From assembly GCF_026967925.1 (NCBI RefSeq), contig NZ_JAPVBI010000002.1:310001-374000 (forward strand): DNA of 64,000 nucleotides. The letters run 5' to 3'. A program made the position numbers and the translations under genes. Shown here piece after piece: positions 1 to 64,000 of this stretch. Origin of the DNA: Modestobacter sp. VKM Ac-2985 (GTDB lineage: Bacteria; Actinomycetota; Actinomycetes; Mycobacteriales; Geodermatophilaceae). Each line of letters begins with the position of its first letter. Position 1 is the stretch's first letter. The notes below the pieces were generated by a model, which saw only the letters and a program-made list of their open reading frames with translations, ran no database searches and was not told where the DNA came from.

Positions 1-476
1 CGATCACGTCCATCGCGGAGCAGACGAACCTGCTGGCGCTGAACGCCACGATCGAGGCCGCCCGGGCCGGTGAGGCGGGCAAGGGGTTCGCGGTGGTGGC
101 CAACGAGGTGAAGGAGCTGGCGCAGGAGACGGCGCGGGCGACGGAGGACATCGCCCGTCGGGTGGAGGCGATCCAGGGCGACACCGGCAAGGCGATCGAG
201 GCCATCGGCGGGATCAGTGCGGTGATCGGGTCGATCAACGACTTCCAGCTGACCATCGCCTCAGCGGTGGAGGAGCAGACCGCCACGACGAACGAGATGT
301 CGCGGTCGGTGCAGGAGGCCGCAGGCGGGTCGACGGAGATCGCCACCAACATCACCGGGGTCTCGGCGGCGGCCAGCTCGACGACGCAGGCGCTGGGGCA
401 GACCCGGCAGGCCGTGGACGAGCTGTCCCGGATGGCCAGCGATCTGCGGGGGAGTGTGGCCCGCTTCACGTACTGA
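1..476 (+). CDS. methyl-accepting chemotaxis protein, C-terminal part (5' end outside window)
   Basis: The gene enters from the left edge, open in the frame that starts at base 3, and stops with TGA at 474-476, so about 157 residues are visible. They begin with the almost invariant cytoplasmic hairpin tip of chemoreceptors ([20 protein letters not shown], then [15 protein letters not shown]). This is the region that contacts CheA and CheW. A long heptad-like, Ala/Thr/Glu-rich helix follows, with [18 protein letters not shown] as a possible methylation segment, and ends in SVARFTY. The sensor domain and membrane segments lie upstream. A hairpin follows at 532-569, so the transcript probably ends before the next gene. 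The family call is very secure; the ligand cannot be inferred. Confidence 0.95.
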
Positions 477-531
477 GGAACGCGTTTGAACAGATCGTGA
501 CGGGGCACTGACCGTCCGGCAGCAACGCGCC

Positions 532-569
532 GAGGTCGCCTGCTCGCTGTCCTGCGAGCGGGTGACCTC
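532..569 (+). terminator. hairpin after the chemoreceptor gene
   Basis: Arms 532-547 and 554-569 pair over about 16 bp with a 6-nt loop and a few wobble or mismatched pairs (core GCTCGC/GCGAGC, outer GAGGTC/GACCTC). It lies about 55 nt after the chemoreceptor stop. No U-tract follows, which is common for actinobacterial terminators. Confidence 0.55.
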
Positions 570-629
570 CGCGTGGCGCTGCGGCCCGGGCTGCCAGCAC
601 GATGGCCTGACCACTTCCCTGGAGGCGAC

Positions 630-1538
630 GTGCCCTACTCCCTGGTCAGCGCTGCGACGCTCGGCTTCGACCTCGTCCGTCTGCCCGCTGGTGGCCAGGT
701 CGCCGACGTCCTGGTGACCGGCATCGGTGCCGATGCCGCCACCCTGCACCGGATCGCTGCCGCGCACCCCGCCGCCGGCCGCCCCGACGACGAGCGCGCG
801 GCCCTCGCCGTCCGCGCCCGCCGGGCCCACGAACTGGCCGCCGGCGGCGTCCCGCAGCTGCGCGACCTGACCGCCCCGGCCGGCGAGGACCGGTCCGCCC
901 GCCTGGTCGCCCTGCTGGAACGCGGCACGATCGGCAACACCCCCGCCCTGGAACGGCTGGTGCGCGACGACGTCCTCGGCCCGGACCACCCCGTCGTGGC
1001 CGACCTCGACCCGGCGGTGACGACCCAGGCCGCTGATGTGCTCGCCGATGCGGCCACTGGGTGGTGGGCCTCGGACGCACTCGACGGACCGACCCGGCAG
1101 GAGCTCACCAGCCCCTTCGCGACCGCGACCGCCTGGGAGCCCGGTCCGCGACCGGACCTCGGCCCCGCGGCCCCGGGTGTCGCTGCCTTCTTCGAGGAGC
1201 TGCGCGGGCTGGACGAGCCCGGGCGCCGGCGGTGGCGGCTGGCCGTCGACGCCGGGCGGGCCCAGCGACGTCCCTGGGCTGCGGCGATGCACGGCGCCTC
1301 CTGGGCCGCGCACGTCTCCGGTCGCACCCGCACCCTGGCCGCCGTCCAGCTGATGACCGTCGGGGTCTTCGCCGAGGCCGGCTTCTCCCCCCGGGACGGC
1401 GCCGAGGGCGTCTGGAACGCACTGGCCGGCTGCGTGCAGGGCCTGGCGATGGCCGACCTGCTGGACGAGGAGTCCCTCGCCGTGCTGGGTGGCCCCTGGG
1501 CCGCGGTGACCGGGAGGTCCCTCCCTCTCGAGGGGTGA
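630..1538 (+). CDS. uncharacterised protein between chemoreceptor and cheB
   Basis: A 302-residue protein that I do not recognise. I place the start at GTG 630 because GGAGG at 621-625 lies just before it; an in-frame ATG at 573 would add 19 residues coded by what looks like intergenic DNA. The sequence is Ala/Asp/Arg-rich and soluble-looking, with no signal peptide, no clear membrane helix and no obvious catalytic motif. A conserved-looking C-terminal part contains MHGASWAAHVSGRTRTLAAV and VWNALAGCVQGLAMADLL, which reads as amphipathic helices. It lies alone between a terminator hairpin and the cheB promoter, so it may be its own transcript. Position suggests a motility or chemotaxis role, but nothing in the protein shows one. 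Confidence 0.7.
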   Translation: MPYSLVSAATLGFDLVRLPAGGQVADVLVTGIGADAATLHRIAAAHPAAGRPDDERAALAVRARRAHELAAGGVPQLRDLTAPAGEDRSARLVALLERGTIGNTPALERLVRDDVLGPDHPVVADLDPAVTTQAADVLADAATGWWASDALDGPTRQELTSPFATATAWEPGPRPDLGPAAPGVAAFFEELRGLDEPGRRRWRLAVDAGRAQRRPWAAAMHGASWAAHVSGRTRTLAAVQLMTVGVFAEAGFSPRDGAEGVWNALAGCVQGLAMADLLDEESLAVLGGPWAAVTGRSLPLEG

Positions 1539-1573
1539 ATCGCGCTCGATCTGCAGGACACGTCCGAATCCGC

Positions 1574-1600
1574 TCAAGGCCCGGCACGGGATGCCGATAC
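1574..1600 (+). promoter_or_regulatory. sigma-28 (FliA/WhiG)-type promoter of the cheB operon
   Basis: TCAA (1574-1577), exactly 15 nt, then GCCGATAC (1593-1600). The known consensus for FliA and WhiG promoters is TAAA-N15-GCCGATAA, so 3 of 4 and 7 of 8 positions match with ideal spacing. It lies 47 bp before the cheB start, giving a leader of about 40 nt. Motility genes are classic targets of this sigma class. Confidence 0.7.
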
Positions 1601-1647
1601 AGGTCTGGAGCGGCCCACCGGCCGGCACATCGGCTGCGGGGGAACGC

Positions 1648-2787
1648 GTGGAACAGATCAGGGTGATGGTCGTCGACGACTCCGTCGTCGTCCGCAAGAT
1701 CGTGACGGACGTGCTGTCCGAGGACCCGATGATCACGGTCGTCGGCACGGCACCGAACGGCCGGCTGGCCGTGGCCAAGCTCGAGCAGCTCAAGCCCGAC
1801 CTGGTCACGATGGACATCGAGATGCCGGAGATGAACGGCATCGAGGCGGTGCGCGCGATCCGCAGCCGGGCCGGCGGTCAGACGTACAGCCGGGTGCCGA
1901 TCATCATGTTCAGCACGCTGACCGAGCGGGGTGCCTCCGCGACCCTGGACGCGCTGTCCGCCGGTGCCAACGAGTACGTGACCAAGCCGGCCAACGTCGG
2001 CAGCGTCGCCCAGTCGATGGAGAGCGTGCGCCAGCAGCTCATCCCCAAGATCAAGGCCCTCACCGGCCGGCCGATGACCAGCGGCCCTGCGGCCGCCCCG
2101 GTCGCCGCGCCGGTCGCCGTCCGCCCGCCGGCGGCGCGCACCCGCGCTCCCAAGGAGCCGGCCGTGCTCGTGATCGGCTCCTCCACCGGTGGCCCCGAGG
2201 CGCTGACCAAGGTGCTGCCGCTGCTGCCGGCGTCCCTCCCGGTGCCGGTGCTGCTGGTGCAGCACATGCCCCCCGTCTTCACCCGCCAGTTCGCCCAGCG
2301 GCTGGACCGGCTCTGCCCGCTCACGGTGGTCGAGGCCACCGACGGCAGCCCGCTCGTGCCCGGCACCGTGCACATCGCCCCCGGTGACTTCCACCTGACC
2401 GTGGGCACCAGCGGGGCCAACAAGCGGACGGCGCTGAACCAGGCACCGCCGGAGAACTTCTGCCGGCCGGCCGTCGACGTCCTCTTCCGCTCGGCCGTGG
2501 CCGCCTTCGACGGCGCCGTGCTCGGCGTCGTGCTCACCGGCATGGGCTCGGACGGGCGCATCGGCGCCGGACAGATCCGGGACGCCGGCGGCACGGTCGT
2601 CGTCCAGGACCAGGCCACCTCGGTGGTCTGGGGCATGCCCGGTGCGGTCGCCCAGGCCGGCTTCGCCGACGAGGTGCTGCCCCTGGACCGCGTCGCCGAG
2701 GCGATCGTCCGGCTCCTCCCGACCCCACGTCCGGCCGCCAGCTTCGCCGCTGCCCGGGCCGCTGCCCCGATGGGAGGCCGACGATGA
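1648..2787 (+). CDS. cheB: chemotaxis protein-glutamate methylesterase/deamidase CheB
   Basis: CheB removes methyl groups from chemoreceptors when phosphorylated by CheA and so drives adaptation. The start chosen is GTG 1648 after GGGGGA; an in-frame ATG at 1591 overlaps the promoter. The 379-residue product has a receiver domain (about 5-120: acidic pair D10-D11, phospho-acceptor D56 in TMDIEMPEMNG, K113 in VTKPAN), an Ala/Pro/Arg linker (about 145-170), and the methylesterase domain with the catalytic Ser in GSSTGGPEAL (about 179), His in VQHMP (about 206) and Asp in TGMGSDG (about 300). The length is normal for the family. The gene overlaps cheR by ATGA. No CheA or CheW gene is in the window; they are presumably to the left. 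Confidence 0.96.
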   Translation: MEQIRVMVVDDSVVVRKIVTDVLSEDPMITVVGTAPNGRLAVAKLEQLKPDLVTMDIEMPEMNGIEAVRAIRSRAGGQTYSRVPIIMFSTLTERGASATLDALSAGANEYVTKPANVGSVAQSMESVRQQLIPKIKALTGRPMTSGPAAAPVAAPVAVRPPAARTRAPKEPAVLVIGSSTGGPEALTKVLPLLPASLPVPVLLVQHMPPVFTRQFAQRLDRLCPLTVVEATDGSPLVPGTVHIAPGDFHLTVGTSGANKRTALNQAPPENFCRPAVDVLFRSAVAAFDGAVLGVVLTGMGSDGRIGAGQIRDAGGTVVVQDQATSVVWGMPGAVAQAGFADEVLPLDRVAEAIVRLLPTPRPAASFAAARAAAPMGGRR

Positions 2788-3608
2788 CCCTCACCGCCAC
2801 GAGCTTCGACTGGGTGCGCCAGCTGGTGCACCGCGAGAGCGCGATCGTCCTGCAGCCCGGCAAGGAGTACCTGGTCGAGGCCCGGCTGCTGCCGATGGCC
2901 CAGCAGCGCGGCATGGCCGGGGTGAGCGAGCTCGTCGAGTCTGTCCGCAAGACCCCCGACCCGGCGGTCACCCGGCGGATCGTGGAGGCCCTGACCACGA
3001 ACGAGACGTCGTGGTTCCGGGACGGCGACCCGTTCACCTCCTTCACCGGCACGGTGCTGCCGCAGCTGCTGGCCGCCCGCCGGCCCGACGAGCGGCTGCA
3101 GATCTGGTCGGCGGCCTGCTCCAGCGGGCAGGAGGCCTACACGATCGCCATGCTGCTGGCCGACGCGCTGCCCAACGCCCCCACCCGGGTGTCGATCACC
3201 GCGACCGACCTGTCCCAGAAGATGGTGGAACGCACCCGTGCCGGCCGGTTCAGCCAGCTGGAGGTCAACCGGGGTCTGCCCGCCACGATGCTGGTGCGGC
3301 ACTTCACCCGCAGTGGGAACGAGTGGGAGATCGCCCCGGCGCTGCGCCGGATGATCACCGCGAGCGAGTGCAACCTCGCCGCCCCGCTGCCCAGGATGGG
3401 CCCGTTCGACGTGGTCTACCTGCGCAACGTCCTCATCTACTTCGACCTGCCCACCAAGCAGGCGATCTTGACCCGAGTCCGCCAGCTCATGCGCCCTGAC
3501 GGGTGGCTGTTCCTGGGTGCGGCGGAGACCACGCTCGGTGTCGACGAGAACTGGGAGCGGGTCGTCCTCGGCCGCGGCTCCGCCTACCGTCCGCGAAAGG
3601 GAACCTGA
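2784..3608 (+). CDS. cheR: chemotaxis protein methyltransferase CheR
   Basis: CheR methylates specific glutamates of chemoreceptors with S-adenosylmethionine and opposes CheB. The 274-residue protein has the usual N-terminal helical domain (about 1-75), the NETSWFRD motif (family NETxFFR) at about 73-80, the SAM-binding stretch WSAACSSGQEAYTIAM and the C-terminal RNVLIYF motif. It lacks the C-terminal pentapeptide-binding TPR extension seen in some CheR proteins. ATG 2784 follows GGAGG and overlaps the cheB stop by 4 nt, so translation is coupled. The call is secure. Confidence 0.96.
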   Translation: MTLTATSFDWVRQLVHRESAIVLQPGKEYLVEARLLPMAQQRGMAGVSELVESVRKTPDPAVTRRIVEALTTNETSWFRDGDPFTSFTGTVLPQLLAARRPDERLQIWSAACSSGQEAYTIAMLLADALPNAPTRVSITATDLSQKMVERTRAGRFSQLEVNRGLPATMLVRHFTRSGNEWEIAPALRRMITASECNLAAPLPRMGPFDVVYLRNVLIYFDLPTKQAILTRVRQLMRPDGWLFLGAAETTLGVDENWERVVLGRGSAYRPRKGT

Positions 3609-3610
3609 CC

Positions 3611-4006
3611 GTGCGAGCTCTGGTGATCGACGATTCCCGCGCCATGCGCCGCATCGTCGGCAGCATCCTCAAGGACTTCGGTTTCGAGGTGCGTGAGGCC
3701 GGAGACGGCCAGCAGGCCCTCGACGCGCTGCAGGAGGGGAAGGCCGAGGGCTGGGTCCCCGACCTCTGCTGCATCGACTGGAACATGCCGGTGATGGACG
3801 GGCTCCAGTTCGTCGTCGCCGTCCGCGCCAACCCCGAGCTCCGCCAGGTGACGCTGATGATGGTCACCACGGAGAGCGAGACGGGCCGGATCGTCAAGGC
3901 GCTGGCCGCCGGCGCCCACGAGTACCTGATCAAGCCGTTCACCGCCGACGCGCTCCGCGACAAGCTGGCGCTGCTCGGCCTGCTCCCCGAGGAGGTGTCC
4001 GCGTGA
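3611..4006 (+). CDS. CheY-like single-domain response regulator (first copy)
   Basis: A 131-residue stand-alone receiver. Key residues are present: acidic pair in VIDDS (residues 6-7), phospho-acceptor Asp in CIDWNMPVMDG, the switch Thr in MMVTTESE and the Lys in YLIKPF. It carries no output domain, so it acts by protein contact, most likely as CheY at the flagellar switch or as a phosphate sink. I place the start at GTG 3611, 2 nt after the cheR stop; upstream in-frame codons overlap cheR in another frame. It overlaps the following CheX-like gene by 4 nt. Which of the two CheY-like proteins binds the motor cannot be told from sequence. Confidence 0.92.
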   Translation: MRALVIDDSRAMRRIVGSILKDFGFEVREAGDGQQALDALQEGKAEGWVPDLCCIDWNMPVMDGLQFVVAVRANPELRQVTLMMVTTESETGRIVKALAAGAHEYLIKPFTADALRDKLALLGLLPEEVSA

Positions 4007-4503
4007 CCCTGCAGGAAGCCCAGCCGATCACCGCGCTGCTGGACCCGGAGACGGTGCAGAGCATCGCCGACGAGATCTGGCCGACCCTGGTCGGTGACGG
4101 TGAGGCGTTCGTCCCCGTCCCGGTCGCACCGCCGGCCGAGGTGGTCAGCGCGTGGGTGACGATCACCGGCCCGTGGAACGGCGCCGTCGTCCTCACCTGC
4201 GCCCCGGCGACCGCCGGGGCGCTCGCCGAGAGCGTGCTGATGACCCGCCCACCCACGGTCGTGGACGACGAGGACGTCGCCGACGCGCTCGGCGAACTCG
4301 CCAACGTACTGGGCGGCAACATCAAGTCCGTCCTGCCGGGGCCCTCCAGCCTCGGCCTCCCCCAGATCGGTTCCGCGCCCGCCACCGGGCGGCTGGACGA
4401 CGTCTGCCGCGTCAACGGTCAGTGGCGCGGACAGTCCCTGACCATCACCGTGCAGGGCGCCACCGAGGCGCTGCACCCGAGCGGAACTGAGGTGCCGCAG
4501 TGA
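4003..4503 (+). CDS. CheX/CheC-like phosphatase-family protein
   Basis: A 166-residue protein with the fold signature of the CheC/CheX/FliY family, whose members dephosphorylate CheY-P. Near residues 94-101 it has DALGELAN, matching the catalytic D/S-x3-E-x2-N pattern, followed by GGNIKSVLPGPSSLGLPQ, the usual Gly/Pro-rich continuation. Only one such motif is present, as in CheX; CheC normally has two. It overlaps both neighbouring CheY-like genes by 4 nt or less, so a receiver/phosphatase pair is made in step. The family is inferred from the motif and context; activity is not shown. Confidence 0.8.
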   Translation: MTLQEAQPITALLDPETVQSIADEIWPTLVGDGEAFVPVPVAPPAEVVSAWVTITGPWNGAVVLTCAPATAGALAESVLMTRPPTVVDDEDVADALGELANVLGGNIKSVLPGPSSLGLPQIGSAPATGRLDDVCRVNGQWRGQSLTITVQGATEALHPSGTEVPQ

Positions 4504-4862
4504 AGATCCTGGTGACCGACGACAGCCGTGTCATGCGGCAGATCGTGATCCGCACCCTCCGTCAGGCGGGCTACGACGACCACGACATCGTCGAGGCCGT
4601 CGACGGACGCGACGCGTTCGAGAAGGTCGGGTCGGAGAAGCCCGACCTGGTCCTCTCGGACTGGAACATGCCCGAGATGTCCGGCATCGAGTGCCTGGAG
4701 GCGCTGCGCGCCGCCGGCTCGCAGGTGGCCTTCGGCTTCGTGACCTCGGAGGGCTCCCCGGAGATGCGGGAGAAGGCGGCCAACGCCGGCGCCCTCTTCC
4801 TCATCGCCAAGCCGTTCAACGAGGACACCTTCAAGGACGCCCTGGACGGGGTGATCGCATGA
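4500..4862 (+). CDS. CheY-like single-domain response regulator (second copy)
   Basis: A 120-residue receiver starting at GTG 4500, overlapping the previous stop. It has VTDDSRVMRQ (acidic pair at residues 6-7), phospho-acceptor Asp in VLSDWNMPEMSG, the switch residue in FVTSEGSP and Lys in IAKPF. It is clearly related to the first copy (shared SDWNMP/IDWNMP and KPF blocks) but diverged, so the two probably do not do exactly the same job. It overlaps the next gene by ATGA. Confidence 0.92.
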   Translation: MKILVTDDSRVMRQIVIRTLRQAGYDDHDIVEAVDGRDAFEKVGSEKPDLVLSDWNMPEMSGIECLEALRAAGSQVAFGFVTSEGSPEMREKAANAGALFLIAKPFNEDTFKDALDGVIA

Positions 4863-5344
4863 CCGCACCGGCCCCGGCCGTCCTGCCCAACCCCAAGGAC
4901 GTCCGCGACCTGCTCGAGGGGCTGTTCGGCAAGGACGTGTCGGTCTCCCCGGGCGACCCGGTGTCGCTCAACGACAAGCCGGCCGTCGCCGTCTACGTGG
5001 ACCCGACGATGGCCACCACCGCCCTCTGCCTGGTCGACATCCGGCTCGCCGCCTGGCTCGCCGGGGCGCTGGCCCTGCTTCCCAAGGGCGGGCTCGAGGA
5101 CGCCATCGACGAGGGCGAGCTCTCCGACATGCACCTGGAGGTCGTCTACGAGGTGGTGAACGTGGCCGCCGCGCTGTTCAACGGCGGGGGCGTCAACCAC
5201 TCGAAGCTGCACAAGCTGCACGCTCCGGGGGAGTCGATCCCGGGGGACATCGCCGGCCTGGCCGCGGCGTTCAACCGGATCGACCTCAAGGTCGACGTGG
5301 CCGGCTACGGCTCGGGGAACATGTCCATCGTGATGGCGCACTGA
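4859..5344 (+). CDS. second, divergent CheC/CheX-like protein ending the chemotaxis operon
   Basis: A 161-residue protein. The start is ATG 4859, overlapping the cheY stop; the longer in-frame reading runs through cheY and is not credible. I do not recognise it by overall sequence, but the centre holds MHLEVVYEVVNVAAALFNGG. This reproduces the E-x2-N spacing of CheC/CheX phosphatases, with Glu in place of the usual D/S five residues before, and the following Ala-rich/Asn pattern. Operon position directly after a receiver, mirroring the first cheY-cheX pair, supports the idea. Alternative: an unrelated motility accessory protein. Confidence 0.6.
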   Translation: MTAPAPAVLPNPKDVRDLLEGLFGKDVSVSPGDPVSLNDKPAVAVYVDPTMATTALCLVDIRLAAWLAGALALLPKGGLEDAIDEGELSDMHLEVVYEVVNVAAALFNGGGVNHSKLHKLHAPGESIPGDIAGLAAAFNRIDLKVDVAGYGSGNMSIVMAH

Positions 5345-5372
5345 CGCCCACGACCGACCAGCAGGACCCAGC

Positions 5373-5421
5373 GACCAGGGGAGCGGGACCGGGCGAGAGG
5401 CCCGGACCCGCTCCCCTGGTC
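5373..5421. terminator. bidirectional terminator between chemotaxis operon and hydrolase gene
   Basis: Arms 5373-5394 and 5400-5421 pair over 22 bp with one internal mismatch and a 5-nt loop (GAGAG). It sits between two convergent genes (stops at 5344 and 5436) and can serve both strands. Confidence 0.9.
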
Positions 5422-5435
5422 GTGTCCGGGGACGG

Positions 5436-6371
5436 TCAGCGGCCGCGCGCGGCCGCCTCGCGGACCGCGTCGGTGATCGCCCGGACGCCCTCCTCGGCCC
5501 ACAGCACCGAGTCGTGGTCGGTGTCGGGGACCTCGCGGGCGGTGACGTGGGCCTCGCCGAGCTGCATCGGCTCCAGCCGCACCTCGTCGTAGAGGCCGGG
5601 CACCTCGCCCTGCATGCCGCGGGTGGCCCAGAGCAGGATCGCTGGCACCGGGAGGTCGGTGGTGGCCTCGAGCACCACCTGGTTGCGGAGCATGTCCGCG
5701 CCGTCGACCCGGACCGCCTCGTGCGCCACCGCGCTGCGCAGCTCCGGCGGGGTGCCGGTGAGGTCGCGGACGAAGAACGCCGATGCCGGCGGGTGGTCGA
5801 CCCACCGGCCGATCGTCGGGTGCTCGGACCAGAACTCCCGGACGGCCGGCAGGTCGGGGAAGGTCTGGTCCAGTCGGTCCAGGCTGGCCCCGAGGAACGC
5901 GCCGAGCATCGAGTCGGTGTCCGCGGCCGGCGGGACGGCGAAGGGGAGGCCGCCGTCGACCAGCACCAGCCCGTGCACCATGTCCCGGGCCACCCCGGCG
6001 GTGGCCAGCGCGGCCACGAAGCCGCCCATCGAGTGGCCGACCAGCACCGCGGCGTCGGCACCGGCCTCGGCGTCGGCACCGAACCGGTCCAACAGTGCGG
6101 CGATGTCCGCGGCGTGGACCGAGAGGCCGTAGGGGCCGGGGAGGTCTGCGCTGCCGGCGCGGCCCCGCAGGTCGGGTGCGACCACCTCGCACTCGCCGGC
6201 CAGGGCGGCGGCGACCGGGCCCCAGACCGCGGCGTTGCCGGTGATCCCGTGCACCAGCACGACCAGCGGTGCTCCGGGGGCGTCGGCGGCCCAGTACAGG
6301 GCGGCGAGCTCGCCGCCCTCGACGGGGACGGTGATCTCCTCGGGGGAGCGGGCGTCGGCAGGGGTGCTCAC
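5436..6371 (-). CDS. alpha/beta hydrolase
   Basis: A 311-residue alpha/beta hydrolase of unknown substrate. It shows the oxyanion segment VLVHGITGN (HG motif), the nucleophile elbow VGHSMGGFVAAL (G-H-S-M-G), an Asp in the VVAPDLRGRAGSADLP block typical of the epoxide-hydrolase/haloperoxidase-like group, and a C-terminal His region near PDTDHDSVLWAEEG. No signal peptide. I prefer GTG 6371 over an in-frame GTG at 6416, because the added 15 residues (FHVQPRRRDGRVAG) are coded by the ParB-like site and because AGGGTGG precedes 6371. The gene follows the AAA ATPase on the same strand and ends at the strong hairpin at 5373-5421. Confidence 0.88.
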   Translation of the reverse strand: MSTPADARSPEEITVPVEGGELAALYWAADAPGAPLVVLVHGITGNAAVWGPVAAALAGECEVVAPDLRGRAGSADLPGPYGLSVHAADIAALLDRFGADAEAGADAAVLVGHSMGGFVAALATAGVARDMVHGLVLVDGGLPFAVPPAADTDSMLGAFLGASLDRLDQTFPDLPAVREFWSEHPTIGRWVDHPPASAFFVRDLTGTPPELRSAVAHEAVRVDGADMLRNQVVLEATTDLPVPAILLWATRGMQGEVPGLYDEVRLEPMQLGEAHVTAREVPDTDHDSVLWAEEGVRAITDAVREAAARGR

Positions 6372-6400
6372 CCCGGCCACCCTGCCGTCCCGACGGCGAG

Positions 6401-6414
6401 GTTGCACGTGGAAC
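6401..6414. promoter_or_regulatory. parS-like ParB-binding site A
   Basis: GTTGCACGTGGAAC. It fits the core of the bacterial centromere site parS (classical TGTTTCACGTGAAACA; core GTTNCACGTGNAAC). The same 14-mer occurs at 16273 (reverse) and 25447. Sites A and B share 19 bp (GTTGCACGTGGAACACGAC). It lies in the 64-bp gap between the hydrolase and the AAA ATPase gene. Confidence 0.8.
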
Positions 6415-6435
6415 ACGACCCGAACGGGTGCCGGA

Positions 6436-7626
6436 CTACTCCGGGGCGTGGCGGAGCAGGTAGCGGCCGAAGTGCGGGACGGTGAAGGCGATCTGGCCGC
6501 GTTCGGCGGAGTAGACCAGGCCCTTCTTGATCAGCGAGTCCCGGGCGGGGGAGAGGGAAGCCGGCTTGCGGCCCAGCGTCACCGCGACGTCCGAGGTGCC
6601 CACCGCGGCGCCGCTCGGCCCGCCCAGATCGGCCATGGCGTGCATGTACTCCCGCTCGGCCGGGGTGGCCCGGTCGTAGCGGGACCCGAAGAAGCCGACC
6701 GCGAGCTCGGCCTCGGCGGCCGGTGCGGCCATCGCGACGTCGTCGGCGGTGATGGGGGAGGCCGCGGCGACGTCCCAGGTGACCTTGCCGTAGGCCTGCA
6801 CGAAGTAGGGGTAGCCGTCGGCGGCGGCATAGAGGGCGTCCAGCGCCTCGGTGTCGAACGCGACGTCCTCCCGCTCGGCGGGGGCCAGCAGTGCCCGGTC
6901 GGCGGCGTCCCGGTCCAGCCGGTCGATCCGCAGGTAGCGGAAGAGCCGCTCCGAGTAGCTCTTGGAGGCGCTCAGCACCGCGGGCAGGTGGGGGAGCCCG
7001 GCACCGACGACGATCAACGGCGAGCCCTGCTGGGAGAGCTCGTGGCACGCCGCGCAGATCGCCGAGACGTCGTCGGTCTGCACGTCCTGCATCTCGTCGA
7101 TGAACAGCGCCACGCCCTTGCCGACGTCGGCGGCGAGGCCGGCCACGTCGCTGAGCAGCTCGACCAGGTCGATCTCCATGTCCCCGGAGTCGGCGCGCCC
7201 GGTGCTGGCCGGGACGTCGATGCCCGGCTGCCAGCGGTCGCGCACCTTCGCATCGGCGGGTGCCTGGCGCTGGGCGAACGCCTTGAGGGTGCCCAGGACG
7301 GCGTCGGTGGACTCCTGGTCGGGGTGGCGCAGCTCGCGCAGTGCCATGTGCAGGGCGGCCGACAGCGGCCGGCGCAGCGACTGGTCCGGGCGGGCCTCGA
7401 TCTTGCCGGTGCCCCAGCCGCGGGTGATGGCCGCGGAGCGCAGCTGGTTGAGCAGCACGGTCTTGCCGACGCCACGCAGCCCGGTGAGCACCAGCGAGCG
7501 CTCCGGCCGGCCGCGGGCGATCCGTTCGAGGACGACGTCGAAGGCCGACAGCTCCGTGTCCCGGCCGGCCAGCTCGGGCGGGCGCTGCCCGGCGCCGGGG
7601 GCGTACGGGTTCCGCACGGGGTCCAT
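6436..7626 (-). CDS. AAA-type ATPase with C-terminal winged-helix region (Orc1/Cdc6-like)
   Basis: A 396-residue ATP-binding protein. It has Walker A GLRGVGKT (about residues 45-52), Walker B VALFIDEMQD (about 173-182) and a sensor-like VVGAGLP. A C-terminal helical region with SLIKKGLVYSAERGQIAFTVPHFGRYLL resembles the winged-helix end of Orc1/Cdc6-like and NTPase_1-like AAA proteins. Such proteins are often chromosomally encoded in actinobacteria and poorly understood. ATG 7626 is chosen (AGGG 8 nt before); GTG 7635 would add three residues. A perfect LexA box lies 163 nt upstream, so DNA-damage induction is likely. Client and DNA binding are unknown. Confidence 0.8.
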   Translation of the reverse strand: MDPVRNPYAPGAGQRPPELAGRDTELSAFDVVLERIARGRPERSLVLTGLRGVGKTVLLNQLRSAAITRGWGTGKIEARPDQSLRRPLSAALHMALRELRHPDQESTDAVLGTLKAFAQRQAPADAKVRDRWQPGIDVPASTGRADSGDMEIDLVELLSDVAGLAADVGKGVALFIDEMQDVQTDDVSAICAACHELSQQGSPLIVVGAGLPHLPAVLSASKSYSERLFRYLRIDRLDRDAADRALLAPAEREDVAFDTEALDALYAAADGYPYFVQAYGKVTWDVAAASPITADDVAMAAPAAEAELAVGFFGSRYDRATPAEREYMHAMADLGGPSGAAVGTSDVAVTLGRKPASLSPARDSLIKKGLVYSAERGQIAFTVPHFGRYLLRHAPE

Positions 7627-7635
7627 GTCGAGCAC

Positions 7636-7788
7636 CCTATGTCGTTGTCTTGCCGCAGCGGTAGAAACCGTTAGACGACGGCATCGACCGCCGTCTCGAT
7701 ACCCGTCTGGCGCTGTCTAGTGTCAGCGGTAGACGAGCACATACAGCGTCAGAGGGCCTCCGCGATGGACGTCACGCTACCACGTCGT
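7636..7788 (-). promoter_or_regulatory. leader of the AAA ATPase gene with direct repeats
   Basis: On the - strand this region holds TCTACCGCTG twice (about 73 bp apart; + strand positions near 7654-7663 and 7724-7733). A TAGCGT hexamer at about 7774-7779 lies just after the LexA box and could be the -10. A 23-codon ATG reading frame exists in the leader but lacks a well-spaced ribosome site. Function of the repeats is unknown. Confidence 0.35.
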
Positions 7789-7804
7789 TCGAACGTGCGT
7801 TCGA
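7789..7804. promoter_or_regulatory. LexA (SOS) box
   Basis: TCGAACGTGCGTTCGA: a perfect match to the mycobacterial/Gram-positive LexA box TCGAAC-N4-GTTCGA (CGAACRNRYGTTCG), with flanking bases extending the inverted repeat to TTCGAACG/CGTTCGAA. It lies after the stop of the TVP38-type gene and upstream of the AAA ATPase gene, both on the - strand, so the ATPase gene is the likely target. Confidence 0.8.
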
Positions 7805-7819
7805 ATCGGAGGACCGGCG

Positions 7820-8551
7820 TCAGGCCTCGGGCTGTCGGGCACCTGCCGCCCGTCGGCGGCCTCGGGACACGCCGAGCACGACGAGGGCCAGGGTGAGCGG
7901 CACCACGCTGACCAGCAGCGGGACGCCGCCGTCCCCGTCGGCCGCGCCCACGGTCGCCCCGATGCTCACGTGCAGCACGGTGCCCGGCACCAGCCCCAGG
8001 GCGCTGCCGGCCAGATGGTCCCGCCACCGCATGCCGGACAGTCCGGCGGCGTAGCTGACCACGGTGAACGGCGCGATCGGCGTCAGCCGGCCGACCAGCA
8101 CCGCGAGGAACCCGCGCTCGGACAGCCGGGCGTCGACCCGGGCCAGCCGCGGCCCGGCCAACCGGGTGACCGCCTCCCGGCCGAGCCGGCGGGCCACCAG
8201 GAACCCGGCGGCGGCGCCGAGGACGCCGCTGGTCAGCGCCAGCGCGAGCCCGCCCCAGAACCCGGCGAGGACGCCGGCCAGCAGGGAGAGCGCCGTGCGG
8301 GGCACCGGCGCGAGCGTGGCCAGCGCCAGGCCGACGACGAGGACGGCCCAGCCGAGGGGGCCGACGTCGCCGAGCCAGTCGCGGAGCGTGGCGACCTCGG
8401 GGAGGTCGGCCGTGAGGGCGACGGTGCAGCCGGCGGCGATCAGGGCGACCAGCAGCAGGGCGCGGCGCACGGTCCGGGCGGGCAGGCGGCGCGGCTCGGC
8501 GTCCGGCCGGCGGGGCGCCGGGGCTGGGTCCTGCGTCGGCGCACTGGTCAC
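7820..8551 (-). CDS. TVP38/TMEM64 (VTT/DedA-like) membrane protein
   Basis: A 243-residue integral membrane protein. After a short Pro/Arg-rich N-terminus come hydrophobic helices at about 27-47, 60-85 and 88-125. The SNARE-associated/VTT domain follows, with the typical GRLTPIAPFTVVSYAAGLSGMRW segment (re-entrant loop with conserved Arg and Pro) and LGLVPGTVLHVSIGATVG. Two more helices close the protein, which ends Arg-rich. VTT proteins are linked to lipid scrambling or transport. The start is GTG 8551 after TGGGAG; longer reading to 8818 runs through non-coding DNA. The leader can form several hairpins (see 8572-8693). Confidence 0.88.
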   Translation of the reverse strand: MTSAPTQDPAPAPRRPDAEPRRLPARTVRRALLLVALIAAGCTVALTADLPEVATLRDWLGDVGPLGWAVLVVGLALATLAPVPRTALSLLAGVLAGFWGGLALALTSGVLGAAAGFLVARRLGREAVTRLAGPRLARVDARLSERGFLAVLVGRLTPIAPFTVVSYAAGLSGMRWRDHLAGSALGLVPGTVLHVSIGATVGAADGDGGVPLLVSVVPLTLALVVLGVSRGRRRAAGARQPEA

Positions 8552-8571
8552 CGCTGCAGTCTCCCAGCGCA

Positions 8572-8693
8572 GCGCCCCGCCGGGAGCCGACTCCCGACGG
8601 GGCGCGCGATGACCGGTCCGGGCGGGCGCCTCTCGGCGAGTGGTCGCACGAGGCGACGAGGGGGGGTGGAGCCCGGGGCTCCGACCGGACCGG
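8572..8693 (-). promoter_or_regulatory. candidate structured leader RNA before the TVP38-type gene
   Basis: Read on the - strand, 8693-8686 can pair with 8620-8613 (8 bp). This stem encloses three hairpins: 8682-8677/8673-8668, 8657-8653/8647-8643 and 8638-8635/8630-8627, the last with a GAGA tetraloop of GNRA type. A 15-bp hairpin with one mismatch (8605-8572, 4-nt loop) follows, then the ribosome site. This looks like an aptamer plus expression platform, but high GC favours chance pairing and I cannot match it to a known riboswitch. The rest of the 300-bp gap (8694-8850) shows nothing I can name. Confidence 0.3.
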
Positions 8694-8850
8694 CACCCAC
8701 CACAACGCCCGGGGTGCTCGATTGTTCCCCACCGGATCGCGTGACATGTACCGCTGTCAGGATCGTCCACGGGTGTCTGGCCGCGGCACGAGAGTCGGTC
8801 ACACGGCCCGAGTCCCACGGAAGGTGATCGCTGGGCGCTACCGTGCCGCC

Positions 8851-9240
8851 GTGGCCACGATCGGGAAGTTCGCCGTCCGCGTCGTCGTGCTGGCGGCGAT
8901 CATCTACGCCGTGACGCGGCTCGTCGACGGGATCGAGGTGATCGGCAACCCGACCGGGTTCTTCGGCGAGACCGGCACCTACCTGTGGGTCGCGCTGCTG
9001 TTCGCGCTGGTCAACTCCATCATCGGGCCGATCGTCCGGCTGCTGGCGCTGCCGTTCGTGATCCTCACCCTCGGCCTGTTCCTGCTGGTCATCAACGCGG
9101 CGATGCTCGGCCTCACCGCGGTGCTGTCCGACCGGTTCACCGTGGACGGCTTCCTCGCCGCCCTGTTCGGCGGGTTCCTCATCGCCCTCTTCAGCTGGAT
9201 CGCCGAGCTGGTGCTGCCCTTGAAGGTGCGCGGCCACTAG
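8851..9240 (+). CDS. phage-holin-family (PF04020-type) small membrane protein
   Basis: A 129-residue protein with four predicted membrane helices (about 6-25, 43-60, 65-90 and 103-123). The pattern ALLFALVNSIIGPIVRLLALPF followed by LTLGLFLLVINAAMLGLTA is characteristic of the 'phage holin family IV/YvlD' group of chromosomal membrane proteins. Despite the family name these are not part of a prophage here. GTG 8851 is chosen because the family motif starts right after it; other in-frame starts lie at 8824 and further up. It ends 11 bp before the glutamate dehydrogenase gene, so the two may be cotranscribed. Function unknown. Confidence 0.82.
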   Translation: MATIGKFAVRVVVLAAIIYAVTRLVDGIEVIGNPTGFFGETGTYLWVALLFALVNSIIGPIVRLLALPFVILTLGLFLLVINAAMLGLTAVLSDRFTVDGFLAALFGGFLIALFSWIAELVLPLKVRGH

Positions 9241-9251
9241 CGTCGGCGAGC

Positions 9252-12200
9252 ATGGCTCGTCTCGGTTCGGAGTCCGATCGGTCCGCACGCACCCCCGTCG
9301 ACGGCCTGGTGGACAGCCAGGTCGACATGGCCTCGCTGGAGGCGGCGCAGGAGGAGAAGCGCCGGCTGCTGGACCAGGCAGCCACCGCCGCCTGCGAGCT
9401 GTTGACCACCCAGGGCGCCCTGCCGGCCGGCGTCGGACCGGCCGACACCCCCGTCCTGCTGCACCGTTTCTACGCCGGTGAACCGGCCGCCGAGGTGGTC
9501 GGCCACGACCCCGTCGAGTTGGCCGGCCTCGCGCTCGGGCACCTCCGGCTGGCGGCCTCCCGCCGGCCGGGCACCCCGGTCGTCGACGTCCACCGGACCG
9601 ACGGCGGGCAGGCCGTGCTCCGGGTGGTCGTCGACGACATGCCGTTCCTCGTCGACTCCGTCAGCGCCGAGGTGACCCGGCAGGGCATCGCCCCCGACCA
9701 CGTCGTGCACCCGGTCGTGGTCGTCCGCCGCGACGCCGACGGGGGGCTGGTCGACTTCTGCGACAGCGCCGATGCCGTCACCTGCGGGGCCGACGCGATC
9801 GCCGAGTCCTGGATGTCCGTCGTGCTGTCCGGGCAGGTCGACGAGGAGGCTGCCGACGACCTGCTGGCCGGGATCGGTGCCGTGCTGGACGACGTACGCC
9901 GGGCACACGCCGACGCCGCGGCTCTGGCCGGGCGGGCCGGGGAGATCGCCGACGCGCTGGACCGGTTGCCGTCCCCCGCGGACGACGGGCACCCCGCCGA
10001 CGACCCGGCCGAGGCCGCGGCGCTGCTCCGCTGGCTGGCCGGCGGCAACTTCCTCTTCCTCGGCGCCCGCACCGTCGAGCTGGTCGGTGACCCCGCCGAG
10101 CCGGCCGTCGACGTGGTCGCCAGCTCCGAGCTCGGCGTGCTGCGCAGCTCCGCCGAGCGCGCCACCTCGGTGGCGCCGGCCGGGCTGGCCGCGCCGGGAG
10201 CGGGGGCCGCGCGCTGCGTCCGGATCACCAAGGGGGACGCCCGCTCCACGGTCCAGCGCCCGGCCTGGCTGGACCTGGTCGTCGTCGACCTGCCCAGCGA
10301 CTCACCGGGCAGCCGTGGCCGCCAGCACCTGCTCGTGGGCCTCTTCCCGAACGAGGCGTACACCAGCAGCGTCCGGGACGTGCCCGTGGTCCGGCGGACC
10401 GCCGACGCCGTCCTGGCGCGCTCGGGGGTGCCGGCCGACAGCCACTCGGGCAAGCAGCTGCTCGACGTCCTGGAGACCTACCCGCGCGACGAGCTGCTGC
10501 AGGTCGACGTCGACGAGCTGCTGCCGGTGGCGCTGGCCGTGCTGCACCTGCGCGAACGCCGGCAGACCCGGCTGTTCCTGCGCCGCGACCCGTTCGGCCG
10601 GTTCTTCTCCGCCCTCGTCTACCTGCCGCGGGACCGGTACACGACGCAGGTGCGGCTGACCATGCAGCGGCTGCTGCTGGAGCACCTGGGCGGCACCCAC
10701 GTGGAGTTCACCGTCCGGTCCAGCGAGTCGGTGCTCACCCGCCTGCACTTCATCGTCCGGGTGCCGGTGAGCCGGCGGGGTGGTCCGTCGCTGCCCGACG
10801 TCGACGTCCCGGCGCTGGAGCAGGCCCTGGCGGCGGCCGCCCGCAGCTGGACCGACGACCTGGCCGCCGCCCTCGTCGCCCGGTACGGCGACGACGCCCC
10901 CCGGCTGCTGGCCCGGGTCGCCGACGCCTTCCCCGCGGCCTACCAGGAGGAGTTCCCGGCCCAGGTGGCCGTGGAGGACCTGGCCCGGCTGGACCGGCTG
11001 GCCCCCGGCGGGCTGGACCTGCGGCTGCGGGCCCCGGCCGGGCCGGAGGGGGAACGCCGGCTGACCGTGTACCGGGTGGGGGAGCGGCTGCTGCTGTCCG
11101 ACGTGCTGCCGGTGCTGCAGCACATGGGCGTCGACGTGCTCGACGAGCGGCCGTACGAGGTCGACCGGATCGGCGCCCCGATGGCCTGGGTGTACGACTT
11201 CGGCCTGGCGTCGCCGACCACCGAGGTGCCCTTCGCCGGCACGCTGCCCGAGCGGTTCACCGACGCGATCACCGCCGTCTGGGCCGGCCGGGCCGAGGAC
11301 GACGCACTGAACTCCCTCGTCCTGCTGGCCGGGCTGACCTGGCGGCAGGTCGCCGTGCTGCGCGCCTACGTGCAGTGGCTGCGTCAGGTGGGGCTGCCCT
11401 TCGGCCAGTCCTACGTGCAGGAGACCCTCGCCGCGCACCCGGGGATCGTGGCCCGGCTGATCGCGCTGTTCGAGACCCGGTTCCACCCCGACCGCTCGGC
11501 CGGCCGCGAGGCGCGCACCACCGCCCTGGTCGAGTCGCTGACCGCGGCGATCGGCGAGGTGGCCTCACTGGACGCCGACCGGGTGCTGTCCTCGCTGCTG
11601 GCCGCCGTCCGGGCGACCCTGCGGACGACGGCGTACACGGCCGGCGTCTTCACCGACGGCGCCCCGCTGGCGCTCAAGCTCGACCCCTCCGCCGTCCCCG
11701 ACCTGCCCGAGCCCCGCCCGGCGCGGGAGGTGTGGGTCAGCTCGCCGCAGGTGATCGGCGTGCACCTGCGGTTCGGTGCGGTCGCCCGCGGGGGGCTGCG
11801 CTGGAGCGACCGGCGCGAGGACCTGCGCACCGAGGTGCTGGGCCTGGTCAAGGCGCAGACGGTGAAGAACACCGTGATCGTCCCGACCGGGGCCAAGGGC
11901 GGCTTCGTGGTGCTGCGCGGCCCCGGTGAGGGCGCCACCCGCGACGAGGTCCTCGCCGAGGGCAAGGCCCGCTACACCCAGTTCATCGGCGCGCTGCTGG
12001 CCCTCACCGACAACCTCGAGGCCGGCGCCGTCGTCCCACCGGAACGGGTCGTCCGGCACGACGGTGACGACACCTACCTGGTGGTCGCCGCCGACAAGGG
12101 GACGGCGACCTTCTCCGACCTGGCCAACTCGGTGGCGATCGAGCGCGGGTTCTGGCTGGGCGACGCGTTCGCCTCCGGCGGCTCGGTCGGCTACGACCAC

Positions 12201-14210
12201 AAGGCGATGGGCATCACCGCCCGCGGCGCGTGGGAGTCGGTCACCCGGCACTTCCGCGAGCTCGGCGTGGACGTGCAGAACCAGGAGGTCACCGTCGTCG
12301 GGATCGGCGACATGTCCGGTGACGTCTTCGGCAACGGCATGCTGCTGTCCGAGCACCTCCAGCTGGTGGCCGCCTTCGACCACCGGCACGTCTTCGTCGA
12401 CCCGACCCCGGACGCCGCGGTGTCCTCCGCCGAGCGCCGGCGGCTGTTCGAGCTGCCGCGCTCCTCCTGGGCCGACTACGACCGCTCGCTGATCAGCCCC
12501 GGCGGGGGCGTGTGGCCGCGGACGGCGAAGTCGGTGCCGGTGTCCGCGCCGATGCGCACGGCGCTGGGGCTGGCCGACGACGTGGACGCGCTCAGCCCGC
12601 CCGAGCTGGTGCGCGCGGTGCTGCTGGCCCCGGTCGACCTGCTGTTCAACGGCGGGATCGGCACCTACGTGAAGGCCGCCGGGGAGAGCGCGCTGGACGT
12701 GGGCGACAAGGCCAACGACGCGGTGCGGGTCGACGGCGGTCAGCTGCGGGTCCGGGTGGTCGGTGAGGGCGGCAACCTGGGGCTGACCCAGCGGGGACGG
12801 ATCGAGTACGCGCTGGCCGGTGGGCGGGTCAACACCGATGCGATCGACAACTCCGCCGGTGTCGACACCTCCGACCACGAGGTCAACATCAAGATCGCGC
12901 TGAACCGGGTGGTGGACGACGGGCGGCTGGACCCGGACGGCCGGGCCCGGCTGCTGGCGGCGATGACCGACGAGGTCGCGGCGACCGTCATCGGGGACAA
13001 CTACGCGCAGAACGCCGCGCTGGCCTCCGAGAGCGCCGCGAGCCGGGGCCTGCTCGACGCCCACCAGCGCTACCTGCGCGCGCTGGAGCGCACGGGCCGG
13101 CTCGACCGCGCGGTGGAGGCGCTGCCCGACGACCGGGCGATCGCCGAGCGGCGCCGCGACGGTCAGGGACTGACCGGGCCCGAGCTCTCCGTGCTGCTGG
13201 CCTACGCCAAGATCGAGGCGGGCGACGCGGTGCTGGACTCCGGGCTGCCCGACGACCCGGCGCTGGCCGACCTGCTCCAGGACTACTTCCCCACCGAGCT
13301 GCGCGCCCGTTTCCCCGCCGCGCTGGACAGTCACCCGCTGCGCCGGGAGATCGTCGCCACGGTGCTGAGCAACCGGGCGGTCAACACCGCCGGGGTCACC
13401 GGGCTGTTCCGGCTGGGCGAGGAGACCGGTGCCCCGGTCGCGGCCGTGGTGCGGGCGCACACCGTCGCCCGGGCGGTGTTCGACGTCGACCGGCTGTGGG
13501 ACGCCCCGCGCGACCTGGACAACCGGGTGCCGGCCGCCACCCAGGTGCGGCTGCGCACCGAGGCGACCCGGCTGGCCGAGCGGACCACCCGCTGGCTGCT
13601 GCGGATCCCCGAGCTCACCGCCGAGCCGGCGGCCACCCTGACCCCGGTGATCGAACGGTTCGCCGGGCCGGTCGCCGAGGTGTGCGCCGGCCTGCCCGGT
13701 TGGCTGCTGGGGGCCGACGCCGAGGCCTACGCGGAGCGCGCTGCGGAGCTCCGGGCCGCCGGCGTCGCGCCGGAGCTGGCCGCCGAGGTCGCCGCAGCGC
13801 CGCTGCTGCCGACCGCGCTGGACCTCGCGGTGGTGTCCGAGGAGACCGGCGCCCCCATCGCGCTGGCCGCGCAGGTGTCCCAGTGCCTGGCCGAGCGCCT
13901 GGGGCTCGTGCCGCTGCGCGAACTGGTGATCGAGCTGCCCCGGGACCGGCGCTGGCCGTCGATGGCCCGGGCGAGCCTGCGCGACGACCTGGCCACCGAG
14001 CAGGCGACGCTCACCGGTGACGTGCTGGGCCTGCGGCGTTCCGACGGCGACGCCGCGGCCGACCTGGTCGAGCGGTGGGTCGACGCCTGGGACGTCGCCC
14101 AGCAGCGGGCTGCGGCCCAGCTCGCCGACCTGGCCGGTGGTGATCGGCACGAGCTGGCCGAGCTGCTGGTCGCCGTCCGCACGCTGCGGGGGCTGCGCCG
14201 GCGCCGCTGA
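9252..14210 (+). CDS. gdh: NAD-specific glutamate dehydrogenase (180 kDa class)
   Basis: Oxidative deamination of L-glutamate to 2-oxoglutarate and ammonium with NAD+. The 1652-residue length is typical of the large class found in actinobacteria and proteobacteria. The N-terminal half carries ACT-like regulatory segments (for example VDDMPFLVDSVSAEVTRQGIAPDHVVHPVV at about 125-155, quoted in part as VDDMPFLVDSV). The catalytic core has GGLRWSDRREDLRTEVLG and KAQTVKNTVIVPTGAKGG (about 845-880; substrate lysines) and the dinucleotide-binding VGIGDMSGDVFGNGML. A helical C-terminus follows. ATG 9252 is preceded by GGCGAG. The gene is intact and is the longest in the window. In mycobacteria the orthologue is controlled by GarA/FHA; no such gene is nearby. 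Confidence 0.95.
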   Translation: MARLGSESDRSARTPVDGLVDSQVDMASLEAAQEEKRRLLDQAATAACELLTTQGALPAGVGPADTPVLLHRFYAGEPAAEVVGHDPVELAGLALGHLRLAASRRPGTPVVDVHRTDGGQAVLRVVVDDMPFLVDSVSAEVTRQGIAPDHVVHPVVVVRRDADGGLVDFCDSADAVTCGADAIAESWMSVVLSGQVDEEAADDLLAGIGAVLDDVRRAHADAAALAGRAGEIADALDRLPSPADDGHPADDPAEAAALLRWLAGGNFLFLGARTVELVGDPAEPAVDVVASSELGVLRSSAERATSVAPAGLAAPGAGAARCVRITKGDARSTVQRPAWLDLVVVDLPSDSPGSRGRQHLLVGLFPNEAYTSSVRDVPVVRRTADAVLARSGVPADSHSGKQLLDVLETYPRDELLQVDVDELLPVALAVLHLRERRQTRLFLRRDPFGRFFSALVYLPRDRYTTQVRLTMQRLLLEHLGGTHVEFTVRSSESVLTRLHFIVRVPVSRRGGPSLPDVDVPALEQALAAAARSWTDDLAAALVARYGDDAPRLLARVADAFPAAYQEEFPAQVAVEDLARLDRLAPGGLDLRLRAPAGPEGERRLTVYRVGERLLLSDVLPVLQHMGVDVLDERPYEVDRIGAPMAWVYDFGLASPTTEVPFAGTLPERFTDAITAVWAGRAEDDALNSLVLLAGLTWRQVAVLRAYVQWLRQVGLPFGQSYVQETLAAHPGIVARLIALFETRFHPDRSAGREARTTALVESLTAAIGEVASLDADRVLSSLLAAVRATLRTTAYTAGVFTDGAPLALKLDPSAVPDLPEPRPAREVWVSSPQVIGVHLRFGAVARGGLRWSDRREDLRTEVLGLVKAQTVKNTVIVPTGAKGGFVVLRGPGEGATRDEVLAEGKARYTQFIGALLALTDNLEAGAVVPPERVVRHDGDDTYLVVAADKGTATFSDLANSVAIERGFWLGDAFASGGSVGYDHKAMGITARGAWESVTRHFRELGVDVQNQEVTVVGIGDMSGDVFGNGMLLSEHLQLVAAFDHRHVFVDPTPDAAVSSAERRRLFELPRSSWADYDRSLISPGGGVWPRTAKSVPVSAPMRTALGLADDVDALSPPELVRAVLLAPVDLLFNGGIGTYVKAAGESALDVGDKANDAVRVDGGQLRVRVVGEGGNLGLTQRGRIEYALAGGRVNTDAIDNSAGVDTSDHEVNIKIALNRVVDDGRLDPDGRARLLAAMTDEVAATVIGDNYAQNAALASESAASRGLLDAHQRYLRALERTGRLDRAVEALPDDRAIAERRRDGQGLTGPELSVLLAYAKIEAGDAVLDSGLPDDPALADLLQDYFPTELRARFPAALDSHPLRREIVATVLSNRAVNTAGVTGLFRLGEETGAPVAAVVRAHTVARAVFDVDRLWDAPRDLDNRVPAATQVRLRTEATRLAERTTRWLLRIPELTAEPAATLTPVIERFAGPVAEVCAGLPGWLLGADAEAYAERAAELRAAGVAPELAAEVAAAPLLPTALDLAVVSEETGAPIALAAQVSQCLAERLGLVPLRELVIELPRDRRWPSMARASLRDDLATEQATLTGDVLGLRRSDGDAAADLVERWVDAWDVAQQRAAAQLADLAGGDRHELAELLVAVRTLRGLRRRR

Positions 14211-14281
14211 ACCCCACCGGATCCGGGCGACACGCCGACGACGCGGAGTACACAGCGGATGGATGGGGCACAACCGGACTC

Positions 14282-14734
14282 GTGAAGACCGCTGTGATCG
14301 CCACCCTCGGTGGCCTGCTGACCCTCGCCGGCATCGCGCTGCTGGTGCTGCCCGGCCCGGGGTTCGTGCTCGTCGCTGCCGGGCTCGCGGTGCTGGCCAC
14401 CCGGTTCGCCTGGGCGAAGAAGCCGCTGGACTACGCCCAGGACAAGGCCGTGGCCGGCGTCGAGGAGGTCGGTCGCAGCCCCTGGCGGGCAGCCGTTGCC
14501 GTCCTCGCCGCCCTGGCCCTGGTCGTCGTCGGGGCGCTCGTGCTCGCCGGGGTGGAGCTGCCGTTCACCAACGCCTTCACCGCCCTCGTCCTGGTGCTCT
14601 CCGGGGTGTTCCTCGTCGGCACGGTGGTCTTCGCCCGCCGGCACGAGAAGGTCATGGTGGCCCGGGCGCACCGCCCGGCCGGGGTCGCCGGCACCGACGG
14701 TGCCTACCGCGTGGCCCCGTCGAACCTGGACTGA
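14282..14734 (+). CDS. TIGR02611/PGPGW-domain membrane protein
   Basis: A 150-residue membrane protein. The N-terminal helical pair contains VLPGPGFVLVAAGLAVLATRFAWAKK, the PGPGW-type motif that gives the family its name, and a second pair of helices lies at about 75-120. It is a conserved actinobacterial protein of unknown function. GTG 14282 is the only sensible start; the 71-bp gap after glutamate dehydrogenase may hold its own promoter, but I see no convincing hexamers. It converges with the amidase gene, 21 bp away; a small GACCC/GGGTC hairpin at 14745-14757 is the only terminator-like element between them. Confidence 0.85.
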   Translation: MKTAVIATLGGLLTLAGIALLVLPGPGFVLVAAGLAVLATRFAWAKKPLDYAQDKAVAGVEEVGRSPWRAAVAVLAALALVVVGALVLAGVELPFTNAFTALVLVLSGVFLVGTVVFARRHEKVMVARAHRPAGVAGTDGAYRVAPSNLD

Positions 14735-14755
14735 GCTCCGGCTCGACCCGGCGGG

Positions 14756-16174
14756 TCAGAGCTCCGGACGGCGCCGGCCGAAGCCGGTGGCCTGCTCGAA
14801 CGCGTGGCCGACCTCCAGCACCCGCCGGTCGGCCCGCGGCGCACCGATGACCTGCAGGCCCACCGGCAGCCCGTCCGGGGTGAAGCCACCGGGCACCGAC
14901 AGGGCGGGGCACCCGGTCGCCGAGATCAGCGTGCAGGAGCGCATCCAGCCCAGGTAGTCCTCCTGCGGGACGCCGGCGACCTCGGTCGGGTACTCCTGCT
15001 CGACCGGGAACGGCAGCACCTGCGTGGTCGGGGCCAGCAGCACGTCGAAGCGCTCGAAGAACGCGACGACCCGCTCGAAGAGGGCCGTGTGCGCGACCTC
15101 CGCGCGGCCGACGTCGGCGCCGGTCAGCGCCGCACCCCGGGCGGCGTTCCAGCGGATCGTCTCCTTCACCTGGTCCGGGTGCTCACGCACCAGGGCGCCG
15201 AAGCTCGCCTCGAACAGCCAGGCCCGCAGCACCCCGAACGCCTCGTCGGCGCCGGCCAGGTCCGGGCAGTCCTCCTCGACGGTGGCGCCGAGGTCACGGA
15301 ACACCCCGAGCTGCTCCATCAGCACGGCGGTGATCGCCGGGTCGACCGGGACCTGGCCGCCCAGGTCGGGTGCCCAGGCCACCCGCAGGCCGGTCAGCTC
15401 GGTCGGCAGCGGCGCGGCGAACGGGGCGCCGGGGTCGGTCAGCGAGATCGGCACCCGCGGGTCGGGGCCGGCCAGTGCGGACAGCCCCAGCGCGACGTCG
15501 CCGACGGTGCGGCCCATCGGCCCCTGTACCGACAGCTGGGACCAGCCGATCGCCGTCGGGTGGCTGGGCACCCGGCCGGGCGTGGGGCGCAGGCCTACGA
15601 CGTTGCAGAACGCCGCCGGGTTGCGCAGCGAGCCGCCCATGTCGCTGCCCTCGGCGATCGGCACCAGCCCGGCGGCCAGCGCCGCGGCCGCGCCGCCGGA
15701 GGACCCGCCGGCGGACAGCCCGTGCCGGTAGGGGTTGTGGGTGGCGCCGAACAGGGTGTTGAAGGTGTGCGAGCCGGCCGCGAACTCGGGCACGTTCGTC
15801 TTGCCGACCCGGATCGCCCCGGCCGCCTTCAGCCGGGCGACGACGAGCTCGTCGCGGTCCGGCACCGTCTCGGCGTGCAGCGGTGAGCCCCAGGTGGTGC
15901 GCATGCCCCCGGTGGCGTGGGTGTCCTTGTGCGCGACCGGCAGGCCGTGCAGCGGACCGACCGGCTCACCGGCGGCCAGCCGGGCGTCGGCGGCGTCGGC
16001 CGCGGCCCGGGCGCCCTCGGCGTCCAGCGTGACGATCGCGTTGAGCTCCGGGTTCAGCCGCTCGATCCGGTCGAGGTGGGCGTCCATCAGCTCCCGCGCG
16101 GAGACCTCCCGGTCGCGGACCAGCGCGACCAGCTCGGTCGCCGGACGGGTGCACAGCTCGTCGAGGTCGCTCAC
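14756..16174 (-). CDS. amidase (amidase-signature family)
   Basis: A 472-residue amidase-signature enzyme. The Ser-cisSer-Lys triad is visible: Lys83 in VAHKDTHATGG, the Gly/Ser-rich loop AGGSSGGAAAALAAG and the nucleophile region EGSDMGGSLRNPAAFCN. The C-terminal LPVGLQVIGAP is a family hallmark. It is close to GatA in length, but no gatB/gatC is nearby and the N-terminus differs, so it is more likely a catabolic amidase of unknown substrate. GTG 16174 starts MSDLDELC. It lies 42 bp after yaaA on the same strand and may be in its transcript. Confidence 0.9.
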   Translation of the reverse strand: MSDLDELCTRPATELVALVRDREVSARELMDAHLDRIERLNPELNAIVTLDAEGARAAADAADARLAAGEPVGPLHGLPVAHKDTHATGGMRTTWGSPLHAETVPDRDELVVARLKAAGAIRVGKTNVPEFAAGSHTFNTLFGATHNPYRHGLSAGGSSGGAAAALAAGLVPIAEGSDMGGSLRNPAAFCNVVGLRPTPGRVPSHPTAIGWSQLSVQGPMGRTVGDVALGLSALAGPDPRVPISLTDPGAPFAAPLPTELTGLRVAWAPDLGGQVPVDPAITAVLMEQLGVFRDLGATVEEDCPDLAGADEAFGVLRAWLFEASFGALVREHPDQVKETIRWNAARGAALTGADVGRAEVAHTALFERVVAFFERFDVLLAPTTQVLPFPVEQEYPTEVAGVPQEDYLGWMRSCTLISATGCPALSVPGGFTPDGLPVGLQVIGAPRADRRVLEVGHAFEQATGFGRRRPEL

Positions 16175-16216
16175 CCTGGCGACCGTACTGGGTGTCTCAG
16201 CGCTGAGGAACCTCGG

Positions 16217-16981
16217 TCAGCGGGTGACCGCTGCTGCTGGGACGACGAGGGTCAGCTCGGTGTGGCCGTCGTGTTCCACGTGCAACCCCGACCGGCGCAG
16301 CAGCGCCCGCAACCGGACGACGGAGTCCGGCTCGGCCGTGGTGGTCGCCAGCAGCCGCGCCAGCCGGCCCTTGTGCGCCTTGTTGAAGTGGCTGACCACC
16401 GCCCGGGTGCCGTCGGGGCGCTCGCTGAGCACCTGCACGGTGACCGCGTTCGGGACGGGGGCCAGCTCGGCGTACGCCCCGGAGCGCAGGTCGACCACCA
16501 GGTCGTCGACGCCGATCAGCACGTCGGTGAGCACCGGCTTCCAGAGCGACCGCAGCGTCGGCAGCCCGGGCAGGGAGCTGCCCGCGGACAGCCGGTAGGC
16601 GGGGACGGGGTCGTCGGCGCGCAGCAGCCCGAACAGCGCGGAGCCCACCGCCAGCCGCCCCGCGGCCCGGCGGCGTTGGGCCCGGGCGAGGGACCGCACG
16701 TCCAGGGCGTCGTACAGGACGCCGGTGTAGCGCTCGATCGCCGGCATCGTCGGGCTGGTGCGCAGTGCGGCGTTGCGGGCGATCTCGCCGTCCTGGGCGG
16801 GGGAGAGGCCGAGCGCGGCCCGGGCGGCCGGGACGTCGCCGGCGAGCGACACCACCGCGGTCACCAGTTGTTCGCGCAGGGGGTTCAGCTCCGGGGTGCC
16901 CAGGGCACTCAGGTCCAGCGGGGCGCCGTCCCCGCCGGGGTGCTTGGTCTCCGACGGCGGCAGCAGGACGAGCACGAGCAC
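16217..16981 (-). CDS. yaaA: YaaA-family peroxide stress protein
   Basis: A 254-residue member of the YaaA (DUF328) family, which in E. coli limits free iron during hydrogen peroxide stress. Family motifs are all present: LLPPSETK (residues 6-13), RYTGVLYDAL, the GLLRADDPVPAYRLS block, DLRSGAYAEL and the basic SHFNKAHKGR. The length is normal. The 3' part of the gene contains parS-like site B, which encodes LHVEH. The gene is divergent from the PP2C phosphatase gene. Confidence 0.9.
   Translation of the reverse strand: MLVLVLLPPSETKHPGGDGAPLDLSALGTPELNPLREQLVTAVVSLAGDVPAARAALGLSPAQDGEIARNAALRTSPTMPAIERYTGVLYDALDVRSLARAQRRRAAGRLAVGSALFGLLRADDPVPAYRLSAGSSLPGLPTLRSLWKPVLTDVLIGVDDLVVDLRSGAYAELAPVPNAVTVQVLSERPDGTRAVVSHFNKAHKGRLARLLATTTAEPDSVVRLRALLRRSGLHVEHDGHTELTLVVPAAAVTR
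16273..16286. promoter_or_regulatory. parS-like ParB-binding site B (inside yaaA)
   Basis: GTTCCACGTGCAAC on the + strand, which is the reverse complement of the 14-mer at sites A and C. It lies within the coding sequence of yaaA, as many parS sites do lie within genes. Confidence 0.78.
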
Positions 16982-17104
16982 GAACGGTAGGGGACCGCGC
17001 CCGCCGTGTTCGTGGGCGCCCCTGGGTCGCGTGATCTACCGTTCGGCGACTGCTGCGTTCGCAGTGCAGGCCGGTCGGTCGGTGAGGACAGGAGGTGACG
17101 GCAG

Positions 17105-17956
17105 GTGCTCGTGCTCGACAGCGCTGCCGTCTCCACCCGCGGCCCCCGCCCGGACAACCAGGACTCCGCGGTCGCCGGCCCCCAGTTGATCGGCATCGCC
17201 GACGGGGTGGGCGGCAACGTCGGTGGTGCGGTCGCCTCCTCGCTGGTGGTCAACTGGCTGGCCCCACTGGCCAACGGCAGCACTGGCGAGGGTGCGGACG
17301 ACCCGGTGCGGATCGTGGCCAGCGCGAACGAGCGGATCCGGGCCGCCTACACCGAGCGCCCGCGGCTGCGGACGATGGCGACCACGATGACCGTGCTGCA
17401 CGTCGACGCCGAGGGGCTGGCCCTGCTGCACATCGGCGACTCCCGCGGTTACCTGCTCCAGGACGGCGAGCTGCAGCAGGTCAGCACCGACCACACCCTG
17501 GTGCAGGCGCTGATCGACGCCGGCTCGCTCACGCCGGCCGAGGCGAAGGTGCACCCCCAGCGGTCGGCGGTCTACGCGGCGCTGCACGGCGCGGACGACG
17601 ACGTGGCCGCGGTCGACGTGCTGCGGCTGGACGCGCGCGCCGGTGACCGGGTGATGGTCTGCTCCGACGGGCTGTCCGACGTCGTCCCGCCGGCGGTGCT
17701 GTGCGACCTGCTGGCCGCCGAGGGCACGCCCGCCGAGGCCGCCGCACGCCTGCGGGACGCCGCGCTGGCCGGGCCGCCCACCGACAACATCACCGTCGTC
17801 GTCGCCGACGTCCTGGAGGCGGTGTCGGACGGCGGCCCGGTCCGGGTGTGCACGTTCGGCGCCGCCACCGAGCTCCGCGAGGAGACCGCCGAGGCGCTGG
17901 AGGCCGTCTGGCCCGGCCCGGTGCCGGTCGGTCTGGTCCAGCACCGCCCCCGCTGA
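17105..17956 (+). CDS. PP2C-family serine/threonine protein phosphatase
   Basis: A 283-residue metal-dependent phosphatase of the PP2C/PstP type. All metal-binding motifs are seen: RPDNQD (residues 15-20), GIADGVGG (about 31-37), LHIGDSRGYL, VMVCSDGLSDVV and the C-terminal DNITVVVADVL. There is no membrane segment or sensor domain, so it is a free catalytic domain. The last 45 residues are an extension of unknown role. Ribosome site AGGAGGTGA at 17089-17097 fixes GTG 17105. No kinase gene is adjacent. It converges with the radical SAM gene 16 bp away with no clear terminator. Confidence 0.92.
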   Translation: MLVLDSAAVSTRGPRPDNQDSAVAGPQLIGIADGVGGNVGGAVASSLVVNWLAPLANGSTGEGADDPVRIVASANERIRAAYTERPRLRTMATTMTVLHVDAEGLALLHIGDSRGYLLQDGELQQVSTDHTLVQALIDAGSLTPAEAKVHPQRSAVYAALHGADDDVAAVDVLRLDARAGDRVMVCSDGLSDVVPPAVLCDLLAAEGTPAEAAARLRDAALAGPPTDNITVVVADVLEAVSDGGPVRVCTFGAATELREETAEALEAVWPGPVPVGLVQHRPR

Positions 17957-17972
17957 GCGCCTCGTCCCTGCC

Positions 17973-19118
17973 TCACGTCCAGTAGAGCAACCGGGCGGCG
18001 GGCAGCCGGTCGGCGATCGCGTCGGTGAACCAGCTCCGCAGCTCGGTCATGGTGTCCCGCGGGTAGACGTGCTTCACGGCCCCGAACTTGCCGCGCTTGG
18101 TGGTCCGGACGTCCTCGTCCATCTCCAGCTTCGTGCGCGGGTACCAGTCGGTCAGCGTGGCCTTGCTGCCCGGCGTGAACCGGTGGGTGATGCACTCGAC
18201 GGTGAGATCGGTACCGGTGGGGAGCGCCGCGGCGACGTCGTCCAGCAGCTGGCCGTACTCCTCTCGCCAGCCCTCGCCGGGCATGATCGGGGCGATGGTC
18301 AGGCCGACGGGGTAGCCGGCGGCGGCCACCGCGCCCAGGGCGGCGATGCGGCCGGCGACCGGCGAGGTCGCCCCTTCGAAGCGGCGGGCCACCGAGGCGG
18401 CGTTCAGCGAGAAGCGCAGCCGGGTCCGGCCGCCGTGCGGCAGGTCGAGCAGGCCGGCGACGTCGTCGAACTTGGTGGTGGCCCGCAGCTGCACCGGCCC
18501 GGCCCAGTCGTGGGTGCCGAAGTGCCTGATCGCCGTGGCCAGCCCGCCGGTCAGGTGCTCCAGCGCCAGGGGGTCGGTGTAGCACGAGGCCTCAAATGTC
18601 GTCCCCTCGCCGGCGCGGGCAGCGGACCCGGAGGTGACGGTGCCGTGCCCGACACAGCCGTCCAGGCCCGCCAGGGCCTCGTCGAGGTCGGCGTACACCC
18701 GGGTGATCGGCGGCCCGGACAGCGAGCCGGCCAGGTAGCAGTACTGGCAGTGCGCCGGGCAGCCCTGCGCGAGGTCGAACCGCCAGTCGGCCGAGGGGGC
18801 GATCGGCTGCAGCCGGCGCAGCGAGGGCGGCGGCACCACCAGTGCCAACGTCTGCTTGGCCGCCATGAACGCCGCCCGGTCGCCGTCGCCGCGCAGGGCG
18901 GGCAGCCGGTCGCCGCGCAGCAGTTCGATGTCGCTGACCCCCGCGGCCTCCAGCTGGGCCAGCACCCGCTGCCCGTACGGGCGTTCGGCCGCGGAACGGG
19001 TGACGAGGACCCGGGACGGCGTCCACAGCCGGGTCGGCGTGGGAGCCGTGACAGGTCGAACGGCGAGCGGGGCGGCGGGGAGCGGGGAGCTGGTGGGAGC
19101 GGTGCGCGCGGTGGGCAT
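17973..19118 (-). CDS. SplB-like radical SAM protein
   Basis: A 381-residue radical S-adenosylmethionine protein. The 4Fe-4S motif is C120-x3-C124-x2-C127 (CPAHCQYCYLAG), followed by YTDPLALEHLTGGL and LRFSLNAASVARRFE. This arrangement matches the spore photoproduct lyase/Rv2578c-like group. True SplB repairs the spore photoproduct in endospore DNA; in actinobacteria without endospores the substrate is unknown. I place the start at ATG 19118; the frame stays open for another 1 kb upstream, but that stretch is the HNH gene read in the wrong frame. The Pro/Ala/Thr-rich first 30 residues look disordered. Confidence 0.85.
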   Translation of the reverse strand: MPTARTAPTSSPLPAAPLAVRPVTAPTPTRLWTPSRVLVTRSAAERPYGQRVLAQLEAAGVSDIELLRGDRLPALRGDGDRAAFMAAKQTLALVVPPPSLRRLQPIAPSADWRFDLAQGCPAHCQYCYLAGSLSGPPITRVYADLDEALAGLDGCVGHGTVTSGSAARAGEGTTFEASCYTDPLALEHLTGGLATAIRHFGTHDWAGPVQLRATTKFDDVAGLLDLPHGGRTRLRFSLNAASVARRFEGATSPVAGRIAALGAVAAAGYPVGLTIAPIMPGEGWREEYGQLLDDVAAALPTGTDLTVECITHRFTPGSKATLTDWYPRTKLEMDEDVRTTKRGKFGAVKHVYPRDTMTELRSWFTDAIADRLPAARLLYWT

Positions 19119-19156
19119 CGCCTGGTGCAACGGCCCCCGGACGGCCGTCCTTCCGC

Positions 19157-20617
19157 TCAGGCGGCGCGTCGCCGGACGAGGTCGCGATGTGCCATCAGCG
19201 CCCAGACGACGTGCCGCAGGTCCATCCGCTCGCCGTCGGAGGGGAGGGCCGAGGGCAGCAGGTGCGCGGACGGGAGCAGTGACGTCAGCCCGTCCGGGGC
19301 GGTCCCGCGGAACCGCTCCCCGGTGTCGGACCACGGGCGCCCGCCGTCCGGGGTGACGGCGACCAGCCGGCCGCCGCGCCGGCTGAGCGCCAGGTCGTGG
19401 TCGTGGACGAGCCCGTGGTCGACGTCGCAGAGCAGGACGAGGTTGGAGACGTCGGTGCGGCCGCCGTGCAGCCAGTGTCGCAGGTGGTGGGCGTGCAGAC
19501 GTTCCGGCCGCGTCTCCTCGCAGCCCGGTCGCGCACAGCCGCCGTCGCGCAGCAGCAGTGCGCGGCGCTGGGCGCGGGTGGCGTATCGCCGCGACCGGCC
19601 CTGGGCCAGCACCTCGGGGCCGTCGGTGACGATCGCGGTGACGGCCGCGTCGCAGGCCAGCCGACGCGCCTGCGCAGGCGTGAGGGCCGGACCGCCTTCC
19701 AGCGCGGCCCGCCCGGCGGCCTCGTCGTCGGCGAGCACCGCGGCGTCCACGACGACGACCACCTCGCGACGGGGCGGGTCCCCGGCGCGGCGGTCGGCGT
19801 CGGCCGCCGCCGCGGCCAGCTGGGTCATCGCTCGGCAGCGGCGCTCGGTGGTCACGGCCAGCGGCTCCGCCTCGTCCTCGGCCGGGGGATCGCCGGTGGC
19901 ACGTCCTCCCGCGGCGGGGACGCCGGTGGAGGCCGCCTGACCGTCCCCAGCCGGTTCGGGACCGCCGGCCAGGGCGGCCCGGGCGCGGCGACGGGCGGCC
20001 CGCTCCCGGCGGGCGTCCCGTTCGGCGAGCGACTCGATCGCGGCGAGGAACTCGGCGCCCTGCTCGGCCTCCATCCGCACCTGCACCGAGACCATCCCGT
20101 CGTCCTCGGTCCACCAGGAGAACCGTCGCCGGTCGGCGACCCGGCCCGCGTCGACGTCGTCGGCCCGGCGCCAGGCCCGCACGGTGCGCTCCACCTGGGA
20201 GGCGGTGGCGTGCCGGGCGAACTCGACGAGCTCGGCCTCGGTGCCCGGTTCGGCGACCCGGGTCAGTGCGCGCACCTTCGAGTAGGAGAGCTCACCGGCG
20301 GAGAAGGCGGCGCTGGTGAGTGGCAGCGCACGCAGTGCCCGCGCCACGCGGACGTGTTGCCGGGCCGTCCCCGGCGTCAGCGCGCACTTCCAGGCCAGCC
20401 AGTGCGCGCACGAGGTGATGCCGACGCCTCCCCAGCCCTCCCGCTCGTCGAACTCGGCGACCAGCCGCAACCAGGAGGCCGACGCCGCCGCCAGCTGCAC
20501 CGCGCCGGCGCAGATCCGATCACCGAGCGCTTCGATCGGCTCCATCGGCTCGATCGAGTCGGTGGTGACGAGGGGGGCGACGGGCAGCGGCAGCGGAGTG
20601 ATCAGCTTCTCGATCAT
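19157..20617 (-). CDS. DUF222 (13E12-repeat) HNH endonuclease-family protein
   Basis: A 486-residue protein of the actinobacterial 13E12/DUF222 group. The N-terminal two thirds (about 25-330) is the helical DUF222 region, with WLAWKCALTPGTARQHVRVARAL. An Ala/Arg-rich low-complexity linker lies at about 200-245, and the C-terminal HNH domain contains GGCARPGCEE, LHAHHLRHWLHGGRTDVSNL and CDVDHGLVHD (His and Asn ligands present). 13E12 family genes of M. tuberculosis include LexA-regulated members, and here a LexA-like box overlaps the start codon (20610-20625). Biochemical role unknown. Intact in length. Confidence 0.9.
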   Translation of the reverse strand: MIEKLITPLPLPVAPLVTTDSIEPMEPIEALGDRICAGAVQLAAASASWLRLVAEFDEREGWGGVGITSCAHWLAWKCALTPGTARQHVRVARALRALPLTSAAFSAGELSYSKVRALTRVAEPGTEAELVEFARHATASQVERTVRAWRRADDVDAGRVADRRRFSWWTEDDGMVSVQVRMEAEQGAEFLAAIESLAERDARRERAARRRARAALAGGPEPAGDGQAASTGVPAAGGRATGDPPAEDEAEPLAVTTERRCRAMTQLAAAAADADRRAGDPPRREVVVVVDAAVLADDEAAGRAALEGGPALTPAQARRLACDAAVTAIVTDGPEVLAQGRSRRYATRAQRRALLLRDGGCARPGCEETRPERLHAHHLRHWLHGGRTDVSNLVLLCDVDHGLVHDHDLALSRRGGRLVAVTPDGGRPWSDTGERFRGTAPDGLTSLLPSAHLLPSALPSDGERMDLRHVVWALMAHRDLVRRRAA

Positions 20618-20625
20618 GTGTTCGA
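20610..20625. promoter_or_regulatory. LexA-like SOS box over the HNH gene start
   Basis: TCGATCATGTGTTCGA: one mismatch to TCGAAC-N4-GTTCGA, with the four central bases fitting RNRY. It covers the ATG (complement of 20615-20617) of the 13E12/HNH gene. LexA control of 13E12-family genes is established in M. tuberculosis. Confidence 0.6.
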
Positions 20626-20666
20626 ACGTAGGGGAGACCGCTGACAGAAGTGCAGCTCGGTCGCGC

Positions 20667-20690
20667 GTGACGGTTCCGCGGAACCGTCAC
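20667..20690. promoter_or_regulatory. 24-bp perfect palindrome in a divergent intergenic region
   Basis: Half-site GTGACGGTTCCG is followed directly by its exact reverse complement. It lies between the divergent HNH gene (start 20617) and VOC gene (start 20768), where a dimeric repressor site would be expected. It has no loop, so a terminator role is less likely. Confidence 0.5.
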
Positions 20691-20767
20691 GGCGGACATG
20701 GTCCGAGGATGCAGTGGTGCAGCGCGGTCAGCGAGGATGACGCCACCGACCGAACCGAGGGGGTGTC

Positions 20768-21151
20768 ATGGCCGCATCAGCTGGCCCGGACTTCAGGGGT
20801 GGCCGCAACATCGCCATGAAGGTGCCGCCCCACCAGTGGGAAGAGACCGTCCGGTTCTACCGGGAGACCCTCGGGCTGCGGGAGCTGGCCAACCCGTTCG
20901 ACACCGGTCCGGAGTCGGTGGGCTTCGAGTTCGGCGCCAACCGGCTGTGGATCGACCGGGTCCCCGGCGTGAGCCAGGCGGAACTCTGGCTGCAGGTGAC
21001 GACCGAGGACACCGCAGCCGCGGCCGACCGCCTGGCGGCCCACGGAGTGGCCCGCTGCGACGAGATCGAGCCACTGGGCACCACGGCAGCCTTCTGGATC
21101 ACCAGTCCGGCCAGCATCGTGCACCTGGTGTCGGCGCCCGATCGGGACTGA
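20768..21151 (+). CDS. VOC-family (glyoxalase/bleomycin resistance-like) protein
   Basis: A 127-residue single-module vicinal-oxygen-chelate protein. It has the beta-alpha-beta-beta-beta pattern: WEETVRFYRETLGLRELA, FEFGANRLWIDRV, a DTAAAADRLAAHGVA helix and FWITSPASIVHLVSAP. Metal ligands are not all evident, so it may bind rather than transform its ligand. ATG 20768 is preceded by GAGGGGG at good distance. It converges with exonuclease III, 6 bp away. Substrate unknown. Confidence 0.85.
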   Translation: MAASAGPDFRGGRNIAMKVPPHQWEETVRFYRETLGLRELANPFDTGPESVGFEFGANRLWIDRVPGVSQAELWLQVTTEDTAAAADRLAAHGVARCDEIEPLGTTAAFWITSPASIVHLVSAPDRD

Positions 21152-21157
21152 GCTGGC

Positions 21158-21961
21158 TCAGTCGGCCAGGTCGACGACGACCGGGGCGTGGTCGCTGGCG
21201 CCCTTGCCCTTGCGCTCCTCGCGGTCGATCCTGCCTCCGGTGACCCGCTGCGCCAGCGCCGGCGAGCCGAGCACGAAGTCGATCCGCATGCCCTCGCGGC
21301 GGGGGAAGCGGAGCTGGGTGTAGTCCCAGTAGGTGTAGACCCCCGGCCCGGGCGTGTACGGCCGGACGACATCGGTGAAGCCGGCCTCGACCACGCCCCG
21401 GAACGCGGCCCGCTCGGGCTCGGACACGTGCGTGGAGGAGCTGAACACCGAGATGTCCCAGACGTCGTCGTCCTGCGGGGCGATGTTCCAGTCGCCGACC
21501 AGCGCCACCTGCGCCTCGGCGTCCTCGGTGAGCCATCCGCCGGCGTGCACCCGCAGCGCCTCCAGCCACTCGAGCTTGTACTGCAGGTGCGGGTCGGTCA
21601 GCGTGCGGCCGTTGGGCACGTACAGGCTCCACACCCGGACCCCGCCGCAGACCGCACCGAGTGCACGGGCCTCCTGGGCGGGCTCCACGCCCTCCTTCGA
21701 CGACCACGAGGGCATGCTGGGGAAGCCGACCTGGACGTCGCTGATCCCGACTCGGGAGAGCAGCGCGACGCCGTTCCACTGCGAGTGGCCGACGTGGGCG
21801 ACGTCGTAGCCCAGCGCCCGGAACCGGTCTTCCGGGAACTGCTCGTCCTTGCACTTGGTCTCCTGCAGCGCCAGGACGTCGCAGTCACTGCGCTGCAGCC
21901 AGGCCTCCACCCGGTCGACTCGGCTGCGGATGGAGTTGACGTTCCAGGTGGCCAGGCGCAC
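21158..21961 (-). CDS. xth: exodeoxyribonuclease III (AP endonuclease)
   Basis: A 267-residue member of the ExoIII/AP endonuclease family, acting in base excision repair. Conserved blocks are LATWNVNSIRSR (residues 3-14), LALQETKCKDEQFP (metal-binding Glu), YVPNGR, VGDWNIAP (catalytic Asp and Asn), RIDFVLGSP and the C-terminal GASDHAPVVV (catalytic His). I place the start at GTG 21961 directly before the first motif; the frame remains open far upstream but overlaps the desaturase gene. The spacing to the desaturase gene is 32 bp, so they may share a transcript. Confidence 0.94.
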   Translation of the reverse strand: MRLATWNVNSIRSRVDRVEAWLQRSDCDVLALQETKCKDEQFPEDRFRALGYDVAHVGHSQWNGVALLSRVGISDVQVGFPSMPSWSSKEGVEPAQEARALGAVCGGVRVWSLYVPNGRTLTDPHLQYKLEWLEALRVHAGGWLTEDAEAQVALVGDWNIAPQDDDVWDISVFSSSTHVSEPERAAFRGVVEAGFTDVVRPYTPGPGVYTYWDYTQLRFPRREGMRIDFVLGSPALAQRVTGGRIDREERKGKGASDHAPVVVDLAD

Positions 21962-21993
21962 GGGTGCCGAGCCTAGGTGAGGCTCGCTCCCCG

Positions 21994-22956
21994 TCAGGCC
22001 TGGGGCAGGGGGGTGAGCGGGGTGTCCTGGCGGGCCTGCACGCGGGCGCGCATCCGGTCCCGGCTCTCCACGAACTTGGTGGCCTGGGCGTCGAGGCCGA
22101 CCAGGAACCGGGCGAGCTCCTCGCGGGCCTGCTCGCCCTCGGGGCCGAGGTTGGTGCGCTCGAACACCTTCCACGCGCGCAGCACGGGCTGGATGACCTC
22201 GTCGTGGTGCAGACGCAGGTCGTAGATGCCGGCCTTGGCGATGAGCACGGAGTTCTTCCGGAAACCGGCCATGGTGGCGCCGGGCATCTCGAAGCGCATC
22301 ACCTCGTCGGCGACCGCCCGCATGGTCTTGTCCGGCTCGATCTCGAAGGCCGCGGAGACGATGTTCCGGTAGAAGACCATGTGCAGGTTCTCGTCCTTGG
22401 CGATCCGGGCGAGGAGCTGGTCGGCGATCGGGTCGCCGGTGGCCTTGCCGGTGTTGCGGTGGCTCACCCGCGTGGCGAGCTCCTGGAACGAGACGTAGGC
22501 GACCGCCTCGAGGGGGGTCTTGTCGCCGGAGTCGTAGCCCGAGGTCATGTAGTCCATCCGGGCCCGCTCGAGCTCGACGGGGTCGACCCCGCGGGTGACG
22601 ACGAGGTAGTCGCGCAGCGCGACGCCGTGCCGGTTCTCCTCCGCCGTCCAGCGGCCGACCCACGTGCCCCAGGCGCCGTCGCGGCCGAAGCGGGTGGCGA
22701 TCTCCCGGTGGTAGCTGGGGAGGTTGTCCTCGGTGAGCAGGTTGGTGAACATCGCCGCCTTGGCGGTCTCGTCCAGCCGGGACTGCTCCGGCGACCAGTC
22801 CTCGCCGCCGAGGAAGGCGAAGTCCCGTCCCTGCGACCACGGGACGTAGTCGTGGGGGTGCCATTCCTGCGCCAGCCCGATGTGGCGGTTCAGGTTCTCC
22901 TCCACCACCGGCTCGAGCTCGCTGAGCAGTGCTGCCTCGCGCGACGTGTGGGACAC
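21994..22956 (-). CDS. acyl-ACP desaturase (ferritin-like di-iron)
   Basis: A 320-residue stearoyl-ACP desaturase-type enzyme (mycobacterial DesA-like) that introduces a double bond into ACP-bound acyl chains. The two di-iron motifs are visible: EENRHG (E-x2-H) and DENLHMVF (E-x2-H), each on a long helix, with earlier Glu ligands in the LEPVVEENLNRH region. GTG 22956 has a strong ribosome site (GAGGAGG) 6 nt upstream. Soluble, no membrane helix. Electron donor genes are not nearby. The 245-bp gap to the divergent LCP gene holds no motif I can name. Confidence 0.92.
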   Translation of the reverse strand: MSHTSREAALLSELEPVVEENLNRHIGLAQEWHPHDYVPWSQGRDFAFLGGEDWSPEQSRLDETAKAAMFTNLLTEDNLPSYHREIATRFGRDGAWGTWVGRWTAEENRHGVALRDYLVVTRGVDPVELERARMDYMTSGYDSGDKTPLEAVAYVSFQELATRVSHRNTGKATGDPIADQLLARIAKDENLHMVFYRNIVSAAFEIEPDKTMRAVADEVMRFEMPGATMAGFRKNSVLIAKAGIYDLRLHHDEVIQPVLRAWKVFERTNLGPEGEQAREELARFLVGLDAQATKFVESRDRMRARVQARQDTPLTPLPQA

Positions 22957-23201
22957 GATCGACCTCCTCGGTCCGGTACTTGCGATGTGGTGATCCACGC
23001 GGACCGTGCCGACGTGCGGTGGCCGACTGCGGTCGCGTCTGACCCTTCCGTACCCGGGGGTGACCGCACCAGACATCGAGGTGTGACCGGGCACACGGCC
23101 TGCGCTCCCGGGGGTGAGGCCGTCCGCCGAGCCCGTGATCCGAGGCCGAAACGGTGCGATCATGGCCGGATGACCGGATCCGCGATGCACGGGGCTGCCG
23201 C

Positions 23202-24791
23202 GTGAGCGACGAACCAGCGACCCGGCAGGGCGGTCGGCACGGCAGGCGGAGAGGTCCCCACACCGTCCGTGGCTTCGGCCCGGCCCTGCTGTTCACCGTG
23301 GTCGGTGCCCTGGTCCCCGGCTCCGCCTTCCTGGCCACCGGGCGGCGCCGGCTCGGTGCGGTGGTCGTCGTCGTGTTCATGGTCCTGCTCGGTGGGGTGG
23401 CCTACCTGGCCACCACGGGTCTGCGCGACGTGATCGCGGTGGCCGTCGACTCGACGGCCCTGCGGTGGGTGATCGGCGGCATCGTCGCTCTCGCGGTGGC
23501 CTGGCTGCTCGTCGTGCTGATCGGTTACGCCCTGCTGTTGCCGCGCCGTACGCGAGCATGGCAACACGTGCTCGGCGCGGTCGTCGTCCTGACCCTGTGC
23601 GCGGGGGTGGTCATGCCCGCCGTGTGGGCCGTGCGGATCGCCGATGCCCAGGCCCAGCTGCTCGACAACGTGTTCGCCGACCGGGAGAGCGCCACGGTCA
23701 CCGACTCCTCCGACGACCCCGACCCCTTCGGTGACCGGGAGGAGGTCAACTTCCTGCTGCTGGGCGGGGACGGCGGCGAGGGCCGCGAGGGCGTGCGCAC
23801 CGACACGGTGATCGTCGCCAACGTGCAGACCGACACCGGCGCCACCACGCTGTTCAGCCTGCCCCGCAACCTGCAGGAGCTCCCCTTCCCCGAGGACAGT
23901 CCGCTGGGCGAGGTCTACCCCGACGGCTTCGACGCCGGGTCCGAGGCCGAGTCCATCCTGAACGCCGTCTACCGCAACGGCCCGGCCTGGTACCCCGACG
24001 TCCTCGGCCCGACCGATGACCCCGGCGCGGACTTCCTGAAGCTCGGCGTCGGCGAGGCCCTCGGCCTGGAGATCGACTACTTCGTGCTGGTCAACCTGGA
24101 CGGCTTCAGCCGGCTGGTCGACGCGCTCGGGGGCATCGACGTGAACGTCAACTACTACGTGCCGATCGGTGGCGAGCCGACGCTCGGGATCCTGCCGGAC
24201 GACTACATCGCGCCCGGCCCGGACCAGCACATGGACGGCACCCGGGCCCTGGACTACGCGCGCGGCCGGTTCGGCCTCTCCGACTACCAGCGCATGGACC
24301 GCCAGCGGTGCGTGATCGGCGCGATCGTCGACGCCGCCAACCCGGTCACCCTGCTCACCCGGTTCCAGCAGCTGGCCGCGACCACCCAGGACATCGTGTC
24401 CACCGACGTGCCCCAGTCCCGCCTGGACGAGCTCGTCGACCTGGCGTTCGAGGTCAAGGACGCCGAGATCCGGAGCGTCGTCTTCGACGACACGGTGATC
24501 GACCCGGCCTACCCGGACTACGACCGGATCCGCGCGTTGGTGCAGCAGGCGCTGGACGGCCCGTCGGACACCCCGTCCGCGGACACCTCCTCGCCCGCGG
24601 ACGAGCCCGCGGACGAGCCCGCCGAGAGCGAGCCGGCGGACGACGCGTCCGCGACCTCGTCGCCTGGCGCGACCAGCGCCGCGCCACCAGAGCCGGACCC
24701 GGCCGCCGAGGTCGGTGACGCCTGCGCCTACGACCCGGCACAGGCGCAGGCCGCCCGCGCGGAGGGGGAGCCCCCCACCCGCAACGGCTGA
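23202..24791 (+). CDS. LytR-CpsA-Psr (LCP) family protein
   Basis: A 529-residue LCP protein; this family attaches glycopolymers to peptidoglycan using polyprenyl-linked donors. The N-terminus is cytoplasmic and basic, followed by three or four hydrophobic helices (about 28-140), more than in single-pass LCP proteins. The LCP domain has NFLLLGGDGGEGREGVRTDTVIVANV, TTLFSLPRNLQ and the Arg-containing DYARGRFGLSDYQRMDRQR. The C-terminal 80 residues are Asp/Glu/Ser/Pro-rich and probably disordered. I place the start at GTG 23202. Its stop is 5 bp from the convergent lutC stop, with no terminator between. Confidence 0.9.
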   Translation: MSDEPATRQGGRHGRRRGPHTVRGFGPALLFTVVGALVPGSAFLATGRRRLGAVVVVVFMVLLGGVAYLATTGLRDVIAVAVDSTALRWVIGGIVALAVAWLLVVLIGYALLLPRRTRAWQHVLGAVVVLTLCAGVVMPAVWAVRIADAQAQLLDNVFADRESATVTDSSDDPDPFGDREEVNFLLLGGDGGEGREGVRTDTVIVANVQTDTGATTLFSLPRNLQELPFPEDSPLGEVYPDGFDAGSEAESILNAVYRNGPAWYPDVLGPTDDPGADFLKLGVGEALGLEIDYFVLVNLDGFSRLVDALGGIDVNVNYYVPIGGEPTLGILPDDYIAPGPDQHMDGTRALDYARGRFGLSDYQRMDRQRCVIGAIVDAANPVTLLTRFQQLAATTQDIVSTDVPQSRLDELVDLAFEVKDAEIRSVVFDDTVIDPAYPDYDRIRALVQQALDGPSDTPSADTSSPADEPADEPAESEPADDASATSSPGATSAAPPEPDPAAEVGDACAYDPAQAQAARAEGEPPTRNG

Positions 24792-24796
24792 CGCCG

Positions 24797-25429
24797 TCAG
24801 CCCGCCAGCACGACCAGGAGCGTGCGCGGGCCGTGCACGCCCTCGACCCGCTGCAGCTCGATGTCGCTGGTCGCCGAGGGGCCGCTGACCATCGTCAGCG
24901 GGCGCAGCGGGTCCAGCCGGGCCAGCCCCTCGGGCACGCTGCCCACCACCTGGTCGGCGGTCACCACGCAGACCAGGCAGTCCGGCAGCAGGGACAGCGC
25001 CCGCCGGCCGCAGGCCGGGGAGCCGTCCAGCACCAGGGTGCCGGTCTCGGCGACCGCCACCGCCACGGCGGTGACCGAGGCGGCCCGGTCGGCGAGCTGC
25101 ACCGCCGGCCGGTCGTCGTCGACGTCGCAGCCGGCCGGCCGCCAGTCCTCGGCCAGTCCCGGGGCGACGACGACGTCGCCGGCCGACCACCCGCTGCCCA
25201 GCCCCTGGTCCAGGGCGGCCCGGACGGTGGCGCCCACCTCGGCCGGGGCGCAGCGCAGCACCGTGGCCCGGTAGTCCTCCACCCGGTCGACCAGCAGCTC
25301 CAGCAGCGCCGGGGCGCCGGCCGGGCGGCCATCGGTGAGCCGGTAGTCGCGCACCACCTCCTCCGGCGGCGTCCGGTCCGCCCCCAGGGCCTGGCGCACC
25401 CGGGACAGCACCTCCTCGCGTGCGCTCAC
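24797..25429 (-). CDS. lutC: lactate utilisation protein LutC
   Basis: A 210-residue LUD-domain protein, third component of the LutABC complex that oxidises L-lactate to pyruvate. Typical segments are WSAGDVVVAPGLA, AVAETGTLVLDGSPACGRRALSLLPDCLVCVV and the C-terminal SATSDIELQRVEGVHGPRTLLV. GTG 25429 is chosen because AGGAGG lies 7 nt before it; an in-frame ATG-type start at 25453 would fall inside parS-like site C. It follows lutB on the same strand after 55 bp. Confidence 0.92.
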   Translation of the reverse strand: MSAREEVLSRVRQALGADRTPPEEVVRDYRLTDGRPAGAPALLELLVDRVEDYRATVLRCAPAEVGATVRAALDQGLGSGWSAGDVVVAPGLAEDWRPAGCDVDDDRPAVQLADRAASVTAVAVAVAETGTLVLDGSPACGRRALSLLPDCLVCVVTADQVVGSVPEGLARLDPLRPLTMVSGPSATSDIELQRVEGVHGPRTLLVVLAG

Positions 25430-25446
25430 CGTCGTCCTCCTGTCGT

Positions 25447-25460
25447 GTTGCACGTGGAAC
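25447..25460. promoter_or_regulatory. parS-like ParB-binding site C
   Basis: GTTGCACGTGGAAC, identical to site A and to the reverse complement of site B. It sits in the gap between lutB and lutC. Confidence 0.8.
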
Positions 25461-25484
25461 GTCGGCCCGTGGCGCCCTGCCCGG

Positions 25485-26966
25485 TCACGACCCGTGCTCC
25501 CGGACCCACGACTCCACGAAGGTCTCCTTCGGCGGGGTGGGCAGGTCGCGGCTGCGGGTCCAGCTGGAGACCGGCGGCGGCAGCGCGTTGGGCAACGTGG
25601 GCTTCCCGCGGGCGATCAGCCGGCCGAGCCGGGACGCCCGCTGGGCCAGGTGCCACAGCCGGGGGTGCGACATGACCTTCGCCAGGCCGCGGAAGGCGAC
25701 CGCCTCCGCCGTCGGCCGTTCCTGCGCCTCGACGTGCTCGGCGCGCAGGTGCACCAGGATCGACGGGATGTCGATCGCCACCGGGCAGACGTCGTAGCAG
25801 GCGCCGCAGAGCGAGGAGGCGAACGGCAGGGAGGCGTTGTCCTCCACCCCGGTCAGCATCGGGGAGAGCACCGCACCGATCGGCCCCGGGTACACCGAGC
25901 CGTAGGAGTGCCCGCCGGCCCGCTCGTAGACCGGGCAGACGTTCAGGCAGGCCGAGCAGCGGATGCAGTGCAGCGCCTCGCGGCCCACCTCGTCGGCGAG
26001 GACCGCGGTGCGGCCGTTGTCCAGCAGCACCAGGTGGAACTCCTGCGGCCCGTCGCCGGGGGTCACGCCGGCCCAGGTCGAGGTGTAGGGGTTCATCCGC
26101 TCGCCGGTGGAGGAGCGCGGCAGCAGCTGCAGGAACACCTCGAGGTCGCGCCAGGTGGGCACCACCTTCTCGATGCCCATGACGGTGATCAGCGTCTCCG
26201 GCAGGGTCAGGCACATCCGCCCGTTGCCCTCGCTCTCCACCACGGTGAGCGTGCCGGTCTCGGCGACGGCGAAGTTCGCCCCGCTCACCGCCACCCGGGC
26301 GCGCAGGAACCGCTCCCGCAGGTGGGTGCGGGCGGCCATCGCCAGCTGCCGGGGGTCGTCGGTGAGGTCGGGGTCGACGCCGGGGATGGTGCGGGCGAAG
26401 ATCTCCCGGATCTCGGCGCGGTTCTTGTGGATCGCCGGCACCAGGATGTGTGAGGGCTTGTCCTCCCCCAGCTGCACGATCAGCTCGGCCAGGTCGGTCT
26501 CGAAGACGTCGAGCCCGGCCGCCTCCAGCGCCTCGTTCAGGCCGATCTCCTGGGTGGCCATCGACTTGACCTTGACCACCTCGGACGTGCCGGTGGCCTG
26601 CACCAGCCGGGTGACGATCTCGTTGGCCTCGTTCGCGTCCCGGGCCCAGTGGACGACGCCGCCGCGTGCGGTGACCTGGCGCTCGAGCTCCTCCAGGTGG
26701 TCGTCGAGGCGGGCCATGGTGGCGGCCTTGAGCGCCCGGCCGGCCTCGCGCAGCTGCCCCCAGTCCGGCAGCTCGGCCACCACGCCGGCCCGCTTGCCGC
26801 GGATCGTGCTGGTGGCGTGGCCGAGGTTGGCCCGCAGCTGCCCGTCCCGCAGCGCGCCACGGGCGGCGTCCGGGAAGGACTGGTCGCCGCGCAGGTGGCC
26901 GACGCCGCGGGGGGCGGTGGGCAGGCCGAGGAACGTGGGCGCCTTCGGGGGCACGGTGGCGGTCAT
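25485..26966 (-). CDS. lutB: lactate utilisation iron-sulfur protein LutB
   Basis: A 493-residue LutB: an N-terminal LUD domain (about 60-300, with ANFAVAETGTLTVVESEGNGRM) and a C-terminal ferredoxin-like part with two 4Fe-4S motifs, CIRCSACLNVCPVYERAGGH and CGACYDVCPVAIDIP. It passes electrons from L-lactate, together with LutA and LutC. ATG 26966 overlaps the lutA stop by 4 nt, so translation is coupled. The C-terminus extends about 60 residues past the second cluster, as in other LutB proteins. Confidence 0.93.
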   Translation of the reverse strand: MTATVPPKAPTFLGLPTAPRGVGHLRGDQSFPDAARGALRDGQLRANLGHATSTIRGKRAGVVAELPDWGQLREAGRALKAATMARLDDHLEELERQVTARGGVVHWARDANEANEIVTRLVQATGTSEVVKVKSMATQEIGLNEALEAAGLDVFETDLAELIVQLGEDKPSHILVPAIHKNRAEIREIFARTIPGVDPDLTDDPRQLAMAARTHLRERFLRARVAVSGANFAVAETGTLTVVESEGNGRMCLTLPETLITVMGIEKVVPTWRDLEVFLQLLPRSSTGERMNPYTSTWAGVTPGDGPQEFHLVLLDNGRTAVLADEVGREALHCIRCSACLNVCPVYERAGGHSYGSVYPGPIGAVLSPMLTGVEDNASLPFASSLCGACYDVCPVAIDIPSILVHLRAEHVEAQERPTAEAVAFRGLAKVMSHPRLWHLAQRASRLGRLIARGKPTLPNALPPPVSSWTRSRDLPTPPKETFVESWVREHGS

Positions 26967-27736
26967 GCCGACACCGCCGGACGGGTCTGCTGATCGGGGG
27001 TCACGGCTTCCTCCGTCGAGGCGAGGATCTCGGCCAGGTGCACCGTGCGGGTGCCGGCCCGGAGCCGGGAGAGGCCGCCGCCGATGTGCATCAGGCAGGA
27101 GGCGTCCCCGGCGGTGCAGACCTCGGCGTGCGTGCCGAGGACGTTGGCCATCTTGTCGGTGAGCATCGCGGTGGAGGTGTCGGCGTTCTTCACCGCGAAC
27201 GTGCCGCCGAACCCGCAGCACTGCTCGGCGCCGGGGAGCTCGACCAGCTCCAGCCCGCGCACCGCCCGCAGCAGCTGGTAGGGCCGGTCGCCCACCTTCA
27301 GCAGCCGCAGCGAGTGGCAGGTCGGGTGGTAGGTGACCCGGTGCGGGTAGTAGGCGCCGACGTCGGTCACCCCCAGCACGTCGACCAGGAACTGGGACAG
27401 CTCGTAGGTGCGCCCGGCCAGCTCCTCGGCCTCGTCGGCCAGCCGGTGCTCACCGGCCCGGCGGGCGACCTCGGCCTGCTGGTGGTGGATGGAGGCCACG
27501 CAGGACCCCGACGGCGCCACGATCGCCTCCGCGCCGGCGAAGGCGCGCACGTGGTTGGCGACGATCGGCACCGCTTCCCGGCGGTAGCCGGTGTTGACGT
27601 GCATCTGCCCGCAACAGGACTGACCCGGCGGCACGACGACCTCGTGCCCCAGCCGTTGCAGCAGCGTGGCGGTGGCCCGGGCCACCGAGGGGGTCAGGGT
27701 GTCCACCAGGCAGGTGGCGAAGAGCGCGACCTTCAC
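26963..27736 (-). CDS. lutA: lactate utilisation protein LutA (CCG-domain Fe-S oxidoreductase)
   Basis: A 257-residue (Fe-S)-binding protein with the two CCG domains of the LutA/GlpC family: PGQSCCGQMHVNTGY (about 38-52) and AEQCCGFGGTFAVKN (about 180-195), plus CLVD near the N-terminus and TYHPTCHSLR. It is the probable catalytic subunit for L-lactate oxidation with LutB. GTG 27736 has a strong AGAGGAGGAG site. The gene follows the lacI-type regulator after 15 bp, so the order on the - strand is lacI-lutA-lutB-lutC, one operon. Confidence 0.93.
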   Translation of the reverse strand: MKVALFATCLVDTLTPSVARATATLLQRLGHEVVVPPGQSCCGQMHVNTGYRREAVPIVANHVRAFAGAEAIVAPSGSCVASIHHQQAEVARRAGEHRLADEAEELAGRTYELSQFLVDVLGVTDVGAYYPHRVTYHPTCHSLRLLKVGDRPYQLLRAVRGLELVELPGAEQCCGFGGTFAVKNADTSTAMLTDKMANVLGTHAEVCTAGDASCLMHIGGGLSRLRAGTRTVHLAEILASTEEAVTPDQQTRPAVSA

Positions 27737-27751
27737 GGGCGGCTCCTCCTC

Positions 27752-28786
27752 TCAGCTCGCGACGGTCGGGCGCGGGCGCCGGACCATGCTGGACTCGCGG
27801 ACGACGAGCATCGGCTCGAAGACGGGTTGGTCGTGCTGGTGCCCCTCGGCCGCAGCCTCGTCCAGCAACAGCTCCGCCGCGCGGCGACCCAGTTCCTGGC
27901 GGGGCTTGCGGACCGAGGTCAGCGGGACGGCGGCGGCTGCGGCGTAGTCGATGTCGTCGTAGCCGACGATGGCGACGTCGTCGGGCACCCGGACCCCCTG
28001 GCGCACCATCTCCTGCAGCACGCCCATCGCCAGCAGGTCGTTGGCGCAGACCGCGGCGGTGGGGCGCAGGCCGGCGGGCAGTCCGAGGACGTGGGACGCC
28101 GCCTCGCGGCCACCGGCCACGGTCAGCGTGTCCGGGGTGATCACGGTGAGCGCGTCGTCGGAGCCGGTGCCCTCGCGGACGGCGGCGACGACCCCCCGGT
28201 AGCGCTCCTGCAGCTGGGGCAGGCCGCCCGGGCCGCCGATGAAGGCGATCCGGCGGTGCCCGCGCTCGAGCAGGTGGTCGGCGGCCAGCCGGCCGCCGAG
28301 GACGTCGTCGACGGCGACGGCGCACTGGTCGGGGCCGGGGGCACGGCGGTCGAGCAGCACGACCGGCACGCCGCGCTGCCGGAGCGTCTCGATCTGCGGG
28401 GACAGCTCCGCGGTCGGGGTGAGGACGACGCCCCGCACCCGCTGCTCGGTGAGCACGTCCAGGTGGGCGGCCTCCTTCTCCGGTCGGCCGTCGGAGTTGC
28501 AGAGGATCACCGACAGCCCCTGCGCGTTGGCCACCTCCTCGACCCCGCGGGCGACGTCGGTGAAGAACGGGTTGGCGATGTCCAGCACCACCAGCCCGAT
28601 GGTGCGGCTGCGGCCGGCCCGGAGGTGGCGGGCCGACTCGTTGCGCACGAAGCCCAGCGCGGAGATGGCGCTCAGCACCCGTTCCCGGGTCCCGGGGCTG
28701 ACCGTGTCGGGCCGGTTGAGCACGTTGCTGACCGTGCCGACCGAGACGCCGGCGTGGACGGCGACGTCCCGGATGCTGGCGGTCAG
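27752..28786 (-). CDS. LacI-family transcriptional regulator with CTG start
   Basis: A 344-residue LacI-type repressor. The first ATG/GTG in frame (28723) would remove most of the DNA-binding domain. Upstream codons read L-TASIRDVAVHAGVSVGTVS, a perfect LacI helix-turn-helix, and the only start-like codon before the in-frame TAG is CTG 28784-28786, preceded by GAGGGGG at 5 nt. I therefore call a CTG start. The periplasmic-binding-like effector domain follows (RTIGLVVLDIANPFF, GGPGGLPQLQERYRG, AIVGYDDIDYA). It lies between lutABC (downstream, same strand) and the divergent rhamnose operon, whose operator at 28861-28872 is LacI-type. Likely effector: a rhamnose pathway metabolite; this is inference. 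Confidence 0.9.
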   Translation of the reverse strand: MTASIRDVAVHAGVSVGTVSNVLNRPDTVSPGTRERVLSAISALGFVRNESARHLRAGRSRTIGLVVLDIANPFFTDVARGVEEVANAQGLSVILCNSDGRPEKEAAHLDVLTEQRVRGVVLTPTAELSPQIETLRQRGVPVVLLDRRAPGPDQCAVAVDDVLGGRLAADHLLERGHRRIAFIGGPGGLPQLQERYRGVVAAVREGTGSDDALTVITPDTLTVAGGREAASHVLGLPAGLRPTAAVCANDLLAMGVLQEMVRQGVRVPDDVAIVGYDDIDYAAAAAVPLTSVRKPRQELGRRAAELLLDEAAAEGHQHDQPVFEPMLVVRESSMVRRPRPTVAS

Positions 28787-28815
28787 CGCTGCCCCCTCGG
28801 TTCCCGGTCGGCCCG

Positions 28816-28844
28816 TTGACCGCTCGCACGCAGCATCCTACTGT
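28816..28844 (+). promoter_or_regulatory. promoter of the rhaM-rhaI-rhaEW-rhaB operon
   Basis: -35 TTGACC (28816-28821), 17-bp spacer, -10 TACTGT (28839-28844). The start point would be near 28851, about 35 nt before the rhaM GTG. Confidence 0.65.
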
Positions 28845-28860
28845 GGCGCACAGCACCTTG

Positions 28861-28872
28861 TGAATCGTTTCA
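28861..28872. promoter_or_regulatory. LacI-type operator in the rhamnose promoter region
   Basis: TGAATCGTTTCA, a near-palindrome with perfect TGAA/TTCA ends around a central CG, the hallmark of LacI-family operators. It lies about 10 nt downstream of the expected transcription start, a position suited to repression. Confidence 0.65.
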
Positions 28873-28885
28873 GCGAGGAGGGCTC

Positions 28886-29245
28886 GTGCCCCGCGTCTGC
28901 TTCACCCTCCAGGTCCGGCCCGACCGGCTCGACGAGTACCGCGAGCGGCACGCCGCCGTCTGGCCGGAGATGCTTCGCGCACTCCGCGACGCCGGCTGGC
29001 GCGACTACCAGCTCTTCCTGCGCCCGGACGGGCTGCTCGTCGGCACCGTCGTCACCGACGACCTCGACGCCGCCCAGGCCGCCGTGGACACCGCCGAGGT
29101 GAGCGCCCGCTGGGAGGCCGAGATGGCCCCCTTCTTCGAGACCGGGGACGGCCGGGGCAAGTCCTCGCTCGACCTCGTCTTCGACCTCGACGCCCAGCTG
29201 CGGGCCGCCGGGGAGCACCCCACCACGAACGGAGAGACCCCGTGA
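28886..29245 (+). CDS. rhaM: L-rhamnose mutarotase
   Basis: A 119-residue RhaM/YiiL-family protein that interconverts alpha and beta anomers of L-rhamnose. It has the family's FTLQVRPDRLDEYRERHAAVWPEM start (His in the active site), the DYQLFLRPDGLLVGTV strand and a C-terminal region with EMAPFFE. GTG 28886 follows GAGGAGG. It overlaps rhaI by 4 nt (GTGA). First gene of the rhamnose operon, in accord with its role at the entry of the pathway. Confidence 0.92.
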   Translation: MPRVCFTLQVRPDRLDEYRERHAAVWPEMLRALRDAGWRDYQLFLRPDGLLVGTVVTDDLDAAQAAVDTAEVSARWEAEMAPFFETGDGRGKSSLDLVFDLDAQLRAAGEHPTTNGETP

Positions 29246-30414
29246 CCACCGACCTCCGCGCCAACGCCCTCGCCGCGTTGGCCGAGCAGACGATCGAGCT
29301 GCCCTCCTGGGCGTTCGGCAACGCCGGCACCCGCTTCAAGGTCTTCAGCACCCCCGGCGTCCCGCGCGACCCGTTCGAGAAGATCAGCGACGCCGCCCAG
29401 GTGCACCGGCACACCGGCGCCGCCCCCAGGGTCTCGCTGCACATCCCGTGGGACCTGGTCGACGACTTCGCCGAACTCGCCCAGCACGCCACCGACGAGG
29501 GCGTCTCCATCGGCGCGATCAACTCGAACCTGTTCCAGGCCGACGAGTACAAGCTCGGGTCGCTCACCCACGCCGACCCGGCGGTGCGGGCCAAGGCCGT
29601 GGCCCACCACGTGCAGTGCATCGACGTCATGCGGGCCACCGGCTCCACCGACCTGAAGATCTGGCTGCCGGACGGCACCAACTACCCGGGCCAGGACGAC
29701 ATCCGCGACCGGCAGGACCGGCTGGCCGAGTCGCTGCAGCAGATCTACGCCGAGCTCGACCCCGAGCACCGGCTGATCCTCGAGTACAAGTTCTACGAGC
29801 CGTACTTCTACACGATGGACATCCCCGACTGGGGCACCTCGCTGCTGCACTGCCTGGCCCTGGGCGAGCAGGCGAAGGTCGTGCTGGACACCGGCCACCA
29901 CGCGCCGAACACCAACATCGAGTTCATCGTCGCCCAACTGCTGCGGGTGGGCCGGCTCGGGGCCTTCGACTTCAACTCCCGCTTCTACGGCGACGACGAC
30001 CTGATCGTGGGCGCGGCCGACCCGTTCCAGCTGTTCCGGATCATGAACGAGATCGTCCGGGCCGACGCGCTCCGCCCGGACTCCGGCGTGAACTTCATGC
30101 TCGACCAGTGCCACAACATCGAGCCGAAGATCCCCGGTCAGATCCGCTCGGTGATGAACGTGCAGGAGGCCACCGCCAAGGCGCTGCTGGTCGATCGCGA
30201 GGCGCTGCGGGCCGCCCAGCAGTCCGGTGACGTGCTCGGCGCGAACGGCGCGCTGATGGACGCCTACAACACCGACGTCCGCCCGCTGCTCGCCGAGCTG
30301 CGCGAGTCGAAGGGCCTGGCCGGCGACCCCTACCGGGCCTACGCCGCCTCCGGGCACCAGGAGCAGATCGCCACCGAGCGCGTCGGAGGCCAGCAGGCCT
30401 CCTGGGGCGCCTGA
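29242..30414 (+). CDS. rhaI: L-rhamnose isomerase (RhaI type)
   Basis: Converts L-rhamnose to L-rhamnulose. The 390-residue TIM-barrel enzyme belongs to the RhaI type found in rhizobia and actinobacteria rather than to E. coli RhaA. Metal-site segments are visible: LILEYKFYEPYFYTMD, VVLDTGHHAPNTNIEF and GAFDFNSRFYGDDDL. The sequence around VSLHIPWDL and IGAINSNLFQ fits the family. Translation is coupled to rhaM by overlap, and rhaEW follows after 19 bp. Confidence 0.93.
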   Translation: MTTDLRANALAALAEQTIELPSWAFGNAGTRFKVFSTPGVPRDPFEKISDAAQVHRHTGAAPRVSLHIPWDLVDDFAELAQHATDEGVSIGAINSNLFQADEYKLGSLTHADPAVRAKAVAHHVQCIDVMRATGSTDLKIWLPDGTNYPGQDDIRDRQDRLAESLQQIYAELDPEHRLILEYKFYEPYFYTMDIPDWGTSLLHCLALGEQAKVVLDTGHHAPNTNIEFIVAQLLRVGRLGAFDFNSRFYGDDDLIVGAADPFQLFRIMNEIVRADALRPDSGVNFMLDQCHNIEPKIPGQIRSVMNVQEATAKALLVDREALRAAQQSGDVLGANGALMDAYNTDVRPLLAELRESKGLAGDPYRAYAASGHQEQIATERVGGQQASWGA

Positions 30415-30433
30415 GGAACTGGAGGACGACGAG

Positions 30434-32470
30434 ATGACGAACCCCGTGGTCAGTGACCTGCTCGCCCGCAGCAACCGCCTCGGCGCGGACCCGCGGAACA
30501 CCAACTACGCCGGTGGCAACACCTCCGCCGCCGGCACCGACACCGACCCGGTCACCGGGCAGCCGGTCGAGCTGCTCTGGGTGAAGGGCTCCGGCGGCGA
30601 CCTCGGCACCCTCACCGAGCCCGGCCTGGCCGTGCTCCGGCTGGACCGGCTGCGCTCGCTGGTCGACGTCTACCCCGGGGTGGACCGCGAGGACGAGATG
30701 GTCGCCGCGTTCGACCACTGCGCGTTCGGCCGGGGCCGGGCGGCGCCGTCGATCGACACCGCCATGCACGGGCTGGTCCGCGCGGCGCACGTCGACCACC
30801 TGCACCCCGACTCCGGCATCGCCCTGGCCACCGCCGCGGACGGCGAGGCGCTGACGGCCGAGTGCTTCGGCGACCGCGTCGTGTGGGTGCCGTGGCGCCG
30901 TCCCGGGTTCCAGCTGGGGCTGGACATCGCCGAGATCGCCGAGAAGAACCCGCAGGCCATCGGTGCCGTCCTGGGCGGCCACGGCATCACCGCCTGGGCC
31001 GACACCAGCGAGCAGTGCGAGGCCAACTCGCTGGAGATCATCCGGACGGCGGAGCGGTTCCTCGCCGAGCGCGGCCGGCCGCAGCCCTTCGGTGCGCCGC
31101 TCCCCGGGTACGAGGCGCTGCCGGAGGCCGAGCGCCGGGTCAGGGCGGCTGCCCTCTTCCCGGTGGTCCGCGGGCTGGCGAGCACCGACAAGCCGCAGGT
31201 CGGGCACCTCACCGACTCCGACGTCGTGCTGGACTTCCTGGCGTCGGCCGAGCACCCGCGACTGGCGGCACTGGGCACCTCCTGCCCCGACCACTTCCTG
31301 CGCACCAAGGTGCGCCCGCTGGTGGTCGACCTGCCGGCGTCCGCCCCCGTGGAGGACGTCGTGGCCCGGCTCGAGGAGCTGCACGAGGCCTACCGCGCCG
31401 ACTACGCGGCCTACTACGAGCGGCACGCGGGCCCGGACTCCCCCGCGATGCGCGGGGCGGACCCGGCGATCGTGCTGGTGCCCGGCGTCGGCATGTTCAG
31501 CTTCGGGGCGAACAAGCAGACCGCCCGGGTCGCCGGTGAGTTCTACGTCAACGCGATCAACGTGATGCGCGGCGCGGAGTCGGTCTCCACCTACGCGCCG
31601 ATCGACGAGAGCGAGAAGTTCCGGATCGAGTACTGGGCGCTGGAGGAGGCCAAGCTCGCCCGGATGCCGAAGCCCAAGCCGCTGGCCACCCGGGTCGCGC
31701 TGGTCACCGGCGCGGCGAGCGGGATCGGCAAGGCGATCGCCCAGCGGCTGGCCGCCGAGGGCGCGTGCGTCGTCGTCGCCGACCTGGACCTGGCCAAGGC
31801 GACCGAGGCCGCGGCGGAGATCGGCTCGGCCGACGTCGCGGTGGGCGTGGCGGCCGACGTCAGCGACGCCGCGGCGGTGGCCGCGGCGTTCCGCTCGGCC
31901 GTGCTGGCCTTCGGCGGGGTCGACCTGGTCGTCAACAACGCCGGGCTGTCGATCTCCAAGCCGCTGCTGGAGACCACCGAGGCCGACTGGGACCTGCAGC
32001 ACGACGTGATGGCCAAGGGATCGTTCCTGGTCTCCCGCGAGGCGGCCCGGATCATGATCGAGCAGGGGATGGGCGGCGACGTCGTCTACATCTCCAGCAA
32101 GAACGCGGTCTTCGCCGGCCCGAGCAACATCGCCTACTCCTCGACCAAGGCCGACCAGGCGCACCAGGTCCGACTGCTGGCCGCCGAGCTCGGTGAGCAC
32201 CAGATCCGGGTGAACGGCATCAACCCCGACGGCGTCGTCCGCGGCTCGGGGATCTTCGCCGGGGGCTGGGGCGCCAAGCGGGCCGCGGTCTACGGCGTCC
32301 CGGAGGAGGAGCTGGGCCAGTTCTACGCCCAGCGCACCCTGCTCAAGCGCGAGGTGCTGCCCGAGCACGTCGCCGACGCCGTCTTCGCGCTGACCGGCGG
32401 CGAGCTCACCCGCACGACCGGGCTGCACGTCCCGGTCGACTCCGGCGTCGCCGCCGCCTTCCTCCGATGA
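30434..32470 (+). CDS. rhaEW: bifunctional L-rhamnulose-1-phosphate aldolase / L-lactaldehyde dehydrogenase (SDR)
   Basis: A 678-residue fusion. Residues about 1-400 form a class II (zinc) aldolase with TNYAGGNTSAAG, HVDHLHPDS (metal His pair) and GGHGIT. Residues about 415-678 form a short-chain dehydrogenase with VTGAASGIGKA (NAD motif), NNAG, and the YSSTK catalytic Tyr-x3-Lys. The aldolase half cleaves rhamnulose 1-phosphate to DHAP and L-lactaldehyde, and the SDR half oxidises the latter to L-lactate (established for RhaEW). L-lactate is the substrate of the LutABC system encoded 3 kb away. GGAGG precedes ATG 30434. It overlaps rhaB by ATGA. Confidence 0.93.
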   Translation: MTNPVVSDLLARSNRLGADPRNTNYAGGNTSAAGTDTDPVTGQPVELLWVKGSGGDLGTLTEPGLAVLRLDRLRSLVDVYPGVDREDEMVAAFDHCAFGRGRAAPSIDTAMHGLVRAAHVDHLHPDSGIALATAADGEALTAECFGDRVVWVPWRRPGFQLGLDIAEIAEKNPQAIGAVLGGHGITAWADTSEQCEANSLEIIRTAERFLAERGRPQPFGAPLPGYEALPEAERRVRAAALFPVVRGLASTDKPQVGHLTDSDVVLDFLASAEHPRLAALGTSCPDHFLRTKVRPLVVDLPASAPVEDVVARLEELHEAYRADYAAYYERHAGPDSPAMRGADPAIVLVPGVGMFSFGANKQTARVAGEFYVNAINVMRGAESVSTYAPIDESEKFRIEYWALEEAKLARMPKPKPLATRVALVTGAASGIGKAIAQRLAAEGACVVVADLDLAKATEAAAEIGSADVAVGVAADVSDAAAVAAAFRSAVLAFGGVDLVVNNAGLSISKPLLETTEADWDLQHDVMAKGSFLVSREAARIMIEQGMGGDVVYISSKNAVFAGPSNIAYSSTKADQAHQVRLLAAELGEHQIRVNGINPDGVVRGSGIFAGGWGAKRAAVYGVPEEELGQFYAQRTLLKREVLPEHVADAVFALTGGELTRTTGLHVPVDSGVAAAFLR

Positions 32471-33984
32471 CCGACGACCACCAAAATGGCCATTTTGGTG
32501 GTCAGGGGGGTCGGGAGCTCACGCTCGCCGCTGTCGACCTGGGGGCCTCCAGTGGGCGGGTGATGGTGGGGCGGGTCGGCCCCGGGCGGTTGGAGCTGCA
32601 CGAGGTCAACCGGTTCGCCAACCGGCCGGTCCGGGTCGCCGGCACGTTGCACTGGGACGTGCTTGCGCTCTACGCCGGGGTGCTCGACGGCCTGCGGGCC
32701 GCCGGGCGGGACGTCGGGGGACTGGACGGCGTCGGCATCGACAGCTGGGCGGTCGACGTCGGGCTGCTGGACGCCGACGGCGCGCTGCTGGGCAACCCGG
32801 TGCACTACCGGGACGCCCGGCACGCCACCGCCGTCCCCGAGGTGCACGAGCTGGTGCCACCGGCCGAGCTCTACCGGGTCAACGGCCTGCAGCACCTGCC
32901 GTTCAACACCGTCTTCCAGCTCGCCGCGATGCGCGGGACGGCGGCGTTCCGGACCGCCGACCGGGCGCTGCTGATCCCGGACCTGCTGGCGCACTGGCTG
33001 ACCGGGGCGGTCGGCGCCGAGGTCACCAACGCCTCCACCACCGGCCTGCTGGACGCCACCAGCCGTCAGTGGGCGTGGGAGCTGATCGACCGCCTGGGCC
33101 TGCCGCGCCACCTCCTCCCACCGCTCACCCAGCCCGGCGACCGGCTGGGTGAGCTGACCGCCGACGTGCTCGCCGAGACCGGGCTGACCGGACCGGTCCC
33201 GGTGACCGCCGTCGGGTCGCACGACACCGCCTCGGCGGTGGTCGGGGTGCCGGCGGCGTCCGAGCGGTTCGCCTACGTCTCCTGCGGCACCTGGTCGCTG
33301 GTCGGTGTCGAACTCGACGCCCCGGTGCTCACCGAGGCCAGCCGGGAGGCCGGGTTCACCAACGAGCTCGGGGTGGACGGAACGGTCCGTCACCTGCGGA
33401 ACGTGATGGGGCTGTGGCTGCTGCAGGAGTCGTTGCGCACCTGGCAGTCGGCCGGGCTGCCGGCCGACCTCACCGAACTGCTGCACGCCGCGGCCCGGGA
33501 GCCGGCCTTCGGCGCGGTCGTCGACAGCGACGACGAGCGCTTCCTGCCGCCCGGCGACATGCCGGCCCGGATCGCGGAGGTCTGCCGGGAGACCGGGCAG
33601 ACGCCGCCGCAGAGCCAGGCCGCCACCGTGCGCTGCATCCTGGACAGCCTGGCGCTGGCCTACCGGCGCACGGTGCGCCAGGCGGCCGACCTCTCCGGGC
33701 GGTCCACGGACGTCGTCCACCTCGTCGGTGGCGGCGCTCGCAACACGCTGCTCTGCCAGCTCACCGCCGACGCCTGCGGGCTCCCGGTGCTCGCCGGGCC
33801 GGTGGAGGCGGCGGCGCTGGGCAACGTGCTGGTCCAGGCCCGCGCCGGGGGCGCGATCGGCGGCGGGCTGGCCGAGATGCGGACGCTGCTGCGGGCGACC
33901 CAGCAGGTCGTCCGGCACGACCCCCGCCCGTCCCAGGAGGCCGCCTGGCAGGCCGCGGAGGACCGGGTCCGGCACAGCCGCTGA
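32467..33984 (+). CDS. rhaB: rhamnulokinase
   Basis: A 505-residue FGGY-family kinase that makes L-rhamnulose 1-phosphate. It has AAVDLGASSGRVMVGRV (phosphate 1 motif), GIDSWAVDVGLLDADG, GSHDTASAV, the SCGTWSLVGVEL segment and the FGGY-like C-terminal VVHLVGGGARNTLLCQLTAD. Residues 3-13 (DDHQNGHFGGQ) come from a 28-bp AT-rich palindrome (32476-32503), so the true protein may carry an odd N-terminal extension compared with the paralogue at 44007, which starts closer to the domain. ATG 32467 overlaps the rhaEW stop. The operon ends at the hairpin at 33992-34019. Confidence 0.93.
   Translation: MTDDHQNGHFGGQGGRELTLAAVDLGASSGRVMVGRVGPGRLELHEVNRFANRPVRVAGTLHWDVLALYAGVLDGLRAAGRDVGGLDGVGIDSWAVDVGLLDADGALLGNPVHYRDARHATAVPEVHELVPPAELYRVNGLQHLPFNTVFQLAAMRGTAAFRTADRALLIPDLLAHWLTGAVGAEVTNASTTGLLDATSRQWAWELIDRLGLPRHLLPPLTQPGDRLGELTADVLAETGLTGPVPVTAVGSHDTASAVVGVPAASERFAYVSCGTWSLVGVELDAPVLTEASREAGFTNELGVDGTVRHLRNVMGLWLLQESLRTWQSAGLPADLTELLHAAAREPAFGAVVDSDDERFLPPGDMPARIAEVCRETGQTPPQSQAATVRCILDSLALAYRRTVRQAADLSGRSTDVVHLVGGGARNTLLCQLTADACGLPVLAGPVEAAALGNVLVQARAGGAIGGGLAEMRTLLRATQQVVRHDPRPSQEAAWQAAEDRVRHSR
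32476..32503. repeat. 28-bp perfect palindrome with AT-rich core, inside rhaB codons 4-12
   Basis: Half-site GACCACCAAAATGG followed by its exact reverse complement. The core AAAATGGCCATTTT is strikingly A/T-rich for this genome. It encodes part of DDHQNGHFGGQ at the rhaB N-terminus. No second copy is seen in the window. It may be a copy of a small dispersed palindromic element or an operator. Confidence 0.7.
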
Positions 33985-33991
33985 CCTGACA

Positions 33992-34019
33992 GGAGCCCGG
34001 CCCGGGGGAGCCGGGCTCC
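33992..34019. terminator. bidirectional terminator between the two sugar operons
   Basis: GGAGCCCGGC (33992-34001) pairs with GCCGGGCTCC (34010-34019) over 10 bp with an 8-nt loop, between convergent stops at 33984 and 34025. Confidence 0.85.
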
Positions 34020-34024
34020 CGCGG

Positions 34025-36070
34025 TCAGCGCAGGAACGCCGCGGCCACCCCGGAGTCGACCGGGATGAGCAGGCCGGTGGTCACCGCGAGGGTGCCGTTG
34101 GTCAGCGCGAGGACGGCGCCGGCCACGTGCTCGGGGAGGACCTCCTCCTTGAGCACGGTGCGCTGGGCGTAGAACTTGCCCAGGTCCTCCTCCTCGACGC
34201 CGTAGGTCGCCGCCCGGGAGGCCCCCCAGCCGCCGGCGAAGATGCCCGAGCCGCGGACCACGCCGTCGGGGTTGATGCCGTTGACCCGGATGCCGTCCTC
34301 CCCCAGCTCGGTGGCCAGCAGCCGCACCAGGTGGGCCTGCGCGGCCTTGGCCGAGGAGTACGCCAGGTTGTTCGGCCCGGCGAACACCGCGTTCTTCGAG
34401 CAGATGTTGATCACGTCGCCACCCAGCCCCTGGCCGCGGAGCACCCGCGCCGCGGCCTGGGTGACCACGAAGCTGCCGCGGGTCATGACCGCGAACTGGG
34501 CGTCCCAGTCGCCGAGGGTGGTGTCCTCCAGCGACCCCGGCTTCACGAACCCGGCGTTGTTCACCACGATGTCGAGGCCGCCCAGCGCCAGCACCGCCTC
34601 CTGCACCGCGGCCGCAACCGCTGCTGGATCGGAGACGTCCATCTGCACCGCGACGGCCCGGTCCGGGCCACCGAGCTCGGTGGCGACCTCCTCACTGCGG
34701 GCCAGGTCCAGATCGGCGATGACGATGTCGGCGCCGTGCTCGTGCAGCAGCCGGGCGGTGGCCAGGCCGATGCCCGACGCACCACCGGTGACCAGCGCGA
34801 CCCGGCCGGACAGCGCCTTCGGCTTGGGCCGGCGCTGGAGCTTGTCCTCCTCCAGCTGCCAGTACTCGACGGCGAACTTCTCCGCCTCGCTGATCGGGGC
34901 GTAGGAGGAGACGCCCTCGGCGCCGCGCATCACGTTGATCGCGTTGACGTAGTACTCCCCGGCCACCCGGGCGGTCTGGTGGTCGGCGCCGAAGGAGAAC
35001 ATGCCGACGCCGGGCACCAGCACGATCGCGGGGGCAGAACCGCGCATCGCCGGCGACTCCGGGCGCGCGTGCCGGGAGTAGTAGGCGCTGTACTCCGCCT
35101 GGTACTCCGCCAGCAGCTCGGCGAGCCGCGCGTCGACGTCGGCCAGCGGGGCGTCGACGGGGACGTCGAGCACCATCGGCCGGATCTTGGTGCGCAGGAA
35201 GTGGTCGGGGCAGGAGGTGCCCAGCGCGACCAGGTCGGCCAGCTTCTCCCGGGACAGGAAGTCCAGGACGACGTCGGAGTCGGTGAAGTGCCCGACCTGC
35301 CGGCTGCTCGCCGAGGCGACCCGGCGCAGCGACGGGAACAGCTCGGCCGCCCGGGCCCGCCGCTGCTCCTCGGGCAGCGCCACCCGGTCGGGCACCACGG
35401 CACCGAACGGCTCGGGCACCGACCGGCGGGTCAGGAACTCAGCCGCCTCGTCGATGATCCGCAGCGCCCGCTCCTGCGCCTCGTCGGACGTGGCGCCCCA
35501 GCTGGTCAGCCCGTGCCCGCCCAGCACGGCGCCGATCACCTGCGGGTCCTCCGCCAGCTCGGCGACCTGCCGGCCGAGCTCCCACCCGGGCCGCTTCCAC
35601 GGCACCCAGGCGACGGCGCCGCCCCACAGCTCCTGCACCAGGGCCGGGCCGTCGGCCGCGCAGGCCAGCGCGGTCACCGAGTCCGGGTGCAGGTGGTCGA
35701 CGTGTGGGCAGTCGACCAGGCCGTGCATCGGGGTGTCGATCGACGGGGTCGCCCCACCGGTGCCGAAGGCGGCGTGCGGGAAGAGGCCGACCATCTCGTC
35801 CTCGTGCTCGACACCGCGGTAGACGTCGTCCAGGGCCAGGAAGGGCTCGCGCCGCAGGACGGCGAGCCCCTCCGGTCGCAGGGTGCCCAGGTCGCCGCCG
35901 GAGCCCTTCACGTAGACCAGCTCGACGTCCTGGCCGGTGGCCGGGCTGGTGACCGTGACCGTCACCGAGGTGTTGCCGCCGCCGTAGTTGGTGACCGTCG
36001 GGTCGCTGCCGTACCGGTGAGACCGGGCGAGCAGCTCGCGGACGCCCTCGGGCAGGTCGGGCGCGCTCAT
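34025..36070 (-). CDS. second bifunctional aldolase / short-chain dehydrogenase (RhaEW-like)
   Basis: A 681-residue paralogue of the rhaEW product at 30434, with the same domain order: class II aldolase (TNYGGGNTSVT, HVDHLHPDS, GGHGLTSWG) and SDR (VTGGASGIG, NNAGFVKPG, YSSAK). Conserved linking blocks such as APAIVLVPGVGMFSFGA are shared, yet the two differ throughout, so this is an old duplication rather than a recent copy. ATG 36070 is chosen (GGAG 11 nt upstream); upstream reading is not coding. It is the last gene of the DeoR-linked cluster. It probably cleaves a 6-deoxyketose 1-phosphate; the actual sugar is not certain. Confidence 0.9.
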   Translation of the reverse strand: MSAPDLPEGVRELLARSHRYGSDPTVTNYGGGNTSVTVTVTSPATGQDVELVYVKGSGGDLGTLRPEGLAVLRREPFLALDDVYRGVEHEDEMVGLFPHAAFGTGGATPSIDTPMHGLVDCPHVDHLHPDSVTALACAADGPALVQELWGGAVAWVPWKRPGWELGRQVAELAEDPQVIGAVLGGHGLTSWGATSDEAQERALRIIDEAAEFLTRRSVPEPFGAVVPDRVALPEEQRRARAAELFPSLRRVASASSRQVGHFTDSDVVLDFLSREKLADLVALGTSCPDHFLRTKIRPMVLDVPVDAPLADVDARLAELLAEYQAEYSAYYSRHARPESPAMRGSAPAIVLVPGVGMFSFGADHQTARVAGEYYVNAINVMRGAEGVSSYAPISEAEKFAVEYWQLEEDKLQRRPKPKALSGRVALVTGGASGIGLATARLLHEHGADIVIADLDLARSEEVATELGGPDRAVAVQMDVSDPAAVAAAVQEAVLALGGLDIVVNNAGFVKPGSLEDTTLGDWDAQFAVMTRGSFVVTQAAARVLRGQGLGGDVINICSKNAVFAGPNNLAYSSAKAAQAHLVRLLATELGEDGIRVNGINPDGVVRGSGIFAGGWGASRAATYGVEEEDLGKFYAQRTVLKEEVLPEHVAGAVLALTNGTLAVTTGLLIPVDSGVAAAFLR

Positions 36071-36125
36071 GGGATGGGTTCTCCGTTCTGGCAGCTGCGC
36101 TGCCGCGGGGGCTGGTCGGGGGTGG

Positions 36126-37601
36126 TCAGGCCGCGCCGGAGGCGGGCAGGTGGTCGCGGCGGCGCAGCTCGGCGAGGAAGCGCTGGTAGCCCTCCTCCAG
36201 CTGCGGCACCTCGGCCGGGTCGGGGTCGACGACGAGGTCGGGGTGGACGGCGCGGTCGACGACCTCGGCCAGCAGGTCGCCCAGGTCACCGGCGCGGGTG
36301 GTCGCCGTCCAGCCGGTGGCGGCCAGGAGTGCGGCGCCGACGCCGCTGCTGGGGTCGCGGGGGCGGGCCACCGGGCGGGCCAGGGTGCTGGCGCGGACCT
36401 GCAGCCAGGGGAGGGAGCGGCTGCCGCCGCCGGCCACCCGGTGGTCGGTCGAGGCGACCCCCAGCTCGGCGAGCCGGTCCAGGCCGAGCCGCTCGACGAA
36501 GGCGACGCCGTCCAGCTCCGCGCGGTGGCGCTGGACCGGCGACGGGGGCGGACCCGGTGGCCGCCGGGGGTCGACCAGGAAGCCGACGGCGTCGGGGTCG
36601 GCGAAGGGGAAGCGCTCGCCGGTGCGCGGGGGCGGGGGCAGCGGGTAGGCGGTCAGCGGTGACGGGCCGTCGGCCAGGGCCGCCGCGTCCAGCCCGGGCA
36701 GGTCATCGGTCGCGGTGAGCACGCCGGCGCCGGAGTTCGAGGCGCCGCCGGGCCACCACCGGCCCCCGGGCGCGAGGTGGGAGTAGACGGGGCCGGCGTC
36801 GATCCGGTGGTCGCTGACGCCCTTGAGCACCAGGGTGGTGCCGAGGACGCCCATCGTCTGGCCCGGGCGCACCGCCCCGGCGGCGACCTGGGCGGTGCAG
36901 CCGTCGGTCATCCCGGCCACCACGAGCACCCCGGCGGGCAGCCCCAGCCCGGCGGCGACGTCGGGCAGCACGGTGCCGATCAGCGCGCCCGGGTGCACCA
37001 GGGCGGGCAGCGTCCCGGCCGGGACGCCGCCGTCGGCCAGCAGTGCCGGCCAGCGGGCGGCGGCGGGGTCGATGCCGGCCTTGAGGGCGTGGGAGGTGTC
37101 GCTGACGACCTCCCCGGTCAGTGCGGCGACCACGAGGTCGGCGCTGTGCAGGTAGCGCCGGCCCGGGGTCGGTGCCGTCTCCGGCTGGCCGGCGAGCCAC
37201 AGCAGCCGGCCGATCGTGCCGGCCGAGCCGATGCGGGCGCCGGTGCGCTCGGCCAGCGCCGCGGTCAGCGCCCGGCCCCGGTCGTCGGAGTAGAGCAGCG
37301 CGGGGCCGACCGGCCGGCCGGCGGCGTCCGCGGCCACCACCGTGCCGGAGGTGCCGGTGACCGACAGCGCGCACACGGCGGCGGCCCGCGGGCCCAGGGC
37401 GGCCACGACCTCGGCCGTCGACCGCAGCGCGGCCGCGGCGTGGTCGGGACGCTGCTCGACCCAGCCGGGCCGCGGGGTCTCCGGCGCGGGCAGCGGGGTG
37501 TCGGCCGTGGCCAGCACCTGGCCGGTGCCGGCGTCCACGGCGACCACCCGCACCGCGGCGGTGGCCAGGTCGACGCCGAGGACGATCGGGTCGGTGCCCA
37601 C
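36126..37601 (-). CDS. FGGY-family carbohydrate kinase
   Basis: A 491-residue sugar kinase. Motifs: VLGVDLATAAVRVVAVD (phosphate 1), SVTGTSGTVVAADAAG, ALLYSDDRGRAL (sugar-binding, like xylulokinases), GMTDGCTAQVAAGAV and VAGGGSRSLPWLQVRA. It is closer in pattern to xylulokinase/ribulokinase-type FGGY enzymes than to rhamnulokinase. GTG 37601 lies 2 bp after the HAD gene stop. A long Pro-rich loop (about 385-405) is present. It may phosphorylate a ketose that feeds the adjacent class II aldolase; the substrate is unknown. Confidence 0.88.
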   Translation of the reverse strand: MGTDPIVLGVDLATAAVRVVAVDAGTGQVLATADTPLPAPETPRPGWVEQRPDHAAAALRSTAEVVAALGPRAAAVCALSVTGTSGTVVAADAAGRPVGPALLYSDDRGRALTAALAERTGARIGSAGTIGRLLWLAGQPETAPTPGRRYLHSADLVVAALTGEVVSDTSHALKAGIDPAAARWPALLADGGVPAGTLPALVHPGALIGTVLPDVAAGLGLPAGVLVVAGMTDGCTAQVAAGAVRPGQTMGVLGTTLVLKGVSDHRIDAGPVYSHLAPGGRWWPGGASNSGAGVLTATDDLPGLDAAALADGPSPLTAYPLPPPPRTGERFPFADPDAVGFLVDPRRPPGPPPSPVQRHRAELDGVAFVERLGLDRLAELGVASTDHRVAGGGSRSLPWLQVRASTLARPVARPRDPSSGVGAALLAATGWTATTRAGDLGDLLAEVVDRAVHPDLVVDPDPAEVPQLEEGYQRFLAELRRRDHLPASGAA

Positions 37602-37603
37602 GG

Positions 37604-38299
37604 TCAGACCGCCGTGCCCGTCAGCAGCCGGGCCGCCAGGCCGTCCAGGCTGCGGACCGCGAGGTCCGGCTCGGCCAGCTGCTCTCGCGTCGGCTCGTCG
37701 GGGGCCTCGCCGCGCAGCACCCAGACGGTGCCCAGGCCCAGCGCGGCGGCGGGCCGGACGTCGGTGTCCAGCCGGTTGCCGATGTGCACGGCCTGCTCCG
37801 GGCGGGCGCCGGCCCGGGTCAGGCACCAGGTGAACAGCTCGGGGCTGGGCTTCTCGTGCCCGACGATGGCCGAGACGCCCCAGACGTCGACGGAGTCGGC
37901 CACCCCGTCCCGGGTGAGCGCGTCGACGACGGCGCGCTCCTGGTTGGCCAGCACGCCGACGGTCACGCGGCCGCGCAGCTGGGCCAGGAACGGCAGCACG
38001 TCGGCGTACAGGGTGCCCGCGGGGTGGTGCCAGTGCGCCCGGGTCCGCTCGTGCAGGGCGTCGCGCAGCCCCGGGTCGCCGAGCAGCTCGGTGGCCAGGG
38101 CCCGGCGCAGCGACCCGCCCTGCTCGGCCCGGATCCGGTCGTAGACGGCGCGGAAGGCGCTGCGGTCGACCGGGTCGTGGCCCTGGTCGGCGCGCAGCTC
38201 GTCGAGGGCGACCAGCACGGCCGCGACGAAGTTCTCGTCGTCGTAGACGGGCCCGCCGACGTCCAGGAAGACCGCCTTCAGGTCCTGCGGGAGGGTCAT
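37604..38299 (-). CDS. HAD-family hydrolase
   Basis: A 231-residue HAD-superfamily protein, probably a phosphatase. Motif I is FLDVGGPVYDD, with the nucleophilic Asp but Gly at the place of the second catalytic Asp (D-x-G instead of D-x-D). This is a notable change, since the second Asp normally acts as acid/base. Motif II is VGVLANQ, motif III the Lys in VGHEKPSPE, and motif IV HIGNRLDTDV. The cap region is helical. It overlaps the aldolase gene by 4 nt and sits 2 bp before the FGGY kinase gene, so it belongs to the operon. Confidence 0.85.
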   Translation of the reverse strand: MTLPQDLKAVFLDVGGPVYDDENFVAAVLVALDELRADQGHDPVDRSAFRAVYDRIRAEQGGSLRRALATELLGDPGLRDALHERTRAHWHHPAGTLYADVLPFLAQLRGRVTVGVLANQERAVVDALTRDGVADSVDVWGVSAIVGHEKPSPELFTWCLTRAGARPEQAVHIGNRLDTDVRPAAALGLGTVWVLRGEAPDEPTREQLAEPDLAVRSLDGLAARLLTGTAV

Positions 38300-39072
38300 C
38301 GGGGGCCGCCGGCCAGCGTGCGGCGCCGCTCCTCGATGTCGGCGCGGGCGAAGAAGGACTCCACCGACGCGGCCGGGAGCGGCACCACCCCGCCCATGGC
38401 GTAGGCCGCCGAGCGCACCTGCGCGCCCTTGACGGCCATCTGCGAGACGCCCTCGATGCCGGCGGCGCTGGGCGCGTTGACCACGATCCCGTGGTTGCCC
38501 AGCAGCACCAGCTGCGGCAGCTCGCCGTGGGTCTCCCAGTGCCGGGTGAGGCCCTCGAGGTAGACCCGGCCGAGCTCGACGCCCGGCTGGGCGTACGGCA
38601 CGAACAGCGGCCGGCCGATGACGACGGCCTCGTCGGAGTAGACGTAGGTGTCGTACGCGGTGGCGGCGTGCACGCTGGCCAGCAGGGCCACCACCGCCGT
38701 GGGGTGGGTGTGGCCGACGAACGGCGTGGGCGTGAACGCCTGGGCGGCCACGTGCACCAGCGTCTCGATGGAGGCCCGCCGGCGCCGGCCCTCGTGCTCC
38801 CCGGCGTCCAGCGCCGCGGTGAGGTCGGCCTGGGTGCTCCGCGGGTCGCGGATCAGCTCGACCAGCGGGTCGACGTCCACGACGACGAAGTCCGCTGCGT
38901 CGACGTCCCGCATGCCCGAGCCGGAGGCCTTCACGACCACCCGGCCGTCGTCGAGCAGCTGGGAGGTGTTGCCCTCGGCGAGGATCGCCAGGTCCCGGCC
39001 CGGCTCGCCCAGGGCCCGGGTGAGCTGCACGAGCTCGGTGCTGACCAGGGTCGGGTCCCAGGTGGCGGTCAT
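38296..39072 (-). CDS. class II aldolase/adducin-family protein
   Basis: A 258-residue stand-alone class II aldolase domain of the fuculose-phosphate aldolase/adducin type. Motifs: AEGNTSQLL, VKASGSGMRDVDAADF, GHTHPTAVVALLAS (zinc His-x-His) and LVLLGNHGIVV (third His). Members cleave phosphorylated ketoses or decarboxylate 3-oxo-tetronate phosphates, so the reaction here is open. ATG 39072 has GGAGGAAC upstream and overlaps the preceding permease gene by 4 nt. Confidence 0.88.
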   Translation of the reverse strand: MTATWDPTLVSTELVQLTRALGEPGRDLAILAEGNTSQLLDDGRVVVKASGSGMRDVDAADFVVVDVDPLVELIRDPRSTQADLTAALDAGEHEGRRRRASIETLVHVAAQAFTPTPFVGHTHPTAVVALLASVHAATAYDTYVYSDEAVVIGRPLFVPYAQPGVELGRVYLEGLTRHWETHGELPQLVLLGNHGIVVNAPSAAGIEGVSQMAVKGAQVRSAAYAMGGVVPLPAASVESFFARADIEERRRTLAGGPR

Positions 39073-40184
39073 GATGTTCCTCCGTAGCGTCGGTTCGAGA
39101 AGCCGTTCAGCAGGGCGGCGAAGATGAGCACGACGCCGAGGGCGAAGAGCTGGAGCTGGCTGCCGGCGTTGCCCGGGACGGCCAGCAGGATCCCGGCGTT
39201 CAGCCAGACGATCAGCAGCGTGGCCAGCACCACGCCGGCGACCCGGCCGATGCCGCCGGTGATGGCGACCCCGCCGAGGACGGCGATGGTGATGGCCGGC
39301 AGCGCCATGCCGTTGCCGGCCACCCCGGAGTCGGGGCGGGCGGAGGCGAACTGCGCGACGGTGACCACCGCGACCAGGCCGGAGATGGCGCCCGCGGCGA
39401 CGTAGGCGGTGAACCGGGTGCGGGCGACGTTGATGCCGGTCCACTCGGCGGCGACGTCGTTGGTGCCGATCGCGTACAGCCGTCGCCCGTAGGTGGTGCG
39501 CGCCAGGACGAGCCACACCACCAGGGCGGTCGGGATCAGGAAGGTGAACACCCCCAGCGGGATGCGCGGGAACGCGTCGGGCAGGAAGGGCAGGGAGACC
39601 GCCGAGGCGGTGGAGTACAGGTCCTGGACCGGCTGGCTGTTGATCGGTCGCTGGTCGTTGACCACGAGGGCCAGCGAGCTGAAGCCGTAGTAGGTGGCCA
39701 GCGTGGTGATCAGGGCGGGGAAGCCGAGGTAGGCGATCAGGCCGCCGTTGACCGCCCCGCACAGGCCACCGAAGACGACGGCGAGCACCAGGGCCGCGGG
39801 CAGCGACCACCCCCACTCGCCGTAGGCGAAGCCGAAGACCATGCCGGTCAGCGAGACGATCGCCCCGACCGAGAGGTCGATCCCGCCGCGGCCGGAGGTG
39901 ATCACCAGGAGCTCGGCGAGCCCGAGCATCACCAGGGGCACGGCGTTGATCAGCGTCGCCGCCAGGTAGGAGGTGCTGTACGGCGCGCTCAGGTAGTTGT
40001 TGGCGCTGAGCTGGCTCATGGTGATCAGCACGGTGGCCAGCAGCAGCACCAGCAGGGCGATCCGCTGGGTGAGCAGGATGCGCAGCACCTTGCCGGGCAG
40101 GCTCTCCCCGCGGCCGGCGACCTCTGCGGCGGTGCTGCCGGAGTCCGCGGCGGGCTCTGTTCCGGGCGTGGTCTGGGTGCTCAC
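39069..40184 (-). CDS. rhaQ: sugar ABC transporter permease (RhaQ-like)
   Basis: A 371-residue permease of the ribose/rhamnose (BPD_transp_2) class with about ten membrane helices. The N-terminal 30 residues are cytoplasmic. The loop LVITSGRGGIDLSVGAIVSL is the EAA-like contact region of this class (GIDLSVG is diagnostic), and VGGVAITGGIGRVAGVVLATLL (as GGVAITGGIGRVAG) closes it. It overlaps the second permease gene by 4 nt; the two are expected to form a heterodimer. Confidence 0.9.
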   Translation of the reverse strand: MSTQTTPGTEPAADSGSTAAEVAGRGESLPGKVLRILLTQRIALLVLLLATVLITMSQLSANNYLSAPYSTSYLAATLINAVPLVMLGLAELLVITSGRGGIDLSVGAIVSLTGMVFGFAYGEWGWSLPAALVLAVVFGGLCGAVNGGLIAYLGFPALITTLATYYGFSSLALVVNDQRPINSQPVQDLYSTASAVSLPFLPDAFPRIPLGVFTFLIPTALVVWLVLARTTYGRRLYAIGTNDVAAEWTGINVARTRFTAYVAAGAISGLVAVVTVAQFASARPDSGVAGNGMALPAITIAVLGGVAITGGIGRVAGVVLATLLIVWLNAGILLAVPGNAGSQLQLFALGVVLIFAALLNGFSNRRYGGTS

Positions 40185-41224
40185 GAGGCCCTCCGGGTGC
40201 GCTGGCGGATCAGGTCGGCGCCGACGGCGATGAGGATGAAGAGGCCGACGAAGAGGTCGGACAGCTGCGAGCGCCAGCCGAGCTGGGTGACGCCGGTGGC
40301 CACCGTCTGCACCAGCAGCGCACCGAGCACGGTGCCCAGCACCGAGCCGCGGCCGCCGATGATCGAGGTCCCGCCGATCACGACGGCGGCGATGACGGCG
40401 AGCTCCAGCCCGGATCCGACGTTCGCCGCCAGGCTCGAGGTGCCCTGGGCGAGCACGAAGCAGGAGGCGAGTCCGGCGAGCAGCCCGGTGACGACGTAGG
40501 CCATCAGCACCCGGGTGCGCACCGAGATCCCGGCCAGCCGGGCGGCCTGGGAGTCACCGCCGATCGCGTAGAAGTGCCGCCCGCCGGCGGTGTGCCGCAG
40601 GTACCACCAGGCCAGTGCGGCGATCACCAGCATGATCACGAAGCTGTGCGGGATGCCGAGCGTGCGCCCGGCTTCGCCGCGGCCGAAGAAGTTCAGCGTG
40701 CGGGGGATGCCCTCGACGGTGGAGGAGCCGAAGACCTGCAGCCCGATGAACCGGAAGAGGTTCAGCGTGCCGAAGGTGATGATGATCGCGTGCACCCGGC
40801 CGTAGGCGATCAGCACGCCGTTGACCAGGCCGAGGACGCCGCCGATGGCGACGGCCAGCAGCACCGCCAGCGGCAGCGGGAGCCCGCTGCCGACCATCGT
40901 CTGGGCGACGATCACCGAGCAGACCATCACGATGCTGCCCACCGACACGTCGATGCCGCCGGTGATGATCACGATCGTCATGCCCACGCCGATCAGCGCG
41001 ATCGGCGTCATCCCGACCAGCAGCGGGACGATCGAACCCGAGGTGAAGAACGCCGGGGTGGCCAGGCTCAGCGCCAGCCACAGCAGGGCGATGACGACGA
41101 TGAGCACCATCTCCTGCCCGGTGACCGGGGACGGGAGGAGGCGCTGCCTGCCCCCGTCCTGCGGCGCGACAGCGGCCGGCTCGCCGTCCGGCCGTCCGGC
41201 GGGGGTGAGGATCGAGCTGCTCAT
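40181..41224 (-). CDS. rhaP: sugar ABC transporter permease (RhaP-like)
   Basis: A 347-residue permease of the same class, with GMTIVIITGGIDVSVGSIVM (diagnostic GIDVSVG), GRVHAIIITFGTLNLFRFIG and GGTSIIGGRGSVLGTVLGALL. About nine to ten helices. The first 30 residues are polar. It overlaps the ATPase gene and the second permease gene by 4 nt on either side. Confidence 0.9.
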   Translation of the reverse strand: MSSSILTPAGRPDGEPAAVAPQDGGRQRLLPSPVTGQEMVLIVVIALLWLALSLATPAFFTSGSIVPLLVGMTPIALIGVGMTIVIITGGIDVSVGSIVMVCSVIVAQTMVGSGLPLPLAVLLAVAIGGVLGLVNGVLIAYGRVHAIIITFGTLNLFRFIGLQVFGSSTVEGIPRTLNFFGRGEAGRTLGIPHSFVIMLVIAALAWWYLRHTAGGRHFYAIGGDSQAARLAGISVRTRVLMAYVVTGLLAGLASCFVLAQGTSSLAANVGSGLELAVIAAVVIGGTSIIGGRGSVLGTVLGALLVQTVATGVTQLGWRSQLSDLFVGLFILIAVGADLIRQRTRRAS

Positions 41225-42771
41225 GCCGTGACCTCCTGCTCGTCCTCGGCGCCGGCCGCGGCGGCCAGCACGTCGACCTGGGTGGCGCCCGGGCCGAACT
41301 CGGTCGTGGTGGTGCCGGCTCGGACGACCTGCAGGCGGTCGGCGATCCGGATCGCCTCGGCGAGGTCGGAGGTGACGATCAGCACGGCGGTCCCCTCGTC
41401 GGCGAGCTGGGTGATGATCCGGTGGATCTCCTCCTTGGCCCCCACGTCCACGCCCTGGGTGGGCTCGGCGAGCACCAGGACCCGGGGCCGGTCGACCAGC
41501 TGGCGTGCCAGCACGACCTTCTGCGCGTTGCCGCCGGAGAGGGCGGACACTGCCTGCCGCTCGTGCGGCGTCTTGACCGACAACCGGCTGATCATCGACC
41601 GGGCGACCTCGCGTTCGCGGCGCCGGTCGACCCAGACCCGCAGCCGGGACAGCAGTGGCAGGTGGCCGGCGGAGATGTTGAACGAGATGGGCTGGAAGCT
41701 GAACAGCCCCTGCTCCTTGCGGTTGGCCGGGAGCAGGGCGATGCCGAGGTCCTTCGCCTCCCGCGGTGAGCGCGGCCGCACGGGTTCCCCGTCGACGAGG
41801 ATCGTCCCGGCGGTCGCCCGGGCCATCCCGTAGACGGTGGCGCCGATCTCGGCCACCCCGGAGCCGATCAGGCCGTAGAGGGCGACGATCTCGCCGGGCC
41901 GGATGCTGACGTCGACGTCGTGGAACTGCCCGGCCAGCCCGAGGCCGCGCAGCTCCAGCCGCGGGTCTCCCGGGGGGACGGCGCGGTCGGGGCGGGCGTC
42001 GTCCAGGATGCCGCCGACCATCAGCTCGACGATCTGGCGGACGTCGAGGTCGGCGATCGGGTGGGTGCCGATGGTCTGCCCGTCCCGCATGACGGTGACC
42101 TCGTCGGCGATGACGAACAGCTCGTCGAGGCGGTGCGAGATGTAGATGATCGAGACGCCGGCGGCGGTCAGCCGGCGCACCACGCTGAACAGGACCTCGA
42201 CCTCGCGGTCGGTCAGGATGGCGGACGGCTCGTCCAGGATCAGCACCTTGGCGTCACCGGCCAGCGCCTTGGCGATCGAGACCTGCTGCTGCTCGGCGAT
42301 GGAGAGCCCGCCGACGGTGGCGGTGGCGTACCGGGCAGGGAGGCCGAGCAGGTCGAGCAGCTCGACGACCTTGGCGTTCTGGGCGGCCCAGTCGACCCGG
42401 CCGCCGCGGGTGAGCTCGCGGCCGGTGAAGACGTTCTCGGACACGGTCAGCTCGGCGAACAGCTGGGGTTCCTGGTAGACGGTCGCGATCCCGAGGGCCA
42501 TCGCGTCGTGCGTCGAGGTGATGGAGACCGGTGCGCCGTCGAAGGTGATCGTCCCGGCGTCGGCGGTCTCGGCGCCCGAGAGGATCTTGATCAGGGTGGA
42601 CTTGCCGGCGCCGTTCTCCCCGACCAGGGCGTGCACCGTGCCGGGCTGGACGGCCATGTCGGCGTGCCGGATGGCCCGGACCGCGCCGAAGCGCTTCGAG
42701 ACGCCGGACACCGAGAGGCGGGCGGGCCTGGCCCGGTCCGTGCTCGGGGTGCTGGGCTGGGGGGTGGTCAT
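41221..42771 (-). CDS. rhaT: sugar ABC transporter ATP-binding protein (RhaT-like, two ATPase domains)
   Basis: A 516-residue duplicated ABC ATPase of the RbsA/MglA/RhaT type. Domain 1 has Walker A GENGAGKSTL (about 52-61), a signature variant GGLSIAEQQQVSIAKAL and Walker B VLILDEPSAIL. Domain 2 has a degenerate Walker A YGLIGSGVAEIG, signature ALSGGNAQKVVLARQL and Walker B VLVLAEPTQGVDVG. One fully catalytic and one degenerate site is usual for this class. A 15-bp hairpin separates it from the binding-protein gene (42818-42851). Confidence 0.92.
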   Translation of the reverse strand: MTTPQPSTPSTDRARPARLSVSGVSKRFGAVRAIRHADMAVQPGTVHALVGENGAGKSTLIKILSGAETADAGTITFDGAPVSITSTHDAMALGIATVYQEPQLFAELTVSENVFTGRELTRGGRVDWAAQNAKVVELLDLLGLPARYATATVGGLSIAEQQQVSIAKALAGDAKVLILDEPSAILTDREVEVLFSVVRRLTAAGVSIIYISHRLDELFVIADEVTVMRDGQTIGTHPIADLDVRQIVELMVGGILDDARPDRAVPPGDPRLELRGLGLAGQFHDVDVSIRPGEIVALYGLIGSGVAEIGATVYGMARATAGTILVDGEPVRPRSPREAKDLGIALLPANRKEQGLFSFQPISFNISAGHLPLLSRLRVWVDRRREREVARSMISRLSVKTPHERQAVSALSGGNAQKVVLARQLVDRPRVLVLAEPTQGVDVGAKEEIHRIITQLADEGTAVLIVTSDLAEAIRIADRLQVVRAGTTTTEFGPGATQVDVLAAAAGAEDEQEVTA

Positions 42772-42817
42772 GACCTTCCGGCCTCCACGATCGAGGTGGG
42801 TGTGGCGGTGAGGGGTG

Positions 42818-42851
42818 CTGCGGGCGGGCCGGTGGGCCGGCCCGCCCGCAG
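42818..42851 (-). terminator. intra-operon hairpin between rhaS-type and rhaT-type genes
   Basis: Arms 42818-42832 and 42837-42851 pair perfectly over 15 bp (very GC-rich) with a TGGG loop. It lies 8 nt after the binding-protein stop and before the ATPase gene. Likely an attenuator or RNA-stabilising stem giving more binding protein than membrane complex. Confidence 0.7.
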
Positions 42852-42858
42852 CGGTGGC

Positions 42859-43899
42859 TCAGTAGTCGAAGTCGCCGACGTTCTCGGTGGTCAGGACCAG
42901 CGGCGGGCCGAGCAGCAGGGTCTGGGTCGCCTCGTCGTACTCGACCGCGGACAGGTCGGGGTTGACGTCGTTGGTGGCCTCGAACTCGGTGCCCTCGGCC
43001 AGCTGCATGCCGGCCCAGACGGTCAGGTAGCCCAGCGCCTCGACGTCCCACAGCACGCTGGAGGAGGCCGAGCCGTCCTCCAGGTACGGGGCGATCGAGT
43101 TGGGGGTCCCGAGGCCGACGGTGGAGACCTGGCCGATCCGGCCGGCGTCCCGGACCGCCTGGGCGACGCCCGGTGCCGACGAGGTGCACTCGCCGACCAG
43201 CCCGGTCAGCGTCGGGTCGGAGTTCATCAGGTCGGTGGCCATCTGGGTGGCTGCAGCCTGGTCCTCACCGGCGTAGACGACCTCGGTGATCTCGGCATCG
43301 GGGTACTCCGAGGCGGTGTACTCGCGCTGGACCTCGATCCAGCTGTTCAGGTTCTCCGCCGTCTCGCCGCAGGACACGATGGCGTAGCGGCCCTGCCCGC
43401 CCATGGCCTCCATGATCTGGTCGGTCAGGGTCTGGCCGATGCCCTCGGTGGAGGCCTGGCTGACGAAGACCTCGCGGACCGAGTTCGGGGCGTCGGTGTC
43501 GGTGGTGCCCACCGCGATGCCGGCGTCGGCGGCCTCCTGCAGCAGGGGGGCCATGGAGTCGGGGTCGTTGGGCGCGACGAAGAGGACGTCGACGTCCTGC
43601 TGGATGAAGGAACGGACGATGTCTGCCTGCGCAGCGGCGTCCGCCTCGACCGGCCCCTGGTAGAGCCACTCGCAGCCCAGTTCCTCGCAGGCGGCCTCGC
43701 CGCCGGCGTTCATCGCCTCGAAGTAGGGGATGCCCTGCAGCTTCGGGACGAAGGCGATCGTGGGCATGTCGTCCCCACCACCGGATCCGCCGCCGCTGCC
43801 GCCGGCGGACCCGCCGCTGCCCTCGCCACACCCGGCAAGGGTGAGGGCCATCCCGACACCGACCACGGCGACCGTGGCCCTGTTACGCCTTGCGCTCAT
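42859..43899 (-). CDS. rhaS: rhamnose-type sugar-binding lipoprotein (RhaS-like)
   Basis: A 346-residue periplasmic-binding protein type 1. The signal peptide ends in the lipobox LTLAGC (Cys24), followed by a Gly/Ser linker and the domain start MPTIAFVPKLQGIPYFEAMNAGG. This KLQGIPYF form is typical of the rhamnose/autoinducer-2-like binding proteins. Sugar-site segments VLFVAPNDPDSMAPLLQEA and GTTDTDAPNS are present. ATG 43899 follows GGAG. Three hairpins precede the gene, so it may have its own regulated or processed mRNA 5' end. Confidence 0.9.
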   Translation of the reverse strand: MSARRNRATVAVVGVGMALTLAGCGEGSGGSAGGSGGGSGGGDDMPTIAFVPKLQGIPYFEAMNAGGEAACEELGCEWLYQGPVEADAAAQADIVRSFIQQDVDVLFVAPNDPDSMAPLLQEAADAGIAVGTTDTDAPNSVREVFVSQASTEGIGQTLTDQIMEAMGGQGRYAIVSCGETAENLNSWIEVQREYTASEYPDAEITEVVYAGEDQAAATQMATDLMNSDPTLTGLVGECTSSAPGVAQAVRDAGRIGQVSTVGLGTPNSIAPYLEDGSASSSVLWDVEALGYLTVWAGMQLAEGTEFEATNDVNPDLSAVEYDEATQTLLLGPPLVLTTENVGDFDY

Positions 43900-43916
43900 C
43901 TTCACTCCATCGTGAT

Positions 43917-43980
43917 GCGGGGGATTCCCCGCGGTGAGCCCGCCGCTCGGGAGAGCGGCGGGGACCGGGCACCTGCCCGG
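43917..43980 (-). promoter_or_regulatory. three consecutive hairpins between kinase and binding-protein genes
   Basis: Stems: 43917-43922/43927-43932 (GCGGGG/CCCCGC), 43939-43948/43953-43962 (10 bp, GGGA loop) and 43965-43971/43974-43980 (7 bp, tight loop). They fill the 107-bp gap. They may end the regulator-kinase transcript in part, or protect a processed 5' end. Confidence 0.5.
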
Positions 43981-44006
43981 GAGTCCGTGTTCCTTCGTGG
44001 GGTGGA

Positions 44007-45518
44007 TCAGCCGCCGCGGAGGCCGCGGGCCTGGTCGTCGGCGGTCATCAGCTGACGCAGCCGGGCCGCGGCGTCGTCCCACGCGGAGGACGACCGTGGC
44101 TCGTACGTGCGCAGCCGGCCCGAGGCGGCGACGACCCGGCGGAGGTCGGCCAGGTCGGCGAGCTCCCCCAGGGCGATCAGCTGCACGCCGGCGTTGCCCA
44201 GCGCGGTGGCCTCGACGGGCCCGCAGTGCACGGGCAGGCCGGTCGCGTCGGCCGTCGCCTGGGCCAGCAGGGCGTTCTGCGAGCCGCCCCCGGTGACGTT
44301 GATCGAGGTCGCCGGGTCCCCGGTCGCCGCCACCAGGTCCTCCGCCGTGGCCCGGTAGGTGAGGGCCAGGCTGTCGATCACGCAGCGGACGACCGCGCCG
44401 ACCGTCTCCGGCACCGGGTCACCGTGCCGCGCGCAGTAGGCGCGCAGCCGGCTGGGCATGTCGCCCGGGGCCAGGAAGTCGGTGGCGTTGGGGTTCACGA
44501 TGCTGCGCAGCGGCGGCTCGGCGGTGGCCAGCTCGACCAGGTCGGTGTAGCTGAGGTCGGCCCCCTCGCGTGCCCACTGCCGGCGGCACTCCTGCAGGAG
44601 CCACAGCCCCATCACGTTGCGCAGCAGCCGGACGGTGCCGGCGTAGCCGCCCTCGTTGGTGAGGTTGGCGGCCGACGTCGCCGGTGTCACCAGGGCGTCG
44701 TCCCGCTCGACCCCCATCAGGGACCAGGTGCCCGAGGAGATGAACAGCCCACCGGGGCCGCCGAACGGGGTGCCGACCACCGCCGCCGCCGTGTCGTGGC
44801 CGGTCGGGACGACGACCCGGGTGCCGGCCAGTGGCCCCGCGCCGAGCGGGCCGACCACGGGGCCGACGTCGGTGCCCGGCGCCACGACCTCCGGCAGCAG
44901 GTGGGTGGGGACCTGGAGGGCGTCGAGCAGCCCGGTCGCCCAGGTGCCGGTCGCGGTGTCGTACATGCCGGAGGTGGAGGCGGCGGTGTGCTCGGTGGCG
45001 CGGAGCCCGGAGAGCCGGTGGTGGAAGAGGTCCGGGACCATCAGCAGCGTCGCCGCTCCGGCCAGCCGGTCGGTGTGGTGGGCGTCGTCCAGCAGGGCGA
45101 AGACCCCGTTGATCTCCATGGTCTGGCAGCCGGTGGCGGCGTAGAGGGCCTCCTGCCCGACCATGCCGATGGCCTCGGCCATCGCCCGGACCTGCCGGGG
45201 GTCGCGGTAGCAGGTCGGCTCGTCCAGCAGCGTGCCGTCGGCGCGCAGCAGGCCGTAGTCCACGCCCCAGGTGTCCACGCCGACCGAGGCGATCGGCCGG
45301 TCCCGCCCGAGTGCGGCCAGCTGCTCCTCGACGTGTCCCCACAACCGCTCGAACTCCCAGCGGAGCACCCCGTCCACCGGGCGGGCCCCGTTGGGGAACC
45401 GGCCGACGACGTCGAGGTCCAGCCGCTGTCCGTCGAAGGTGGCCGCGACGACCCGACCGCTCTCGGCGCCCAGGTCGACGGCGGCGACGGTCTGGCCGGT
45501 GCCCGGCCGGCCGCTCAC
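44007..45518 (-). CDS. rhamnulokinase-like sugar kinase
   Basis: A 503-residue FGGY kinase of the rhamnulokinase type, clearly a paralogue of rhaB at 32467: VAAVDLGAESGRVVAATFDG, GVDTWGVDYGLLRADGTLLDEPTCYRD (first 20: GVDTWGVDYGLLRADGTLLD), ISSGTWSLMGVERDD, RLLRNVMGLWLLQECRRQW and NVTGGGSQNALLAQATAD. Its start lies close to the domain, with no extension. It overlaps the deoR-type gene by 4 nt, so the regulator and kinase are translated together. Substrate: L-rhamnulose or a close 6-deoxyketose. Confidence 0.9.
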   Translation of the reverse strand: MSGRPGTGQTVAAVDLGAESGRVVAATFDGQRLDLDVVGRFPNGARPVDGVLRWEFERLWGHVEEQLAALGRDRPIASVGVDTWGVDYGLLRADGTLLDEPTCYRDPRQVRAMAEAIGMVGQEALYAATGCQTMEINGVFALLDDAHHTDRLAGAATLLMVPDLFHHRLSGLRATEHTAASTSGMYDTATGTWATGLLDALQVPTHLLPEVVAPGTDVGPVVGPLGAGPLAGTRVVVPTGHDTAAAVVGTPFGGPGGLFISSGTWSLMGVERDDALVTPATSAANLTNEGGYAGTVRLLRNVMGLWLLQECRRQWAREGADLSYTDLVELATAEPPLRSIVNPNATDFLAPGDMPSRLRAYCARHGDPVPETVGAVVRCVIDSLALTYRATAEDLVAATGDPATSINVTGGGSQNALLAQATADATGLPVHCGPVEATALGNAGVQLIALGELADLADLRRVVAASGRLRTYEPRSSSAWDDAAARLRQLMTADDQARGLRGG

Positions 45519-46300
45519 GGCCGACGCTCCATCGCCACGGCGTGCACGGGGACGCCGGCGGCCGTGATCGCGGCGGCCTGGGCCGGGTCCACGCCGTCAT
45601 CGGTGTAGACGGCGGTCAGCCGGCCGATCGGCACGCACGGGTGGATGGAGAAGCCGCCGAACTTCGCGGAGTCGACGAGCCCGTAGACCTCGGCGCAGGC
45701 ATCGGCCAGGTAGCGCTTGGCCTGGGCCTCCTCGTTCGCCAGGTCCAGCAGCCCGTGTTCGACGGAGATCCCGTGGCCGCCCAGGAAGCCGCGGTCGATC
45801 CGGCCGCGGCCGGCCAGCACGTCGCCGACCAGCCCGACCAGCGAGCGGGCGGAGCGGCGGACGACGCCGCCGGGGAGCAGCACGTTCGCGTCGGTGCGCT
45901 CGGACAGCAGGGTGGCCGTGGGCAGGCTGTTGGTCACGACGACGAGCCCGCGCCGGTCGAGCAGCTGCTGGGCCAGGTAGTGACAGGTGCTGGAGGAGTC
46001 GAGGGCGATCACGTCGCCGTCGCGGACCAGCGGGGCGACCGCGTCGGCGATCGCCTCCTTCTCGGCCCGCCGGTGCCGCAGCCGGCTCTCGAACGAGCCC
46101 TCGTCGGAGACCGCGGCCGGGACCGCCCCACCGCGCACCCGGCGCAGCACCGACCGCTGCTCCAGCGCCTCGAGGTCCTTGCGGATGGTGACCGTCGACA
46201 CGCCCAGCTGGTCGGCCAGGCTGGCCACGAGCACCCGGCCGTGGCTGTCGAGCTGCTCGAGGATCGCCCGGGAACGGGCGAACTCGTCGAGTGCGGTCAC
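45515..46300 (-). CDS. DeoR/GlpR-family transcriptional regulator
   Basis: A 261-residue DeoR-type repressor. The N-terminal helix-turn-helix (about 5-55) reads RSRAILEQLDSHGRVLVASLADQLGVSTVTIRKDLEALEQ (key part ADQLGVSTVTIRKDLEALE). The effector domain contains DSSSTCHYLAQQL, VVTNSLPTATLL and LGGHGISVEHGL, the sugar-phosphate-binding fold of the family. GTG 46300 follows AGGAAGGA; an upstream in-frame ATG at 46360 lies within the promoter. CGAAA repeats in its own promoter are likely operators. It heads the second sugar cluster. Confidence 0.9.
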   Translation of the reverse strand: MTALDEFARSRAILEQLDSHGRVLVASLADQLGVSTVTIRKDLEALEQRSVLRRVRGGAVPAAVSDEGSFESRLRHRRAEKEAIADAVAPLVRDGDVIALDSSSTCHYLAQQLLDRRGLVVVTNSLPTATLLSERTDANVLLPGGVVRRSARSLVGLVGDVLAGRGRIDRGFLGGHGISVEHGLLDLANEEAQAKRYLADACAEVYGLVDSAKFGGFSIHPCVPIGRLTAVYTDDGVDPAQAAAITAAGVPVHAVAMERRP

Positions 46301-46359
46301 GGGTCGTTCCTTCCTCGGCGTCAGCGGCGAGTGGGTGGTTCGTTGTGATGCAGGCCGCA

Positions 46360-46388
46360 AAGCTAAGGAGAACGAAACTGAACGTCAA
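46360..46388 (-). promoter_or_regulatory. promoter of the deoR-headed sugar operon
   Basis: On the - strand: -35 TTGACG (complement of 46383-46388), 17-bp spacer, -10 TAGCTT (complement of 46360-46365). Expected start point near 46353, about 50 nt before the regulator GTG. Confidence 0.65.
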
Positions 46389-46429
46389 CAAGTGAAGCTC
46401 GTCCGAAACCGTGATCGCGTCGAACGAAA
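46373..46429. promoter_or_regulatory. CGAAA direct repeats, probable DeoR-type operators
   Basis: CGAAA at 46373-46377, 46404-46408 and 46425-46429, spaced 31 and 21 bp, that is about three and two helical turns. The first lies between -35 and -10 of the promoter. Short CGAAA/TTTCG repeats are the usual recognition units of DeoR/GlpR-type regulators. Confidence 0.55.
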
Positions 46430-46475
46430 GCAGGCGAGCACGGCGGTGCACGATCATGTCGGGTCCGGCCGTCGG

Positions 46476-46499
46476 GGTCGGCCCCGGGAGAGGCCGACC
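46476..46499 (-). terminator. hairpin after tctC copy 1
   Basis: GGTCGGCC (46476-46483) pairs with GGCCGACC (46492-46499) over 8 bp with an 8-nt loop, directly after the stop codon of the tctC-type gene. Confidence 0.6.
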
Positions 46500-46500
46500 G

Positions 46501-47493
46501 TCAGCCGCCGAGGATCGGCTCGTACACCTCCTGGGTGCGGTCGAGCAGCTCCTGGAACTCCTCTGCGCCCTGGAACTCCTCCGGCACGTACTCCTCGCCG
46601 ATCTGCTGCACGACCGCCGGGTCCTCCGAGGCCGTCCGCAGCGCCTCCTCCAGCTCGGTGACGATCTCCTCGGGCAGCTCACCGGGCCCGATCAGGCCGA
46701 ACGTCGACCCGGACAGCGTCAGCTCCGGGAAGCCGGACTCGGCCAGGGTGGGGGTGTCCGGCAGCCAGGGCAGCGGCTCGGCGGAGGAGACCGCCAGCGG
46801 CCGGAACTGGCCGGCGTCGATGTTGCTGGTGACGTCGGAGGAGGCGTTGATCAGCACCGCGTCGACGTTGCCGCCGAGCAGGGCGGTGGTCATCTCGGCG
46901 TTGCCGTTGAACGGCACGGCGGTGACCTCGACGTCGTACTCGTCGGCCAGCCGTTGCAGCTCGATCGCCTGCGGTGTGGAGGCGCCCGGGGTGCCCACGT
47001 TCAGCGTGCCGGGCTGCTCCTGCGCCGCGGTGAAGAAGTCCTCGGCGGTGGAGTACGGGGAGTCGGCGCCCACGGCGAGCACCGACGGCACCTCGGTCAT
47101 CACCCCGATCGGCGTCACGTCGTCCTTGGTGTAGCCGACCTCGTTGGCCAGCGGCGTGACCACCAGCGTGCCGGCGGTGGCCAGGGAGAGGGTGTGGCCG
47201 TCGGGGTCGGCGCCGATCAGCTCCTGGGTGGCGAGCGCACCTGAGCCGCCGGGCAGGTTCTCCACCACCACGGTCTGCCCCAGCTGCTCCTCCAGGGAGG
47301 CGCCGTAGGCGCGGGCGGCCAGGTCCGTGGGCCCGCCGGCCCCGTACGGCACGAGCAGTCGGATCTCCTCGGTCGGGTACTCGGCGGCCGCGTCGGCCGA
47401 TCCGGACGTCGTCTCCTCCGCCCCGCCGCAGGCGGCCAGCAGGCCGAGGGTGGCGCAGGCGGTGAGGGCGCGGGCGGTGCGGGACAGGGGCAT
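46501..47493 (-). CDS. TctC-family substrate-binding lipoprotein (copy 1)
   Basis: A 330-residue extracellular binding protein of the tripartite tricarboxylate transporter (TTT/Bug) family. Lipobox LLAAC with Cys22; the domain starts YPTEEIRLLVPYGAGGPTD, the conserved PxxAGGxxD carboxylate loop, and later has GTPGASTPQAIELQRLADEY and FNGNAEMTTALLGGNVDA. It is closely similar to copy 3 (54719) and less so to copy 2 (50521). ATG 47493 follows GGAGG. It is last in the - strand operon, after the CoA-transferase genes. Ligand: an organic carboxylate, not determined. Confidence 0.9.
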   Translation of the reverse strand: MPLSRTARALTACATLGLLAACGGAEETTSGSADAAAEYPTEEIRLLVPYGAGGPTDLAARAYGASLEEQLGQTVVVENLPGGSGALATQELIGADPDGHTLSLATAGTLVVTPLANEVGYTKDDVTPIGVMTEVPSVLAVGADSPYSTAEDFFTAAQEQPGTLNVGTPGASTPQAIELQRLADEYDVEVTAVPFNGNAEMTTALLGGNVDAVLINASSDVTSNIDAGQFRPLAVSSAEPLPWLPDTPTLAESGFPELTLSGSTFGLIGPGELPEEIVTELEEALRTASEDPAVVQQIGEEYVPEEFQGAEEFQELLDRTQEVYEPILGG

Positions 47494-47521
47494 CGTTGCC
47501 TCCGGGGTCGGGTGGGACCGG

Positions 47522-48190
47522 TCAGTGCGGGTCGAGCTCGCCGACGTCGTCGGCGAAGGTGAGCCGGGCGGCGGTCACCGACTGCAGCTCCGCGCGGGTG
47601 AGCCCCGGGGCCATCTCCTGGACGACCAGCCCGTCGGGGCCGACGTCGAGGACCGCCAGGTCGGTGTAGACCCGGTCCACCACCCCGGCGGCGGTGAGCG
47701 GGTACGTGCACCGGGGGAGCAGCTTGGGGCGGCCGTCCCGGGTGGTGTGCGTCGTCATCACCAGCACCCGCTTGGCGCCCACGGCCAGGTCCATCGCCCC
47801 GCCGACGGCGGGCGGCATGGTGGCCAGGTCGGTGATCCAGTTGGCCAGGTCGCCGGTCTCGGAGACCTGGAAGGCGCCGAGCACGGAGATGTCGATGTGC
47901 CCGCCGCGCATCATCACGAAGGCGTCGGTGTGGTGGAAGTAGGAGCCCCCGGGCAGCAGCGTCACCGGCTGCTTGCCGGCGTTGATCAGCTCCCGGTCCT
48001 CCTCGCCGGGTGCCGGGGCCGGTCCCATCCCGAGGATCCCGTTCTCGCTGTGGTAGACGATCTCCTTGTCCGGGCCGACCACCTCGCCGACCAGGATCGG
48101 CATGCCGATGCCCAGGTTGACGTAGGAGCCGTCCGGGATGTCCCGGGCCACCCGCCGGGCCACGGCCACGTCGCTCAGCGGGCTGATCAC
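47522..48190 (-). CDS. CoA-transferase, beta subunit (3-oxoacid/3-oxoadipate type)
   Basis: A 222-residue type I CoA-transferase subunit B. It has VNLGIGMPILVGEVV, the catalytic Glu in HSENGILGMGP, LLPGGSYFHHTDAFVMMRGGHIDISVLGA and a DLANWITDL segment. It pairs with the alpha subunit encoded immediately upstream (4-nt overlap). Members move CoA from succinyl-CoA to 3-oxo acids. In this setting it probably activates the carboxylate taken up by the TTT system, or a product of the ThDP enzyme. GTG 48190 is the most likely start. Confidence 0.9.
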   Translation of the reverse strand: MISPLSDVAVARRVARDIPDGSYVNLGIGMPILVGEVVGPDKEIVYHSENGILGMGPAPAPGEEDRELINAGKQPVTLLPGGSYFHHTDAFVMMRGGHIDISVLGAFQVSETGDLANWITDLATMPPAVGGAMDLAVGAKRVLVMTTHTTRDGRPKLLPRCTYPLTAAGVVDRVYTDLAVLDVGPDGLVVQEMAPGLTRAELQSVTAARLTFADDVGELDPH

Positions 48191-48855
48191 GACGCCGCCA
48201 CCCGGACCACCCGGTCGACGAAGACGCCGGGGGTGACCACCGCCTCCGGGTCCAGGTCGCCCAGCTCGACGAACTCCTCGACCTGCACCACCGTGAGCGC
48301 CGCCGCGGTGGCCATCGTGGGGCCGTAGTTGCGCGCCGCCGTCCGGTAGACGAGGTTGCCCCACCGGTCGGCCCGGTGGGCCTTGATCAGCGCGACGTCG
48401 CCGGGCAGCGGGTGCTCGAACACGTGCGGGCGGCCGTCGATGACGCGCACCTCCTTGCCCTCGGCCAGCAGGGTGTCCGCGCCGGTCGGGGTGAAGAACC
48501 CGCCCAGCCCGGCGCCGGCGGCGCGCATCCGCTCGCTCAGCGTCCCCTGCGGCACCAGCTCCAGGCCGATCTCCCCGGCCCGCCACCGCTCCTCGAACCA
48601 GACCGAGCCCATCGACCGGGGGTAGGAGCAGACGACCGTCCGCACCCGGCGCTCCCGGATCAGCGCGGCGACGTCGCTCTCCCCCGCCCCGGCGTTGTTG
48701 GTGACCACGGTCAGGTCGCGGGCCCCGTGGTCGAGCAGGGCGTGCACCAGCTCCACCGGGACGCCGGAGTCCCCGAAGCCCCCGATCAGCACGGTGGCGC
48801 CGTCGGAGATCCCGGCGACCGCGTCGGCGAGGGTCGCCACCCGCTTGTCGATCAC
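48187..48855 (-). CDS. CoA-transferase, alpha subunit (3-oxoacid/3-oxoadipate type)
   Basis: A 222-residue type I CoA-transferase subunit A: DGATVLIGGFGDSGVPVELV near the N-terminus (the GGFG motif), TVVTNNAGAGESDVAALI, GGFFTPTGADTLLAEGKE and ALIKAHRADRWGNLVYR. It lacks the catalytic Glu, which is in the beta subunit. GTG 48855 overlaps the stop of the ThDP enzyme gene by 4 nt. Same-length subunits and the overlaps indicate a stable heteromer made from one message. Confidence 0.9.
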   Translation of the reverse strand: MIDKRVATLADAVAGISDGATVLIGGFGDSGVPVELVHALLDHGARDLTVVTNNAGAGESDVAALIRERRVRTVVCSYPRSMGSVWFEERWRAGEIGLELVPQGTLSERMRAAGAGLGGFFTPTGADTLLAEGKEVRVIDGRPHVFEHPLPGDVALIKAHRADRWGNLVYRTAARNYGPTMATAAALTVVQVEEFVELGDLDPEAVVTPGVFVDRVVRVAAS

Positions 48856-50537
48856 CGCTGCGCCTGCCGGCGGTACCAGCGCGGTGAGGTCGACGGCGGC
48901 GGGGTGAGGGCCGCCTGCACCACCAGCACGTTGGGGCCGGTGGCGCCCAGCGCGGCGGTCAGCCGGTCCTCGAACTCCGACCCGAAGCCGTCGACGGCGT
49001 CCGCCGGGACGCCGAAGGAGCGGGCCAGGGCGACGAAGTCGGGGGTGGCCAGGTCGACGCCGCGGGTCGGGGCGCCGCTGTGCACCTGGTCGAAGCGGAG
49101 CATCCCGTAGCCGCCGTCGTCGACGATCACCACGGTCAGCGGCGGCTGCTCCTGCGCGACCGCGGCCAGCTCGCCGCACGCGAAGAGGAAACCGCCGTCG
49201 CCGACCAGGGCCAGGGCGCGGCCCTGCCCGGCCAGCGCAGCGCCGAGCGCCGCAGGGAAGGCGTAGCCGAGCGTGCCCCAGCCCATCGGGAAGGCGAACC
49301 GGCGCGGCCCGGGGACCCGGCCGAACGCCGCGACCCAGTAGCCGGCGATGCACATGTCGGCCAGCAGCAGGCCGTCCGGTGCCACCCGGGCCAGCACGTC
49401 GAGCAGCTGGGCGGCCTGCGGGTCCTCGGCCGCCACCAGTGCGCGGACCCGCTGACCGAGGCCGGCCAGCCGCTCCCGCAGCTCGGGGAGGCCGTCGCGC
49501 GGCGGGGTGCCGGCGAGGAGCTGGCCGACCACCGCGGTGGCGTCCCCGACCAGGGTCAGGTCGGCCGGGTAGTTCTTGTTCGCGTCGGCGGCGTCGACGT
49601 TCACCGCGAGCAGGGTTGGCGGCTGGGGCATCGCCCAGTTCTGCGTGGTCATCCCGTCGAGGTCGCTGCCGACGGCGATCACCAGGTCGGCGTCGTCCCA
49701 CAGCGCCCCGATCTCGGGCACGTGCGCCGGCCCGGGGACCAGGCACGGGTGGTCGGGTGGGAGCACCCCACGGCCGTTGTAGGTGGTGACCACCGGCGCC
49801 GCGAGCTGCTCGGCGAGCCGGCCCAGCACCTCCCCGGCGCCGCTGCGCAGTGCGCCACCGCCGGCCCAGATCAGCGGGCGCCGGGCCGCGGTCAGCAGCT
49901 CCACCGCGCGGGCGACGTCCGGTTGTGGCGCGGTGGCCGGAGGCAGCGGCTCCGGGGCGGTCGGCCGGGTGCCGTCCACGGGGTCGGTGAGCAGGTCGGT
50001 CGGCACCCCGAGGTAGACCGGCCCGGTCGCGGCGGTCAGCGCGAGCACCCCGCACCGCAGCGTCTCCGCGCCCAGCTGCCCGGACTCCTGGCAGGTCACC
50101 GCCGCCTTGGTGACCGGGGCGAACATCGCGCCCTGGTCCCGGGTCTCGTGCAGCACCCCGCGGTGCACGCCCGGGCGGCGCAGGGTGGTGGGGATGTCGG
50201 TGGCCACCACCAGCACCGGCGCCCCCGACGCCATCGCCTCGCCGGTGGCGCCCAGTGTGTTGGCCGCCCCGGGGCCGGTCGTGACGACGGCGACGCCCAG
50301 CCGGCCGGTGGCCCGGGCGTAGCCGTCGGCGGCGTAGACCGCGGTCTGCTCGTGCCGCACGCCCACCAGCCGCAGCCCCGCCGCGGCCGCTGCCTCCCAG
50401 AGGGCCAGGTTGTGCACCCCGGGCAGGCCGAAGGCGATCTCCACGCCCAGCTCCTGCAGGGCGGCGACCAGGTCGTCGGCGCCGGTCCGCACGCCGGTCG
50501 CGGTCGCGGTCGCGGTGGCCTCAGTCGCCGAGGACAT
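48852..50537 (-). CDS. thiamine diphosphate-dependent enzyme (acetolactate synthase-like)
   Basis: A 561-residue enzyme with the three-domain layout of ThDP decarboxylases and lyases. N-terminal PYR domain: FGLPGVHNLALWEAA and the cofactor-activating Glu in GVRHEQTAVYAADGYARATG. Middle NAD/FAD-like domain with RPLIWAGGGALRSGA. C-terminal PP domain with GDGGFLFACGELAAVAQEQ followed by IVDDGGYGML. The usual NN before the G-Y is DD here, so one magnesium ligand is Asp rather than Asn. No small regulatory subunit gene is nearby, which argues against true acetolactate synthase. Substrate unknown; the cluster suggests a 2-oxo or CoA-activated carboxylate. Confidence 0.85.
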   Translation of the reverse strand: MSSATEATATATATGVRTGADDLVAALQELGVEIAFGLPGVHNLALWEAAAAAGLRLVGVRHEQTAVYAADGYARATGRLGVAVVTTGPGAANTLGATGEAMASGAPVLVVATDIPTTLRRPGVHRGVLHETRDQGAMFAPVTKAAVTCQESGQLGAETLRCGVLALTAATGPVYLGVPTDLLTDPVDGTRPTAPEPLPPATAPQPDVARAVELLTAARRPLIWAGGGALRSGAGEVLGRLAEQLAAPVVTTYNGRGVLPPDHPCLVPGPAHVPEIGALWDDADLVIAVGSDLDGMTTQNWAMPQPPTLLAVNVDAADANKNYPADLTLVGDATAVVGQLLAGTPPRDGLPELRERLAGLGQRVRALVAAEDPQAAQLLDVLARVAPDGLLLADMCIAGYWVAAFGRVPGPRRFAFPMGWGTLGYAFPAALGAALAGQGRALALVGDGGFLFACGELAAVAQEQPPLTVVIVDDGGYGMLRFDQVHSGAPTRGVDLATPDFVALARSFGVPADAVDGFGSEFEDRLTAALGATGPNVLVVQAALTPPPSTSPRWYRRQAQR

Positions 50538-51504
50538 CGCCGAAGGTCTCCTCCGTCTCGACGAACAGCTCGCCCAGGCCGTCGGCGCCGATGAACTCCG
50601 CCGGCACGTACCGCTCGTCCAGCGTCCCGACGACCTGCGGGTCCTCCGTTGCGCTGCGCAGCGTGTCCTCCAGCGTCTGCACCACCGCCTCCGGCGTCCC
50701 GGCCGGGGCGATGACCCCGAACGTCGTCGTGCTCTGCACCAGCTCGGGGTAGCCGAGCTCGACGAAGGTGGGGGCGTCCACGTAGGGCAGCGGTTCCGGG
50801 CTGCCGACGGCCAGCACCCGGAGGTCGCCGGACTCGATCGCGGGCAGGATGTCCTGGGACAGGTTGGCGAAGCCGGCGGTGATGTTCTCCCCCAGCAGCG
50901 CGGTCTGCACCTCCGCGTTGCCGTTGAACGGGACGACGGTGAGCGGGACGTCGTAGAGCGCGGTGATCCGCTGGGTCTCCGCGGCGTGGGTGTTCGTCGC
51001 CCCCGGCGTGCCGACGGTGACGGCCTGCGGGTCCTCCCGGGCGGCCTCGAAGAGGTCCTCCAGCGACTGGTACGGCGAGTCGGCCGGGACGAGGATCCCC
51101 GAGGGCACCTGGGTGACCACGCCGACCGGCGCGAAGTCCTCCCGGGTGTAACCGACCTCGTTGGACAGGTAGTTCAGCACCGCCGTGGGCAGCGCCGTCA
51201 TCGACAGCGTGTAGCCATCGGCCTCGGCGTTGATCAGCTGCTGGTAGGCGGTGGCGCCGGAGGCCCCGGGTGCGTTCTCCACCACGACGGGCTGGTCGAG
51301 CTCGCTCTCCATGTGCGCCGCCAGCGCCCGGGCGGCGATGTCGGTCGGGCCGCCGGCCGTGTAGGGCACCAGCAACCGGATGTCCTCGGTCGGGTAGTCC
51401 TCCGCCGCCCCGGCGGCCTCGGTGGTCTCCTCCTCCGTACCGCCGCAGCCGGTCAGGGCGACGCCGGTGACGAGCAGGACGGCGAGGGTGCGGCGCGTGG
51501 TCAT
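50521..51504 (-). CDS. TctC-family substrate-binding lipoprotein (copy 2)
   Basis: A 327-residue TTT binding protein. Lipobox VALTGC with Cys20; YPTEDIRLLVPYTAGGPTD; VTVGTPGATNTHAAETQR; VPFNGNAEVQTALLGENITA. It is more diverged from copies 1 and 3 than these are from each other. It directly follows tctA with a 4-nt overlap (ATG 51504), so this is the cognate binding protein of the TctAB membrane pair. Its 3' end overlaps the ThDP enzyme gene by 17 nt. Confidence 0.9.
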   Translation of the reverse strand: MTTRRTLAVLLVTGVALTGCGGTEEETTEAAGAAEDYPTEDIRLLVPYTAGGPTDIAARALAAHMESELDQPVVVENAPGASGATAYQQLINAEADGYTLSMTALPTAVLNYLSNEVGYTREDFAPVGVVTQVPSGILVPADSPYQSLEDLFEAAREDPQAVTVGTPGATNTHAAETQRITALYDVPLTVVPFNGNAEVQTALLGENITAGFANLSQDILPAIESGDLRVLAVGSPEPLPYVDAPTFVELGYPELVQSTTTFGVIAPAGTPEAVVQTLEDTLRSATEDPQVVGTLDERYVPAEFIGADGLGELFVETEETFGDVLGD

Positions 51505-53132
51505 CGTTCTCCTGGGGTGGTGGAGGTGGAGCCCGTGGGCTCGTCGGTGGTCGAGTCGGCGCCGGGGCTGCCCTCGGCGGAGACCTGCCGGTCGGCGTCC
51601 CGGTCGGGCTCGTCGGTCTCGTCGACGTCGGCGGGGTCGACCCGGCCGAAGACCGCCTTGCGCCGTCGGCTGGTGATCGCGCTGACGATGATGATCAGCG
51701 CCATGAAGGCGAACATGCCGCCGGAGATCGGGCGGGTGACGAAGATGTCGAAGCTGCCACCGGAGAGCAGCATCGACTGCCGGAAGGCCCGCTCGAGGAT
51801 CGACCCGAGCACGAAGGCCAGCACCAGCGGCCCCGGCTCGAAGCCGGTCTTCTTCATCAGCCAGCCGATGACGCCGAAGCCCAGCACGACCCACATGTCG
51901 AAGACGCTGTTGTTGACCGAGAAGACACCGGCCATGGTGACCAGCAGGGCGAAGGCGGCGAGGATGCCGGCCCGCACCCGGAGCATCTGGACGAAGATCC
52001 CGACCAGCGGGATGTTCAGTGCCAGCAGCATCAGGTTGCCGATGACCATCGAGGCGATGACGCCCCAGAAGATCTCCGGCTCCTGCTCGATCAGCTGCGG
52101 CCCCGGGGTGATGTCCTGCACCAGCAGGGCACCGAAGATCAGCGCCAGCACCACGTTGGGCGGGATGCCCAGGGTGAGCAGCGGGATGAACGCCGAGGTG
52201 GAGGAGGCGTTGTTCGCCGTCTCCGGGCCGGCGACCCCCTCGATGGCGCCCTTGCCGAAGCGGCTGGGGTCCTTGGCCCGGCGCTTCTCCATGGCGTAGG
52301 AGGCCAGCGAGGAGACCACCCCGCCACCGCCGGGCAGCACCCCGATCGCGAAGCCGAGCAGCGAGCCCCGGCCGATCGCGCCGGAGGAGTCGCGGAAGTC
52401 CTTCCGGGTCGGCCAGATGTTCTTGATCTTCGACGTGACGGCCTGGACCTTGTCGGTGCGCTCCAGGCTGTGCAGGATCTCCCCGACGCCGAACAGGCCC
52501 ATCGCCACCGCGACGAAGTCCAGGCCGTTGAAGAGCGCGACCTCTCCGAAGGTGAAGCGCGCGGTGCCGGTGATCGGGTCCAGGCCGATCGTGGCCAGCA
52601 GCAGCCCCAGGGCGGCCATGGACATGCTCTTCAGCACCGAGCCGGTGCCCAGGTAGGTCACCAGCAGGATGCCCAGCACGGTCAGCGCGACGTACTCCGG
52701 CGGCCCGAAGGAGACCGCCAGCTGGGCCAGCGGTGGCGCCAGCAGGATCATCCCGAGCACCGAGACCGTGCCGCCGATGTAGGACCCGACGGCGGCGATG
52801 CCCAGCGCCGGCCCGGCCCGTCCCTGCTTGGCCATCTGGTAGCCGTCGAACGTGGTCACCACCGACGCCGCCTCGCCGGGCAGCCGCAGCAGCACCGAGG
52901 TGATCGTGCCGCCGTACATCGAGCCGTAGTAGATGCCGGCCAGCAGGATCACCGCGGTCACCGGCTCGACCGTGTACGTGATCGGCAGCAGCAGGGCGAT
53001 CGTGGCCGTCGGACCCAGGCCCGGCAGCACCCCGATGACGGTGCCGATGAGCACGCCGATGAAGACGTACAGCAGGTTGGTGGGGGTCAGGGCCACGGAG
53101 AAGCCCTGGAGGATGCCGCTCCAGCTGTCCAC
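51501..53132 (-). CDS. tctA: tripartite tricarboxylate transporter, large membrane subunit TctA
   Basis: A 543-residue membrane protein with about 11-12 helices. Diagnostic segments are GVLIGTVIGVLPGLGPTATI (residues about 22-41), YGSMYGGTITSVLLRLPGEA, and the second repeat ANNASSTSAFIPLLTLGIPPN, forming the two half-sites of the family. The C-terminal 60 residues are acidic and polar, an extension beyond typical TctA. It lies 1 bp after tctB and overlaps tctC copy 2. Uses ion gradients rather than ATP (family knowledge). Confidence 0.93.
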   Translation of the reverse strand: MDSWSGILQGFSVALTPTNLLYVFIGVLIGTVIGVLPGLGPTATIALLLPITYTVEPVTAVILLAGIYYGSMYGGTITSVLLRLPGEAASVVTTFDGYQMAKQGRAGPALGIAAVGSYIGGTVSVLGMILLAPPLAQLAVSFGPPEYVALTVLGILLVTYLGTGSVLKSMSMAALGLLLATIGLDPITGTARFTFGEVALFNGLDFVAVAMGLFGVGEILHSLERTDKVQAVTSKIKNIWPTRKDFRDSSGAIGRGSLLGFAIGVLPGGGGVVSSLASYAMEKRRAKDPSRFGKGAIEGVAGPETANNASSTSAFIPLLTLGIPPNVVLALIFGALLVQDITPGPQLIEQEPEIFWGVIASMVIGNLMLLALNIPLVGIFVQMLRVRAGILAAFALLVTMAGVFSVNNSVFDMWVVLGFGVIGWLMKKTGFEPGPLVLAFVLGSILERAFRQSMLLSGGSFDIFVTRPISGGMFAFMALIIIVSAITSRRRKAVFGRVDPADVDETDEPDRDADRQVSAEGSPGADSTTDEPTGSTSTTPGER

Positions 53133-53133
53133 G

Positions 53134-53643
53134 TCAGCCCCCGATCACGTCGACGAGGCCGTCGGGGAAGGGCACCCCGAGCAGCTCCACGAACAGCAGG
53201 TACATGACGGTGGTGCCGCTGGCGGCGAGGACCAGGGTCAGCCGCCAGGACTCACCCCCGAAGACCTTCAGCCACAGCACCAGCATCAGGAACGCCGAGA
53301 CGACGAACCCGAAGGCCTGGAACAGCAGGATGAAGACCCCGAGGCTGACCAGCCCGGCGATGATCCGCACCGTGCCGCGGGTCCACGGCTCGTAGTCCTC
53401 GGCCGGGTCGAGGAGGACCAGCACGGCCGCGGTGCCGGTCAGCAGCAGCGAGACGATGAAGGGCCACAGTCCCGGCCCCGGTGCGGTCAGCTCGCCCAGG
53501 CCGAGCCCGCGGGAGCCGATGATCGCGACGACCCCGAGGGCGAGGAGCAGCAGTGGCGCGACCCGGTGCAGCTGCCGCCACCGGTGCCCCCGGTCCGCCG
53601 TCCCCTCGGTGGGGGCGCCGGACGCCGATGTCGAGCCGGGCAC
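53134..53643 (-). CDS. tctB: tripartite tricarboxylate transporter, small membrane subunit TctB
   Basis: A 169-residue protein with four membrane helices after a polar N-terminus of about 28 residues, typical of TctB. The segment TAPGPGLWPFIVSLLLTGTA is the conserved loop and second helix. GTG 53643 follows GAGGTGAG. First gene of the operon tctB-tctA-tctC2-ThDP enzyme-CoA-transferase alpha/beta-tctC1; a promoter is visible at 53684-53713. Confidence 0.88.
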   Translation of the reverse strand: MPGSTSASGAPTEGTADRGHRWRQLHRVAPLLLLALGVVAIIGSRGLGLGELTAPGPGLWPFIVSLLLTGTAAVLVLLDPAEDYEPWTRGTVRIIAGLVSLGVFILLFQAFGFVVSAFLMLVLWLKVFGGESWRLTLVLAASGTTVMYLLFVELLGVPFPDGLVDVIGG

Positions 53644-53683
53644 GTGCTCACCTCGTCCTCGTTGACGCCGCGTGTGAGCCAGG

Positions 53684-53713
53684 ACACTAGAGCCGGCTTT
53701 GAGAGTGGTCCAA
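53684..53713 (-). promoter_or_regulatory. probable promoter of the tct operon
   Basis: On the - strand: TTGGAC (complement of 53708-53713), 18-bp spacer, TAGTGT (complement of 53684-53689). The region lies between divergent tctB and lysR-type genes, where the LysR protein should bind. Confidence 0.5.
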
Positions 53714-53767
53714 TACGGAATGACCCGCTGATCCAGAGCGGCGGTGCATGAGTGGTGGAGGAGTCCG

Positions 53768-54676
53768 ATGGAGCTGCGACACCTGCGCGCGTTCGCCGCC
53801 GTGGCCGAGGAGCTGCACTTCGGGCGGGCGGCGCTGCGGCTGCACACCGCCCAGCCGGCGCTCAGCCAGCAGATCAAGCACCTCGAGCAGGACGTCGGCA
53901 CGCTGCTGCTGGAACGGACCACCCGGCAGGTGCGGCTGACCGCGGCGGGCGTGGTCTTCCTGGAGCACGTGCACCGGGTGCTGGCCGAGGTCGACCGGGC
54001 GCGGGAGTCGGTGCTGGCGACGGAGCGGGGTGCGCGTGGCGAGATCCGGGTCGGGGTGACCGGCGCGATCACCTGGCGGCTGCTCCCGCGGATGGCCCGT
54101 GCCTACCGGCTGCGTTACCCGCTGGTGCGGCTGGACCTGCACCCGGCGGTGTTCAGCGGCACCCAGGTCAGCTCGCTGCTGGACGGGCGGATCGACGTCG
54201 GCTTCCTCCGGGCACCCGTGCCCGACGGACCGCTGGCCAGCCGGGTCATCCTCAACGAGCCGCTGATGGCGGTGCTGCCGCTGGACCACCCCCTCGCCGG
54301 CGCGGACGCCGTGGACCTGGCGGACCTGTCCGGCGAGCCCTTCGTCACCTACCCCTCACGGCACGGCTCGGCGCTGCGCGACGCAGCGGTGCACGCCTGC
54401 TTCTCCGCCGGGTTCACCCCGCGGGTGGTGCAGGAGGCCCCGGACACGCACACCGTGGTCGCCCTGGTCGGCGCCGCGGTCGGCGTGACGCTGATGCCCG
54501 CCTCGGCCGAGCGGCTCCAGCTGGAGGGCGTGGTCTTCCGCCCGATCGCCGGCGGGGTCGACGTGCGGGTGCCGATCGCGCTGGCCTGGCGGCGGGAGGA
54601 CCCCTCCCCGGTGCTGGCCGGTTTCCTGGCCACCGCCGAGGACGTCCTGCCCAGCCCGCCACCCGGTGATCGGTGA
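53768..54676 (+). CDS. LysR-family transcriptional regulator
   Basis: A 302-residue LysR-type regulator. The N-terminal winged helix is MELRHLRAFAAVAEELHFGR, then ALRLHTAQPALSQQIKHLEQ (classic LTTR helix-turn-helix, about residues 18-40). The effector-binding domain (about 90-295) has IRVGVTGAITWRLLPRMARA and DVGFLRAP. ATG 53768 with GGAGGAG is chosen over an in-frame upstream start at 53744. It is divergent from the tct operon across a 124-bp gap, the standard LysR layout, so it probably activates that operon in response to the transported acid or a CoA derivative. Confidence 0.9.
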   Translation: MELRHLRAFAAVAEELHFGRAALRLHTAQPALSQQIKHLEQDVGTLLLERTTRQVRLTAAGVVFLEHVHRVLAEVDRARESVLATERGARGEIRVGVTGAITWRLLPRMARAYRLRYPLVRLDLHPAVFSGTQVSSLLDGRIDVGFLRAPVPDGPLASRVILNEPLMAVLPLDHPLAGADAVDLADLSGEPFVTYPSRHGSALRDAAVHACFSAGFTPRVVQEAPDTHTVVALVGAAVGVTLMPASAERLQLEGVVFRPIAGGVDVRVPIALAWRREDPSPVLAGFLATAEDVLPSPPPGDR

Positions 54677-54680
54677 CCGA

Positions 54681-54704
54681 CGCCGTCCCCAGCTGCGGAC
54701 GGCG
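54681..54704. terminator. bidirectional hairpin between lysR-type gene and tctC copy 3
   Basis: CGCCGTCC (54681-54688) pairs with GGACGGCG (54697-54704) over 8 bp with an 8-nt loop, between convergent stops at 54676 and 54719. Confidence 0.6.
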
Positions 54705-54718
54705 CCGGCCACCAGGGC

Positions 54719-55723
54719 TCACTCCTGCAGGATGGGGCCGTACGTCTCGACGATCTCGTCGATCCGGTCGGCGAAGGCGTCCGTGCCGATGAACTCGTCG
54801 GGCACGTACTCCTCGCCGAGCTGGTCGGACACCTCGGGCTGCTCCAGGCAGTCGCTCACCGTCGTCTCCAGCGTCTGGACCACGTCCTCGGGCGTGCCGG
54901 CCGGGGCCGCGAGACCGAACACCGACACGCTGTTGGTCAGCTCCTCATAGCCGGACTCGGCGAGCGTGGGCACGCCCTCCAGGTAGTCGACCTGCTCGGC
55001 GGGGCTCACCGCCAGCGGCACGAACTCGCCGGCGTCGATGTTCGCCAGCACGTCCTCCGAGGCGTTGATGAAGATGGCGTCCACGTTGCCGCCGAGCAGG
55101 GCCGTGGTCATCTCGGCGTTCCCGGTGAACGGCACCGCGGTCACCTGGACGTCGTACTCCTCGGCCAGCCGCTGCAGCTCCATCGCCTGGGACGTAGTCG
55201 CCCCGGGGACGCCCACGTTGAGCTGGCCGGGGTTCGCCTCGGCGGCCGCGAAGAACGCCTCGGCGTCGGCGTACTCGGAGTCCGCGCCAACCGCGAGGAC
55301 GGAGGGGATCTCGGTCACGGCGGCGATCGGGACGTAGTCCTCGTTGGTGTAGCCGACGTCCTGCTGGAGCGGGTTGGTCGCGGTGGCCGGGACGGCGATC
55401 AGCGACAGGCTGTAGCCGTCGTTGCCACCGGCCAGCATCGCCTGCATGCCGAGGGACCCGGACGCGCCGGGACGGTTCTCCACCACGACGGTCTGCCCGA
55501 ACTCCGTGCCCAGGCAGTCGCCGATCGTCCGCGCGGCCAGGTCGGTCGGGCCGCCCGCGGCGTAGGGCACGTAGAGGGTGATGTCGTCCGTCGGGTAGTC
55601 CGCCGCCGCGGCATCGTCCCCGCCACCTCCCGTCGCGGGCTCGTCCTCGGTGCCGCCGCACCCGGCCAGGGTGAGCGCGGAAGCGGCGAGGAGTGCGGGA
55701 AGGGTGAGCCGGCGTCGTTGCAT
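54719..55723 (-). CDS. TctC-family substrate-binding lipoprotein (copy 3)
   Basis: A 334-residue TTT binding protein. Lipobox LTLAGC with Cys22; YPTDDITLYVPYAAGGPTD; GVPGATTSQAMELQRLAEEY; FTGNAEMTTALLGGNVDA. It shares long blocks with copy 1, suggesting duplication. It has two extra cysteines (GDCLGTEF and SDCLEQPE) that could form a disulfide on the cell surface. It is a separate unit beyond the LysR gene and divergent from the aldehyde dehydrogenase, so it may be an orphan receptor using the same TctAB pair. Confidence 0.9.
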   Translation of the reverse strand: MQRRRLTLPALLAASALTLAGCGGTEDEPATGGGGDDAAAADYPTDDITLYVPYAAGGPTDLAARTIGDCLGTEFGQTVVVENRPGASGSLGMQAMLAGGNDGYSLSLIAVPATATNPLQQDVGYTNEDYVPIAAVTEIPSVLAVGADSEYADAEAFFAAAEANPGQLNVGVPGATTSQAMELQRLAEEYDVQVTAVPFTGNAEMTTALLGGNVDAIFINASEDVLANIDAGEFVPLAVSPAEQVDYLEGVPTLAESGYEELTNSVSVFGLAAPAGTPEDVVQTLETTVSDCLEQPEVSDQLGEEYVPDEFIGTDAFADRIDEIVETYGPILQE

Positions 55724-55856
55724 CGGTTACCTCCGTCGTGTGCGCGGGATTGCCTGCGAAGGCAGTGGCGTCGATCACTGTGCCCCGCCGCACGTGTGGT
55801 CGCCCAGCTGCTGGATCACGGTCGGGCAACGATCCCGGCGGCGTTGTGAGCCAGTT

Positions 55857-55890
55857 CACTCGCCAGACGTCCAAGACGACTGGCAGAGTG
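55857..55890. promoter_or_regulatory. inverted repeat before the aldehyde dehydrogenase gene
   Basis: CACTCGCCAG (55857-55866) and CTGGCAGAGTG (55880-55890) are inverted copies with one extra base, 13 nt apart, ending 5 bp before the ATG. Operator or short hairpin; nothing further can be said. Confidence 0.3.
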
Positions 55891-55895
55891 CCGAC

Positions 55896-57461
55896 ATGGC
55901 CGCCGCGTCGTCGCCCCCCGCCCTGCACGTCAAGCCCGGCACGGAGTGGGCCGCGGTCCTCGGCCGCGCCGCGGAGCTGGCCCCCGAGGCGTTCGGCACC
56001 GACCGGCTGCACAACCTGGTGGACGGCGCCTGGCGGCCGATCGGCAACCCTGAGCCGCTGGTCACCCCGGTCGACGGCACCAAGCTCATCGGTCTCCCCC
56101 GACTGTCGGCCGGCGAGGCGCAGCACGCCGTGCTGGCCGCGGCCGCTGCCCACCGCGAGTGGGCGCAGACCCCGCTGGCCGAGCGCAAGGCCCGGGTCAC
56201 CGCGGCCGTCGACGCGATGGCCGCGGCCCGCGACGAGCTGGCCCTGCTGCTGGCCTGGGAGATCGGCAAGCCGTGGAAGCTGGCCTGCGCCGACGTCGAC
56301 CGGGCGCTGGACGGCGTGCGCTGGTACGTCGAGGAGATCGACACCATGCTCGGCGACCGCGCCCCGCTGGCCGGCCCGGTGTCCAACATCGCCAGCTGGA
56401 ACTACCCGATGTCGGTGCTGGTGCACGCCGAGCTGGTGCAGCTGCTGGCCGGCAACGCGGTGCTGGCCAAGACGCCGTCCCAGGGCGGCGCCGCCTGCCT
56501 GACCCTGGCCCACGCGCTGATGGCCCGCGCGGGGCTGCCGGTCACCCTGCTCTCCGGCGGCGGGGCCGAGCTGTCGTCGGTGCTGGTGCGCTCCCCGGAG
56601 ATCGGCGCGCTGGCGTTCGTGGGCGGCCGCTCGAACGGCGGCAAGGTCGCCGCCGACCTGCTGGACACCGGGAAGCGGCACATGCTCGAGCAGGAGGGCC
56701 TCAACGCCTGGGGGATCTGGGAGTTCTCCGACTGGGCCGGGCTGGCCGCCCACCTGAAGAAGGGCTTCGAGTACGGCAAGCAGCGGTGCACCGCGTACCC
56801 GCGCTACGTCGTCCAGCGGGAGCTGGTCGACCAGTTCCTCGCCACCTACCTGCCGCTGGTGCAGTCGCTGCGGTTCGGCCACCCGCTGGCCGTCGCGGCC
56901 GACGGCGACGACCTCCCGACGCTGGACTTCGGCCCGGTGATCAGCGCGGCCAAGGCCCAGGAGCTGGGCCGCCAGGTGGACGACGCGATGCACCGCGGCG
57001 CCGTCCCGCTGTACCGGGGCAGCGTCGCCGACGGCCGGTTCATCACCGGGCAGGACACCTCGGCCTACGTGGCCCCCGCAGCGCTGCTCTCCCCCGCCGG
57101 CGCCAGCTCCCTCATGCACGCCGAGCCGTTCGGGCCGATCGACACGATCGTCGTCGTCGACTCCGAGGCGGAGCTGCTGGCCCAGATGAACGCCTCCAAC
57201 GGCGCCCTGGTCGCCAGCCTGGCCTGCGACGACGAGGACAAGGCCCGCCGGCTGGCCCGGGAGGTGCAGGCGTTCAAGGTGGGGATCAACAAGCCCCGTT
57301 CCCGTGGCGACCGGGCCGAGCCGTTCGGTGGCCGGGGCGCGTCCTGGCTGGGCTGCTTCGTCGGCGGGGAGCTGTTGGTGCAGGCCGTCACCCAGGGTGC
57401 GGAGAACGAGCTGCTCTACGGCAACTTCCCCGAGCACTCCCGGTACCCCGCCGCCATCTGA
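55896..57461 (+). CDS. aldehyde dehydrogenase family protein
   Basis: A 521-residue NAD(P)-dependent aldehyde dehydrogenase. Seen: ASWNYPMSVLVHAEL (the Asn of the oxyanion hole), GNAVLAKTPSQGGAACLTLA, FVGGRSNGGKVAADLLDTGK (dinucleotide region), catalytic Glu in MLEQEGLNAWG and catalytic Cys in YGKQRCTAYPRYV. The usual NAGQ-x-C is replaced by EYGKQRC, so it is a divergent branch. ATG 55896 starts MAAASSP; upstream reading is not coding. It is divergent from tctC copy 3 and could act on an aldehyde made in that cluster, but this is only positional. Confidence 0.88.
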   Translation: MAAASSPPALHVKPGTEWAAVLGRAAELAPEAFGTDRLHNLVDGAWRPIGNPEPLVTPVDGTKLIGLPRLSAGEAQHAVLAAAAAHREWAQTPLAERKARVTAAVDAMAAARDELALLLAWEIGKPWKLACADVDRALDGVRWYVEEIDTMLGDRAPLAGPVSNIASWNYPMSVLVHAELVQLLAGNAVLAKTPSQGGAACLTLAHALMARAGLPVTLLSGGGAELSSVLVRSPEIGALAFVGGRSNGGKVAADLLDTGKRHMLEQEGLNAWGIWEFSDWAGLAAHLKKGFEYGKQRCTAYPRYVVQRELVDQFLATYLPLVQSLRFGHPLAVAADGDDLPTLDFGPVISAAKAQELGRQVDDAMHRGAVPLYRGSVADGRFITGQDTSAYVAPAALLSPAGASSLMHAEPFGPIDTIVVVDSEAELLAQMNASNGALVASLACDDEDKARRLAREVQAFKVGINKPRSRGDRAEPFGGRGASWLGCFVGGELLVQAVTQGAENELLYGNFPEHSRYPAAI

Positions 57462-57506
57462 GCCGCCTCGCGCAGCTCCCCGACCGGGTCTGAGAGGGTC
57501 GGGGGC

Positions 57507-57704
57507 ATGACGTCACCGGAGCCGCGGGCCCCCCGAGAGCGGCTGATCGGCCTGTTCCTGCTGGCGGTCGCCGCCGTCCTGCTGGTCTCCAGTGTCACCT
57601 GGTTCGGCAGCGACCGCGGCGGGATCGGCATCGCCCAGGTGGTGGTGGGCCTGGTGGTGGCGGCGGTGGGCGGCCTCCTGGTACGCAGGGCGCAGCAGCG
57701 CTGA
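57507..57704 (+). CDS. small two-helix membrane protein
   Basis: A 65-residue hydrophobic protein: polar N-terminus MTSPEPRAPRERL, helix LIGLFLLAVAAVLLVSSVTW, a short loop with Asp/Arg/Gly, helix IAQVVVGLVVAAVGGLLV and a basic end RRAQQR. No family is recognised. It lies 45 bp after the aldehyde dehydrogenase gene in the same direction. Codon use is normal for the genome, supporting a real gene. Confidence 0.7.
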   Translation: MTSPEPRAPRERLIGLFLLAVAAVLLVSSVTWFGSDRGGIGIAQVVVGLVVAAVGGLLVRRAQQR

Positions 57705-57792
57705 CCCGCACCGCGGCAGGCGCCGATCGTCTGGCGTTCTCGGCCGGCACCCGGCACTGTGACTCACGACACGTCGAGCAGTGGAGGTGGCC

Positions 57793-57993
57793 GTGCAGAT
57801 CAGCCGGGAACAGTTGGTCCAGGTGCTGCGCACCGAGGGGGACAACGACACCGCGGACACGGTGGAGTCAGACCTGCCGGAGCAGATCGACACCGACCGG
57901 GACGGCGACGCGCTGGCCGCGGCGGGGCTCGACCGGACCCAGCTGATGGCCAAGCTGGCCGGCGGCTCGTTCGGGGGCACGCTGGCCCCGTGA
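57793..57993 (+). CDS. small conserved-looking acidic protein
   Basis: A 66-residue protein, start at GTG 57793 because GGAGG lies 5 nt upstream (GTG 57781 would place the ribosome site inside the gene). Sequence: ISREQLVQVLRTEGDNDTAD, then acidic ESDLPEQIDTDRDGDALAA and a Gly-rich end. It reads as two or three short helices with no motif known to me. It is convergent with the acyl-CoA dehydrogenase gene. Function unknown. Confidence 0.65.
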   Translation: MQISREQLVQVLRTEGDNDTADTVESDLPEQIDTDRDGDALAAAGLDRTQLMAKLAGGSFGGTLAP

Positions 57994-58030
57994 CCGGGGG
58001 GCCCGCCGGCGAGCGGCGGGCCCACCGGCC

Positions 58031-59242
58031 TCAGCCGGCGAAGGGGCGCTCGCGGGCCAGTTCCTCCTTGGCGACGCCACGGATGTGGACGGCGTCGGGG
58101 CCGTCGACGATCCGCAGGGTGCGCGCGCTGGCGTAGAACCGGGCCAGCACGGTGTCGCCGCTGACCCCGGCACCCCCGTGGATCTGGATCGCCCGGTCGA
58201 TGACGTCGAGGGCCACCCGCGGTGCGGCGACCTTGATCGCGGAGATCTCGGTGCGGGCGCCCTTGGCCCCGAACCGGTCGATGAGGTCGGCGGTCTGCAG
58301 CACGTAGAGCCGGGCCTGGTCGATCTCGATCCGGGAGAGCGCGATCGACTCCCGCACGGTGCCCTGCTCGGCCAGCGGCCGGCCGAAGGCGACCCGGGAC
58401 TTCGCCCGCTCCACCATCAGCGCCAGCGCCCGTTCGGCCATGCCGATGGCGCGCATGCAGTGGTGGATGCGGCCGGGGCCGAGCCGGGCCTGGGCGATCA
58501 TGAAGCCGTCGCCCTCGCCGGAGAGGATGTTGCCCACCGGTACCCGGACGTCGGTGAACCGCAGCTCCGAGTGGCCGTGCTGGTCCTGGTACCCGAACAC
58601 CGGCAGGTGCCGGACGATCTCCAGGCCAGGGGTGTCGCGCGGCACCAGCACCATCGACTGCTGGCGGTGCGCCGGCCCGTCCGGGTCGGTCTTGCCCATC
58701 AGGATGAAGATCTCGCAGCGCTCGTCGGCGGCGCCGCTGGTCCACCACTTGCGGCCGTTGATGACGTACTCGTCGCCGTCGCGGACGATCGAGGTCTGGA
58801 TGTTGCGGGCGTCGGAGCTGGCGACGTCCGGTTCGGTCATGGCGAAGCCGGAGCGGATCTCGCCCTCCAGCAGCGGGGTGAGCCAGCGGGCCTTCTGCTC
58901 CTCGGTGCCGAAGAGCATGAGGGTCTCCATGTTCCCGGTGTCCGGGGCCCCGCAGTTGGTCACCTCCGGCGCGATGGTCGGCGACCAGCCCATGATCTCG
59001 GCGATCGAGGCGTACTCGAGGTTGGTCATGCCCCCGAGCTCGTGGTGGAAGAGGTTCCACAGGCCGCGCGTGCGGGCCTCGGCCTTGAGGTCCTCCAGGA
59101 CGGGTGGGTGGGCGTGGTCGTCGTGGCCGCGCGCGGCGCGCCACTCCTCGTACACGGGCTCAGCGGGGAAGACCTGCTCCCGCATGAAGTCCCACATCCG
59201 GCCACTGACGTCCTCGGCCTTGGCGGAGAGGGTGAAGTCCAT
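58031..59242 (-). CDS. acyl-CoA dehydrogenase family protein
   Basis: A 403-residue FAD enzyme of the acyl-CoA dehydrogenase family. It shows [15 protein letters not shown] and GRKWWTSGA (FAD and substrate binding), [19 protein letters not shown] and the C-terminal [26 protein letters not shown]. The catalytic base cannot be assigned with certainty. It is close in pattern to the ACAD10/11-like group common in actinobacteria. ATG 59242 starts [13 protein letters not shown] 21-bp palindrome lies 42 bp upstream (59284-59304). Substrate chain unknown. Confidence 0.92.
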
Positions 59243-59283
59243 GGACGGACGTTAGCGCCGGACGTGACGTACGACGCACCGGG

Positions 59284-59304
59284 GTCTGGCACCCGGTGCC
59301 AGAC
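59284..59304. promoter_or_regulatory. 21-bp inverted repeat upstream of the acyl-CoA dehydrogenase gene
   Basis: GTCTGGCAC (59284-59292), CCG, GTGCCAGAC (59296-59304): perfect 9-bp arms. Position just upstream of the dehydrogenase start suits a TetR/GntR-type repressor site; it could also act as a hairpin next to the stronger stem at 59307-59344. Confidence 0.45.
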
Positions 59305-59306
59305 GC

Positions 59307-59344
59307 ACGACCGCCCGGACACCGGGCGGTGTCCGGGCGGTCGT
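59307..59344 (-). terminator. terminator after the DUF4383 gene
   Basis: Arms 59307-59322 and 59329-59344 pair perfectly over 16 bp with a CGGGCG loop. It lies 30 nt after the DUF4383 stop. Confidence 0.85.
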
Positions 59345-59373
59345 GGTCGCGCCGGTGTGCGGCTCGCCCGACG

Positions 59374-59835
59374 TCAGCGACGCAGGGACTGGTCCGAGCC
59401 GCGGGCGGTGTCCACGGTCTTCACCGGGCCCAGCGCGATGGCCAGGCCGGCGATGACGCTGGCCAGGTGCAGCCAGTTGTCCGCCCAGTTGATGCTGAGG
59501 AAGTTCAGCGGCTCGTCCTCGCCTGCGGCGAACAGGCCGTAGACGAAAGCCGCCCCGTAACCGACGGCCAGCAGCCAGCCGTACACGCGGGCGGTGCTCA
59601 GCTTGCTGGCCAGCGCGATGCCGGCCAGGCCGATGACCAGGTGCACGATGTTGTGCAGCGGGTTGATGCCGAACCCGAGGATCGTCTCGTCGGTGCGCGC
59701 GGCGAAGTCGTCGAAGCCGGTGATGAAGAAGCCGACGATCCCGACGAGCGTGTAGACGACACCGATCGCCAGGGCGAGCATCTGCGGCCAGGTCATGCCT
59801 CGGCGGCCGGCGCCGGGCAGGTCTGCAGTGGACAT
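59374..59835 (-). CDS. DUF4383 membrane protein
   Basis: A 153-residue membrane protein with four helices (about 17-38, 58-78, 84-103 and 120-140). The pattern FGINPLHNIVHLVIGLAGIALA with the His-rich helix and DNWLHLASVIAGLAIAL is characteristic of DUF4383, common in actinobacteria and of unknown function. ATG 59835 is preceded by GGGAGG (complement of 59841-59846). It is flanked by strong terminators on both sides, so it is a single-gene unit. Confidence 0.88.
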   Translation of the reverse strand: MSTADLPGAGRRGMTWPQMLALAIGVVYTLVGIVGFFITGFDDFAARTDETILGFGINPLHNIVHLVIGLAGIALASKLSTARVYGWLLAVGYGAAFVYGLFAAGEDEPLNFLSINWADNWLHLASVIAGLAIALGPVKTVDTARGSDQSLRR

Positions 59836-59913
59836 GGGTGCCTCCCTCTGTGCTTGCGCCCGCCAGGTGCTCAGCGGGCCTGCACAGCCGGTTCCCAGGT
59901 TCCCGGCACGAAA

Positions 59914-59943
59914 ACGGCCGCCACCCGATCGGGTGGCGGCCGT
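59914..59943 (-). terminator. intrinsic terminator of the carbamoyltransferase gene
   Basis: Arms 59914-59926 and 59931-59943 pair perfectly over 13 bp with a GATC loop, followed on the - strand by TTTT, a classic factor-independent terminator. It begins 16 nt after the stop codon. Confidence 0.92.
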
Positions 59944-59958
59944 TGCCGAACTGTCATC

Positions 59959-61608
59959 TCAGGCCGGGCGGGGTGTCGCCTTCGGCCGCCGGACGACGAA
60001 GGGGCCGATCGCGAGCAGATCGACCGGGGCCGAGCCGAAGCACTCCAGCGCGTCCCGCGGGTCGTCGACCATCGGCCGGCCGGCGGTGTTCAGGCTGGTG
60101 TTGACCACCACCGGCAGCCCGGTGCGCCGCTCGAACGCCGAGATCATCCGGTGCACCAGCGGGGACTCCGCCGGGTCGATCGTCTGGATCCGCGCCGTCC
60201 CGTCGACGTGGGTGACCGTGGGGATGCGCTCCCGCCACTCGGGGGCCACGTCGTGCACGAAGAGCATGTACGGCGAGGGGATCGGCCCGCGGCTGAAGAT
60301 CTCCGGCGCCCGCTCCAGCAGGACCATGGGGGCCACCGGGCGGAACTGCTCCCGGCCCTTGACGTCGTTCATCCGCTCCAGGTTGGCCTCGAAGCCGGGG
60401 TGGGCGATGAGCGACCGGTGGCCCAGCGCCCGCGGGCCGTACTCGCTGCGGCCCTGGAACCAGGCGACGATGCCGTTGTCGGCCAGCACCTCGGCCACGG
60501 CCTCGGCCACGTCGTCCGGGCGCTCGTAGTCGATGGCCGCGGTGATCAGCACCTGCTCGATCTCGTCGTCGGACCAGCCCCGCCCGAGCGCGGCGCCGGG
60601 CATCGGCTGGGTGTCCTCGCCGAGCTCGCGGGCCACGTGCAGGGCGGCACCCAGCGCCGTCCCGGAGTCCCCGGCGGCCGGCTGCACCCAGACCTGCTCG
60701 AACGGGCTCTCGGCCAGGATGCGGGTGTTGGCCACGCAGTTCAGCGCGGTGCCGCCGGCCAGGGTGAGCGTCTTCTCGCCGGTCTGCTCGTGCACCCAGC
60801 GGGCCAGGTCGATCAGCACCTCCTCCAGCCGCTGCTGGACGCTGGCGGCCAGGTCGGCGTGGTCGGAGGTCCAGGCGTCGCCCTTGCCCAGGCGCGGGGC
60901 GAACTCGCTGTAGTCGATCGGCTCGGTGCGGAAGCCGCCGTCGTCGGTCGCCCGGATCAGCTCGGTCAGGTCGCCGACGAACCGCGGCTTGCCGTAGCTG
61001 GCCATCGCCATGACCTTGAACTCGTCGGAGCTGCGCAGGAAGCCCAGGTGGTCGGTGAGGTCCTCGTACATCAGACCGAGGGAGTGCGGCAGCGCCTGAC
61101 CGGCGAGCACCTCGAGCTGGCCGTCGACGTAGCGGCCCGCCAGGTGGCTGTGCGCCTCACCTCGGCCGTCGAGCACCAGCACCGCGTTGTCCCGCTGCGG
61201 GGCGCCCAGGCCGGCCGAGGCCGCGTGCGCCACGTGGTGCTTCACGAAGCGGACCTTGGCCGGGTCGAGCCCGGGCAGGGCGTGCGCCAGGAAGTCCGGG
61301 GCCATCTCGGCGTACTTCTTGCGCATCACGTCGCCGTCGTCGAACAGCCCGGACTCCTCCGGGGTGCCCATCAGCGCCGGGTCGAAGGAGTAGGCGACCG
61401 CGTCCAGCTCTTCGGGGCGGACGCCGGCCTCCCGCAGGCACCAGGCCGCGGACAGCTCGGGCAGCTCCCAGGCGCTCCAGGGGAGCGGGCGCTTGCCGTG
61501 CTTGCGCCGGCTGAACCGCTCCTCCTCCGCCGCAGCGACGACCCGCCCGTCGACGACCAGCGCCGCCGACGGGTCGTGGTAGATCGCGTTGATGCCCAGG
61601 ACCTTCAC
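59959..61608 (-). CDS. NodU/CmcH/TobZ-family carbamoyltransferase
   Basis: A 549-residue carbamoyltransferase. The N-terminal Kae1-like domain has VLGINAIYHDPSAALVVDG, AAAEEERFSRRKHGKRPLP and the metal-binding KHHVAHAASAG; the middle has GGTALNCVANTRI and GRSEYGPRALGHRSL; the C-terminal YrdC-like domain has FRPVAPMVL and VVNTSLNTAGRPMVDDPRDA. Family members carbamoylate hydroxyls of antibiotics or Nod factors with carbamoyl phosphate and ATP. No biosynthetic gene cluster is next to it, so the acceptor is unknown. GTG 61608 follows GGGAGGAG. The frame is open far beyond the start on this strand, but those codons run antisense to the PilZ and GAF-PAS genes. Confidence 0.92.
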   Translation of the reverse strand: MKVLGINAIYHDPSAALVVDGRVVAAAEEERFSRRKHGKRPLPWSAWELPELSAAWCLREAGVRPEELDAVAYSFDPALMGTPEESGLFDDGDVMRKKYAEMAPDFLAHALPGLDPAKVRFVKHHVAHAASAGLGAPQRDNAVLVLDGRGEAHSHLAGRYVDGQLEVLAGQALPHSLGLMYEDLTDHLGFLRSSDEFKVMAMASYGKPRFVGDLTELIRATDDGGFRTEPIDYSEFAPRLGKGDAWTSDHADLAASVQQRLEEVLIDLARWVHEQTGEKTLTLAGGTALNCVANTRILAESPFEQVWVQPAAGDSGTALGAALHVARELGEDTQPMPGAALGRGWSDDEIEQVLITAAIDYERPDDVAEAVAEVLADNGIVAWFQGRSEYGPRALGHRSLIAHPGFEANLERMNDVKGREQFRPVAPMVLLERAPEIFSRGPIPSPYMLFVHDVAPEWRERIPTVTHVDGTARIQTIDPAESPLVHRMISAFERRTGLPVVVNTSLNTAGRPMVDDPRDALECFGSAPVDLLAIGPFVVRRPKATPRPA

Positions 61609-61788
61609 GTGCGCACTCCTCCCGGCCGGGTTCCAGCGGCCCGGTCCACGTCGATGATCACGCCGGGGGCCGGTCGCCGCACGGTGAGCCGCCCGGATCA
61701 CGTCCCCGGTGGTCGAGGTGGGGCGGCGACCTGCCGATGTGCTGGCCGAGGCCTGAGCGGACGGCCTCCGGAGCGCGGGGGAGAGGCG

Positions 61789-62439
61789 ATGACGGCAGCT
61801 GGCTCGGGGAGCGACCTCCCGGAGGTCAACACGGTCGTGGACCTGGAGGTGGCGGCGCACGCGGCCCCCCTCATCAGCTGGGTCCGGGAGAGCAGCCCGG
61901 AGCAGCTGGTGCTGGTCGCCGGCCAGGACGACGAACGGCGACCGGTGCGGCCGGCCGCGGACGAGGCGCTGACCGTCGTCTGGAAGGGGCCGGACGGGCT
62001 CCGGGCGCTGCCGGTGGAGTTCCTGGCGGTCCGGCTGGGCGGTCCCGAACCGCTGTGGGAGGTCCGGCCGACAGGGCCCACCGTGCGGGCCCAGCGCCGC
62101 GACGCGGTGCGCAGTCCGCTGGTCCTCCCGGTGTGCGTGACCCTCCCCGGGGGAGAGCTCACCGGCGCGACCCTCGACGTGAGCGAGGGCGGCTGCCGCT
62201 GCGCCGTCGCCTCGCGCGCCGGTGTGCGGATCGCGGTGGGCTCCGTCGTGACGGTGGGCCTGGAGCTGGGCGGGGAGCTGATCCGGACCGAGGCCGAGGT
62301 CGTGCGCACGCTGCCGCTGGCCGGCGAGCGCACCCAGCTGTCCCTGCGGTTCATCGGGCTCGGCGAACGGCACGAGGACCGCATCCGGGCGCTGGTCTTC
62401 GCCGAGCTGCGCGAGCGGCGCCGTCGCGGCCTCCCTTGA
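61789..62439 (+). CDS. PilZ-domain protein (probable c-di-GMP receptor)
   Basis: A 216-residue protein. Residues about 15-98 form a YcgR-N-like beta domain, and residues about 100-210 form a PilZ domain with the c-di-GMP motifs RRDAVR (R104-x3-R108) and D130-V-S-E-G-G, that is RxxxR plus D/NxSxxG. PilZ proteins of this layout couple c-di-GMP to flagellar motor control, in keeping with the motility genes elsewhere in the window. ATG 61789 follows GGGGGAGAGG. A weak FliA-like element (TCGA, 16 nt, GCCGATGT at 61732-61739) lies about 50 bp upstream. Confidence 0.88.
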   Translation: MTAAGSGSDLPEVNTVVDLEVAAHAAPLISWVRESSPEQLVLVAGQDDERRPVRPAADEALTVVWKGPDGLRALPVEFLAVRLGGPEPLWEVRPTGPTVRAQRRDAVRSPLVLPVCVTLPGGELTGATLDVSEGGCRCAVASRAGVRIAVGSVVTVGLELGGELIRTEAEVVRTLPLAGERTQLSLRFIGLGERHEDRIRALVFAELRERRRRGLP

Positions 62440-62502
62440 CCAGGGGCGGGGTCCTCGGGGCCAGCGCTCCAGGAACACCCCTGCCGCGCCGATGGAGACC
62501 GG

Positions 62503-64000
62503 GTGCCTCTCTCTCCGGTCCCCTCGGCTCCGCTCGTCCCCGGCGGCGCGGACCTGCTGAAGGCCCACGGCCTGCCCGAGCACGCCCCGGTCGAGCAGCT
62601 GCAGGCCCTCACCCGGGTGGCCGCAGCGCTGTGCGGCACGCCCGTGGCCGTGGTGAACCTGCTCGACGAGAACTTCCAGCACCAGGTCGGTGAGGTCGGC
62701 TTCGCCGGCAGGTCCACCGACGTCGCCGACTCGATGTGCGCCGTCGGCCTCCGCCGGCCGGGCCTGCGCCACATCCCGGACGCGACCCAGGAGCCGGCCT
62801 TCGCCGGCAACCCGTGGGTCGACGGCCGGATCGCGGACATCCGCTTCTACGCCTCGGCGCCGATCGTGCTCACCGGGGGCGGGGTCATCGGTTCGCTCTG
62901 CGTCTTCGCCGACGAGCCCGGGTACCTGCGCCCGGCCCAGCTGGACGCGCTGGCCGACCTCGCCCGACAGGCCGCCGTCCTCATCGAACAGGCGCACCAG
63001 GCGCGGGAGTCGGCCGGGCAGGCAGCGCTCTTCCGGCTCGTGGCCGAGGGGTCGGCCGACGTGCTGTGCCGCCACTCGCCGGACGGCACCGTCCACTACG
63101 TGTCGCCGTCGCTGCGGAACGTGCTCGGGCACGAGCCGGTCGCCGGTGGTCGTGTCGCCGACCTCCTGCGCATCGAGCCCGACGACCTGCCGGACGTGCA
63201 GGACGCCGCCCGGCGTGTCCTGGCCGGGGGGCGCAGCTCCGCCGTGCTCTTCCGGGCCAGGCACGCGGACCGGTCGGTGCGCTGGCTGGAGGCGCGGCTG
63301 GCGCCGATCCTGGACGACCACGGCACCGTGCTCGAGGTGCACTCGGCCGCCCGGGACGTCACCGAGCGGGTGCGCGCGGCCCAGGAGCTCGCCCAGGTCG
63401 CCGAGCAGGCAGCAGGACTCGTGGAGACCTGCGCCGATGCGCTGGTCTCCGTCGACGAGCACGACACCGTGGTCGACTGGAACCCCGCGGCCGCAGCGAC
63501 GTTCGGCTGGTCGCGCGAGGAGGCCATCGGCCGGGACCTGTCCGACCTCATCGTCCCGGCCGAGCTGCGTCCGCAGCACCGCGCCGGCATGGCCCGGCTG
63601 CGCGAGGGCGGGGAGGCCCGGATCCTCGGTCAGCAGGTGCAGGTGACCGGCCAGCGGCGGGACGGCAGCCAGTTGCCCGTCGAGCTGACGCTGTGGCGCA
63701 GCCGCGGGCGGGACGGCTGGCGCTACAACGCGTTCCTGCGGGACGTCACCGACCGGGTCGCGGGCGAGGCGGCGCTCAGCGCGGCCCGGGACGACGCCGA
63801 GCGGCGAGCGGCGCTGACCACGGCGATCCTGCAGACCATCGACGTGGGCGTCGTCGCCTGTGACGCCCAGGGCCGGCTGACCGCCTTCAACCGCGCCGCG
63901 CACCAGCTGCACGGCCGGACCGAGGAGCCCGGTGTCGACCCCGCGGAGTGGGCTGCCCGCCACGACCTGCGGGCCGAGGACGGCGAGACGGTGCTCGCCG
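62503..64000 (+). CDS. GAF-PAS-PAS sensor protein, N-terminal part (3' end outside window)
   Basis: The reading frame is open from GTG 62503 (after GGAG) to the window edge, 499 codons. Residues about 15-165 form a GAF domain (VAVVNLLDENFQHQVGEVGF, RFYASAPIVLTGGGVIGSLCVF (as APIVLTGGGVIGSLCVF)). PAS repeats follow: ALFRLVAEGSADVLCRHSPDG to SAARDVTERV, then ALVSVDEHDTVVDWNPAAAA to FLRDVTDRV, then a third starting ILQTIDVGVVACDAQGRLTA. No transmembrane helix is seen. The output domain is beyond the window; by analogy it should be GGDEF/EAL or a histidine kinase. Adjacent to the PilZ gene, a diguanylate cyclase would make sense, but this is inference. Confidence 0.88.
   Translation, partial: MPLSPVPSAPLVPGGADLLKAHGLPEHAPVEQLQALTRVAAALCGTPVAVVNLLDENFQHQVGEVGFAGRSTDVADSMCAVGLRRPGLRHIPDATQEPAFAGNPWVDGRIADIRFYASAPIVLTGGGVIGSLCVFADEPGYLRPAQLDALADLARQAAVLIEQAHQARESAGQAALFRLVAEGSADVLCRHSPDGTVHYVSPSLRNVLGHEPVAGGRVADLLRIEPDDLPDVQDAARRVLAGGRSSAVLFRARHADRSVRWLEARLAPILDDHGTVLEVHSAARDVTERVRAAQELAQVAEQAAGLVETCADALVSVDEHDTVVDWNPAAAATFGWSREEAIGRDLSDLIVPAELRPQHRAGMARLREGGEARILGQQVQVTGQRRDGSQLPVELTLWRSRGRDGWRYNAFLRDVTDRVAGEAALSAARDDAERRAALTTAILQTIDVGVVACDAQGRLTAFNRAAHQLHGRTEEPGVDPAEWAARHDLRAEDGETVLA

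Follow-up and report, generated by a model that had tools for sequence, protein, structure and literature searches.

In chromosomal ParABS systems, a ParB-CTP dimer docks on both halves of a parS site, closes as a clamp and slides onto the flanking DNA; ParA moves the region covered in this way, which also recruits SMC. Streptomyces chromosomes carry a mean of 22.8 parS sites (range 11-65) near oriC (PMC8743542). In Pseudomonas aeruginosa, the affinity of ParB drops with departure from the palindrome; the tightest sites lie next to oriC, less perfect sites away from it are bound with lower affinity, and the weaker parS5-10 depart from the core at fixed positions (PMC4368675). The ten parS sites of Corynebacterium glutamicum lie within 35 kb, nine of them intergenic and the one farthest from oriC genic, and degenerate sites farther out, with at least three mismatches, do not recruit ParB (PMC7083940). 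Scattered parS sites, which are restricted to few lineages, have been termed counterproductive with respect to collisions between SMC complexes; in B. subtilis, these collisions depend on the number, strength and spread of the loading sites (PMC8357415). Some bacteria spread many parS sites across hundreds of kilobases.

The window analysed here is a 64-kb stretch (C2:310001-374000) of a 4,716,754-base assembly in nine contigs, labelled G000, and holds three parS-like sites, s1 to s3 (Table 1). The array to which they belong resembles those of chromosomal ParABS (Spo0J/ParB) systems in its 14-bp core, its clustering at oriC and the closeness of parAB, and differs from the usual pattern in that 21 sites are distributed over ~0.5 Mb in a non-Streptomyces actinomycete, with an inner base pair that differs between inner and outer sites. 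Its many oriC-near sites recall the arrays of Streptomyces. However, in three genomes of family f28, which we take to be Streptomyces-like from their genome size and site number, 63 of 71 sites read GTTTCACGTGAAAC, the other eight have one half with C, and none has the one-sided form GTTGCACGTGGAAC (hereafter G/G) that is common in the outer part of the array described here. As with parS1-10 of P. aeruginosa, strong palindromes lie near oriC and less perfect sites elsewhere; unlike in that species, the 12 fixed positions are intact and one inner base differs. Like parS1-10 of C. glutamicum, this is an actinomycete array that is mostly intergenic, but it spans ~0.5 Mb rather than at most 35 kb.

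Sites around the origin and parAB

Sites s1, s2 and s3 are exact matches to GTTNCACGTGNAAC, with all 12 fixed positions in each, and are identical and placed as the preliminary description had reported; the spacing of 9-10 kb that it gave is 9.87 and 9.17 kb by coordinates. Some of its other figures need adjustment. The longest stretch shared by two sites is 20 bp, not 19 bp (s1 and s2, with s2 reversed), and s3 has only the 14-bp core in common with them; the "about twenty" other CACGTG hexamers in the window are 17, for a total of 20; and the chance expectation of 0.004 sites becomes 0.0008 under an iid model of the window at 73.8% GC, a fall at high GC having been correctly foreseen. In 100 shuffles of the window, GTTNCACGTGNAAC occurred with a mean of 0.00 and a maximum of 0, and no extra site was found within the 64-kb window when two mismatches were allowed (1.05 expected by chance). 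On the G/G strand, the bases flanking the three cores are G..A, G..A and T..G; none of the three has both the T and the A that lie outermost in the 16-bp form TGTTNCACGTGNAACA, a pair that is complete in two of the 19 C2 sites (214348 and 435044). This pair is optional in P. aeruginosa, whose parS1 lacks it yet is bound (PMC4368675). What is conserved in this array seems to be the 14-bp core. Site s1 is intergenic, between genes for an alpha/beta hydrolase and an AAA ATPase; s3 lies between two LUD-domain genes, 18 bp upstream of the predicted start of the first; and s2 lies within the 3' end of yaaA, whose product scores 379 bits against NF002544 (cut-off 339).

Table 1. Positions of sites, genes and other features (window, coordinates within the 64-kb window; C and L, contig and piece coordinates; signed kb values, distance from the parAB sites unless stated otherwise)
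Feature	Position	Strand	Details
parS s1	window 6401..6414	+	reads GTTGCACGTGGAAC; ~+106 kb from dnaA, +102 kb from parAB sites
parS s2	window 16273..16286	-	+ strand reads GTTCCACGTGCAAC, reverse complement of GTTGCACGTGGAAC; ~+116 kb from dnaA, +112 kb from parAB sites
parS s3	window 25447..25460	+	reads GTTGCACGTGGAAC; ~+125 kb from dnaA, +121 kb from parAB sites
Alpha/beta hydrolase gene	window 5436-6380	-	beside s1; Pfam, home-made gene caller
AAA ATPase gene	window 6436-7635	-	beside s1; Pfam, home-made gene caller
yaaA (peroxide stress protein YaaA)	window 16217..16981	-	host gene of s2; PF03883, E 8.8e-37
LUD-domain gene, first	window 24797-25429	-	beside s3; Pfam, home-made gene caller
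LUD-domain gene, second	window 25485-26966	-	beside s3; Pfam, home-made gene caller
dnaA	C2:208346-210064	-	
Cumulative GC-skew minimum	C2:207999		over C2:1-454000
parB	C2:215802-216335		
parS array, C2	C2:86958-445211		19 sites
parS array, C1	C1:7228 and C1:76831		2 sites
Inner parS in longer perfect palindrome	C2:165411 (L106:5411-5424)		arms +6 bases
Inner parS in longer perfect palindrome	C2:280649 (L112:649-662)		arms +6 bases
Inner parS in longer perfect palindrome	C2:288909 (L112:8909-8922)		arms +11 bases
Palindromes at >=90 kb	G007 -94; G015 -202; G006 -102, +105; G077 +93		kb
Palindromes at >=90 kb, Klenkia	G351 +95, +122, +199, +252, +346		kb
G/G sites at <90 kb	G000 +46; G007 +48; G015 +44, +53; G035 -89		kb
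GTTGCACGTGCAAC site in G004	C69:49907-49920		same genus; genome without any G/G site
Amidase gene	window 14756-16174		
tRNA-Glu(ctc) call (ARAGORN)	window 15979-16072		antisense inside the amidase gene
Spore photoproduct lyase family gene	window 17973-18965		PF20903
Fatty acid desaturase gene	window 21994-22956		
ASdes sRNA match (Rfam)	window 22571-22638		82.7 bits; opposite strand of the desaturase gene

A scan of the whole genome (4.72 Mb) found 21 exact GTTNCACGTGNAAC sites, clustered at dnaA, parAB and the GC-skew minimum. The reversed pattern, used as a control, had no match in this genome or in a set of 29 genomes that includes it; elsewhere it had one to three matches in 19 of 246 genomes of the class and one match in two of 15 named genomes. 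Relative to the parAB sites, the two C1 sites were assigned to ~-227 and -297 kb by synteny with the relative G007, one contig of which carries the 5' ends of C1 and C2 in head-to-head order, ~5.4 kb apart; collinearity of C1 is assumed. On this placement, none of the 21 sites is more than ~297 kb away from the parAB sites, which has a probability of ~1e-19 under uniform placement, so the even spread around the chromosome that the preliminary description had set against its own reading is not what we found. A simple home-made gene caller assigns 90% of the C2 stretch to genes, yet puts 12 of its 19 sites between them (P 3e-8).

As had been suggested, the replication origin is close to the window: dnaA, parB and the cumulative GC-skew minimum are ~100 kb from the window's start, and the window spans ~+100 to +164 kb from dnaA, on the right arm. 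A strict DnaA-box pattern had no match in C2:205001-214000. At ~214-217 kb, C2 encodes a ParA-like AAA_31 protein, whose gene comes before parB, and a ParB_N/HTH_ParB/ParB_C protein that scores 209 bits against TIGR00180 (cut-off 58). The closest named protein among the matches listed, from which the organism's own records were possibly omitted, is the ParB of a Modestobacter strain (95% identical), which points to an actinomycete of the Geodermatophilaceae, probably a Modestobacter. Our ParB sequence contains GERR, which has been named as a CTP-binding motif (PMC12511625). Two parS sites lie directly before parA.

The core, the cluster at oriC and the nearby parAB identify the sites as parS, and we consider it highly probable (roughly 0.93, judged from sequence) that s1, s2 and s3 are working parS sites of a chromosomal ParABS system, with ParB binding predicted. 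As parS sites, they are ordinary. Alternatively, they could be read by another regulator that recognises CACGTG, a common regulator core that occurs without the parS arms at the 17 further places in the window; this is very improbable given that 12 of 12 fixed parS positions are present in all 21 sites, that the sites form one cluster round dnaA and parAB, and that two of them directly precede parA. Chance matching, for which the shortness of the motif is the sole argument, has a negligible probability and is refuted by the low expectation in the window, the absence of matches in the 100 shuffles and of reversed-pattern matches in the genome, and the conservation of the places in relatives, including that in yaaA described below. 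We also rejected a reading as Noc-binding sites (NBS). These have A and C, not G and A, at half-site positions 1 and 6 (PMC7383237), and all three window sites have G and A there; the ParB protein scores 230.8 against the Noc model TIGR04285, for which the cut-off is 315.

Site forms, distance and breadth

The 21 sites comprise 11 palindromes (GTTCCACGTGGAAC), eight G/G sites, one GTTGCACGTGAAAC and one GTTTCACGTGGAAC, the last of which lies before parA. All 11 palindromes are within 83 kb of the parAB sites, a zone that holds only one of the seven G/G sites on C2 (at +46 kb), and when intergenic sites alone are counted, all three G/G sites lie beyond all eight palindromes (P 0.006). Ten Geodermatophilaceae genomes, tabulated together, have 152 sites: 96 palindromes, 45 G/G and 11 of other forms. 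Within 90 kb of the parAB sites are 86 of the 96 palindromes and five of the 45 G/G sites. G/G sites are farther out in each of the ten genomes (one-sided P 0.0008 to 0.036); the pooled P is 3e-20, which overstates independence given shared ancestry. Palindromes fill the inner ~+-90 kb, and one-sided variants, with a GTTCCAC and a GTTGCAC half, prevail beyond. Exceptions of both kinds are listed in Table 1. The far palindromes at -94 kb in G007, +105 kb in G006 and +93 kb in G077 align with inner palindromes of our genome, and the form may therefore be inherited with the site. The ten-genome table is confined to sites with a distance on the anchor contig, which leaves aside our two C1 sites, two G015 sites on C12 and one G077 site on C19 (G/G); it excludes G013 (21 sites, fragmented), G002, G004, G009 and the remaining family genomes, and one palindrome served as anchor for G035, which has no close site pair.

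At least one G/G site occurs in 91 of 96 Geodermatophilaceae genomes, ours included, and none in the other five. The preliminary description had suggested that the inner G and G are a lineage-specific form of the site. Indeed, this form is common in the outer sites of the family, but it is not the form of the whole lineage, and in our genome the palindrome is commonest. Among 246 genomes of the class, most have 0-10 parS sites and those of family f28 have 7-47; outside f28, more than ten sites occur only in our genome (21), G205 (17) and G214 (13). Sixteen sampled relatives of the same genus have 11-23 sites each. In 12 genomes of other families (the 15 named genomes minus G357, G364 and G351, the last being in Geodermatophilaceae), sites without a T half lie at a median of 44 kb from parB (n=6), as against 2.2 kb for the others (n=36; P 0.02 by permutation within genomes). 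As a universal trait of actinomycetes, a T > C > G gradient of the inner base held only weakly, and we do not claim it.

The parS consensus writes the inner base as N, and ParB may therefore ignore it. The outer sites would then be working parS whose inner base has no function, being tolerated by ParB and inherited with each site, with occasional flips; we take this as a real possibility, at a little short of even odds. At noncoding sites, C may be converted to G by the G bias of the leading strand, and the G-rich strand is the leading strand in 36 of the 45 tabled G/G sites. The strong half likewise points away from the origin in 36 of these 45, an orientation that gene direction explains for the coding sites and that leading-strand G bias might explain for the remainder. 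Consistent with weaker selection farther out, sites with one mismatch are even more distant: all eight lie within 420 kb (median 228 kb; P 1e-6), with the outermost placed by way of the C1-C2 join, and their number does not exceed that of the reversed control (8 vs 8). At coding sites, the protein may be better served by Leu (TTG) than by Phe (TTC), such that Leu in place of Phe could favour the G/G form. Of the seven G/G sites on C2, four are coding (259835, 326273, 435044 and 445211), all in the same frame and all reading Leu-His-Val-Glu, and two of the three coding palindromes on C2 read Phe-His-Val-Glu. Codons cannot, however, explain the three intergenic G/G sites on C2, and free flips between G and C predict that the double-G palindrome GTTGCACGTGCAAC should be common among outer sites, whereas it is found at none of the 152 sites in the ten-genome table. 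It occurs once each in G004 and G023.

Conservation and possible function of the outer sites

The conservation of s2 was searched by its host gene, yaaA, and not by the site, which makes the test even-handed. A yaaA match was found in 53 of 56 family genomes, and 51 were counted, G081 and G090 being left out for a weak or partial match. An exact parS is present at identical yaaA codons in 48 of the 51 genes, our own included, and in eight of nine genera (g1 9/9, g14 9/9, g15 10/10, g16 9/9, g17 1/1, g20 8/8, g22 1/3, g23 1/1 and g21 0/1). Forty of these sites are G/G and eight are palindromic (6/8 in g20 and 2/9 in g16). Neither the other one-sided form nor the double-G form was found in the 48 genes, and every one of these 48 sites retains the GTGGAAC half. 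In frame, s2 reads xxG TTG CAC GTG GAA (LHVE), and TTG accounts for 2.8% of the Leu codons among the genes used for training. From this we infer that the outer site in yaaA would be kept by selection on the DNA word. The site is kept, and its inner base moves between two states. In G006, which is of the same genus and outside the yaaA draw, the site aligned with s2, at -102 kb, is palindromic. This palindrome and the two forms seen in yaaA are as expected for a functionless inner base, as is the single reading frame of the coding G/G sites; the restriction of the yaaA sites to G/G and the palindrome, with one half invariant, argues against it. We had also considered that the asymmetric form is fixed at each outer place, a reading rejected on account of the eight palindromes in yaaA; it had arisen from a biased choice, limited to places where a site is present.

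The site is missing from these yaaA codons in G103, G105 and G106 (g21 1/1, g22 2/3), by natural loss or late gain, which could serve to date it. In G035, G037 and G050 (g14), the yaaA parS is on the opposite side of parAB from that in G000, at a similar distance, which suggests inversions round the origin that preserved this distance.

G007, G015 and G013, which belong to the same genus, have all three window sites at orthologous places, with order and orientation unchanged; the MAFFT alignment of s3 shows 13 of the 14 core columns on account of a gap opened in G013, where a pattern search finds the full core. Among the sites fetched, s1 and s3 had no base-for-base match outside the genus, though G035 has a G/G site (-89 kb) close to the gene that neighbours s1. 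The outer site at C2:445211, within a creatininase-family gene, is G/G in every aligned relative (G007, G013, G006, G035, G037, G050, G060, G351 and G077), in a comparison that covered only places holding a site and in which two of the ten compared sites (G015 and G013b) represent another locus.

We propose a mechanism in which loading would occur chiefly at the inner palindromes, and each outer site, having one weaker half, would receive ParB (and SMC) less frequently. Outer loading would widen the region treated as centromere to ~0.5 Mb, and its lower rate would limit collisions between SMC complexes from different sites. Over 80% of the ParB peaks of P. aeruginosa lie close to GTTCCAC or GTTTCAC halves, the sequences on which its half-site peaks sit (PMC10419367), and GTTGCAC does not occur in the main text of that study. 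We infer that ParB would bind the outer sites, that GTTGCAC would be the weaker half, and that these sites would act as secondary loading sites; a weaker outer ring would fit the constraint from SMC collisions. The graded-strength step, in which half-weak outer sites would load less, is a tentative one to which we give distinctly less than even odds. A two-tier centromere in Geodermatophilaceae, consisting of a strong palindromic core and an outer ring of conserved, mostly half-strong sites, some of them within genes (yaaA and the creatininase-family gene) and retained there in several genera, strikes us as unlikely, if worth considering. If there were such a centromere, the strength of ParB and SMC loading would fall with distance from the origin, and the outward strong half could bias the loaded clamp, or SMC, outward.

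In a literature search by title and abstract opening, the matches listed included no Geodermatophilaceae parS and no distance-graded, one-sided parS. We regard the broad array, with its conserved and mostly one-sided outer part, as a modestly new variant. In Geodermatophilaceae, scattered sites that vary at a single inner base, mostly according to distance, form a natural series; together with the coding parS in 48 of 51 yaaA genes, this series makes it possible to test whether position tunes loading strength.

Minor features of the array and window

Three inner parS sites lie in longer perfect palindromes (Table 1), directly behind predicted genes and, in two cases, between converging genes, as if the extended site doubled as a terminator hairpin. 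A long embedding palindrome was rejected as a general trait of inner sites, since arms longer by at least 6 bases are found at three of 19 C2 sites and three of 19 sites in relatives.

Other features of the window include a tRNA call that is probably false, because Rfam at its gathering score gives no tRNA there, as well as an ASdes sRNA match and a gene of the spore photoproduct lyase family.
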